From Flavobacteriaceae bacterium (GTDB lineage: Bacteria > Bacteroidota > Bacteroidia > Flavobacteriales > Flavobacteriaceae), in NCBI GenBank assembly GCA_947373225.1, contig CANBWX010000025.1:1-34211 (forward strand): a stretch of 34,211 bases of DNA, in the 5' to 3' direction. Under the pieces are notes generated by a model. It did not search any database, had not been told where the DNA came from, and saw only the letters and a program-made list of their open reading frames with translations. Positions 1 to 34,211 of the stretch are shown here, one piece after another. Each line of letters opens with the position of its first letter. Position 1 is the first letter of the stretch. Position numbers and translations under genes: made by a program.

Positions 1-79
1 TTTAATTAAGCTATTTTAGGACCCAATTCCACAAAGTAATAAACAGATCTAAGTTCAAAATAAAATCATTCACTAATAA

Positions 80-1192
80 TCATTTCAAATCTCCAACAAT
101 CAACTTTGCGGTTTTTTCGCTGGCGCCAATGCCTCCCAATTTTTCTTCCAAAACATCATATTGATGCAAAAGAGTTGCACGATAATTGGGTTCTAGAATC
201 TTCTTCAATTCTTCGCTAATACGTTTTGTGGTGTAATCGTCTTGTATTAATTCGGTAACCACTTCTTCGTCCATTATCAAGTTGACTAGCGAAATATATT
301 TTAGCGTGATGATGCGTTTTGCAATTTGGTACGAAGCCCAACTTCCTTTATAACAAACCACCTCAGGGACTTTAAAAAGAGCTGTTTCAAGCGTCGCCGT
401 TCCCGAAGTCACTAAAGCCGCCTTCGCATTTCGTAATAAATCATAGGTTTTATTTGAAATAAATTTGATGTTTTCATGGGTTATAAAATCTTCATAAAAA
501 GAAAATTCCTGACTTGGCGCGCCAGCAATCACAAATTGATAGTCCGGAAAATCATTGACAACGCTCAACATTACCGAAAGCATTTTGGTAATTTCCTGTT
601 TTCGGCTACCGGGTAAAATGGCAATTATAGGTTTTTCGTTTAATTGGTTTTCTTTTCTAAAAATGGAAGCGTCAATTAACGGTTGGTTATGAATCGCGTC
701 AATCAAAGGATGACCCACAAATTCAACCGGAAAATGATGCTTCTTTTCATAGAAATCCTTTTCGAAAGGTAGAATCACATACATTTTGTCGACATTGGAT
801 TTTATTTCAGCAATTCGGCTTTCTTTCCAAGCCCAAATTTGTGGCGAAATATAATAATGAGTTTTAATACCTTGTTCTTTTGCCCATTTTGCAATTCGCA
901 AATTGAAACCTGGATAATCTATAAAAACAATCACGTCAGGTTGAAAATCGGCAATGTCTTTTTTACAAATTTTGATATTGCCTAGAATCGTTTTCAGATT
1001 ATAAAGCACTTCGACGAAACCCATAAAAGCTAAATCGCGGTAATGTTTTACCAAAGTTCCGCCACTATTTTGCATCAAATCACCACCCCAAAACCGAATA
1101 TCGGCACTTGGATCTTCTTTATATAAAGCTTTCATCAAATTCGCTCCGTGCAAATCTCCCGAAGCTTCACCTGCTATAATGTAGTATTTCAT
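80..1192 (-). CDS. lpxB: Lipid-A-disaccharide synthase
   Basis: LpxB joins UDP-2,3-diacylglucosamine to lipid X to make the lipid A disaccharide, a cytoplasmic-face membrane step of outer-membrane lipid A synthesis. The 370-residue product is close to the usual family length. It begins with the family signature GEASGDLHGA (residues 8-17) and has PGSRKQEI near residues 194-201, typical of this GT-B fold glycosyltransferase (GT19). The ATG at 1192 is the natural start. The gene follows surE and a small membrane gene on the same strand but is separated by 231 bases that hold repeats and a likely promoter of its own. Nothing is truncated. Assignment is by recognised motifs and full-length similarity in character. 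Confidence 0.97.
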   Translation of the reverse strand: MKYYIIAGEASGDLHGANLMKALYKEDPSADIRFWGGDLMQNSGGTLVKHYRDLAFMGFVEVLYNLKTILGNIKICKKDIADFQPDVIVFIDYPGFNLRIAKWAKEQGIKTHYYISPQIWAWKESRIAEIKSNVDKMYVILPFEKDFYEKKHHFPVEFVGHPLIDAIHNQPLIDASIFRKENQLNEKPIIAILPGSRKQEITKMLSVMLSVVNDFPDYQFVIAGAPSQEFSFYEDFITHENIKFISNKTYDLLRNAKAALVTSGTATLETALFKVPEVVCYKGSWASYQIAKRIITLKYISLVNLIMDEEVVTELIQDDYTTKRISEELKKILEPNYRATLLHQYDVLEEKLGGIGASEKTAKLIVGDLK

Positions 1193-1206
1193 TTTTGAAG
1201 TTTAAT

Positions 1207-1238
1207 CAAATTTAGTTTTTTAGCCACGAATTACACAA
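1207..1238 (-). promoter_or_regulatory. Probable lpxB promoter (TTG-N21-TAAATTTG)
   Basis: On the minus strand TAAATTTG (1214-1207) matches the Bacteroidota -7 consensus TAnnTTTG, and TTG (1238-1236) lies 21 bases upstream. Transcription would begin just before the lpxB ATG at 1192, giving a very short leader. The TTG falls inside the second unit of the CAC(A/G)AATT repeat cluster. Inference from consensus only. Confidence 0.5.
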
Positions 1239-1256
1239 ATTTCCACAAATTAAATT
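1223..1256. repeat. Degenerate 9-10 base tandem repeat, CAC(G/A)AATT units
   Basis: Three successive units, CACGAATTA, CACAAATTTC and CACAAATTAA, start at 1225, 1234 and 1244. They lie in the spacer between the 90-residue membrane protein gene and lpxB. The units resemble the CACAGATT units at 1312-1340 in the same spacer, so this looks like a diverged copy of the same module. No coding potential is visible. Confidence 0.7.
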
Positions 1257-1310
1257 TAAGACTATAAAATTAATATCAGTATTCATTACAACTACCAAAA
1301 GAAAAACTTG

Positions 1311-1384
1311 CCACAGATTTCACAGATTCACACAGATTTTAGAAAAACACTAAAATTTTAAAAAAAATCTGTGTGAATCTGTGG
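1311..1384. repeat. CACAGATT tandem repeat with inverted copy (long hairpin)
   Basis: Three CACAGATT units begin at 1312, 1321 and 1331. The last two form a 20-base arm (1321-1340, CACAGATTCACACAGATTTT) that is exactly the reverse complement of 1364-1383, leaving a 23-base AT-rich loop. There is no long U tract immediately after either arm, so it is not a textbook terminator, although it could fold in RNA from either strand. It sits between two minus-strand genes. Confidence 0.85.
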
Positions 1385-1423
1385 TAAAAAAAATCATAGT
1401 AGAAGTTATACCTATTCATAAAT

Positions 1424-1696
1424 TTATGCAAAAAAAGTAAGGATGGCAATACTAATTACAGCCAAAACCACACCGCGAGCCATGATTTCTTTATTCAATT
1501 TTAATAAAATGGCAAAAGCAATTAAATCAAGAATAGAACCTAATGTCATTATTTTTCCAAGCTTGCCTTCTGATTTCATGATTTGAATTCCTGAAATAAA
1601 ACTAAAGTTAGTAAAAAGAGTAATGAATAAATAACTCCCAAGAACGGAGGCTAGAATTCCAATTACAAAACCAATTAAAATGTCTTTTTTAGTCAT
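1424..1696 (-). CDS. Small three-helix membrane protein, unknown function
   Basis: A 90-residue hydrophobic protein with about three membrane segments (roughly residues 7-30, 49-66 and 72-90) and short, mostly basic connecting stretches (KSEGKLGK near 41-48, LNKE near 67-70). The ATG at 1696 lies 8 bases inside the end of surE, so translation is probably coupled to surE. I recognise no named domain. The position between surE and lpxB suggests a housekeeping locus, but membership in an operon says nothing firm about function. The overlap with surE, a proper ATG and the clean membrane topology support it being a real gene. Confidence 0.8.
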   Translation of the reverse strand: MTKKDILIGFVIGILASVLGSYLFITLFTNFSFISGIQIMKSEGKLGKIMTLGSILDLIAFAILLKLNKEIMARGVVLAVISIAILTFFA

Positions 1697-2468
1697 TCCA
1701 TTTCCAAGTGTTAAGTTGCTGAATAGCGTGGTGTGCGGTCAAGTCAAATTGCACCGGAACCACCGAAATATAGCCATTGGCAAGAGCCCATTCATCTGTA
1801 TCTTCGCCTTTATCTTGGTTTACAAATTCTCCGGTTAGCCAATAATAATCGCGCCCTTGAGGCGTTTTTCGCTTGTCAAATTTTTCCATCCAAAGTGCTT
1901 TCGCTTGACGGCAAATTTTAATTCCCTGAATTTCATTCTCTTTCAACTTTGGGAAATTCACGTTCAAAACTACACTTTCTGGAAGTCCATTTTCTAAAAC
2001 TTCTAAAGTGATTGTCTTGATAAATGATTTTATTTGGTCAAAATCAGCATTCCAATCATAATCGGACAAGGAGAAACCGATGGCAGGAATGCCTTCGATG
2101 CCCGCTTCAACTGCGGCACTCATCGTTCCTGAATAAATCACATTGATAGAGGAATTGGAACCGTGATTAACGCCCGAAACACATAAATCAGGTTTTCGTT
2201 TCAGGATTTCGTTTACGGCCAGTTTTACACAATCTACAGGAGTTCCAGAGCAACTATATTCTAGAATGGCATCGTTTTCCTTCGATATTTTATTGATATA
2301 CAAAGTATCATTTATGGTTATAGAATGACCCGTTGCGCTTTGAGCACTGTCAGGAGCCACAACCACAACTGTTCCTATTTCTGCCATAACGGCAATCAAA
2401 GTCCTGATTCCAGGAGCCGAAATTCCATCATCGTTGGTTACCAGGATTAAAGGTTTGGCTTTTTTCAT
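1689..2468 (-). CDS. surE: 5'/3'-nucleotidase SurE
   Basis: SurE is a metal-dependent phosphatase acting on nucleoside monophosphates and short polyphosphates, linked to stationary-phase survival. The family N-terminus ILVTNDDGISAPG gives the metal-binding Asp pair at residues 13-14, and the conserved SGTPVDCV and SGVNHGSN blocks follow. An upstream in-frame extension to 2531 exists, but the ATG at 2468 places the motif where the family has it and gives 259 residues, near the usual 250-260. The last 8 bases overlap the start of the downstream membrane protein gene. The gene diverges from prc across a 195-base spacer. Confidence 0.95.
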   Translation of the reverse strand: MKKAKPLILVTNDDGISAPGIRTLIAVMAEIGTVVVVAPDSAQSATGHSITINDTLYINKISKENDAILEYSCSGTPVDCVKLAVNEILKRKPDLCVSGVNHGSNSSINVIYSGTMSAAVEAGIEGIPAIGFSLSDYDWNADFDQIKSFIKTITLEVLENGLPESVVLNVNFPKLKENEIQGIKICRQAKALWMEKFDKRKTPQGRDYYWLTGEFVNQDKGEDTDEWALANGYISVVPVQFDLTAHHAIQQLNTWKWND

Positions 2469-2536
2469 AGGGATATTTTCAAATTTACTTTTAAATAGAA
2501 TTAGGTAAAACAAAACGGTTTTCGCAAACAAAGAAA

Positions 2537-2544
2537 CAAAATTA
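2537..2544 (-). promoter_or_regulatory. Possible surE -7 element (TAATTTTG)
   Basis: Minus-strand TAATTTTG fits TAnnTTTG and would give a leader of about 60 bases to the ATG at 2468. No TTG at 17-23 bases upstream is seen. A second match, TAAATTTG at 2487-2480 with TTG 23 bases upstream, is so close to the ATG that it would leave almost no leader. The choice between them is open. Confidence 0.35.
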
Positions 2545-2615
2545 ATCTAGTTCGAAGATTAATCCCGAAACAAAAAAAACAATTTTATATCTTTAACAAA
2601 AATTTATGCGGGCCT

Positions 2616-2623
2616 TATATTTG
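2616..2623 (+). promoter_or_regulatory. prc: Probable prc -7 element (TATATTTG)
   Basis: TATATTTG matches TAnnTTTG and lies about 40 bases before the prc ATG at 2664. A clear TTG -33 element is not visible at the right distance. This is the only good match on the plus strand in the surE-prc divergent spacer. Confidence 0.5.
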
Positions 2624-2663
2624 TTGGCATGGTTTTTACCGTAATTTAGATTTTAAAATATTT

Positions 2664-4934
2664 ATGAATACTATTATTAACTTTATGAAAAGGAATTACA
2701 AAATACTCATTGCCGTCTTATTGCTTTCGGTGACATTATTTGCGTTTAAAATGAACTCGACTAAAAGCTCCGATCCAGAAAAGGATAAATTGCTTTTGGA
2801 GTTATTAACGTTTGTAATCCAAAAAGGGCATTACAATCCAGCCGCAATTGATGATAAATTTTCGAAAGGGGTTTACAAAGATTATATTAAGGCTTTGGAT
2901 CCATCCAAAAGATTTTTCTTGCAATCGGATATTGATGAGTTTTCGAAATATGAAACACTAATTGATGATGAAATTTTGAATAAAGATTTGACCTTTTTTG
3001 AACTTACTTACAACCGTTTGATCGAAAGAATGGGTGAAGGCAAAAAATTCTACAAAGAAATTTTAGCAACTCCTTTTGATTACACTGTAGACGAGAGTTT
3101 TAATACGGATTATGAGAAAGCGCCTTATGTAAAAAACATGCAGGAGTTGAGAGAAAGATGGCGTAAACAAATAAAATTGTCTACACTTTCGTCATTGACT
3201 GATAGATTAGAAATGCAGGAGAAAAAAGAAAAAGGAATTGTTGATAAAGATACTGTCACTAAGGCAAAAGTAGGCGATAAAATTAATGACGGTTTACATA
3301 ATTTGGATCAATCCAAAAGTGATAAATCATCGGTTAATGATAAACCAAAAACTTTTGCAGAACTAGAAAAAATCACCCGTGAAAGTTCTTTAAAATCATT
3401 AGACGAGTATTTTGGTTTTATGAGCGATTTAAGTCGTGATGAATGGTTTTCGGTTTATTTGAATTCTATCACAGAACGTTTTGATCCGCATACCAGTTAT
3501 TTAGCACCAGAAGAAAAAGAGCGTTTTGATGTGAGTATTAGCGGAAAATTCGAAGGTATTGGAGCGCGTCTTCAAAAGAAAAATGATTTTACCGAAATCA
3601 CCGAACTTATTTCTGGAGGTCCAGCTTGGAGAGGTAAACAATTGGAGTCTGGCGATGTAATTATGAAAGTTGCTCAAGGAGCTGCTGAACCAGTTGATAT
3701 TGTTGGAATGCGTCTTGACGATGTTGTCAAAAAAATAAAAGGACCAAAAGGTTCTGAAGTTCGCCTTACGGTAAAAAAAGTAGATGGATCGATTAAAACA
3801 ATTTCTATAATAAGAGACATTGTCGAAATTGAAGAAACTTACGCAAAATCGAGTATTGTTGAAAGAAATGGTTTGAAATATGGAGTGATATATTTACCAA
3901 AATTCTATATTGATTTCGAAAATAAAGACGGTAGAGATGCCGGAAAAGATATTGCAATCGAAGTGGAAGCTTTGAAAAAAGCAGGTGTAAATGGTATTGC
4001 GCTTGACGTTCGGGATGATGGTGGAGGATCATTATCTACGGTTGTTGATATTGCGGGATTATTTATAGAACAAGGACCAATTGTACAAATAAAATCTGCT
4101 GGAAGAAAAAAAGAAGTACTTTTTGACAGAGATAAAAAAATTGAGTGGGATGGACCATTAGTAATTATGGTCAATAGCTTTTCAGCATCTGCATCGGAGA
4201 TTTTGGCAGCAGCCATTCAAGATTATAAACGTGGAATTATCATTGGTAGCAAACAAACTTATGGTAAAGGAACCGTTCAAAACGTGATCGATTTGAATCA
4301 ATTTGTAAGAAGCAGTAACACGGGAGATTTAGGAGCTTTGAAAACAACAACCCAAAAATTTTATAGAATTAATGGTGGTTCAACACAGTTAGAAGGAGTA
4401 AGTAGTGATATTGTTATGCCAGATCGATATGCTTATTTGAAAATGGGAGAACGTGACGGAGACAACGCTATGCCATGGGATAAAATTGATCCAGCGGCTT
4501 ATACTGTTTGGGATCATACCGCAAATTTTGATAAGGCTATTGCAAACAGCAAGAAAAGAATTGCTCAAAGTTCTCAATTCAAATTAATTGAAGAAAATGC
4601 AAAATGGATTGATGCAAGAAGTAAAGATAATGGGTACAGCTTGAAGTTTGAAGAATTTAAAAAGAATCAGAAAGCAATTGAAACCGCTGGTAAAAAATAC
4701 AAATCTATTGCAGATTATGATTATCATTTGAAATTCACCTCTTTACCTGTTGAAGCTGAAGCTATGAAAAAAGATGCTTCACTTAAAGAAAAAAGAGAAA
4801 GATGGCACGAAAGTTTGTCTAAAGATATTTATGTTGAAGAGGCATTAAATGTTTTGGATGATTTACAAGAGAATGTTGTCGCCAAAAAAAATATTCAGGT
4901 TAGTGCCAAAAAAGAGAAATTAGTTAAATCATAA
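2664..4934 (+). CDS. prc: Tail-specific (C-terminal processing) protease, S41A family
   Basis: Periplasmic serine protease that recognises C-terminal tails and trims or degrades envelope proteins. It has an N-terminal hydrophobic segment at about residues 12-29 (signal peptide or anchor), the Tsp N-terminal helical domain to about 270, a PDZ domain at about 285-375, and the S41 catalytic core with SFSASASE at 505-512 (nucleophilic Ser) and TYGKGT at 532-537 (catalytic Lys 535). The C-terminal region of about 600-740 fits the Tsp C-terminal domain. At 756 residues it is somewhat longer than E. coli Prc; part of the excess is a charged, low-complexity stretch around 183-230. ATG at 2664 chosen; an in-frame ATG at 2685 is also possible. 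A terminator follows at 4962-4999. Confidence 0.95.
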   Translation: MNTIINFMKRNYKILIAVLLLSVTLFAFKMNSTKSSDPEKDKLLLELLTFVIQKGHYNPAAIDDKFSKGVYKDYIKALDPSKRFFLQSDIDEFSKYETLIDDEILNKDLTFFELTYNRLIERMGEGKKFYKEILATPFDYTVDESFNTDYEKAPYVKNMQELRERWRKQIKLSTLSSLTDRLEMQEKKEKGIVDKDTVTKAKVGDKINDGLHNLDQSKSDKSSVNDKPKTFAELEKITRESSLKSLDEYFGFMSDLSRDEWFSVYLNSITERFDPHTSYLAPEEKERFDVSISGKFEGIGARLQKKNDFTEITELISGGPAWRGKQLESGDVIMKVAQGAAEPVDIVGMRLDDVVKKIKGPKGSEVRLTVKKVDGSIKTISIIRDIVEIEETYAKSSIVERNGLKYGVIYLPKFYIDFENKDGRDAGKDIAIEVEALKKAGVNGIALDVRDDGGGSLSTVVDIAGLFIEQGPIVQIKSAGRKKEVLFDRDKKIEWDGPLVIMVNSFSASASEILAAAIQDYKRGIIIGSKQTYGKGTVQNVIDLNQFVRSSNTGDLGALKTTTQKFYRINGGSTQLEGVSSDIVMPDRYAYLKMGERDGDNAMPWDKIDPAAYTVWDHTANFDKAIANSKKRIAQSSQFKLIEENAKWIDARSKDNGYSLKFEEFKKNQKAIETAGKKYKSIADYDYHLKFTSLPVEAEAMKKDASLKEKRERWHESLSKDIYVEEALNVLDDLQENVVAKKNIQVSAKKEKLVKS

Positions 4935-4961
4935 AATGCTTTTTAATATAAACTAGAGATG

Positions 4962-4999
4962 CGCTTCGGAAATTTAAAGTTAATTTCTGGAGCGTTTTT
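4962..4999 (+). terminator. Intrinsic terminator after prc
   Basis: Arms 4962-4974 and 4982-4994 form a 13-pair stem with two G-U wobbles and a 7-base loop, followed by TTTTT and another T-rich run. It sits 28 bases after the prc stop and before the nuclease gene. Confidence 0.8.
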
Positions 5000-5036
5000 G
5001 TTTTATAGCTTTTGTAACTAATAAATTTATGTCAAA

Positions 5037-5846
5037 ATGAAAACTATCCAAAAACTATCAATTTACTTTTTATTGAGTATAACTCTTTTGGTTTCCTGCA
5101 AAAAGAATTCAGAAAATGGTTTTGCAACGCAATCAAGTTATCAAAATAACAAAACAAATCAAGATGAATCCTTTGATTTCTTGCCAACATCTACTACAAA
5201 TCAAATTGTAAAACATGATTATTACACATTGTCTTATAGTGAAAATCAGGAACAAGCGGAATGGGTTGCTTATGATTTGAAAAAAAGTTATGTAGTGAAT
5301 AATCATTTCAAGAGACCTTTTTTTGTTCAGGATCCACTAGTAAAGACAGGTTCTGCCGATTGGCGTAATTATAAAAATTCAGGTTATGACAAAGGCCATC
5401 TTTGTGCCGCAGCCGATATGGAATTTAACGCTAATGCTTATAAGGATACTTTTTTCACTTCGAATATTTCACCTCAAGTTCATGATTTTAATGATGGTGT
5501 TTGGAATAGATTAGAAGAGAAAGTTCGTTATTGGGCAGAAAAATATGATGGGGTTTATGTGGTTACAGGAGGGGTTTTAAAAGGTTCACTTGTAACAATT
5601 GGACGAGAAAATGTTTCGGTGCCAAAGTATTTCTACAAAGTGCTATTGAATAAGTCGAATGGGAACTATAAAATGATTGCTTTTTTAGTTCCAAACGCAG
5701 CAAGTGATAAACCATTGTATGATTTTGTAGTCCCAGTAGACAGTATCGAAAAACTTACTGGAATTGATTTCTTTCCACAATTAGATGACGCAACCGAAGA
5801 TCGTTTAGAAAAAAGCAGCGATTATAAAGATTGGAGTTTTAATTAA
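5037..5846 (+). CDS. DNA/RNA non-specific endonuclease, lipoprotein
   Basis: A 269-residue nuclease of the NUC1/EndoG (beta-beta-alpha-metal) family. A lipoprotein signal peptide ends at LLVSC (Cys21), so the protein is probably anchored in the envelope. The active-site block is YDKGHLCAAADM with the general-base His at 121; the usual DRGH is DKGH here. TSNISPQ (141-147) carries the expected metal-binding Asn region, and VWNRLE follows at 155-160. The family cleaves single- and double-stranded DNA and RNA with Mg2+. Its stop codon abuts the rodA stop codon with no spacer. It follows prc after a terminator, so it is probably a separate unit. Likely role is nutrient scavenging or degradation of extracellular nucleic acid; no immunity gene or phage context is seen. 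Confidence 0.9.
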   Translation: MKTIQKLSIYFLLSITLLVSCKKNSENGFATQSSYQNNKTNQDESFDFLPTSTTNQIVKHDYYTLSYSENQEQAEWVAYDLKKSYVVNNHFKRPFFVQDPLVKTGSADWRNYKNSGYDKGHLCAAADMEFNANAYKDTFFTSNISPQVHDFNDGVWNRLEEKVRYWAEKYDGVYVVTGGVLKGSLVTIGRENVSVPKYFYKVLLNKSNGNYKMIAFLVPNAASDKPLYDFVVPVDSIEKLTGIDFFPQLDDATEDRLEKSSDYKDWSFN

Positions 5847-7082
5847 CTACCACTCATTTACTTTATTGGCATCCATTTTAATAAAAATAAACAACAATAT
5901 CGTGAATCCCCAAAGACCGGAACCTCCATACGAAAAGAAGGGAAGTGGTACACCCACGGTTGGAAAAATTCCCAATACCATTGATATATTTACAAAAAAG
6001 TGAATGAATAAAATTCCAGCAACACAATAGCCATAAACTCGACTGAATTTAGTTTTTTGTCTTTCGGCGAGGTAAATTATTCTAAGAAATAAACCCACAA
6101 AAAGGCCTATTACAACTAGTGTACCTAAAAATCCCCATTCTTCACCTACGGTAGTAAAAATATAATCAGTATGTTGTTCAGGAACAAAACCTCCTTTGGT
6201 TTGGGTTCCTTCTAGGAACCCTTTTCCAAACCATCCACCAGATCCTATGGCTATTTTAGCTTGATTAGTATTATACCCAATGCCTTTCACATCTAATGAT
6301 TTTCCTAACAAAATATTAAAACGATCTCGATGATGTTGTTTAAATACATGTTCGAAAATATAATTTACAGACAAAACAAATCCAGAAATGAGTGCAAAAA
6401 GTATTCCGCTTAAAACGATATTTCTTTCGGATAATCTTGATTTGAAATGAATAAAAAGAATTACTAAAAACGCTATGAGAATTACATATTGAGTTTGCAA
6501 AACGAGAGTTAATACGAATAAAAGAATGGCTGTAAATCCAGTCAACACATACCATGAAGGCAATCCCTCACGATATAAGACTATTATAAATATGCTATAA
6601 ATAAGTGCGCTTCCTGGATCAGGTTGTGGTAATATTAGCATTACAGGTAAAAAAACAATAGCCAAAGCTTGAATTTGTCTATTGACATCCTTCAAATTTA
6701 TTTGAGTGTCACTTAAATATTTGGCTAATGCCAATGATGTTGCGGCTTTTGCAAATTCTGAAGGTTGAAGTGTAAATCCTCCAAAACTATACCAACAGCG
6801 TTGACCGGCAATAACTTTACCAAATGCAAATAATCCTAATAATGATAATAAGGAAATTCCAAAAATTATACTTGCATATTTTTCGTAAAATTTTCCGTCA
6901 ATAGAAAGGATAATGAAAATTAATGGAATTGCTAATACTATAAAGACAAGCTGTTTTTGGTAAGTGTCTTCCAAGGATGATAACGAAGAAGAATATATAT
7001 TTAACCATCCCATTATTACTAATGCAATATAGATGATGATACAAATCCAGTCGAGATTGTTCGTTATACTTTGATTTTTCAT
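5847..7082 (-). CDS. rodA: Rod shape-determining glycosyltransferase RodA
   Basis: RodA is the SEDS-family peptidoglycan polymerase of the elongasome, working with PBP2. The 411-residue polytopic protein starts with NLDWICIIIYIALVIMGWLN and has the SEDS hallmarks, including QPSEFAK, QPDPGSALI and the C-terminal PLPFFSYGGSG. About ten membrane segments are apparent. ATG at 7082. It is the last gene of the cluster, 17 bases after mrdA, the usual partner arrangement. The plus-strand nuclease ends exactly where rodA ends, and no terminator is seen between them. Confidence 0.97.
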   Translation of the reverse strand: MKNQSITNNLDWICIIIYIALVIMGWLNIYSSSLSSLEDTYQKQLVFIVLAIPLIFIILSIDGKFYEKYASIIFGISLLSLLGLFAFGKVIAGQRCWYSFGGFTLQPSEFAKAATSLALAKYLSDTQINLKDVNRQIQALAIVFLPVMLILPQPDPGSALIYSIFIIVLYREGLPSWYVLTGFTAILLFVLTLVLQTQYVILIAFLVILFIHFKSRLSERNIVLSGILFALISGFVLSVNYIFEHVFKQHHRDRFNILLGKSLDVKGIGYNTNQAKIAIGSGGWFGKGFLEGTQTKGGFVPEQHTDYIFTTVGEEWGFLGTLVVIGLFVGLFLRIIYLAERQKTKFSRVYGYCVAGILFIHFFVNISMVLGIFPTVGVPLPFFSYGGSGLWGFTILLFIFIKMDANKVNEW

Positions 7083-7099
7083 TTGAAATAAATCGCTTG

Positions 7100-9034
7100 T
7101 TATTTTTGTTTGGTTGAATCTACTTTTATTGTTTGAACTGGAATTGTGTTTTTTGAAATAGAATCTATTATAGCTTTTCTTTCTATTTTACTAGCTGCTG
7201 AGCTACCACCTAATTTTGCATACTGACTTTGTAAACTTTTCGCAAGGATTCGTGTTTCCAAATCGGTTCTTGTAATTTTTTTTCTAAGATATTTTTCTAT
7301 CATCAAACTGGCAATTGGCCCAGCAATTGCCGCTCCAAATCCTCCGTTTTCTACTAATATGGCTATGGCAATTTTTGGATTATCTTTTGGTGCAAAAGCA
7401 ACAAAAATAGAGTGATCTTCAAGTTTTGTTCTTACACCATTAATTTTTGCATAATTTTCGGCAGTTCCGGTTTTACCACAAATATCTATCCCTTGAACTC
7501 GTAACGCACTTGCTGTTCCTAAATTGTAAACATCAAATAAACCATCAATCATAGGTTTAAAATACTTTTTGTCTACTGTGGTAATATGTTTTGTTGTAAA
7601 GCGGGTATCAATTTTTTCGCCTTTAATTTTCTTGATGATATGAGGCGTGTAATAATATCCTTCATTAGCAACTGCCGACATCATATTTGCAAGTTGAATA
7701 GGTGTTGCTAAAACTTCACCTTGCCCAATTCCGTTTGAAACGATAGTAGTACCTCTCCATCCACCATTAGGATACATCTTTTTGTAAGTCTTTGAATCTG
7801 GAATTTTTCCTTTTTTCCCTGTTGGTAAATCATATCCCATAAATTGTCCTAATCCAAAACTTTTCACATGCTTACTCCAAATATCAACAGATTCTGATGG
7901 ATTTACATATTTATTTATAGTTCTCATATAAATGTTTTCAAAATAGGTATTACAGGATTCATAAATACCATTATGTAAATGCATCATACCACCATGACAA
8001 TGGCATTTTATAAATCGTCCTTTTAAATAATAGCCATGATTACAGGCAAAAGCAGTTTGTTCATCTATTGCTTCTTCTTGAAGAGCAGCAAGACCAACCA
8101 TAATTTTAAATGGAGAGCCAGGAGGATATTCAGCTAGTAATCCTCTATCATAAAGCGGCTTAGCAATAGAATCTCTATATAAAAGAGTGTAATTTTTAGA
8201 TCTTTGGCGACCCACTAATATTGAAGGATCGTATGATGGGGCAGTTACAAGAGCCAAAATCTCACCAGTTTTAGGTTCTATAGCAACGATTCCACCTCTT
8301 TTATTAATCATTAATTCTTCGCCATATTTTTGAAGTTCCGCATCAATTGTCAAATTGATATCTTCACCTTGAACGGCAATTGTATCATATCTTCCTTCAT
8401 TATAAGAACCAATTTCACGATTGTATTTGTCTTTCTGAAAATATTTTACGCCTTTTACACCTCGTAATATTTCTTCATAACTTTCCTCAACTCCTTGTTT
8501 TCCTATTAAATCACCATTATTGTAATAAGGGTTTTTTTCAACAACTTTTTCGTTTGCTTGTGTTATAAAACCAAAAACATTTGCCCCATAATTTACTTGA
8601 TAATCACGTAGAGAACGTTTTTGAAAATAAAAGCCTTCAAATTTTCGAATTTTTTCCTGAAAAGCTGCAAAATCACTTTTGTTCAATTGAGATAAAAATA
8701 CCGATGGCAATCTCGGGCTATATACTTTGGCTTTTGCCATTATTTTATTAAAATCTTCTTTTGTAATATTTAATAATTGGCAAAATTGCAAAGTGTCTAA
8801 TCTTTTTACATCCTTTGGGATTACCATAATATCATATGAAGGCTGATTGGCAACTAGTAGCTTTCCATTTCTATCGTAGATATAACCTCTTTCGGGATAA
8901 TCATATTTTATTTTTATGGCATTATTGTCCGACTTTAATTTGTAAGTATCATCAATAATTTGCAAATAGAATATCCGTATTACTAGCAATAATGCCGCAA
9001 TAATTATAAGTGAAGGAAGCAACACTTTTCTCAT
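7100..9034 (-). CDS. mrdA: Penicillin-binding protein 2 (elongasome transpeptidase)
   Basis: Class B PBP that cross-links peptidoglycan during cell elongation with RodA. The 644-residue protein has an N-terminal membrane helix (about 5-25), a dimerisation/pedestal domain, and a transpeptidase domain with SPFK (Ser307 nucleophile, Lys310), SCN (360-362) and KTG (521-523). A striking Cys/His-rich segment, CNHG at 331-334 and KCHCHGG at 343-349 plus His352 and His354, lies directly before the SxN motif. Its first four bases overlap the end of mreD, so the two are probably translationally coupled. The C-terminal tail after about 590 is basic and Ser-rich. Confidence 0.96.
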   Translation of the reverse strand: MRKVLLPSLIIIAALLLVIRIFYLQIIDDTYKLKSDNNAIKIKYDYPERGYIYDRNGKLLVANQPSYDIMVIPKDVKRLDTLQFCQLLNITKEDFNKIMAKAKVYSPRLPSVFLSQLNKSDFAAFQEKIRKFEGFYFQKRSLRDYQVNYGANVFGFITQANEKVVEKNPYYNNGDLIGKQGVEESYEEILRGVKGVKYFQKDKYNREIGSYNEGRYDTIAVQGEDINLTIDAELQKYGEELMINKRGGIVAIEPKTGEILALVTAPSYDPSILVGRQRSKNYTLLYRDSIAKPLYDRGLLAEYPPGSPFKIMVGLAALQEEAIDEQTAFACNHGYYLKGRFIKCHCHGGMMHLHNGIYESCNTYFENIYMRTINKYVNPSESVDIWSKHVKSFGLGQFMGYDLPTGKKGKIPDSKTYKKMYPNGGWRGTTIVSNGIGQGEVLATPIQLANMMSAVANEGYYYTPHIIKKIKGEKIDTRFTTKHITTVDKKYFKPMIDGLFDVYNLGTASALRVQGIDICGKTGTAENYAKINGVRTKLEDHSIFVAFAPKDNPKIAIAILVENGGFGAAIAGPIASLMIEKYLRKKITRTDLETRILAKSLQSQYAKLGGSSAASKIERKAIIDSISKNTIPVQTIKVDSTKQK

Positions 9035-9537
9035 CGTCTATTTGGCTTTATAAGATATATTATAATAACGCTGATGGTAATTGTAAATATGGAGCTTAAT
9101 AATGTTCGAATTAAAACATCTAAGAAAAAGCTTATTTGAAATGCTTCAAACAAGAATAAAATAAAATGATGAATTAGAACCGAAAACAGTATAAATGAGA
9201 ACCTTTCTGGTGTTAATACATCAATCAATTTTACAGTTTGGTACTCATAGCTTAAACCAAAAGAAAATCGAAATAAATAGGGTCTATAATAAGCCAAAAC
9301 CACACAAGCCATCGTATGAATTCCACCAGAGTTGCTAAATAAATCCATTATAAATCCAAGAAGAAAACTGGCTAAAAGTAGGCCAGATTTATTGCTGTTT
9401 ACTGGGTATAAAATGATGAATAGAATATATGGAAATGGACTTATATAGCCCAAAAAATTCATGTTGTTAAAAATGATAATTTGAACCGTCAATAGCAGTA
9501 TAAACCGAAAAACATTGGTGAATAAGGTACTATTCAT
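9031..9537 (-). CDS. mreD: Rod shape-determining protein MreD
   Basis: A small polytopic inner-membrane protein of the elongasome that partners MreC. The 168-residue sequence is hydrophobic throughout with about five to six helices and matches the usual MreD length; sequence conservation in this family is low, so the call leans on position between mreC and mrdA. It overlaps mreC by 8 bases at its start and mrdA by 4 bases at its end, a tightly coupled arrangement. ATG at 9537. Confidence 0.9.
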   Translation of the reverse strand: MNSTLFTNVFRFILLLTVQIIIFNNMNFLGYISPFPYILFIILYPVNSNKSGLLLASFLLGFIMDLFSNSGGIHTMACVVLAYYRPYLFRFSFGLSYEYQTVKLIDVLTPERFSFILFSVLIHHFILFLFEAFQISFFLDVLIRTLLSSIFTITISVIIIYLIKPNRR

Positions 9538-10354
9538 TTTTTCCTGCTTTTTCTAAATTAGTAATTTCATCTCGGTCTTTGCTTTTAATAATATATACGT
9601 GACCTAAATTTGTCATATCATTAAAAAGTTTGATATCCAATGTGTAATAATGGTTTTCTTTTTGTTTATACATCTTATATACTGTCCCAATATTTACGTT
9701 TTCAGGAAATATAACCGATTGTCCGCCAGTAACGATGGTGTCTCCTTTTTTTATTGATGCTAATCTAGGAACATCTGTCAATTGTACAAAACCAGTGCTT
9801 TTTCCGTCCCAATTCAAAGAACCAAAATGATTTGATTTTTTTAGTTTTGCGTTTATTTGAGATTTAATATTCAAAATACTCACCACAGTTGAATAGTTTG
9901 CCGAGGTGTTATCAACTATTCCCACAATTCCCAAACTATTGATTACTCCCATGTCCGACTTCACGCCTTGAAGGCTTCCGGAATTTAATGTCAAATAATT
10001 TTCGTGAGCATCATAAGAATTATGAATCACTTTCGAAACTATAATATTTTCAGGTTTTACTCCTTTTAGGTTTTCTAATTTCGGAATTGTAGTAGTGTCT
10101 TTTATATTAAATAGTAAGCTTCTTAGCTTTGCGTTTTCTTGAGCAAGTGCATCATTTTCAGTTTTCAAATTTAAATACTCACTTGCATTATTTATTCTTT
10201 CATAAACTCCACCACTCAAAAAATTAGCCGAACTTATTATTCTGCTTTTGTGGTAGGAATGAGATTGAATAGTTAGGGTTAACGAAATACCCAAAAGCAG
10301 CAAAAACAGTAATCTATTACTGTTTTTATATATAAAGTTAAATATTTGCTGCAT
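9530..10354 (-). CDS. mreC: Rod shape-determining protein MreC
   Basis: Periplasmic scaffold of the elongasome that activates PBP2. The 274-residue protein has one N-terminal membrane helix (about 12-30), a coiled-coil stretch (about 55-85, Asn/Leu/Glu-rich around ENDALAQENAKL) and the beta-rich MreC core from about 120 to 265, with the recognisable GVKSDMGVINSLGIVGIV block. The ATG at 10354 is preceded by AGGTAAAAA, a more Shine-Dalgarno-like leader than most genes here. It is 63 bases downstream of mreB. Confidence 0.95.
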   Translation of the reverse strand: MQQIFNFIYKNSNRLLFLLLLGISLTLTIQSHSYHKSRIISSANFLSGGVYERINNASEYLNLKTENDALAQENAKLRSLLFNIKDTTTIPKLENLKGVKPENIIVSKVIHNSYDAHENYLTLNSGSLQGVKSDMGVINSLGIVGIVDNTSANYSTVVSILNIKSQINAKLKKSNHFGSLNWDGKSTGFVQLTDVPRLASIKKGDTIVTGGQSVIFPENVNIGTVYKMYKQKENHYYTLDIKLFNDMTNLGHVYIIKSKDRDEITNLEKAGKNE

Positions 10355-10417
10355 TTTTTACCTGTATAATATATGTTGTAAAATTTTTAAACTGTAAGTC
10401 GTAAGCTAGACAAAGTC

Positions 10418-11446
10418 TTATTTAATCAAAACACTTTTAAATTTCGCTAAATTTTTAAGCGCCATTCCTGTTCCTCTTACAACGGCTCTTAAAGGATCTT
10501 CGGCAATGTAAACAGGTAAATCTGTTTTTTGCGAAATTCTTTTATCAAGACCTCTCAACATTGATCCTCCACCGGCAAGGTAAATACCTGTATTGTATAT
10601 ATCCGCTGCTAATTCTGGAGGTGTTTGTGATAAGGTTTCCATTACAGCATCTTCAATTCGTTGAATCGATTTGTCTAATGCTTTTGCAATTTCTCTATAA
10701 GAAACCGCAACTTGTTTTGGTTTTCCGGTAAGTAAATCTCTACCTTGAACTGACATATCTTCAGGAGGAGTTTCTAAATCTTCGATAGCAGCTCCCACTT
10801 GAATTTTTATTTTTTCTGCAGTACTTTCTCCAACAAAAAGGTTGTGTTGGGTACGCATATAATATACGATGTCATTTGTAAAAACATCACCAGCAATTTT
10901 TACCGATTTGTCGCATACAATTCCACCTAAAGCGATTACAGCAATTTCGGTTGTTCCACCACCAATATCAACAATCATATTTCCTTTTGGTTGCATAATG
11001 TCAATACCAATACCTATAGCCGCAGCCATTGGTTCGTGTATCAAATAAACTTCTTTTCCGTTAACTCTTTCGCAAGATTCCTTAACGGCTCTCATTTCTA
11101 CTTCTGTAATTCCAGAAGGAATACAAACCACCATACGAAGTGCTGGAGTAAACATTCTTTTTTTCAATGCAGGAATGCTTTTTATAAGCATGCTTATCAT
11201 TTTTTCGGAAGCATCAAAATCAGCAATTACACCGTCTTTCAAAGGTCTAATTGTTTTAATATTTTCGTGGGTTTTCCCTTGCATCATGCTGGCTTCTTTA
11301 CCAACGGCAATTATTTTCCCTGAGACTCTATCACGAGCAACTATTGATGGACTGTCAATTACGACTTTATCATTGTGTATGATTAAAGTGTTTGCGGTAC
11401 CAAGGTCTATCGCGATATCCTCGGTCATGAAATCAAAAAATCCCAT
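10418..11446 (-). CDS. mreB: Rod shape-determining actin homologue MreB
   Basis: Bacterial actin that organises wall elongation beneath the membrane. The 342-residue protein has the actin-fold phosphate loops DLGTANTLI near the N-terminus and DIGGGTTEIAVI near residue 160, followed by the C-terminal LAGGGSMLRGLD adenosine motif. Length and start (MGFFDFMTEDIAIDLG) are typical of Bacteroidota MreB. It follows purH by 52 bases and leads the mreC-mreD-mrdA-rodA series. A TAGCTTTG -7 element in the spacer suggests it can be transcribed apart from purH. Confidence 0.98.
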   Translation of the reverse strand: MGFFDFMTEDIAIDLGTANTLIIHNDKVVIDSPSIVARDRVSGKIIAVGKEASMMQGKTHENIKTIRPLKDGVIADFDASEKMISMLIKSIPALKKRMFTPALRMVVCIPSGITEVEMRAVKESCERVNGKEVYLIHEPMAAAIGIGIDIMQPKGNMIVDIGGGTTEIAVIALGGIVCDKSVKIAGDVFTNDIVYYMRTQHNLFVGESTAEKIKIQVGAAIEDLETPPEDMSVQGRDLLTGKPKQVAVSYREIAKALDKSIQRIEDAVMETLSQTPPELAADIYNTGIYLAGGGSMLRGLDKRISQKTDLPVYIAEDPLRAVVRGTGMALKNLAKFKSVLIK

Positions 11447-11484
11447 AAATTTTTAAGGGTTAAAAGTTATAAATTTGTAACGTA

Positions 11485-11492
11485 CAAAGCTA
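11485..11492 (-). promoter_or_regulatory. Possible mreB -7 element (TAGCTTTG)
   Basis: Minus-strand TAGCTTTG matches TAnnTTTG and lies about 40 bases before the mreB ATG, just downstream of the purH stop. No TTG is present at 17-23 bases upstream. It would give the wall cluster its own promoter inside a purH-led operon. Confidence 0.4.
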
Positions 11493-11498
11493 AACAAA

Positions 11499-13025
11499 TT
11501 AATGTTTGAAATGACGTGTTCCTGTAAATACCATTGCAAGTTTATTTTCGTTGCAATAATCAATACTTAATTGGTCTTTTATGGATCCTCCTGGTTGAAT
11601 TACTGCTGTAATTCCAGCATTTTTTGCAATTTCAACACAATCCGGAAACGGGAAAAAAGCATCACTTGCCATTGAAGCACCCTCTAAACTAAATCCGAAA
11701 ACTCTTGCTTTTTCAATTGCTTGTAAAAGTGCATCAACTCTTGAGGTTTGTCCTGTTCCTGACGAAATTAAAGTTCCGTTTTTTGCAAATACAATCGTAT
11801 TCGATTTGGTATTCTTGCATACTTTAGACGCAAAGATTAAATCATTTATTTCTTGTTCTGTAGGAGCTGTTACTGTAACGGTTTTTAAGTCAGTTTTAGT
11901 ATCAGTGATATTATTTCTTTCTTGAACCAAAACTCCATTTAAACAAGTTCGAACTTGTTTTTGCGGTAAAGCAACTTCATTTTGAACTAAAATTATTCTG
12001 TTTTTCTTTTCTTGTAAAATGGCAATTGCTGCGTCGTCATAAGATGGAGCGATTACTACTTCGCAAAATAATTTGTTTATTTCGATTGCAGTTGCTACAT
12101 CAATTTTTGTATTTGCTATTAAAACGCCACCAAAAGCGGAAGTTGGATCGCAAGCCAAAGCTACATTATAAGCTTCGCTAATTGTTTCTCTTGTTGCTAA
12201 TCCGCAAGCGTTGTTATGTTTTAAAATAGCAAATGTTGGTCCGTCATTTTTGAATTCGTTAATCAAATTAACCGCAGCATCTACATCCAATAAATTATTG
12301 TATGACAATTCTTTTCCGTGAAGTTTTTTGAACATGGCGTCAAAATCACCAAAGAAAAAACCTTTTTGATGTGGGTTTTCGCCATATCTTAAAATTTGTC
12401 CATTTTCAATACTAGTTTTGAAAATAGTTTCATCTGTATTGAAATAGTTGAAAATTGCTGCATCATAATGAGAAGAAACATGAAATGCTTTGGTAGCAAA
12501 TAATTTTCTGTTTTCTAATGTTGTTGCTCCGTTTTGCTCTGTAATCAAATCTAAAAGTAAACTGTATTCAGCAACCGATGGAATGATTACAGTATCGTTG
12601 AAATTTTTTGCAGCAGCACGAATTAACGAAATACCACCAATGTCAATTTTTTCGATGATATCTTCTTCACTAGCTCCAGAAGCAACGGTTTTTTCGAAAG
12701 GATATAAGTCAACAATTACCAAATCAATTTGCGGAATGTCATATTCCAACATTTGTTTTACATCGGTTTCATTGTCTTGACGATTTAAGATTCCACCAAA
12801 AACTTTCGGATGCAAAGTTTTAACTCTTCCACCAAGAATAGACGGATAAGAAGTTACATCTTCAACAGGAATAACCGGAATACCTAGGTTTTTAATAAAT
12901 TCTTCGGTACCGCCAGTAGAGTAAAAAGTGACGTTTTGCTCGTGTAATTTCTGAATAATTGGTGCTAAACCTTCTTTTGAAAAGACTGAAATCAATGCTG
13001 ATTTGATTGTTTTTGTTGTGCTCAT
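11499..13025 (-). CDS. purH: Bifunctional AICAR transformylase / IMP cyclohydrolase
   Basis: PurH carries out the last two steps of de novo IMP synthesis. The N-terminal MGS-like cyclohydrolase domain (about 8-150) has YSTGGT and GGRVKTLHPKVFGGIL, and the transformylase domain has KHNNACGLA with the catalytic Lys-His pair. The 508 residues match the family. The start is set at the ATG at 13025 (MSTTKTIKSALISV): an in-frame extension to 13052 would begin inside the purH -7 promoter element. The gene leads the wall-elongation cluster on the same strand, a nucleotide gene placed upstream of mreB. Confidence 0.97.
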   Translation of the reverse strand: MSTTKTIKSALISVFSKEGLAPIIQKLHEQNVTFYSTGGTEEFIKNLGIPVIPVEDVTSYPSILGGRVKTLHPKVFGGILNRQDNETDVKQMLEYDIPQIDLVIVDLYPFEKTVASGASEEDIIEKIDIGGISLIRAAAKNFNDTVIIPSVAEYSLLLDLITEQNGATTLENRKLFATKAFHVSSHYDAAIFNYFNTDETIFKTSIENGQILRYGENPHQKGFFFGDFDAMFKKLHGKELSYNNLLDVDAAVNLINEFKNDGPTFAILKHNNACGLATRETISEAYNVALACDPTSAFGGVLIANTKIDVATAIEINKLFCEVVIAPSYDDAAIAILQEKKNRIILVQNEVALPQKQVRTCLNGVLVQERNNITDTKTDLKTVTVTAPTEQEINDLIFASKVCKNTKSNTIVFAKNGTLISSGTGQTSRVDALLQAIEKARVFGFSLEGASMASDAFFPFPDCVEIAKNAGITAVIQPGGSIKDQLSIDYCNENKLAMVFTGTRHFKH

Positions 13026-13049
13026 TATATAGTTGTGAATTTTACCGTG

Positions 13050-13080
13050 CAAAAGTAGTTTTTTTGACGTTAAAATTCAA
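13050..13080 (-). promoter_or_regulatory. purH: purH promoter (TTG-N20-TACTTTTG)
   Basis: Minus-strand TACTTTTG (13057-13050) matches TAnnTTTG, with TTG (13080-13078) 20 bases upstream, a good fit to the Bacteroidota consensus. The start site would fall shortly before the ATG at 13025. It is interlocked with the oppositely directed permease promoter. Confidence 0.7.
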
Positions 13081-13091
13081 ATGTATTTTTG
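13064..13091 (+). promoter_or_regulatory. Permease promoter (TTG-N17-TATTTTTG)
   Basis: TTG at 13064-13066 and TATTTTTG at 13084-13091 with a 17-base spacer fit the consensus on the plus strand. The leader to the ATG at 13191 would be about 95 bases. The -33 elements of this and the purH promoter each lie within the other promoter. Confidence 0.6.
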
Positions 13092-13190
13092 TAACAATAT
13101 TTTAAAATAGGCTACCAATGAAGTAATGATTTTTCATTAGGTTTTTCATTAAAATTTTTGGAATTTTACAATAACACAAAACAAGGGTTT

Positions 13191-14441
13191 ATGCTAGTTT
13201 ATTTTCGATTATTATCTGAGAGTTTCGGTTTTGCGATGAATGCTTTGCGAAACAATAAATTGCGAACACTTTTGTCGTTACTTGGTGTTACCATTGGTAT
13301 TTTTTCGATAATTGCAGTTCTTGCCGCTGTTGATTCATTGGATAGAAAGATTAAAAAAGATCTAAGTTCTTTAGATAAAAACACCATTTATTTAATGAAA
13401 ATGTCATTTGGACCCTCTCAAATTCCGCAATGGAAAAGAGAACAGTTTCCTAATGTGAAATATGATGAATACATTTATTTGAAAGGGGCGATGGATAATA
13501 CGGATCAAATGGGCTATCAGATTTTCACCAAAAGAGAAGTTATTAAATATGAATCGAAAACGGTTAGTGATGTAAATATTGTTCCTGTTTCGCATGAATT
13601 TATAGATATTCAAGGACTGGAATTTGAAAAAGGAAGATTTTACAACGAATCCGAAGCCAATTCTGCTGCTACTGTTATTGTAATAGGAGACGAAATTGCA
13701 AAATCGTTATTCGACGATGAAGAGCCAATTGGCAAAAAAGTGCGTTTATATGGCCAACGATTTACTGTTATTGGGGTTTTGAAAAAACAAGGATCTGGAG
13801 CATTTGGGAATAGCAATGATACTTCGGCTTTTGTTCCTGTTAATTTTGTTAGGCAATTATATGGCGATAACAATAAGGCATTAACGAATGTTATTATACT
13901 TAAACCACAAAAAGGAATTGATATGGAAGCCTATAAAGCTGAAATAACTCAAAAATTACGAAATTTACGTGGGCTAAAATCAGGTGAAATAGATAATTTC
14001 TTTATTAATGTCCTTTCGGGATTTACGGATTTAATTGACGGAATAATTGGAAAAATGAATGTTGTAGGCTGGATAATTAGTGGGTTTTCCTTGCTTGTGG
14101 GAGGTTTTGGGATTGCGAATATTATGTTTGTATCCGTGAAGGAAAGAACAAATTTAATTGGAATCCAGAAATCTCTTGGTGCCAAAAACAGATTTATATT
14201 ATTTCAATTCTTGTTTGAAGCTATTATTCTCTCTGTAATTGGAGGGATTATCGGGTTGTTTTTGGTTTGGATTATCGCAATGATTTTGACCAAAGTCTTA
14301 GATTTTGAATTCGTTCTAGGATTTGGAAATATTGTTTTAGGAACAGGTTTAGCCGCAATAATCGGATTGATTTCAGGAATTCTTCCTGCAATTACAGCAT
14401 CTAAATTAGATCCTGTAGAAGCAATTAGAACGGGAATGTAA
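13191..14441 (+). CDS. MacB/FtsX-type ABC transporter permease
   Basis: A 416-residue permease of the MacB type. It has one N-terminal membrane helix after the ALRNNKLRTLLSLLGVTIGIFSIIAV signature segment (residues about 16-42), a large periplasmic core domain (about 45-270), and an FtsX domain of three helices at the C-terminus ending in SKLDPVEAIRTGM. MacB-type permeases pair with an ATPase to drive mechanotransmission across the envelope, for export of peptides, drugs or lipoproteins; no ATPase or periplasmic adaptor gene is nearby, so its partner must be elsewhere. The ATG at 13191 is chosen; the frame is open further up to a TTG at 13158 but the added residues do not resemble the family start. 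Confidence 0.92.
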   Translation: MLVYFRLLSESFGFAMNALRNNKLRTLLSLLGVTIGIFSIIAVLAAVDSLDRKIKKDLSSLDKNTIYLMKMSFGPSQIPQWKREQFPNVKYDEYIYLKGAMDNTDQMGYQIFTKREVIKYESKTVSDVNIVPVSHEFIDIQGLEFEKGRFYNESEANSAATVIVIGDEIAKSLFDDEEPIGKKVRLYGQRFTVIGVLKKQGSGAFGNSNDTSAFVPVNFVRQLYGDNNKALTNVIILKPQKGIDMEAYKAEITQKLRNLRGLKSGEIDNFFINVLSGFTDLIDGIIGKMNVVGWIISGFSLLVGGFGIANIMFVSVKERTNLIGIQKSLGAKNRFILFQFLFEAIILSVIGGIIGLFLVWIIAMILTKVLDFEFVLGFGNIVLGTGLAAIIGLISGILPAITASKLDPVEAIRTGM

Positions 14442-14444
14442 GAA

Positions 14445-14487
14445 AGTGTTCAGTGTTCAGTTTACAGAGTATTCGGTTACAGCATTT
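14445..14487. repeat. Degenerate 7-base tandem repeat (AGTGTTC-like)
   Basis: AGTGTTC occurs twice in direct succession (14445-14451 and 14452-14458), followed by AGTTTAC and more diverged units to about 14487. It begins three bases after the permease stop, in the spacer before the next plus-strand gene. No inverted copy of this repeat is visible. Confidence 0.6.
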
Positions 14488-14527
14488 CTTTTTATAACAT
14501 CGCTGATTCTTACTATTTGTCACGCTG

Positions 14528-14569
14528 GAAGCGTCTCAGAGTGTTAGAGCAATTTGATTTAGACGCTTC
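14528..14569. repeat. Inverted repeat GAAGCGTCT / AGACGCTTC
   Basis: Perfect 9-base arms at 14528-14536 and 14561-14569 enclose a 24-base loop; TTGTAAAAAAA follows. It lies in the permease to small-protein spacer, 21 bases before the next ATG. It lacks a U tract in the plus direction, so I do not call it a terminator. Confidence 0.6.
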
Positions 14570-14590
14570 TTGTAAAAAAATAAAATTAGA

Positions 14591-14821
14591 ATGGAACAAA
14601 TAATCACTTTGTCAATAATAATGATTGCCATTGGTGCTTTTATTTATATTTCTAAATATAAAAATAAGGGAAAACCAAAAATTGGAATTAAAAGAGACAA
14701 GTTGTCTGATTATTTTAAAGATTATGTTGATTTGAAGTCATATTGGACTTCTATAGCATTTATTGTTGTTGGTGTTACAATTTTAATCGCAATATTGATA
14801 ATAGAATTAGTGTTTAGTTAA
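14591..14821 (+). CDS. Small two-helix membrane protein, unknown function
   Basis: A 76-residue protein with an N-terminal helix (about 3-21), a strongly basic middle (KYKNKGKPKIGIKRDK, about 23-38), a soluble stretch with YFKDYVDLKSYW, and a C-terminal helix (about 52-75). This looks like a hairpin membrane protein with a short charged loop. I recognise no family. The ATG start and coherent hydrophobic pattern support it, but it is short and has no clear promoter; the upstream spacer holds repeats rather than a consensus -7 element. Confidence 0.65.
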   Translation: MEQIITLSIIMIAIGAFIYISKYKNKGKPKIGIKRDKLSDYFKDYVDLKSYWTSIAFIVVGVTILIAILIIELVFS

Positions 14822-14903
14822 TATCAGCGCAATTGTAAACAATAAAACCCTAGATGTACAGTTTTCAATAGGAAATCATTGAAACCTGAGAGCATATATT
14901 TTG

Positions 14904-14934
14904 ACCAAAAAAAATCCCGATTATCTCGGGATTT
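14904..14934 (-). terminator. Intrinsic terminator after accD
   Basis: Arms 14912-14920 (AAATCCCGA) and 14926-14934 form a perfect 9-pair stem with loop TTATC. Read on the minus strand it ends in a run of eight U. It begins seven bases after the accD stop. Confidence 0.9.
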
Positions 14935-14940
14935 CTTAAT

Positions 14941-15795
14941 TTATCTAATATTGATATTTTGTATCAAATCAATATACAAATTGATCTTGTCTTTCAATTC
15001 TTTTCGAGGAGTAATAAAATCCAGAAAACCATGTTCTAGAACAAATTCGGCAGTTTGAAAACCTTCCGGTAAATCTTTTCCTGTTGTATCTTTTACAACT
15101 CTTGGTCCGGCAAAACCTATTAAAGCGCCAGGTTCCGAAATGTTAATATCACCAAGCATGGCATAAGAAGCCGTTGTTCCGCCAGTTGTTGGGTCTGTAC
15201 AAAGAGAAATATAAGGAATATTTGCATCGGCAAGTTGCGCCAGTTTTGCAGAAGTTTTTGCTAATTGCATCAACGAATAAGCGGCTTCCATCATTCTAGC
15301 TCCACCAGATTTTGAAATCATTACAAAAGGAATGTTGTTTTTAATGGAATAATCTATTCCACGAGCAATTTTTTCACCTACAACACCGCCTATAGAACCA
15401 CCAATGAAGGCAAAATCCATACAACAAACTACTAAATCTTTTCCTTTTGATTTTCCAACTCCTGTTCGGATTGCATCATTCAATTTGGTCTTGCTAATAG
15501 TGTCTTTTAAACGATCCGAATATTTCTTGGTGTCAACAAAATGTAACGTATCCTTTGATGTCATTTTTGCATCTAATTCAACAAACTTATTATCGTCGAA
15601 CAATATTTCGAAATATTCTTTGCTTCCAATTCTAACATGAAAACCATCTTCAGGGCTTACATATAAGTTTCGAGCTAATTCTTCGGCGTCAATTACTTTT
15701 CCAGTAGGCGATTTATACCAAAGTCCTTTTGGGACATCCATTTTGTCTTCGGTAGCCGTTGTAATTCCTTTTTCTGTTCTTTTAAACCAAGCCAT
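14941..15795 (-). CDS. accD: Acetyl-CoA carboxylase carboxyltransferase subunit beta
   Basis: AccD forms, with AccA, the carboxyltransferase that moves CO2 from biotin to acetyl-CoA to make malonyl-CoA for fatty acid synthesis. The 284 residues carry the crotonase-like carboxyltransferase core, including [26 protein letters not shown] and [12 protein letters not shown]. In the N-terminal region where E. coli AccD has a CxxC...CxxC zinc ribbon, this protein reads SPTG (29-32) and SPED (47-50): all four cysteines are absent while the surrounding residues are conserved. ATG at 15795. It lies downstream of fbaA on the same strand, separated by a repeat hairpin, and ends at a strong terminator. 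Confidence 0.95.
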
Positions 15796-15802
15796 ATTAG
15801 TA

Positions 15803-15860
15803 GAATTATGAATTATGAATTATGAGTTATGAATTAGCTTGTAATTCATAACTCATAATT
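15803..15860. repeat. GAATTAT tandem heptamers with inverted copy (hairpin)
   Basis: Five 7-base units run head to tail from 15803 to 15837 (GAATTAT three times, GAGTTAT, then GAATTAG). After a 5-base loop (15837-15841) the 19 bases 15842-15860 are the exact reverse complement of 15818-15836. It fills nearly all of the 71-base fbaA-accD spacer, so any fbaA-accD read-through transcript would carry the hairpin. No U tract. Confidence 0.9.
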
Positions 15861-15866
15861 TGAAAT

Positions 15867-16934
15867 TTATAGCGTATTCACGTTGTTCAAATCTGTGAAT
15901 GCTTGTTCCAATCTTGCAATGAATGTAGCTTCACCTTCACGCAACCATTTTCTTGGATCGTAATATTTTTTGTTCGGAGCGTCAGAACCAGTTGGGTTAC
16001 CAATTTGAGTTTTTAGGTAGTCAATATTGTCAACCATAAAGTCACGAATACCTTCTGTAAATGCAAATTGCAAGTCAGTATCAATGTTCATTTTTACAAC
16101 TCCGTAGCTAATACCTTCTCTAATTTCTTCTAATGTAGAACCTGAACCACCGTGGAAAACGAAATCAACTGGGTTAGGTCCTGTTTTGAATTTTTCTTGA
16201 ACGTAATCTTGAGAATTTTTCAAGATTTTTGGAGTTAGTTTTACGTTTCCTGGTTTGTAAACACCGTGAACGTTTCCAAAAGAAGCAGCGATTGTAAATC
16301 TTGGGCTTATTTTTAATAATTCTTCGTAAGCATAAGATACTTCAGAAGGTTGTGTGTATAATTTTGAGCTATCAACGTCTGAGTTGTCAACACCATCTTC
16401 TTCGCCACCTGTAATTCCAAGTTCGATTTCTAATGTCATTCCCATTTTGCTCATTCTAGCTAAATATCCTTTACAGATTTCGATGTTTTCTTCGATTGGC
16501 TCTTCAGATAAATCGATCATGTGAGAAGAGAACAATGGTTTTCCTGTTGCTGCGAAATGTTTTTCGGAAGCATCTAATAAACCATCAATCCAAGGTAATA
16601 ATTTTTTTGCACAGTGGTCAGTATGTAAAATTACAGTTGCGCCATAAGCTTCTGCCAAAGTATGAATGTGTAATGCTCCAGCAATTCCACCAGCAATTGC
16701 TGCTTTTTCACCTGCATTTGAAAGTCCTTTTCCAGCATTAAACTGAGCTCCACCGTTCGAAAATTGAACGATAACTGGTGCGTTTAATTTTGCTGCAGTT
16801 TCAAGAACTCCATTAATAGTATTCGATCCAGTAACATTTACTGCAGGAAGTGCAAATCCTTTTTCTTTTGCATATCTGAAAATCTCTTGTACTTGATCTC
16901 CTGTAGCTACGCCTGGTTTAATATTATGTGCCAT
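15867..16934 (-). CDS. fbaA: Class II fructose-bisphosphate aldolase
   Basis: Zinc-dependent aldolase interconverting fructose-1,6-bisphosphate with dihydroxyacetone phosphate and glyceraldehyde-3-phosphate in glycolysis and gluconeogenesis. The 355 residues match the FbaA (class IIA) length. HTDHC gives the catalytic Asp106 and zinc ligand His107; His224 in NVHGVYKPG and His261 in FHGGSGST are the other zinc ligands, and MNIDTD follows. ATG at 16934. It starts 65 bases after tamL ends and has its own consensus -7 element. accD follows on the same strand. Confidence 0.97.
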   Translation of the reverse strand: MAHNIKPGVATGDQVQEIFRYAKEKGFALPAVNVTGSNTINGVLETAAKLNAPVIVQFSNGGAQFNAGKGLSNAGEKAAIAGGIAGALHIHTLAEAYGATVILHTDHCAKKLLPWIDGLLDASEKHFAATGKPLFSSHMIDLSEEPIEENIEICKGYLARMSKMGMTLEIELGITGGEEDGVDNSDVDSSKLYTQPSEVSYAYEELLKISPRFTIAASFGNVHGVYKPGNVKLTPKILKNSQDYVQEKFKTGPNPVDFVFHGGSGSTLEEIREGISYGVVKMNIDTDLQFAFTEGIRDFMVDNIDYLKTQIGNPTGSDAPNKKYYDPRKWLREGEATFIARLEQAFTDLNNVNTL

Positions 16935-16976
16935 TGTAATTTTTTTTTAAATTGTTTTTTGTTGTTTTATAGTTTG

Positions 16977-16984
16977 CAAAAATA
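16977..16984 (-). promoter_or_regulatory. Probable fbaA -7 element (TATTTTTG)
   Basis: Minus-strand TATTTTTG matches TAnnTTTG, between the tamL stop and the fbaA ATG, and would give a leader of about 35 bases rich in A. No exact TTG lies 17-23 bases upstream. Confidence 0.5.
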
Positions 16985-16998
16985 AGAATTATTTAGCA

Positions 16999-19563
16999 TT
17001 AGAAAGGATAATTTATTCCAAAATTAAAAACGGAGTGACCAAAATTATAATCTTGAAACCATTGTTTCCCTATTTCACTGGCGGGATTGTAGGTTTTAAA
17101 CCCAAAATCAAATCGAACTACAAAAAAACTTAAGTCATATCGTAAGCCAAATCCTGAACCTACAGCGATTTCGCTCAGATCGGAAATGCCTGAAAAAGTC
17201 GATTTTTTATCGGTTACGCCGTCAAAAACATTCCAAATATTCCCCGCATCTATAAATAAAGCTCCTTTTAAACTGTTTAATACTTTAAAACGATATTCGG
17301 CACTCATCGCAATTTTCATATTGGCCTCATTGAAATCATTTATGGTAGTACTGCTTCCAGGACCTAAACGGTAGGGTTGCCATGCTCTATTGTCATTAGA
17401 TCCGCCAGAAAAATAACTTCTTGAAAAAGGAATGTAATTCGAATTTCCATAAGGAATGGCAATGCCAAAAAAGGCTCTAACGGCAAATACCTTTTCTTTG
17501 GATAAATCCCAATGTTTGATATAATCGAATTCTGCTTTTACGTATTCAGAATATTCTAAATTAAAAATTTTGTAATTGCCATTCTGGTCTTTTGGTAGGT
17601 TTGCAGCACCAGAAATTAAGGATAAAAGGGAACCTGCTGATTCTATTTTTGTTTTAAATTGGTAAAAATTATTATCCTGTAGATCTGTTTTCGTTGTTTT
17701 TGTATAAGTAAAATTTGTAGCAAAAATGAAATCATTTTCGGTTAATCGAACTCTTCGTTCTTCAATACTGTTAAGGGCAATATAATCTTTATTAGAAGGA
17801 GTCAATGCTGGGTTATTTCCCGATAAAGCGTCATTGGTAAATCCTGTAGTTCCTTTCCATATTATTAAATTTCTATCATTAATATTATTGAAATAAGAAG
17901 AATTTGAATTATATAATTTTCCTAATTTATTTAAAGCAGTATAGGACGAACTATAGATGTTGTAATAATTCTCAGGATTTAAATTCCGTACATATTGAAT
18001 ATTAAACAAATCAAAACGAGCTGAATTATTCTTTTTCGGTGTCCAATTATAAGATAATGCACCCGTTAAATTTTCTTTATCTAAACCAATATTTTTTTGA
18101 GTTGATAATCCTGTAGAAATAAGTGTTGAAGGAATCATACTTTTGGGAATGATTTTTTCTGTACTAAAAGGAAACCATAATCGGGGAATATTTAGTTTTA
18201 AATCTACTCCATATTCCGAGACATTAAAAAAATTATTATTTGGATTTGCTAAATCTTTTGAAGCACCAATATTTCCACGTCCTGAAATTTCTAGTGTTTC
18301 TGCGCCATTAAATACGTTTCGAATCGTTTCAGATATACTTGCAGCAATCCCAATGTCTTGTATATTTGAATGAGTAACATCAAACGAGGTTCCAAAACTA
18401 TATTTTTTTCGCGGTGTCAAATATACTTTTGCAATCAAGGACTGAGCGGTAGAATCTCTTGGATCTACTTCATATAAAATGGTTGGATAGTTAAAAATCT
18501 TAAGATTGTTCAAATAACGTGAGGTAAGAACAGTTTTATTATCGGCAAATAAGCCTCCTTTTGTAATAAATACGGCATCGGTAATGGCACGTGGTTTATA
18601 TTTTAATTTTTCGTGACTGTATAAATGAAAATTATTAAAAGAAGTACTGTCAGTAATTGGCGAATTAATTTTGGTTGGTGAATAATCGGTATAAATATTT
18701 ACATCACTTATTTTAAATATTTTAAAAGGTTCTGTTCTTGTGGAATCCTTTTCTAAATAAGAATAATTTTCTATTACTAAATTGATATTTACTTTGTTCT
18801 TTTTAGTGAGTGTATCTACATCAAAAGTTACGTTATTGGGCTGAAAATGATATACACCATTGTTTCTAAAATAAGTTGTAATTCGATTTTTTTCATTCTC
18901 AAAATCTTGTGTTTTATATTGATTTCCTGATTTTAAAAACGAATTTGCACTATTTGCCCGATACATTGAATCCAAAGCTTGAGTATGAATACTTGTTTTC
19001 AAAGTATCTAAAAGAAACGGATTTCCGGTAGTTATGCTGTATTTTATTTTTGCTTTTTTAGGACTAAGGCTATCTAGTTTGTAATTTGCTTTTACTTTAA
19101 AATAGCCGTCGTTAAAGTAAAAATATTTTAATCTCACAATCGATTTATTAGTTTTAACTGTATCAACAATCACTGGAGGTTCCCCAGTTTTTTTAAGGAA
19201 ATCATGTATGCCATGATACCAAAAGGATTTTCCAAGTCTGTCGACTTGTTTTGCCGACAACCACTTTGATTTTCGTTCATATTTACCAGGATTGTTTTTA
19301 AACTTTGCTTGATAAGTGGAGTCTGGATTGGGATTAGCAAGGTTAAATAAATTCAATCTCAGGCGATAACCCAGAATGTCAGTATTCTGTTTTTGATACA
19401 ATTGATTGGTAACAATTTCGCTCTTTATAGCCTTGTTGTTTACTATAATTTCATTTTTAGTAAGTAGTTGTTTTCCGTTTGGAACTCGTCTTACGGTATT
19501 ACAGGCCGAGATAATTATTCCTATTAGAATAAATGTTGCTATTTTTGTGCTAATCTTTTTCAA
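16999..19563 (-). CDS. tamL: TamL-type BamA/TamA-family outer membrane lipoprotein
   Basis: Omp85-superfamily protein expected to work with TamB in outer-membrane biogenesis. With the TTG start at 19563 the product is 854 residues and opens with a textbook lipoprotein signal, KKISTKIATFILIGIIISAC, lipobox Cys at 21. POTRA-like repeats occupy about 25-400 and a 16-stranded barrel the C-terminal half, ending in a terminal Phe (NFGINYPF). Lipidation of a TamA homologue is known from Bacteroidota, where the protein is called TamL. There is no ATG in this region, and the longer frame (TTG at 19617) would start upstream of the promoter's -7 element. The gene is divergent from trmH with the two 5' regions overlapping; porT and menG lie beyond. 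Confidence 0.88.
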   Translation of the reverse strand: MKKISTKIATFILIGIIISACNTVRRVPNGKQLLTKNEIIVNNKAIKSEIVTNQLYQKQNTDILGYRLRLNLFNLANPNPDSTYQAKFKNNPGKYERKSKWLSAKQVDRLGKSFWYHGIHDFLKKTGEPPVIVDTVKTNKSIVRLKYFYFNDGYFKVKANYKLDSLSPKKAKIKYSITTGNPFLLDTLKTSIHTQALDSMYRANSANSFLKSGNQYKTQDFENEKNRITTYFRNNGVYHFQPNNVTFDVDTLTKKNKVNINLVIENYSYLEKDSTRTEPFKIFKISDVNIYTDYSPTKINSPITDSTSFNNFHLYSHEKLKYKPRAITDAVFITKGGLFADNKTVLTSRYLNNLKIFNYPTILYEVDPRDSTAQSLIAKVYLTPRKKYSFGTSFDVTHSNIQDIGIAASISETIRNVFNGAETLEISGRGNIGASKDLANPNNNFFNVSEYGVDLKLNIPRLWFPFSTEKIIPKSMIPSTLISTGLSTQKNIGLDKENLTGALSYNWTPKKNNSARFDLFNIQYVRNLNPENYYNIYSSSYTALNKLGKLYNSNSSYFNNINDRNLIIWKGTTGFTNDALSGNNPALTPSNKDYIALNSIEERRVRLTENDFIFATNFTYTKTTKTDLQDNNFYQFKTKIESAGSLLSLISGAANLPKDQNGNYKIFNLEYSEYVKAEFDYIKHWDLSKEKVFAVRAFFGIAIPYGNSNYIPFSRSYFSGGSNDNRAWQPYRLGPGSSTTINDFNEANMKIAMSAEYRFKVLNSLKGALFIDAGNIWNVFDGVTDKKSTFSGISDLSEIAVGSGFGLRYDLSFFVVRFDFGFKTYNPASEIGKQWFQDYNFGHSVFNFGINYPF
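19540..19547 (+). promoter_or_regulatory. Possible trmH -7 element (TATTTTTG)
   Basis: TATTTTTG on the plus strand lies within the signal-peptide codons of tamL, antisense to it, about 53 bases before the methyltransferase ATG. No TTG at the proper distance. It is the only good match upstream of this gene. Confidence 0.35.
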
Positions 19564-19583
19564 ATGTTCGGAAATATTTAATT

Positions 19584-19617
19584 CAAAAGTACATTTTTTA
19601 TGGTTAGTAAAAACCAA
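19584..19617 (-). promoter_or_regulatory. Probable tamL promoter (TACTTTTG)
   Basis: Minus-strand TACTTTTG (19591-19584) matches TAnnTTTG, with TTG (19617-19615) 23 bases upstream, the upper end of the usual spacing. It implies a transcript start near 19578 and supports the TTG start codon at 19563. Confidence 0.5.
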
Positions 19618-20331
19618 ATAAAACTTATAACGAGTTTACAACAAAAAAAATATCGTGTAGCCAATCAATTATTTTTTGCCGAAGGTATAAAGGTAATTCA
19701 AGAATTGGTAGAATCAAATTTTGAACTGGTTCATTTGTACACAACCCAAAATGATTTTGATGAAGTTTCGAACGCCAAAAAAACGATAATTAACGAAAGT
19801 GATTTAAAAAAAATCAGCGCTTTGGCAACACCAAATACCTGTTTGGCACTTTTTAAAATCCCTGCCAATAAAGAAATCGTCGAATCAGGTTTGATTATTG
19901 CTCTTGACTCTATACGTGATCCGGGAAATCTGGGGACAATATTGCGTTTGTGCGACTGGTTTGGTATCAATCAATTAATTTGTTCCAAGGAAACAGTGGA
20001 TATTTACAACCCAAAAGTGGTTCAGGCAACCATGGGGTCTATCGCGCGCGTAAATGTAAATTATATAGATTTGAACGCTTTTGTAAGTGAAACGGAATTA
20101 CCTGTTTTTGGTACTTTTATGGATGGAAAAAACATCTATAAATCAGTTTTGCCTCAAGAAGGAATTATTATTATGGGCAATGAAGCCAATGGAATTTCAC
20201 CTGAATTAGAATTATTAGTAAAAAATAAACTCACAATTCCTCGTTTTGGCAGTCTTCAAAAAACCGAAAGCCTCAATGTAGCCACCGCCACCGCTATTAT
20301 TTTGAGTGAGTTCAGGAGGAATAATAGTTAG
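19600..20331 (+). CDS. SpoU/TrmH-family RNA 2'-O-methyltransferase
   Basis: A 243-residue SPOUT methyltransferase that uses S-adenosylmethionine to methylate ribose 2'-OH groups of rRNA or tRNA. It has an N-terminal substrate-binding region (about 1-95) starting with KNQIKLITSLQQKKYR, then the knotted domain with LDSIRDPGNLGTILR (motif 1, about 108-122), MGNEANGIS (motif 2) and LNVATATAIILSEF (motif 3). The target RNA cannot be assigned from sequence; RlmB-like 23S rRNA activity is a possibility. ATG at 19600 lies upstream of the tamL start, so the two divergent genes share 5' sequence. It ends four bases from the convergent porT stop. Confidence 0.92.
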   Translation: MVSKNQIKLITSLQQKKYRVANQLFFAEGIKVIQELVESNFELVHLYTTQNDFDEVSNAKKTIINESDLKKISALATPNTCLALFKIPANKEIVESGLIIALDSIRDPGNLGTILRLCDWFGINQLICSKETVDIYNPKVVQATMGSIARVNVNYIDLNAFVSETELPVFGTFMDGKNIYKSVLPQEGIIIMGNEANGISPELELLVKNKLTIPRFGSLQKTESLNVATATAIILSEFRRNNS

Positions 20332-20335
20332 TTTT

Positions 20336-21064
20336 TTAATGAAAAGTAAAATTGATAAAAACGGCTCTGCTTTTTAGTGATTGAATATTGCTTGTCCAAG
20401 GACTTGCAGGATCTTTATCGCGAATTAGTTCATCATTAATTCCGAAAACACCTCTTATTGATGGCGAGAATATAAAATATTCCGAAAAAATATCAATACC
20501 AAAACCCATTTCATAATTAGTTGTCCAAGGCTTTACTCTAAAGCGTTGTTCTAGATTATCATCGACTGATTTTGCATTGCTTGACAAATTTAATGTTGCC
20601 GAAGCACCTCCCAACAAGTAAGGACGAATATTTCCTGTTCTAGCCGAAGAAAATTTCAGTAATAACGGAAAATGAATATAAGTGCTGTTTACTTCTCTAA
20701 GTTTATCACTCGAATTAGGATATGTTGCAGTTGGGTTGGTGAAATAACTTGTGGGATAATAAAAATCTCGTGTTGTATAATATAATCCCGGTTCAAAACG
20801 CAAATCAATATATTCTTGAAGCTTCAAATCGGCAACAAGTCCCACATTAAAACCAGTGCTTTTCTTTATTGCGATATCTGGCACAGGAGTTTTGTAAACT
20901 ACCTTAAAATCATAAGAGTTAAATCCCAAATAGAATCCAAAATAGAGTTTTTGCTTTTGAAAATTCTCTAAATTAATAATGGGATCTTTGCTAAATATGC
21001 CTTTAGTTTGTGCTAATCCATTGAAGGTTATTGCAAATAGAAGTATTACAATTATTTTTTTCAT
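20336..21064 (-). CDS. porT: PorT/SprT-type outer-membrane protein (type IX secretion, gliding)
   Basis: A 242-residue protein with a cleavable signal peptide (MKKIIVILLFAITFNGLAQ) and an alternating, Tyr/Phe-rich beta-barrel pattern ending in an aromatic-containing C-terminal strand (AVFINFTFH). It resembles PorT, a component required for the Bacteroidota type IX secretion system (SprT in gliding flavobacteria), in size, N-terminal YFGFYLGFNSYDF segment and in lying directly after menG/ubiE, the arrangement I associate with porT. It starts one base after the menG stop and is surely co-transcribed. A generic outer-membrane beta-barrel (PF13568) protein is the alternative. Confidence 0.8.
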   Translation of the reverse strand: MKKIIVILLFAITFNGLAQTKGIFSKDPIINLENFQKQKLYFGFYLGFNSYDFKVVYKTPVPDIAIKKSTGFNVGLVADLKLQEYIDLRFEPGLYYTTRDFYYPTSYFTNPTATYPNSSDKLREVNSTYIHFPLLLKFSSARTGNIRPYLLGGASATLNLSSNAKSVDDNLEQRFRVKPWTTNYEMGFGIDIFSEYFIFSPSIRGVFGINDELIRDKDPASPWTSNIQSLKSRAVFINFTFH

Positions 21065-21065
21065 A

Positions 21066-21797
21066 TTATTTTTTCGAAGCTGAGTAAATTGTTGCTACAC
21101 CAAATGTTTGTGGCATTGCAACAACATCTATAAACCCAATTTTTCTCAAAATATTGTTTAAGGCTTCTCCATAAGGAAATGCTGCCGCCGATTCGGATAA
21201 ATAGCCATAAGCAACATTGTCTTTTGAAAATAATTTCCCGATAATTGGCAAAATATTTTCACTATAAAAAGTATAACCTTGTTTGTAAGGCGTTTTATCT
21301 GGTACTGAAGTTTCAAGAATTACAAAAACACCATTTGGTTTTAAAACTCTTAAAATTTCTGTCAATCCTTTTTCAAGATTTTCAAAATTCCGAACTCCAA
21401 AAGCTACTGTAATAGCATCAAAATGATTGTCTTCAAAAGGCATATTTTCAGAATCGGCCAAAACCATTTCGATTGTATCAGATAAGTTTTTTTCTTGAAT
21501 TTTTTTCTTCCCCACTTCAAGCATTCCAGCCGAAATATCTAATCCAATGATTTCATTTGCTTTGGTTTGAGCCATCAAAATAGCCAAATCTCCCGTTCCT
21601 GTTGCAATATCCAGAATTGTTTTAGGATTTGTTTTGCTTACAATTTGCAAAACTTTCTTGCGCCATTTTACGTCTATTCCAAAAGAAATTACCCGATTAA
21701 GGTTATCGTAATTTCCTGAAATGGTATCAAACATTTGGGCAACTTGTTCTTTCTTACTTAATGACGAATCTTTATAAGGAGTTATATTCTTTGACAT
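21066..21797 (-). CDS. ubiE: Demethylmenaquinone methyltransferase (UbiE/MenG)
   Basis: SAM-dependent C-methyltransferase finishing menaquinone synthesis; flavobacteria use menaquinone, so MenG activity is the relevant one. The 243 residues include the family start ([27 protein letters not shown]), the SAM loop [12 protein letters not shown] (about 62-73), and the [10 protein letters not shown] block (about 129-138). ATG at 21797. A TACCTTTG -7 element separates it from folA, and porT follows with one base between. Confidence 0.96.
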
Positions 21798-21813
21798 TTT
21801 CTAAATTTTGGAA

Positions 21814-21821
21814 CAAAGGTA
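21814..21821 (-). promoter_or_regulatory. Probable ubiE-porT -7 element (TACCTTTG)
   Basis: Minus-strand TACCTTTG matches TAnnTTTG and lies 17 bases before the ubiE ATG, in the 48-base spacer after folA. No clear TTG upstream. Confidence 0.45.
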
Positions 21822-21845
21822 AATTAGATTTTTGAATAATGCGTC

Positions 21846-22331
21846 TTATTTTTTTCTTGTAAATGTTTGAAACGTATAATCAAAGAGGTGTTTTTCGTCT
21901 TTTTGATTAAAAACTTCGCTTGTTAGTTTCCAAATATTCAAATCGATTTCAGGAAAATAAACATCGGCTTCAAACGAATGATGAACACATGTAATGTCAA
22001 GTTGATCCGCTAAATAGATAGATTGTTTGTAAATTTCGCCTCCGCCAATGATGAAAATATTTTCATTTTTTGGACAAATAGCAATAGCTTTTTCTAAATT
22101 TTCGACAACTATGCAACCTTCTTTTTCATATTCTTTTTGTCGAGAAATAATAACATGAGTTCTGTTTGGAAGCGGTTTAGGGAAACTTTCAAAGGTTTTT
22201 CTTCCCATAATAATATAATGTCCCGATGTAATTTCTTTGAAACGCTTGAAGTCATTAGGCAAATGCCAAAGTAAATCATTGTTTTTTCCTAGTGCATTGT
22301 TTTCGGCGACTGCCGCAATCAAAATAATCAT
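21846..22331 (-). CDS. folA: Dihydrofolate reductase
   Basis: Reduces dihydrofolate to tetrahydrofolate with NADPH, closing the cycle opened by thymidylate synthase (thyA lies 1.1 kb upstream on the same strand). The 161 residues match the family: N-terminal IILIAAVAENNALG, catalytic Asp27 in HLPNDFKRFK, NADPH-binding MGRKTFES, and IIGGGEIY. ATG at 22331. It begins three bases after the 2TM gene and is therefore part of that operon. Confidence 0.97.
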   Translation of the reverse strand: MIILIAAVAENNALGKNNDLLWHLPNDFKRFKEITSGHYIIMGRKTFESFPKPLPNRTHVIISRQKEYEKEGCIVVENLEKAIAICPKNENIFIIGGGEIYKQSIYLADQLDITCVHHSFEADVYFPEIDLNIWKLTSEVFNQKDEKHLFDYTFQTFTRKK

Positions 22332-22334
22332 TTT

Positions 22335-22676
22335 TTATTGAGGTTTAATAGAGGAATCTTCTTCGATCTGTGTTTGTAATTGGCTAATTTTTCTTTTTTG
22401 TTGAGTAACAAGTCGTTCTATTTGTTCTTTTTCCCAGTTTTTATTCATGAAACGATCTGTTATAAAAACCTTTATAAAATGAAGAATAAACAAAAATGTC
22501 CATGTTGTAATTACCCAAAGAGACCAATTCGATTCAAATCCGAAAACCTTAAAATGGTTGCCAAGAGTTAAAAAGACACTTCCTAATAGAAATAAAACAA
22601 AGTGAAAATAGAGACTTTTTTTCTGGTTTAATCTTTTTCGAGCATATTCGTATTGCTCATATTGTTCGTTTTCCAT
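22335..22676 (-). CDS. 2TM domain-containing protein
   Basis: A 113-residue protein with the 2TM domain (PF13239 type): a Tyr/Arg-rich lead-in (YEYARKRLNQKK), two membrane helices (about 23-43 and 52-75) and a basic/acidic tail with HFIKVFITDRFMNKNWEKEQIERLV followed by a coiled-coil-like segment. The function is not established for the family; in Flavobacteria such domains also occur near histidine kinases of the LytS type. The ATG at 22676 is preferred over the preceding TTG at 22679. It is followed after three bases by folA. TACCTTTA at 22702-22695 is a one-mismatch -7 candidate. Confidence 0.9.
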   Translation of the reverse strand: MENEQYEQYEYARKRLNQKKSLYFHFVLFLLGSVFLTLGNHFKVFGFESNWSLWVITTWTFLFILHFIKVFITDRFMNKNWEKEQIERLVTQQKRKISQLQTQIEEDSSIKPQ

Positions 22677-22803
22677 CAAGAGAAATTTAGTTTATAAAGG
22701 TAAAATTTATTTTTAATTGTCACTATTATGATTCATGATAATTTATTAAGAAAACGTTTTCTATTTTGAGATTAAAATTTTAAATAGGTATAAATTAAGA
22801 AAA

Positions 22804-22827
22804 TCCTTAAAAATTAAGGAAGTTTTT
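22804..22827 (+). repeat. Short hairpin with U run in the 2TM-CBM48 divergent spacer
   Basis: TCCTTAA (22804-22810) and TTAAGGA (22814-22820) pair across a 3-base loop, followed by AGTTTTT. The shape is terminator-like on the plus strand, but no gene ends upstream of it on that strand. It may be a leader or regulatory hairpin, or chance in an AT-rich spacer. The rest of the 237-base spacer shows no gene. Confidence 0.35.
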
Positions 22828-22913
22828 AACATAGTCCTAAAACTTCATCTTAAATATTGAATGTTCGAAAATATTTGTTTTCTTTGTCCCATAAATCTAA
22901 AAATGAAATAGTT

Positions 22914-23210
22914 ATGTCAATAAAGAAACAATTTATAAAAACAAAACCGGTTTGTAAAGTAACATTTTCGGTAGAAGCCAAAGAAGCTAATCTTGCTTCA
23001 GTTGTAGGGGATTTCAATAATTGGAATCCAGCAGATGGAGAATTATCAAAATTGAAAAACGGAACCTTCAAAGGTGTTTTCGATTTGCCAAAAGACGCAT
23101 CGTACGAATTTAAGTACGTAATTGATGGTGCTTTCGTAAACGAGCCAGAATCTGATTCTTTTAAATGGAATGATTTTGCAGGAACTGAAAACGGTGTTTT
23201 AGAACTTTAA
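22914..23210 (+). CDS. Stand-alone CBM48/isoamylase early-set domain protein
   Basis: A 98-residue protein that is almost entirely one glycogen-binding-type (CBM48, AMPK-beta-like) domain: CKVTFSVEAKEANLASVVGDFNNWNP, then GTFKGVFDLPKDASYEFKYVIDG. The Trp and Asn residues in DFNNWNP are the usual carbohydrate-contact positions. It lacks any catalytic domain and has no signal peptide, so a cytoplasmic role in binding glucan or regulating a partner is plausible but unproven. The ATG at 22914 gives the family-like start MSIKKQFIK; the frame continues upstream to a TTG at 22857. It stands alone on the plus strand between minus-strand genes and ends at a strong terminator. Confidence 0.88.
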   Translation: MSIKKQFIKTKPVCKVTFSVEAKEANLASVVGDFNNWNPADGELSKLKNGTFKGVFDLPKDASYEFKYVIDGAFVNEPESDSFKWNDFAGTENGVLEL

Positions 23211-23220
23211 TTATATCCTA

Positions 23221-23248
23221 AAAAAATCCGCTGCAAAGCGGATTTTTT
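23221..23248. terminator. Bidirectional intrinsic terminator
   Basis: Perfect 12-pair stem (23221-23232 with 23237-23248) closed by a GCAA tetraloop, with A-rich and U-rich ends on both strands. It serves the CBM48 gene on the plus strand and can stop thyA transcripts on the minus strand. Confidence 0.92.
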
Positions 23249-23263
23249 GTTTTTATCCTTTTT

Positions 23264-23291
23264 ATTGGTTTATAAACCAATTTTTATTTTT
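23264..23291 (+). terminator. Second hairpin: perfect 18-base palindrome plus T run
   Basis: ATTGGTTTATAAACCAAT (23264-23281) is fully self-complementary and is followed by TTTTATTTTTT. It lies 15 bases past the first terminator and may back it up. A protein-binding palindrome is the alternative. Confidence 0.5.
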
Positions 23292-23411
23292 TCTATTACT
23301 AAAGTATATTCTACATCGGATAGATAAGTTTTTTGTGAATTCATTTCGAAAACGTCTCTAAATTTCTAGAAGTATTTCGGAACTAAATCTGTTTACGATA
23401 AATCCAAAATC

Positions 23412-24236
23412 TTACACCGCAACACTTCCTTTTATAAGTGGATGTGGATCATAACCTTCGAGTGTGAAATCTTCAAAAGTAAAATCGAAAATATCTTTTA
23501 CGGCAGGATTCAAAATCATTTTTGGTAGCGATTTCGTTTCTCGAGACAATTGTAATTCAACTTGCTCAAAATGATTGTTGTAAATGTGTGCGTCTCCAAA
23601 AGTGTGAATAAATTCACCAACTTCTAGCCCGCAAACTTGAGCAATCATCATGGTAAAAAGAGCGTACGAAGCAATATTAAATGGAACACCAAGGAAAATG
23701 TCAGCGCTTCGTTGGTATAATTGGCATGACAGTTTTCCGTCCGAAACGTAGAATTGAAAAAAGGCGTGACAAGGAGGTAAAGCCGCTTTGTTATTGGCTA
23801 CATTTTCCGAAAATGATTTTGAATTATCAGGCAAAACCGAAGGATTCCAAGCCGAAACTAACATTCTACGACTATTTGGATTTGTTTTTAATTCTTTTAT
23901 AAGATCGGCAATTTGATCAATTTCTTCGCTGTTCCAGTTGCGCCATTGATGACCGTAAACAGGACCTAGATTTCCGTTTTCATCTGCCCAAGCATCCCAA
24001 ATTTTAACGCCGTTTTCTTGAAGATATTCAATGTTGGTATCGCCTTTTAAGAACCAAAGTAGTTCGTATATAATTGATTTTAAATGTAGTTTTTTGGTGG
24101 TAACCATCGGAAAACCTTCGCTTAAATCAAATCTCATTTGGTAACCAAAAACACTTTTTGTTCCCGTTCCTGTTCGATCTCCTTTTTGATTTCCGTTTTC
24201 TAAAACGTGTTGTACTAAGTCTAGGTATTGTTTCAT
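23412..24236 (-). CDS. thyA: Thymidylate synthase
   Basis: Makes dTMP from dUMP using methylene-tetrahydrofolate, yielding dihydrofolate for FolA. The 274 residues show the classical ThyA signatures: [24 protein letters not shown], the catalytic Cys156 in [12 protein letters not shown], and DAHIYNNH near 222-229. The protein is about ten residues longer than E. coli ThyA because of an insert just before the active-site Cys ([13 protein letters not shown]). ATG at 24236. The 118-base spacer upstream, after the bifunctional nuclease gene, holds two repeat elements and no full consensus promoter. Confidence 0.98.
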
Positions 24237-24249
24237 TCTTGGTTCAAAG

Positions 24250-24290
24250 GTTTAAAGTTTAAAGTTTAAAAGTTTTAGAACTTTAAACTT
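24250..24290. repeat. GTTTAAA tandem heptamers with inverted copy (hairpin)
   Basis: GTTTAAA is repeated three times head to tail (24250-24270). After a short spacer, AACTTTAAACTT (24279-24290) is the exact reverse complement of 24255-24266. It lies 13 bases upstream of thyA, in the spacer after the bifunctional nuclease gene, so a thyA transcript beginning upstream would carry it in its leader. Confidence 0.85.
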
Positions 24291-24328
24291 CAACATTCGT
24301 TAATCAAAATTAAAAAATTATTTTTTTG

Positions 24329-24353
24329 TTCCCCCTTCGGGGGTTAGGGGAGC
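24329..24353. repeat. GC-rich palindromic element (CCCCC-TTC-GGGGG)
   Basis: Five C, TTC, five G (24331-24343) followed by TTAGGGG. It begins two bases after the bifunctional nuclease stop, in minus-strand sense. Such G/C runs are out of keeping with the surrounding AT-rich DNA. I recall nearly identical sequences in intergenic regions of other Flavobacterium genomes. No long U run follows in the minus direction, so it is not a standard terminator. Confidence 0.7.
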
Positions 24354-24354
24354 T

Positions 24355-24975
24355 TTATCTTTTCGAAATCTCATCTCTAATCTTAGCCGCTTTTTCATAA
24401 TCTTCCTGTTCTACGGCGGTATCTAATAATTCGTTTAATTCCGTCAAACTATGGTTCGAATACGTTCCTCCAGATTGATTGCTTTCTTCACGACCAAAAG
24501 TCTCAGGGTTCGAAAGAATATCGTCTATTTCTTGAGAACCTTTATCGGGATCCAAAGGGTTGTTTTTCAAATAAATTCCGGCTTTGTCAAGGATGTTTTT
24601 ATAAGTAAAAATAGGTGCATTAAATCGTAATGCCAATGCAATCGCATCGGAAGTTCGAGCGTCTATAATTTCCTCAATTTTATCTCTTTCGCAAATGATA
24701 CTCGAATAAAAAACGCCATCAACCAGTTTATGAATAATGACTTGTTTGACCACAATATCAAACCGATCAGCAAAATTTTTGAATAAATCATGTGTTAAAG
24801 GACGTGGTGGTTTTATTTCTTTTTCCAAAGCAATTGCAATGGATTGAGCCTCGAAAGCGCCAATGACAATAGGCAATTTTCTTTCTCCGTCAACCTCGTT
24901 TAATATTAGAGCATAAGCTCCGTTTTGAGTTTGACTGTATGAAATCCCTTTTATAGATAATTTAACTAAGCTCAT
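24355..24975 (-). CDS. Bifunctional nuclease (DUF151) with C-terminal UVR motif
   Basis: A 206-residue protein with an N-terminal bifunctional-nuclease domain (DUF151, about 1-135: GISYSQTQNGAYALILNE, LPIVIGAFEAQSIAIALE, DARTSDAIALALRF) and a C-terminal UvrB/UvrC motif (about 172-206, LDTAVEQEDYEKAAKIRDEI). BFN-domain proteins of plants have been reported to have DNase and RNase activity; the bacterial role is not settled. Start is placed at the ATG 24975 (MSLVKLSIKG) because the longer frame runs through a TACTTTTG promoter-like element. It lies between etfA and thyA, all on the minus strand, with a terminator between it and etfA. Confidence 0.9.
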   Translation of the reverse strand: MSLVKLSIKGISYSQTQNGAYALILNEVDGERKLPIVIGAFEAQSIAIALEKEIKPPRPLTHDLFKNFADRFDIVVKQVIIHKLVDGVFYSSIICERDKIEEIIDARTSDAIALALRFNAPIFTYKNILDKAGIYLKNNPLDPDKGSQEIDDILSNPETFGREESNQSGGTYSNHSLTELNELLDTAVEQEDYEKAAKIRDEISKR

Positions 24976-24980
24976 AATTG

Positions 24981-24988
24981 CAAAAGTA
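24981..24988 (-). promoter_or_regulatory. Possible -7 element for the bifunctional nuclease gene (TACTTTTG)
   Basis: Minus-strand TACTTTTG matches TAnnTTTG and ends five bases before the ATG at 24975, so a transcript from it would be nearly leaderless. A second match, TATCTTTG at 25092-25085, lies in the loop of the upstream terminator and would give a leader of about 100 bases. Confidence 0.4.
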
Positions 24989-25066
24989 AAAAGCATCAAA
25001 TGCCTTATTTATGGATTGTTTTTTCTTGAAAAATATAAGTGCAATTTTAATCAAAAAACGGCAAAC

Positions 25067-25116
25067 AAAAAAGTTACCTACGAGCAAAGATACGAATATC
25101 TTGATAGTAGGTAACT
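25067..25116 (-). terminator. Composite hairpin terminator after etfA
   Basis: Outer arms AGTTACCTAC (25072-25081) and GTAGGTAACT (25107-25116) pair perfectly over 10 bases; on the minus strand the stem ends in six U. The 25-base loop contains a second hairpin, AAGATA-TTCG-TATCTT, and the sequence TATCTTTG, a -7 promoter match. U-rich sequence also follows on the plus strand. Confidence 0.8.
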
Positions 25117-25143
25117 ATATTTTTTGGGCGAAATTCTAAAAAA

Positions 25144-26112
25144 TCAGGAATGCGACGCTTTAAAAGCTTTTAGTTTTTCGGTTAATCGTGGTACAATATC
25201 AAAAGCATCTCCAACAACTCCATAATCGGCAACTTTAAAGAAAGGCGCTTCAGGATCGGTGTTAATTACCAGTTTTACTTTCGAAGAATTAATTCCTGCA
25301 ATGTGCTGAATCGCTCCAGAAATTCCGATGGCAATATATAAATTGGCAGCAACAGGTTTTCCTGTTTGACCTACGTGTTCAGAATGAGGCCTCCAATCTA
25401 AATCGGAAACTGGCTTTGAGCAGGCAGTTGCGGCGCCAAGAACGGCAGCTAAATCTTCGATCATTCCCCAGTTTTCTGGGCCTTTTAGTCCACGACCTCC
25501 AGAAACTACAATATCGGCATCGGCAATAGAAACTTTTCCAGAAACTTTTTCTACCGATTCTACTTTTATGCTGAAATCATTTTCTCCGATGTTTGGATTA
25601 AAATCTTCCTCGGCTAAATTGGATGCGCTTTCGAAAATTCCATAAGAGTTTTTGGCTAAACCAAGAATTTTTATGTCGGTTGAAATTTCGGTGATATTGA
25701 ATGCTTTGTTCGAAAACGAATTTCTTCGCACTTGAAAAGGCGATAGGCTTACTGGTAATCCGACAACATTCGAAGCAAAGCCAGCTTCTAGCGAAACGGC
25801 TACCAATGGCGAAAGATAAATGCTGTCTGTCGTCGAAGAAAGTATAATTAGTTTGGCGCTTTCTTTTTGTGCTGCCTGTTTGATGACATCGGCATACGCT
25901 TTGGCAGAAAAACCAGCCAATTTATCATTGGTAACTTTCAGGACTTTATCTACTCCATATTTCGATAATTCCGAAACATCGGTAGTATTTATGGTTACGG
26001 CTGTAACGGTTGTTCCTAAACTTTCGGCTACTTTTTTTGCATAAGAAGCTAATTCAAAAGCTATTTTTCGGAATTTCCCTTCTGCGGATTCTGCGTATAT
26101 TAGTATTGACAT
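25144..26112 (-). CDS. etfA: Electron transfer flavoprotein subunit alpha
   Basis: Large ETF subunit, binding FAD and passing electrons from acyl-CoA dehydrogenases and related enzymes to the respiratory quinone pool. The 322 residues have an N-terminal alpha/beta domain (about 1-190) and the C-terminal FAD domain with SGGRGLKGPENW (about 208-219), QTGKPVAANLYIAIGISGAIQH region (about 252-272) and NTDPEAPFFKVADYGVVGD (about 285-303). ATG at 26112. etfB is directly upstream on the same strand with an 82-base spacer that is nearly all repeat. A strong terminator follows. Confidence 0.97.
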   Translation of the reverse strand: MSILIYAESAEGKFRKIAFELASYAKKVAESLGTTVTAVTINTTDVSELSKYGVDKVLKVTNDKLAGFSAKAYADVIKQAAQKESAKLIILSSTTDSIYLSPLVAVSLEAGFASNVVGLPVSLSPFQVRRNSFSNKAFNITEISTDIKILGLAKNSYGIFESASNLAEEDFNPNIGENDFSIKVESVEKVSGKVSIADADIVVSGGRGLKGPENWGMIEDLAAVLGAATACSKPVSDLDWRPHSEHVGQTGKPVAANLYIAIGISGAIQHIAGINSSKVKLVINTDPEAPFFKVADYGVVGDAFDIVPRLTEKLKAFKASHS

Positions 26113-26119
26113 AATGATT

Positions 26120-26199
26120 TTTGATTTACGATATTTGATTTACGATATACAATTTGTGTTTCAATCCAAAATCGTATATTGCAATTCGTATATCTTATA
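26120..26199. repeat. 14-base tandem repeat with imperfect inverted copies
   Basis: TTTGATTTACGATA occurs twice without a gap (26120-26133, 26134-26147). Further on, TCGTATAT begins at 26172 and again at 26186, the same 14-base period, and its reverse complement differs by one base from ATTTACGA in the direct units. The module fills the etfB-etfA spacer, so an etfBA message would carry it between the two cistrons. Its last bases run slightly past the etfB stop. Confidence 0.8.
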
Positions 26200-26941
26200 T
26201 TACTTTGGCTTCGTTGTGTAATAAATTGATTAATTCATCTAGATTATCAGCTGAAACTAATTTCACAGCCGATTTTGGTGCTGGTTTTTCAAACTTCACC
26301 GCTTTTGTATTTATGGAAGCAGCAACAGGTTCTACAACTGTTAGTGTTTTGGTTCTGGCCGTCATAATTCCTCTCATATTCGGGATTCGTAAATCTTTTT
26401 CTTCGACTAATCCTTTTTGTCCTCCAATGATTATTGGTAAAGTTGTAGAAACAGTTTCTCTACCGCCATCAATTTCGCGAATTGCTTTTACGGTTGTTCC
26501 TTCAATACTTATATTGGTACAAGAATTTAGGAAATTGTATCCCAAAATTCCAGCAATCATTCCAGGAACCATTCCTCCGTTATAATCTAAGGATTCTTTT
26601 CCTGCGATAACAATATCATAAGCACCATTTTTTATCACTTCGGCAAGTTGTTTGGCAACAAAAAAACTATCAGTTGGGTTTGCGTTTACACGAATAGCAT
26701 CGTTGGCGCCTATGGCTAATGCTTTTCTTAAAGTTGGTTCTGTTTCAGGACCGCCTACATTGACAACAGTAATTGTTGCCGCTTGTTGTTCTTGAAACCA
26801 AATAGCACGTGTTAATCCATATTCATCGTTTGGATTAATCACAAATTGAACGCCATTAGTATCAAATTGGGAGTCGTCGCTGGTGAAATTAATTTTTGAG
26901 GTAGTATCAGGAACGTGGCTGATGCAAACTAATATTTTCAT
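26195..26941 (-). CDS. etfB: Electron transfer flavoprotein subunit beta
   Basis: Small ETF subunit, binding AMP in canonical ETFs and completing the heterodimer with EtfA. The 248 residues match the family: MKILVCISHVPDT at the N-terminus, DEYGLTRAIWF, the GKESLDYNGGMVPGMIAGILG block (about 119-139) and the recognition-loop region near REIDGGRETV. ATG at 26941. It leads the etfB-etfA pair and is divergent from pdhB across 261 bases holding a palindrome, a structured element and promoter motifs. Confidence 0.97.
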   Translation of the reverse strand: MKILVCISHVPDTTSKINFTSDDSQFDTNGVQFVINPNDEYGLTRAIWFQEQQAATITVVNVGGPETEPTLRKALAIGANDAIRVNANPTDSFFVAKQLAEVIKNGAYDIVIAGKESLDYNGGMVPGMIAGILGYNFLNSCTNISIEGTTVKAIREIDGGRETVSTTLPIIIGGQKGLVEEKDLRIPNMRGIMTARTKTLTVVEPVAASINTKAVKFEKPAPKSAVKLVSADNLDELINLLHNEAKVI

Positions 26942-26969
26942 AGTTATGTTTTTTTCGAAATTGCTTTTA

Positions 26970-26977
26970 CAAAATTA
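26970..26977 (-). promoter_or_regulatory. Probable etfBA -7 element (TAATTTTG)
   Basis: Minus-strand TAATTTTG matches TAnnTTTG about 29 bases before the etfB ATG. There is no TTG at the expected -33 position; that position is instead reached by the palindrome 26994-27019, which hints at activator or repressor control. Confidence 0.5.
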
Positions 26978-26993
26978 TAATAATAAATGGAAT

Positions 26994-27019
26994 AATATAC
27001 TATGCGCGCATAATATATT
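26994..27019. promoter_or_regulatory. 26-base palindrome, candidate operator of etfBA
   Basis: AATATA, one mismatched base, the perfect 12-base core TATGCGCGCATA (27001-27012), one mismatched base, then TATATT. The CGCG core stands out in AT-rich DNA. It sits at the -33 position of the etfB promoter, where a dimeric regulator could control transcription. No regulator gene is in the window. Confidence 0.55.
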
Positions 27020-27039
27020 TCAGTATTATATCGATTTCG

Positions 27040-27116
27040 TAGCCCTGATAGAAGAGACATCCTTTGTTTGCTTGCTTTAAGCAAGCAAAGATATAGCGGA
27101 TAGCAGGATTAGCTCT
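27040..27116 (+). other. Structured intergenic element, possible small RNA
   Basis: The centre is an 11-base inverted repeat (TTTGCTTGCTT at 27068-27078 with 27080-27090). Outside it, AGC (27041-27043) can pair with GCT (27113-27115), CCTG (27044-27047) with CAGG (27105-27108), and TCC (27061-27063) with GGA (27099-27101), giving nested helices with unpaired purine-rich stretches (GATAGAAGAGACA; GATATAGC). I recall similar AGCCC(T/C)GATAG ... GCGGATAGC(A/G)GGA sequences in many Flavobacterium spacers. A Flavo-1-type RNA is one possibility that I cannot test here. Confidence 0.5.
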
Positions 27117-27161
27117 AAGTTATTTTAAAAATAAATTAGGCTTTAAGTGATTTAAAATATT

Positions 27162-27169
27162 TATTTTTG
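27162..27169 (+). promoter_or_regulatory. Probable pdhB -7 element (TATTTTTG)
   Basis: TATTTTTG matches TAnnTTTG 33 bases before the ATG at 27203. No exact TTG 17-23 bases upstream. The frame's longer start (TTG at 27167) lies inside this element and is therefore unlikely. Confidence 0.6.
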
Positions 27170-27202
27170 CAATTCGAAAATTTACACATACACTATACAA
27201 CT

Positions 27203-28180
27203 ATGAGAACAATACAATTTAGAGAGGCCATTTGCGAAGCGATGAGTGAAGAAATGCGTCGCGACGAGTCGATATACTTGATGGGAGAGGAAGTAGCAGA
27301 ATATAATGGTGCATATAAAGCATCAAAAGGAATGCTTGCTGAATTTGGAGAAAAAAGAGTAATTGATACGCCAATTGCTGAGCTAGGTTTTACCGGAATT
27401 GCAGTAGGTTCGGCAATGAATGGTTGTAGACCAATTGTTGAATATATGACTTTCAATTTTTGTTTGGTAGGGATTGACCAAATTATAAATAATGCAGCCA
27501 AAATGCGTCAGATGACCGGTGGACAATTTAATGTTCCTATTGTTTTTCGTGGACCAACGGCTTCGGCAGGACAATTGGGAGCGACACACTCTCAAGCTTT
27601 AGAAAATTGGTTTGCCAATACTCCAGGGCTTAAAGTGGTAGTGCCATCTAATGTTTATGATGCTAAAGGACTTCTGAAATCAGCTATTCGTGATAATGAT
27701 CCCGTAATTTTCATGGAATCGGAGCAAATGTATGGTGACAAAGGAGAAGTTCCCGATGGAGAATATACGATTCCTCTTGGTGTTGCTGATGTAAAACGTG
27801 AAGGGACTGATGTTACCATCGTTTCTTTTGGAAAAATCATCAAAGAAGCTTTTATAGCTGCCGATGAACTTGCCAAAGAAGGAATTTCATGTGAAGTTAT
27901 CGATTTAAGAACCGTTCGTCCTATGGATCATGAAGCGATTCTTACTTCAGTTCGAAAAACAAATAGATTGGTAATTCTTGAAGAAGCTTGGCCTTTTGCA
28001 AGTATTTCATCAGAGATTGCATTCTTGGTTCAAGAACGTGCTTTCGATTTTCTTGATGCACCAATTCAACGTATCACAACTGCCGATACTCCAGCACCAT
28101 ATTCTCCAGTATTGTTGAAAGAATGGTTGCCAAATGCTGGTGATGTTGTAAAAGCAGTTAAAAAAGTAATGAATAAATAA
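27203..28180 (+). CDS. pdhB: Pyruvate dehydrogenase E1 component subunit beta
   Basis: Beta subunit of the thiamine-dependent E1 of the pyruvate dehydrogenase complex, converting pyruvate toward acetyl-CoA with the alpha subunit. The 325 residues match the family: MRTIQFREAICEAM start, DTPIAELGFTGIAVG with TPP-activating Glu60, RGPTASAGQLGATHSQ, and EVIDLRTVRPMD. The ATG at 27203 fits both the family start and the promoter. The alpha and E2 genes are not in the window, so pdhB is split from them. An alpha-ketoacid E1 beta of the branched-chain type is the alternative, less likely from length and sequence. Confidence 0.94.
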   Translation: MRTIQFREAICEAMSEEMRRDESIYLMGEEVAEYNGAYKASKGMLAEFGEKRVIDTPIAELGFTGIAVGSAMNGCRPIVEYMTFNFCLVGIDQIINNAAKMRQMTGGQFNVPIVFRGPTASAGQLGATHSQALENWFANTPGLKVVVPSNVYDAKGLLKSAIRDNDPVIFMESEQMYGDKGEVPDGEYTIPLGVADVKREGTDVTIVSFGKIIKEAFIAADELAKEGISCEVIDLRTVRPMDHEAILTSVRKTNRLVILEEAWPFASISSEIAFLVQERAFDFLDAPIQRITTADTPAPYSPVLLKEWLPNAGDVVKAVKKVMNK

Positions 28181-28236
28181 GGTGTTAAACTTTTCGAAAT
28201 ATTAGAAAAACAGAAAAACTAATATCAGAAATTGAC

Positions 28237-28244
28237 TATATTTG
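28237..28244 (+). promoter_or_regulatory. Possible -7 element of the DUF5686 gene (TATATTTG)
   Basis: TATATTTG matches TAnnTTTG. The transcript would start at about 28248-28251, inside the left arm of the hairpin at 28246-28277, so its leader would be that hairpin. No TTG at -33. Confidence 0.4.
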
Positions 28245-28245
28245 G

Positions 28246-28285
28246 AACTTCATCAAATACTTAAATTTGATGAAGTTTTTTTTTT
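28246..28285 (+). terminator. Strong intrinsic terminator hairpin after pdhB
   Basis: Perfect 13-pair stem (28246-28258 with 28265-28277), 6-base loop, then ten T. It lies 65 bases after the pdhB stop, and its T run ends five bases before the ATG of the next gene. Confidence 0.9.
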
Positions 28286-28289
28286 GATT

Positions 28290-30776
28290 ATGAAAAAGAA
28301 TTTATTGTTTGGCTTGTTTTTTTTATTAGCTGTTGCAAATTCCGTTTTTGCCCAAACTAAAGTGAGCGGTATCGTTTTAGATAAGTCAAAAAAACCGATT
28401 CCTTTTGCAAATGTGGCTTTCAAGAATTCAAATGAAGGTATTGTATCTAATGAAGACGGTCGTTTTTATTTAGAATCTCCAAAAAATTATAAGGTATTGA
28501 CAGTTACTTCTGTTGGATTTTCTGACAAAGAAATTACATTAGAAAAGGCTGTGAATTATGATTTTGTAGTGGTATTAAACGAAATCGAAACCTTGAAAGA
28601 AGTAGTTATTTTTACTGGAAAAACTTCAAAAAAGAATAATCCGGCACTTGATATCCTTAGAAAAATTTGGGAAAGAAAACGCAAAAATGGTTTGCATATA
28701 TTCAATCAATACCAAATGGAAAAGTATGAGAAAGTGGAGTTTGACATGAACACTATTGATAGTGCTTTTATGAAAAATAAAATTTTCAAAGGAATGGAGT
28801 TTATCTTCAAGCAAGTTGATACTTCACGAATTACAGGAAAAACATATTTGCCTATTTTTATAAACGAATCTCTATCAGATGTTTATGGGGATAATAAACT
28901 AAATAAAATAAAAGAAGTATTAAAAGCTAATAAGAATTCAGGATTTGGTAATAATCAGCAAATTCTGTCTTTTGTAAAAGACCTGTATTCGGATTATGAT
29001 ATTTATGATAATCATCTAACTTTTTTTGATAAAAGTTTTACCAGTCCGTTATCAAGAACAGGAATTGATACTTATAATTATATTCTAAAAGACAGTGCAT
29101 TCGTAGATAAAAAATGGTGTTATAACATATTGTTTTATCCAAGAAGGAAAAATGAATTGACTTTTAAAGGAGATTTTTGGGTTAATGATTCCACTTATGC
29201 CATCAAAAGTATTAACATGGCAGCCACAAGAAGTGCTAATATTAACTGGATAAAAGATATTTATATCGAACAAGAATTTGATGTTGTCAATGATTCTGTT
29301 TTTCTTTTGACCAAGGATTATATGATGTCTGATTTTGCCTTAAACAAAAGCGATCTGTCTAAAGGGGTTTATGGAAAACGAACTACTTTGTATCAAAAAC
29401 ATCAATTTAATAAGGAAAAACCAGTTTCTTTTTATAAAGAGAAGGTAAATTATGATGATGAAACGGTCTACAATAAATCGGACGAATATTGGCATGACAA
29501 CCGATTTGAGAATCTAAGTAAAGATGAATTAGGCGTTTATAAAATGCTAGATACATTAAAGACGGTCAAGAAATTCAAAAACATATTCAATCTTGTTACC
29601 ATAGTAGATAGTGGCTATCTTCATAGCGGAAATTTTGATTTTGGCTCCATTTACTCTGCCATAGGAAATAATGATGTCGAAGGATTACGATTACGTGTGG
29701 GAGCAAGAACTTATTTTGGACCTAATGATGCTTGGCGCTTGCAAGGCTATACCGCTTATGGTCTAAAGGATCAGAAATTCAAATATGGATTTTCTGGAAA
29801 ATGGATGATTGACAAAAAAAATAGATTTATTATTTCTGGAGGAAATCGAAAAGATGTGGAACAAACAGGGGCATCATTAACCACTTCAAATGATGTCTTG
29901 AATCGCGGTTTTGGAGCTTCAGGATTGTTAACCGTTGGTAGTAATGGAAAATTGACCAATGTGAATTTGACCAATCTTGAATTAGAAATTGAACCTGTAA
30001 AAAACCTGACTTTTAGAACAGGGTTTACTTATAGAACATTAGAGTCGGCTTCGCCAGTATTTAGTTTAGATTATTATACAGATTTGTCACAAACTACTAT
30101 AAAAAGCAAAGTACATCAATCTGAATTAAATGCACAAATTGAGTTCACACCTAATCGAAAACCAATAGGGTACTCTATAGAAAGATATAATGCCGACAGT
30201 CCTTTTAGTCGTGTTTTTGTGAGTTATAGTCAGGGATTTAAAGGAATAATGAATAGTGATTTTGATTACCAAAAACTCCAATTATACTACAAACAACCTC
30301 TAATTATTGGTCCTTTAGGAAGGAGTAATCTAATATTGGAAGTAGGAAAAACATACGGAAACATTCCGCTTGGATTAATGAGTATTATTCCCGGAAATCA
30401 ATCTGTTTTTACGCTAGAGAATACTTTTAGTAATCTAAAATATTATGAGTTTGTAGCGGATCAATATGCTATGCTACAATGGGATCACAATTTTCAAGGA
30501 AGACTTTTTTCAAGGATACCTTTTATGCGAAAGCTTAATTGGAGAGAAATTATTGGTATTAAAGCAGTTTATGGAACAGTTTCAGATAACAATAAAGCCA
30601 TCAATGCTTCGGGATTAATTTATAAAGCTCCAACAACTCCTTATTGGGAATATAATGCAGGAATTGGTAATATCTTCAAGTTTTTTAGAATAGATTGTAG
30701 TTGGAGAGGTAATTATAGGAATGTACCTGGGGCAAATAATTTTGCTGTAAAAGGTTCGTTTGGTTTTTATTTTTAA
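28290..30776 (+). CDS. DUF5686 protein with N-terminal carboxypeptidase-like regulatory domain
   Basis: An 828-residue exported protein: signal peptide MKKNLLFGLFFLLAVANSVFAQ, a CarboxypepD_reg-like beta-sandwich (about 24-105; VSGIVLDKSKKPIPFANVAF, GIVSNEDGRFYL), then a long DUF5686 region to the end with many aromatic-alternating strands suggesting an outer-membrane barrel in the C-terminal half. The family is common in Bacteroidota and uncharacterised; the N-terminal domain is shared with TonB-dependent SusC-type proteins. The ATG at 28290 is set by the signal peptide; the frame is open upstream through the terminator hairpin to a TTG at 28242, which I reject. The next gene follows after 44 bases. 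Confidence 0.9.
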   Translation: MKKNLLFGLFFLLAVANSVFAQTKVSGIVLDKSKKPIPFANVAFKNSNEGIVSNEDGRFYLESPKNYKVLTVTSVGFSDKEITLEKAVNYDFVVVLNEIETLKEVVIFTGKTSKKNNPALDILRKIWERKRKNGLHIFNQYQMEKYEKVEFDMNTIDSAFMKNKIFKGMEFIFKQVDTSRITGKTYLPIFINESLSDVYGDNKLNKIKEVLKANKNSGFGNNQQILSFVKDLYSDYDIYDNHLTFFDKSFTSPLSRTGIDTYNYILKDSAFVDKKWCYNILFYPRRKNELTFKGDFWVNDSTYAIKSINMAATRSANINWIKDIYIEQEFDVVNDSVFLLTKDYMMSDFALNKSDLSKGVYGKRTTLYQKHQFNKEKPVSFYKEKVNYDDETVYNKSDEYWHDNRFENLSKDELGVYKMLDTLKTVKKFKNIFNLVTIVDSGYLHSGNFDFGSIYSAIGNNDVEGLRLRVGARTYFGPNDAWRLQGYTAYGLKDQKFKYGFSGKWMIDKKNRFIISGGNRKDVEQTGASLTTSNDVLNRGFGASGLLTVGSNGKLTNVNLTNLELEIEPVKNLTFRTGFTYRTLESASPVFSLDYYTDLSQTTIKSKVHQSELNAQIEFTPNRKPIGYSIERYNADSPFSRVFVSYSQGFKGIMNSDFDYQKLQLYYKQPLIIGPLGRSNLILEVGKTYGNIPLGLMSIIPGNQSVFTLENTFSNLKYYEFVADQYAMLQWDHNFQGRLFSRIPFMRKLNWREIIGIKAVYGTVSDNNKAINASGLIYKAPTTPYWEYNAGIGNIFKFFRIDCSWRGNYRNVPGANNFAVKGSFGFYF

Positions 30777-30789
30777 GGCTCAAAGTCCT

Positions 30790-30797
30790 TACATTTG
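30790..30797 (+). promoter_or_regulatory. Probable acyltransferase-alkA -7 element (TACATTTG)
   Basis: TACATTTG matches TAnnTTTG and lies 24 bases before the ATG at 30821. No TTG within 17-23 bases upstream. Confidence 0.45.
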
Positions 30798-30820
30798 CTT
30801 TCAAAATAGAAAATACTTAC

Positions 30821-31867
30821 ATGGAAAAAAAATCACCAGAGAATAAATTGATTTGGACTAATAACCTCCGAGTTTTAGCTACAATTAGTGTGATTTTATT
30901 ACATGTTTCTGGACAAATTTTAATTCAATACGGCAAAGTTTCTGACTTTGTTTGGTGGACAGGAAACCTATTTGATAGTTTCGTACGATTTTGCGTTCCT
31001 GTTTTTGTAATGTTAACAGGAGCATTATTATTGCCTAAAGCCTATGAAATAGGGGAGTTTCTGAAAAAAAGATTCCTAAGAATTATACTTCCTTTTTTAT
31101 TTTGGAGCGTTGTTTATATAGTATTTACCTATTATGTAAAGCTTACGCCAAATCATGAAATGTCAAGGCTAGAAATTATAACATGGTCATTAGATTTGTT
31201 ACGGTCAGGAACTTCGCCACACTTATGGTACATTTATATGATTATAGGAATCTATCTAATTACACCAATAATCAGTAAATGGGCGCAAAACTGTAAGGAG
31301 AACGAAATTATATATTTTTTGATTATTTGGTTGGCGGCTTTGATTTTGAATCAGCCAATTCTTGAAAGATACATTACAGATATAGATGTTTCTTATTTCT
31401 CCGATTTTATTGGATATTTAGTTTTGGGTTACTATTTATCGGTTAAAACATTTAAATACAATAAAATAACGATCAATATAATTGCAATTTTATTAATCCT
31501 TATTGGAGTTATTATTACAATCGCAGGAACTTATTATTTAACAAATCGAGACGGAAAATTTAATCAATATTTTTATGGTTATATGACCCTGAATACTCTA
31601 ATGGTTTCGGCGGGAATTTTTGTGGTTTTTAAAAATTTGAATAGTAACAAATCATCTAAAATCATTGATTTTATTAGCAAATACAGCTACGGAATTTATT
31701 TAGTTCACGTTTTGGTTTTATTTTATTTATCAAAAATCGGAATGGATTTTAGTTTTATGAACCCAATTTTTTCAATTCCTTTAGTGACTTTATTATGTTT
31801 AGCGCTTTCTACTTTGATTATTTATGCTGTAAATAAATTGCCTTACGGCAAGTATATATCTGGATGA
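30821..31867 (+). CDS. Acyltransferase-3 family membrane protein
   Basis: A 348-residue integral membrane protein of the acyltransferase-3 type (PF01757), which O-acetylates or acylates surface polysaccharides and other envelope molecules. WTNNLRVLATISVILLHVSG near the N-terminus carries the family's conserved Arg17 and His28, FVRFCVPVFVMLTGALL follows, and about ten membrane helices are visible, with the late block YGIYLVHVL. The acceptor is unknown; no polysaccharide gene cluster surrounds it. Its TGA overlaps the ATG of the glycosylase gene (ATGA), so the two are translationally coupled although functionally unrelated. Confidence 0.93.
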   Translation: MEKKSPENKLIWTNNLRVLATISVILLHVSGQILIQYGKVSDFVWWTGNLFDSFVRFCVPVFVMLTGALLLPKAYEIGEFLKKRFLRIILPFLFWSVVYIVFTYYVKLTPNHEMSRLEIITWSLDLLRSGTSPHLWYIYMIIGIYLITPIISKWAQNCKENEIIYFLIIWLAALILNQPILERYITDIDVSYFSDFIGYLVLGYYLSVKTFKYNKITINIIAILLILIGVIITIAGTYYLTNRDGKFNQYFYGYMTLNTLMVSAGIFVVFKNLNSNKSSKIIDFISKYSYGIYLVHVLVLFYLSKIGMDFSFMNPIFSIPLVTLLCLALSTLIIYAVNKLPYGKYISG

Positions 31868-32466
31868 AGCAAGCTATTGAATATCTTATTGAAAAGGAAC
31901 CTATTTTTAAAATTATCATCGAAAAATATGGCTTGCCTATAATTCCCCAACGGCCACATGGTTTTGAGACTTTAGTGCAGTTGATTCTGGAACAGCAAGT
32001 TTCAATAGATTCGGCGAAAGCCACTTTTTTAAAATTAAAAGCCAAAGTAAATAACTTCAAACCTCAATTGCTTCTTTTATTGGCAGATGAAGAATATAGA
32101 AATCTTGGCGTAAGCCGACAAAAAACGTCCTATATAAAAGCATTATCGCATTCGATTATTAATAAAGAAATTGATTTAGAAAGCCTTTCGACTAAATCTT
32201 CGCAGCAGGTTCGCGACGAATTAATTAAAATCAAAGGAATTGGCAACTGGACAATCGATGTTTATTTGATGTTTTCGCTTCAATTTCCTGATATAATTCC
32301 GCTTGGTGATATAGCAGTTGTAAATACTATTAAGGAGTTGCTAGACATTCACGACAAGCAAGAAATAGAAATTTATGCCACAAAATGGAGTCCGTATCGA
32401 TCGGTCGCAACATTTTTATTATGGCATCATTATTTGAATATAAGAAATAGAAAAGTAGAATATTAA
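31864..32466 (+). CDS. AlkA-type DNA-3-methyladenine glycosylase
   Basis: A base-excision repair enzyme of the helix-hairpin-helix superfamily that removes alkylated bases. The 200-residue protein has the HhH motif IKGIGNWTIDVYLMF (about 123-137) and the catalytic Asp149 in PLGDIAV, with the LVQLILEQQVS helix near 38-47. It is much shorter than E. coli AlkA (282) because the N-terminal TBP-like domain is missing, as in many compact bacterial relatives. The start ATG overlaps the acyltransferase stop by four bases. Substrate range cannot be read from sequence. Confidence 0.92.
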   Translation: MKQAIEYLIEKEPIFKIIIEKYGLPIIPQRPHGFETLVQLILEQQVSIDSAKATFLKLKAKVNNFKPQLLLLLADEEYRNLGVSRQKTSYIKALSHSIINKEIDLESLSTKSSQQVRDELIKIKGIGNWTIDVYLMFSLQFPDIIPLGDIAVVNTIKELLDIHDKQEIEIYATKWSPYRSVATFLLWHHYLNIRNRKVEY

Positions 32467-32516
32467 TTAGCATGATAATAAATTGAATATAATGCAGAGA
32501 TAATGTAGATTTCGTA

Positions 32517-32545
32517 TTGTAATATCGGATTCTTGCTTATTTTTG
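32517..32545 (+). promoter_or_regulatory. ppa: ppa promoter (TTG-N18-TATTTTTG)
   Basis: TTG at 32517-32519 and TATTTTTG at 32538-32545 with an 18-base spacer, a near-ideal Bacteroidota promoter. The leader to the ATG at 32578 would be about 26 A-rich bases. Confidence 0.75.
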
Positions 32546-32577
32546 CAGTATTAAACCAAAGAAAACAAAATTAAATA

Positions 32578-33108
32578 ATGGCTTCAACAAAACTAAATTC
32601 TTTCGATGTATTAATCGAAATTCCAAGAGGAAGTAGAAATAAATATGAATATGATTTTGAAATAAAAAGAATGCGCTTCGATAGAATGCTGTTCTCTTCG
32701 ATGATGTATCCTGCTGATTATGGGTTTATTCCAGAAACTTTAGCATTAGACGGCGATCCGCTAGATGTTTTGGTTTTGATAAACGAACCAACTTTTCCTG
32801 GATGTGTAATGGAAGTAAAGCCTATTGGAGTTTTTCACATGGCGGATGATAAAGGGCCAGATGAAAAAATAATTTGTGTACCCGTTTCTGATCCAATTTG
32901 GAATTCATTGAATAATCTTTCCGATATAAATCCGCATTTATTAAAAGAAATTGAACATTTCTTCCTAGTTTACAAAGATCTTGAGAACAAAAGTGTAGAT
33001 GTAGGTGGTTGGGGAGACTTAGATAATGCATTAGAAATTATCGCCGAATGTACTGAGCGTTTTAATCAAATTGAGAATAAACCAGAAGGTTTATTCAGTA
33101 TTAAGTAA
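32578..33108 (+). CDS. ppa: Inorganic pyrophosphatase, family I (soluble)
   Basis: Hydrolyses pyrophosphate released by biosynthesis of nucleic acids, proteins and lipids, in the cytoplasm. The 176 residues match the family: IEIPRGSRNKYEYD at the N-terminus, YPADYGFIPET, and the metal-binding LDGDPLDVLV with Asp58, Asp60 and Asp63. ATG at 32578. It has its own strong promoter and terminator and is followed after 106 bases by the membrane pyrophosphatase gene, placing two enzymes for the same substrate side by side. Confidence 0.98.
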   Translation: MASTKLNSFDVLIEIPRGSRNKYEYDFEIKRMRFDRMLFSSMMYPADYGFIPETLALDGDPLDVLVLINEPTFPGCVMEVKPIGVFHMADDKGPDEKIICVPVSDPIWNSLNNLSDINPHLLKEIEHFFLVYKDLENKSVDVGGWGDLDNALEIIAECTERFNQIENKPEGLFSIK

Positions 33109-33129
33109 AAATTTTAGTAAATAATTGAG

Positions 33130-33162
33130 AAAGCAATATTCAGAAATGGACATTGCTTTTTT
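33130..33162 (+). terminator. Intrinsic terminator after ppa
   Basis: AAAGCAAT (33130-33137) pairs with ATTGCTTT (33152-33159), with partial further pairing inside the 14-base loop, and a T run to 33162. It separates ppa from hppA. Confidence 0.7.
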
Positions 33163-33214
33163 ATTTGTTGCTATTTAGTTATATTTACAATTATTTAATC
33201 AAACCAAATTTATT

Positions 33215-34211
33215 ATGAATGAAATTATGATTTATCTGCCTTTAGTAATGGCAGCAATTGGGTTAGCTTTTATGTTGTACAAAAAGGCTTGGGTTCTAAA
33301 ACAAGACGCTGGAGATGGTAAAATGAAAGAGATTTCAGAGCACATCTACGAAGGAGCGTTAGCCTTTCTTAAAGCAGAATATAGGCTATTAGCCGTGTTT
33401 GTGGTTTTGGCAAGTATTGTTTTAGCAGGAATGTCTTTTGCGTTTCAAACTACAAATATTTTAATAGTTGTTGCTTTCATTTTTGGGGCTTTTTTCTCCG
33501 CTTTTGCAGGAAATATGGGAATGAAAATCGCTACTAAAACTAATGTTAGAACAACACAAGCTGCTCGTACCAGTTTGCCACAAGCTTTAAAAGTTTCTTT
33601 TAGTGGTGGAACAGTAATGGGATTAGGAGTTGCAGGTCTTGCGGTTCTTGGATTAACTGGTTTCTTTATTTTCTTTTTTAACTATTTTATGGGCGGAGTT
33701 TGGACTTCATCCGAAGATATGACTAAAGTGCTTGAAACATTGGCTGGTTTCTCTCTTGGAGCTGAATCTATTGCTTTGTTTGCTAGAGTAGGTGGTGGAA
33801 TTTATACAAAAGCTGCCGATGTAGGAGCAGATTTAGTGGGTAAAGTTGAAGCTGGAATTCCAGAAGATGACCCTAGAAATCCTGCTACAATTGCAGATAA
33901 TGTTGGAGATAACGTGGGTGACGTTGCCGGAATGGGTGCCGATTTATTTGGTTCTTACGTAGCAACTGTTCTTGCAGCAATGGTTCTTGGTAATTATGTT
34001 ATCAAGGATATGGGTGGAAAAATCGAAGACGCTTTCGGAGGTATAGGACCAATCTTATTGCCAATGGCAATTGCTGGTTTCGGAATTTTATTCTCTATCA
34101 TCGGAACAATGGTTGTGAAAATATCGGATGATAATGCCAAAGAGCCACAAGTTCAAAAAGCATTAAATATTGGAAACTGGATTTCTATTGGATTAACGGC
34201 AATTGCTTGTT
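33215..34211 (+). CDS. hppA: Membrane-bound ion-pumping pyrophosphatase, N-terminal part
   Basis: Polytopic enzyme that couples pyrophosphate hydrolysis to H+ or Na+ export. The frame is open from ATG 33215 to the window edge (332 codons; the family runs about 700-800 residues), so it is partial only because of the cut. Early helices and basic loops are followed by the substrate-binding hallmark around residues 202-245: DVGADLVGK, EDDPRNPATIADNVGDNVGD and MGADLFGSY. The residue that separates K+-dependent from K+-independent types lies beyond the window, so the transported ion and K+ dependence cannot be decided. It follows ppa and its terminator; no clear consensus promoter is seen, TATATTTA near 33181 being a one-mismatch candidate. 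Confidence 0.95.
   Translation, partial: MNEIMIYLPLVMAAIGLAFMLYKKAWVLKQDAGDGKMKEISEHIYEGALAFLKAEYRLLAVFVVLASIVLAGMSFAFQTTNILIVVAFIFGAFFSAFAGNMGMKIATKTNVRTTQAARTSLPQALKVSFSGGTVMGLGVAGLAVLGLTGFFIFFFNYFMGGVWTSSEDMTKVLETLAGFSLGAESIALFARVGGGIYTKAADVGADLVGKVEAGIPEDDPRNPATIADNVGDNVGDVAGMGADLFGSYVATVLAAMVLGNYVIKDMGGKIEDAFGGIGPILLPMAIAGFGILFSIIGTMVVKISDDNAKEPQVQKALNIGNWISIGLTAIAC

Follow-up and report, generated by a model that had tools for sequence, protein, structure and literature searches.

Short tandem repeats between genes of a Flavobacteriaceae bacterium keep their design while their letters change: at two gene junctions followed across species, the 7-nt period, the matched arms, their polarity and their presence persist, and the sequence itself turns over. 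We consider it roughly an even bet (probability about 0.5) that these are AT-rich heptameric repeat modules kept as imperfect RNA hairpins between same-direction genes, with the architecture under selection. The comparative result, a constant design at each of two junctions with unlike letters between species, is new. If architecture is indeed kept while letters change, such spacers would be functional non-coding DNA that is invisible to conservation tests.

As we picture it, local strand slippage would generate direct repeats of 7 or 8 nt, and inverted copying by template switching would add a second arm. Between same-direction, presumably co-transcribed genes, the pair of arms would be retained as an imperfect RNA hairpin separating the two cistrons, with its G-bearing arm right after the stop codon, its C-bearing, ATG-poor arm ahead of the next start, and the last ~15 nt before that start left less paired. 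Its most likely action would be to determine how stable the upstream message is and to keep the downstream start open. The architecture would be the selected trait, so that the words themselves could be replaced, some of them by recombination between species.

Repeat modules in five spacers of the window

The window, the whole 34,211-nt stretch analysed (contig CANBWX010000025.1), contains five spacers for which the original prediction had described short tandem repeats. Direct reading of the letters located repeats in all five at about the predicted positions, and the repeats between genes are real. Each spacer was scored against 300 dinucleotide shuffles, 100 of which served for the fold z score. 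An inverted copy had been claimed for four spacers; of the five, three have a significant copy, another has an imperfect one, and in the last it falls short of significance.

The fba-accD spacer (15796-15866; tandem p 0.003, inverted p 0.003, fold z −9.1) separates accD (14941-15795, minus strand) from the aldolase gene fba (15867-16934). A GAATTAT-type tandem array at 15803-15836, with a period of 7 and 4.9 copies, adjoins the accD start and forms the 3′ arm in sense; the 5′ arm, a 19-nt exact inverted copy of 15818-15836 at 15842-15860, adjoins the aldolase stop. Between etfA (25144-26112, minus) and etfB (26195-26941, minus), spacer 26113-26194 carries a 14-nt tandem array (TTTGATTTACGATA) at 26116-26148, which precedes the etfA start, and an imperfect inverted copy (77%) of 26130-26155 at 26169-26194, which terminates at the etfB stop. 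Here tandem p was 0.003, fold z was −3.4 and ungapped inverted p was 0.24, the copy being imperfect. Ahead of the thymidylate synthase gene (23412-24236, minus), spacer 24237-24354 (tandem p 0.007, inverted p 0.043, fold z −2.1) holds a GTTTAAA tandem array at 24250-24275, preceding the start, and a near-exact inverted copy (20 nt, 85%) of 24252-24271 at 24274-24293.

Spacer 14442-14590 (tandem p 0.003, inverted p 0.076, fold z −0.1) follows the permease gene (13158-14441, plus strand), with 2.4 copies of AGTGTTC at 14445-14461, 3′ of the permease stop, and an inverted copy that is not significant. Lastly, upstream of lpxB, spacer 1193-1423 (tandem p 0.15, not significant; inverted p 0.003; fold z −3.9) carries a CACAGATT array with a period of about 9 at 1312-1339 and a 20-nt exact inverted copy of 1321-1340 at 1364-1383. 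None of the 11 terminator-like sites found between 14000 and 27000 falls on the four modules located there, and these four do not look like intrinsic terminators. At gathering score, Rfam 15 gave no match to the modules, its only match being Flavo-1 at 27037-27114.

Junctions compared across species

With one genome per species, the fba-accD junction had 7/8-nt repetition (including 14/15) in 29 of 30 species, with 1 at control lags, and its spacers folded far better than shuffles in 29/30 (median fold z −5.9). Their sequences fall into about ten unlike types (10 clusters at two clustering thresholds, 12 at a third). At etfB-etfA, repetition at 7, 8, 14 or 15 nt occurred in 65 of 70 species (2 at control lags), with a fold z that was only moderate (median −2.0; at or below −2 in 35/70). 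The thyA junction showed repetition in 16/25 and a median fold z of −0.9; at the hyp-lpxB junction in other species the module architecture was not seen, repetition being present in 2/18. There is strong support for the proposal, first made for the window, that the design recurs rather than the sequence, and this extends to different species at one junction.

Turnover of the module sequence is fast; the arm labels behind our change counts (39 and 30) came from crude regular expressions, of which the one for GTCGAA also captures the common CAGT type, and the counts are rough. Fast turnover would also be expected of a mutational by-product, in which slippage and template switching act wherever DNA can vary and the modules are merely tolerated in short spacers. 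We judge this account rather unlikely, given persistence in 29/30 and 65/70 species despite sequence change, compared with 2/18 at hyp-lpxB, and given that every accD type has matched arms.

Exchange of arms between unlike types weakened folding in all 29 accD and all 70 etf spacers tried, and the native fold beats the arm-exchanged one in each of the ten accD types. For the GAATTAT type at accD, nine of the ten members (L146, 247 nt, was left out) gave a consensus stem, and 5 of its 18 pairs show compensating changes. At etf, an alignment of 25 sequences of the most frequent type yielded no consensus RNA stem; 30 sequences fit that type, five of them unaligned. The arms are also polar: a G-bearing arm comes after the stop codon, and a C-bearing, ATG-poor one before the start, in 29/29 accD spacers, 62/70 etf spacers and 27/30 array spacers of this genome. 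Pairing is reduced directly upstream of the ATG, in line with what is reported for F. johnsoniae, where starts are tuned by mRNA structure and AUG is under-represented in that region (PMC6847099). Judged from sequence, matched arms, polarity and persistence would fit a role for the modules in the intercistronic part of the transcript; on the by-product account, polarity would reflect the removal of ATG and G ahead of start codons. The fba-accD junction offers some ten unlike natural versions among 30 species, so that heptamer function becomes directly testable in a laboratory Flavobacterium.

The regular 7-nt phasing and the location near starts and stops would also suit a protein that binds RNA or DNA (S1, cold-shock or Csr-like) at tandem sites, one per 7 nt, as has been proposed for the TAACTGA repeats of Beggiatoaceae (PMC4679880). 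With some ten unlike types of word at a single junction, however, that protein would have to lack sequence preference, and matched arms are unnecessary for a binding array; we regard such sites as improbable. Scarcely credible to us is a frame-independent stop-codon screen, in which a period of 7 would place each triplet in three frames and halt stray translation. All three frames are indeed closed within 45 nt before the ATG in 43/70 etf spacers (shuffles 23.6) and 23/30 accD spacers (shuffles 12.4), but frame closure is a consequence of any 7-nt period, and stop triplets per 100 nt of the 3′ half number 9.5 in antisense versus 9.8 in sense at etf, and 10.5 versus 8.6 at accD.

A further reading, which we rate at below even odds, is that intercistronic hairpins may be conserved in position yet interchangeable in sequence, the architecture being held while words from a genus vocabulary are replaced arm by arm or whole, partly by short-flank recombination. 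The architecture selected would then be two matched arms of 7-nt words at given operon junctions, the G arm placed behind the stop and the C arm ahead of the start. The vocabulary appears limited and genus-wide, with one word also found across phyla, and recombination would carry just tens of bases of flank. Elsewhere in the genomes, the GAATTAT word occurs 9.9 times per Mb if the accD spacer uses it versus 3.3 (p 0.04, a weak difference; p 0.08 once the window's genome is removed), and the GTACGAA word repertoire gave no clear pattern by eye in 30 genomes.

Occurrence across the genome and orientation of flanking genes

In an 834-kb sample of this bacterium, spacers contained 25, 22 and 11 exact runs at lags of 7, 14 and 21, against 1.15, 0.85 and 0.75 in shuffles; lag-7 runs in coding DNA, scaled to spacer length, numbered 1.5 against the 25. 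Array sites lie close to starts and stops, and an inverted copy at p ≤ 0.01 accompanies 12 of the 51 arrays, an enrichment. In 36 of 44 arrays with unequal G and C, reading along the G strand puts the nearer ORF on the 5′ side. The same polarity was not significant in GAATTAY arrays of other organisms (30/54 loci, with crude ORF calls), for which 80 of 117 stretches were used; 20 of these were at an edge, 5 fell within an ORF and 1 had no neighbouring ORF out to 300 nt. Same-strand spacers of 40-160 nt had a median RNA fold z of −3.37 with an array (n = 30) and −0.8 without (n = 194). Array-free convergent spacers fold as well or better (median −4.42, n = 44), so that little can be read from a low z by itself. 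The gene caller missed at least two ORFs of the window (9031-9537 and 22335-22679).

The repeat words had been described as unrelated to one another, which is true inside the window but not genome-wide, where they form recurring families: the GAATTAT pattern has 43 matches in this genome, overlapping ones included, and the pattern read backwards has none. The families turn up again across the genus, in 50 of 61 genomes, and are found beyond it. This recurrence, with four Y1_Tnp matches in the genome, would suit a mobile element family (REP/MITE-like, moved by a transposase of the IS200/RAYT type) whose insertions place hairpins between genes. Such a family seems to us a poor candidate: the spacers inspected showed no shared termini, target duplications or common head across types, the types substitute for each other instead of adding up, and the words are too different for a single element.

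All five modules had been placed between same-direction genes, with none in divergent or convergent spacers. The placement is doubtful for 14445-14487, because accD, the next conserved gene, lies on the minus strand and converges with the permease gene. An ORF of 76 aa on the plus strand (14591-14821) would restore the placement; no match to this ORF was found in the other 29 accD loci, and the permease was found in 18 of those. In this genome, arrays occupy 43/359 same-strand, 8/89 divergent (p 0.58) and 0/64 convergent spacers (p 0.001), which bears out the expected absence for convergent spacers and not for divergent ones. A second genome of the genus (G042) has the reverse pattern, with 5/23 convergent versus 7/177 same-strand, and in three genomes pooled neither orientation contrast is significant. 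In G022, 2 of 7 arrays lie in 6-kb gaps from RNA genes, which the gene caller misses. Same-strand specificity as a general rule does not hold up in G042 or in the pooled genomes, and the orientation argument for a transcript role is weak. Arrays in divergent spacers, and in the convergent ones of G042, favour the by-product account.

Relation to known heptameric repeats

By analogy, the modules are best regarded as an AT-rich, hairpin-forming variant of known intergenic heptameric repeats. The earlier remark that no functional description exists stands for function itself, as far as the relevant parts of these papers go, while repeats of this kind are already in print (PMC4692102, PMC4679880, PMC4501049). 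The G-rich heptamers GGGAATC and GGGGA(C/T)T of Xanthomonas and Nostoc (Rehm et al. 2015, PMC4692102) are likewise tandem 7-mers over-represented in non-coding DNA. As described there, they lie close to a stop when on the coding strand, or close to a start when on the other, form single arrays or inverted pairs with potential stem-loops (compare the 12/51 above), mostly keep their site in a relative, and are also of unknown function. They differ in their G-tracts, of which the window's five modules have none in their words (GAATTAT, GTTTAAA, TTTGATTTACGATA, AGTGTTC and CACAGATT). Being AT-rich and without G-tracts, the window words would form no G-quadruplex; if our main reading is true, the position and polarity known from G-rich heptamers would not depend on G-quadruplexes. 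Further differences are that unlike words occupy one site between species of this genus, and that the bias of the G-rich repeats towards aligned ORFs, with under-representation between divergent ones, is not general here. The STRR repeats of heterocystous cyanobacteria, short tandem intergenic repeats that include some heptamers, are alike by description only. Three heptanucleotides are known in Calothrix (PMC4692102).

TAACTGA direct repeats occur in Beggiatoaceae, cyanobacteria and some Bacteroidetes (MacGregor 2015, PMC4679880). They too are intergenic heptamers near starts, with mixed heptamers among the Bacteroidetes examples, and similar words here belong to the CAGTNTT family (reverse complement ACTGAANA). 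Direct reading of the five window spacers found no exact TAACTGA tandem array, the nearest being AGTGTTCAGTGTTCAGTTTACAG. That study differs in that it examined a single word, with one indirect repeat noted in its main genome. In print, an excess of period 7 is linked to polymerase slippage (PMC4679880, PMC4692102), a point for the by-product account; a slippage origin would fit the modules and be compatible with a transcript role, not exclusive of it.

VNTR markers of F. psychrophilum are intergenic 7-mers, AAATCTA and AATCTGA among them (PMC4501049), and they differ from the present case in that the marker descriptions treat them as typing loci, without discussion of hairpins or function. 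Among 11 isolates, 8 of the 12 loci are variable, which would again agree with a by-product. AAAGTTT corresponds to GTTTAAA of the window, and AATTCAT to its GAATTAT on the other strand; the AAAGTTT, AAATCTA, AATTCAT and ATTTTAG loci were invariant among the 11 isolates.

Repeat modules in the window and its genome

Five intergenic spacers of the window were examined by direct reading, by scans for tandem and inverted repeats and, one spacer at a time, by comparison with 300 dinucleotide shuffles. They lie next to ordinary genes: spacer 1193-1423 lies between an unmatched 90-aa ORF and LpxB, 14442-14590 borders a MacB/FtsX permease, 15796-15866 separates a class II aldolase (fba) from a carboxyl-transferase (here called accD), 24237-24354 separates a bifunctional-nuclease protein (bfn) from thymidylate synthase (thyA), and 26113-26194 separates the two ETF subunits (etfB, etfA). 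The original prediction was largely right about the presence of repeat modules. Tandem repeats, proposed for all five spacers, are significant in four (p 0.003-0.007), with 1193-1423 at p 0.15. An inverted copy, able to form a hairpin with the repeats and proposed for four, is significant as an ungapped match in three (1193-1423, 15796-15866 and 24237-24354); that of 26113-26194 is imperfect (ungapped test p 0.24), and that of 14442-14590 lacks significance against the 300 shuffles (p 0.076). Stretches resembling GCCACGAATTACACAAATT, with an inverted partner, occur at 1223-1250 and in the lpxB spacers of two relatives (L196, L205); they form a longer repeat family, found in some relatives and missing from others. 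A Flavo-1 RNA (RF01705, 66.1 bits) lies elsewhere in the window, at 27037-27114 on the plus strand, upstream of the plus-strand ORF 27167/27203-28180. Taken with the original prediction, this RNA suggests that the genus is Flavobacterium.

We sampled 834 kb of the same genome, comprising the window and 40 pieces of 20 kb each, and called genes by a simple ORF-based method. In the spacers, exact repeats 10 nt or longer are most frequent at distances (lags) of 7, 14 and 21 nt, with counts of 25, 22 and 11 against 1.15, 0.85 and 0.75 in shuffles; lags 8, 15 and 16 show a smaller excess (6, 7 and 9), and the remaining lags give 0-4. Coding DNA scaled to spacer length gives 1.5 at lag 7. An inverted copy as good as the top 1% of 200 random spacer pieces accompanies the array in 12 of 51 array spacers (about 0.5 expected), and in 15 of 51 at the 5% level. 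The genome also holds four Y1_Tnp (IS200/RAYT-type) matches (G000:C105, C32, C16 and C19; L438-L441). A long array in another genome (G138:C1:2063991-2064496) runs for about 500 nt as alternating GAAGTAC and GAGGTAC heptamers.

Conserved design at operon junctions

The same junctions were compared across the genus, using spacers of 30-260 nt for the tests of repetition and folding. For etfB-etfA, 70 genomes were taken out of 392 matching (the 30 best, plus 40 others of high rank with some passed over); the accD, thyA and lpxB junctions were examined in the 30 best genomes, with bfn-thyA found in 26. As the loci had been picked for their modules in the window, selection bias is confined to the window's own row. 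Repetition at 7, 8, 14 or 15 nt (p<=0.05) was found in 65 of 70 etf spacers (control lags 2/70), 29 of 30 accD spacers (control 1), 16 of 25 thyA spacers (control 0) and only 2 of 18 lpxB spacers (control 1). Folding relative to shuffles reached z <= -2 in 29/30 accD spacers (median -5.9) and 35/70 etf spacers; the thyA median was -0.9. Two of these junctions, fba-accD and etfB-etfA, keep the architecture with its letters swapped, in line with the suggestion that the design recurs and the sequence does not, and this is our best-supported new result. Two other elements were seen here. Four of the 70 etf spacers (L071, L089, L102, L126) carry a GC-richer element (ACCCGAGAGCTTTRCTCGAA...GGCGRAGCA) within an AT-rich hairpin; at bfn-thyA, seven of 26 species (L167, L168, L169, L172, L175, L177, L178) have a repeat containing TTGCTTCGTT and CGCAAT whose end abuts the thyA start, a different type of element at this junction.

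The 30 accD spacers fall into ten clusters, or twelve when the strictest of the three cut-offs is applied, with words including GAATTAT, AGTGTTC, GTACGAA, TTTAGAT, GTTTAAA and ATTGATA. Halves were then exchanged among spacers with unlike halves, and folding was compared with the native state. The native fold was better in 29/29 accD spacers (mean 12.5 kcal/mol; one 247-nt spacer left out), 70/70 etf spacers (mean 5.4 kcal/mol) and, among spacers of 40-160 nt, 23 of 24 for thyA (mean 2.0 kcal/mol; 24 of 26 spacers) and only 6 of 14 for lpxB (14 of 30 spacers). Because the species are related, clusters are the safer counting unit; on cluster averages, native folding came out ahead in all ten at accD. 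Nine sequences of the accD GAATTAT type share an 18-pair stem in which 5 pairs are changed on both sides, a number equalled in 1 of 500 shuffles, and 92.6% of cells are paired, against 31-43% when the stem is slid. A search for a consensus stem in the commonest etf type found none. We read the module as an intercistronic hairpin, any function of which we infer from its structure; a serious rival is that the modules arise neutrally, through slippage and template switching.

Among etf pairs, spacer identity does not track flank identity: median spacer identity is 0.55 in the 95% flank bin (n=22) and 0.69 in the 85% bin (60 sampled). The spacers of L088 and L095 (101 and 136 nt) are unlike at 94% flank identity, and those of L112 and L129, at 96%, are alike only in the stretch before the ATG. 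Placed on the accD/fba protein tree, many of whose branches are weak, the ten accD clusters require a minimum of 19 changes among the 30 rows. Within the first 50 nt of etf flank, like-spacer pairs are 3.4% more alike than unlike-spacer pairs at equal distance (289 vs 1350, after dropping pairs of middling likeness, flank identities outside 78-95% and short flanks), as if etf spacers had been exchanged together with a little flank. The accD junction gave no such flank signal (-0.4%; 27 vs 346 pairs).

Polarity and gene orientation

When the two halves of each spacer are compared, G minus C is larger on the 5' side in 62/70 etf, 29/29 accD, 21/24 thyA and 7/14 lpxB spacers, and, among same-strand spacers of the window's genome, in 27/30 with arrays versus 107/194 without (p 1e-6 for the difference). 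ATG occurs per 100 nt at 0.67 (etf) and 2.56 (accD) in the 5' half and at 0.20 and 0.14 in the 3' half, and mean pairing falls from 0.58 (etf) and 0.70 (accD) mid-spacer to 0.28 and 0.40 in the 15 nt directly before the ATG. This scarcity of ATG and low pairing fit the pattern described for F. johnsoniae, where mRNA structure tunes starts and AUG is under-represented nearby (PMC6847099).

Arrays had been predicted only between genes read in the same direction. In the 834-kb sample they occupy 43/359 same-strand, 8/89 divergent and 0/64 convergent spacers (same-strand vs convergent p 0.001, vs divergent p 0.58); leaving out the window and eight hit-placed stretches gives 26/272, 6/68 and 0/47. 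The absence from convergent spacers thus held in this genome and the absence from divergent ones did not. Two other genomes of the genus, at 400 kb each, gave 7/177, 4/32 and 5/23 (G042) and 3/177, 3/53 and 1/44 (G022, where two of the seven arrays fall in gaps of 6 kb that RNA genes occupy). Pooled over the three genomes, same-strand spacers (53/713) did not differ significantly from convergent (6/131, p 0.35) or divergent ones (15/174, p 0.63). From these counts the rule is at best peculiar to the window's genome, and it is not general. Within the window, the array at 14445 was also placed between same-direction genes; its neighbours are the permease and, convergent to it, accD, if the 76-aa ORF between them (14591-14821, plus strand) is not a true gene. 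This ORF, which contains hydrophobic stretches, was matched in none of the 29 other accD loci; the permease was found in 18 of these.

Known repeats and wider occurrence

This kind of repeat is already known. Rehm et al. report heptamers rich in G from Xanthomonas and Nostoc, mainly where the neighbouring ORFs are aligned (PMC4692102). Their G strand follows a stop or lies opposite a start; the arrays stand alone or form inverted pairs, 83% are retained between two Xanthomonas, and the authors call the role unknown. As there, the 5' ORF, reading along the G strand, is the nearer one in 36 of 44 arrays here. MacGregor reports TAACTGA repeats (PMC4679880), and the window words GTTTAAA and GAATTAT, in other phase or strand, are VNTR units in F. 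psychrophilum (PMC4501049). No mention of such repeats was found in the passages searched of an F. psychrophilum transcriptome paper (PMC9723704), and a search of open-licence papers gave no recognised description of an architecture kept while its words are replaced.

Outside the genus, fba and accD are adjacent in 14/30 cases, with repetition in 0/10 spacers tested. Other genera yielded 31 etf spacers, 21 of at least 30 nt; 11 of these 21 show repetition (control 0) with differing words, and two (L398, L399) also fold well (z -6.6 and -6.3). Four exact tandem copies of GAATTAY occur in at least 117 stretches of the genome collection, hosts among the matches listed including Bacteroidota, Cyanobacteria, Lentisphaerae, Treponema, Anaerolineae, Fibrobacter, Akkermansia, Vibrio and others. 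Of the 80 stretches listed, 14 have an inverted copy no more than 150 nt away, versus 14/1516 control pieces. Three-fold arrays with at most one mismatch occur in 37 of 198 Bacteroidota genomes versus 3 for the reversed pattern. The latter, being an AT-rich heptamer too, also matches many genomes of the genus when three mismatches are allowed. In Trichormus sp. NMC-1 (L268, 1656-2280), GAATTAC is present in about 89 copies.
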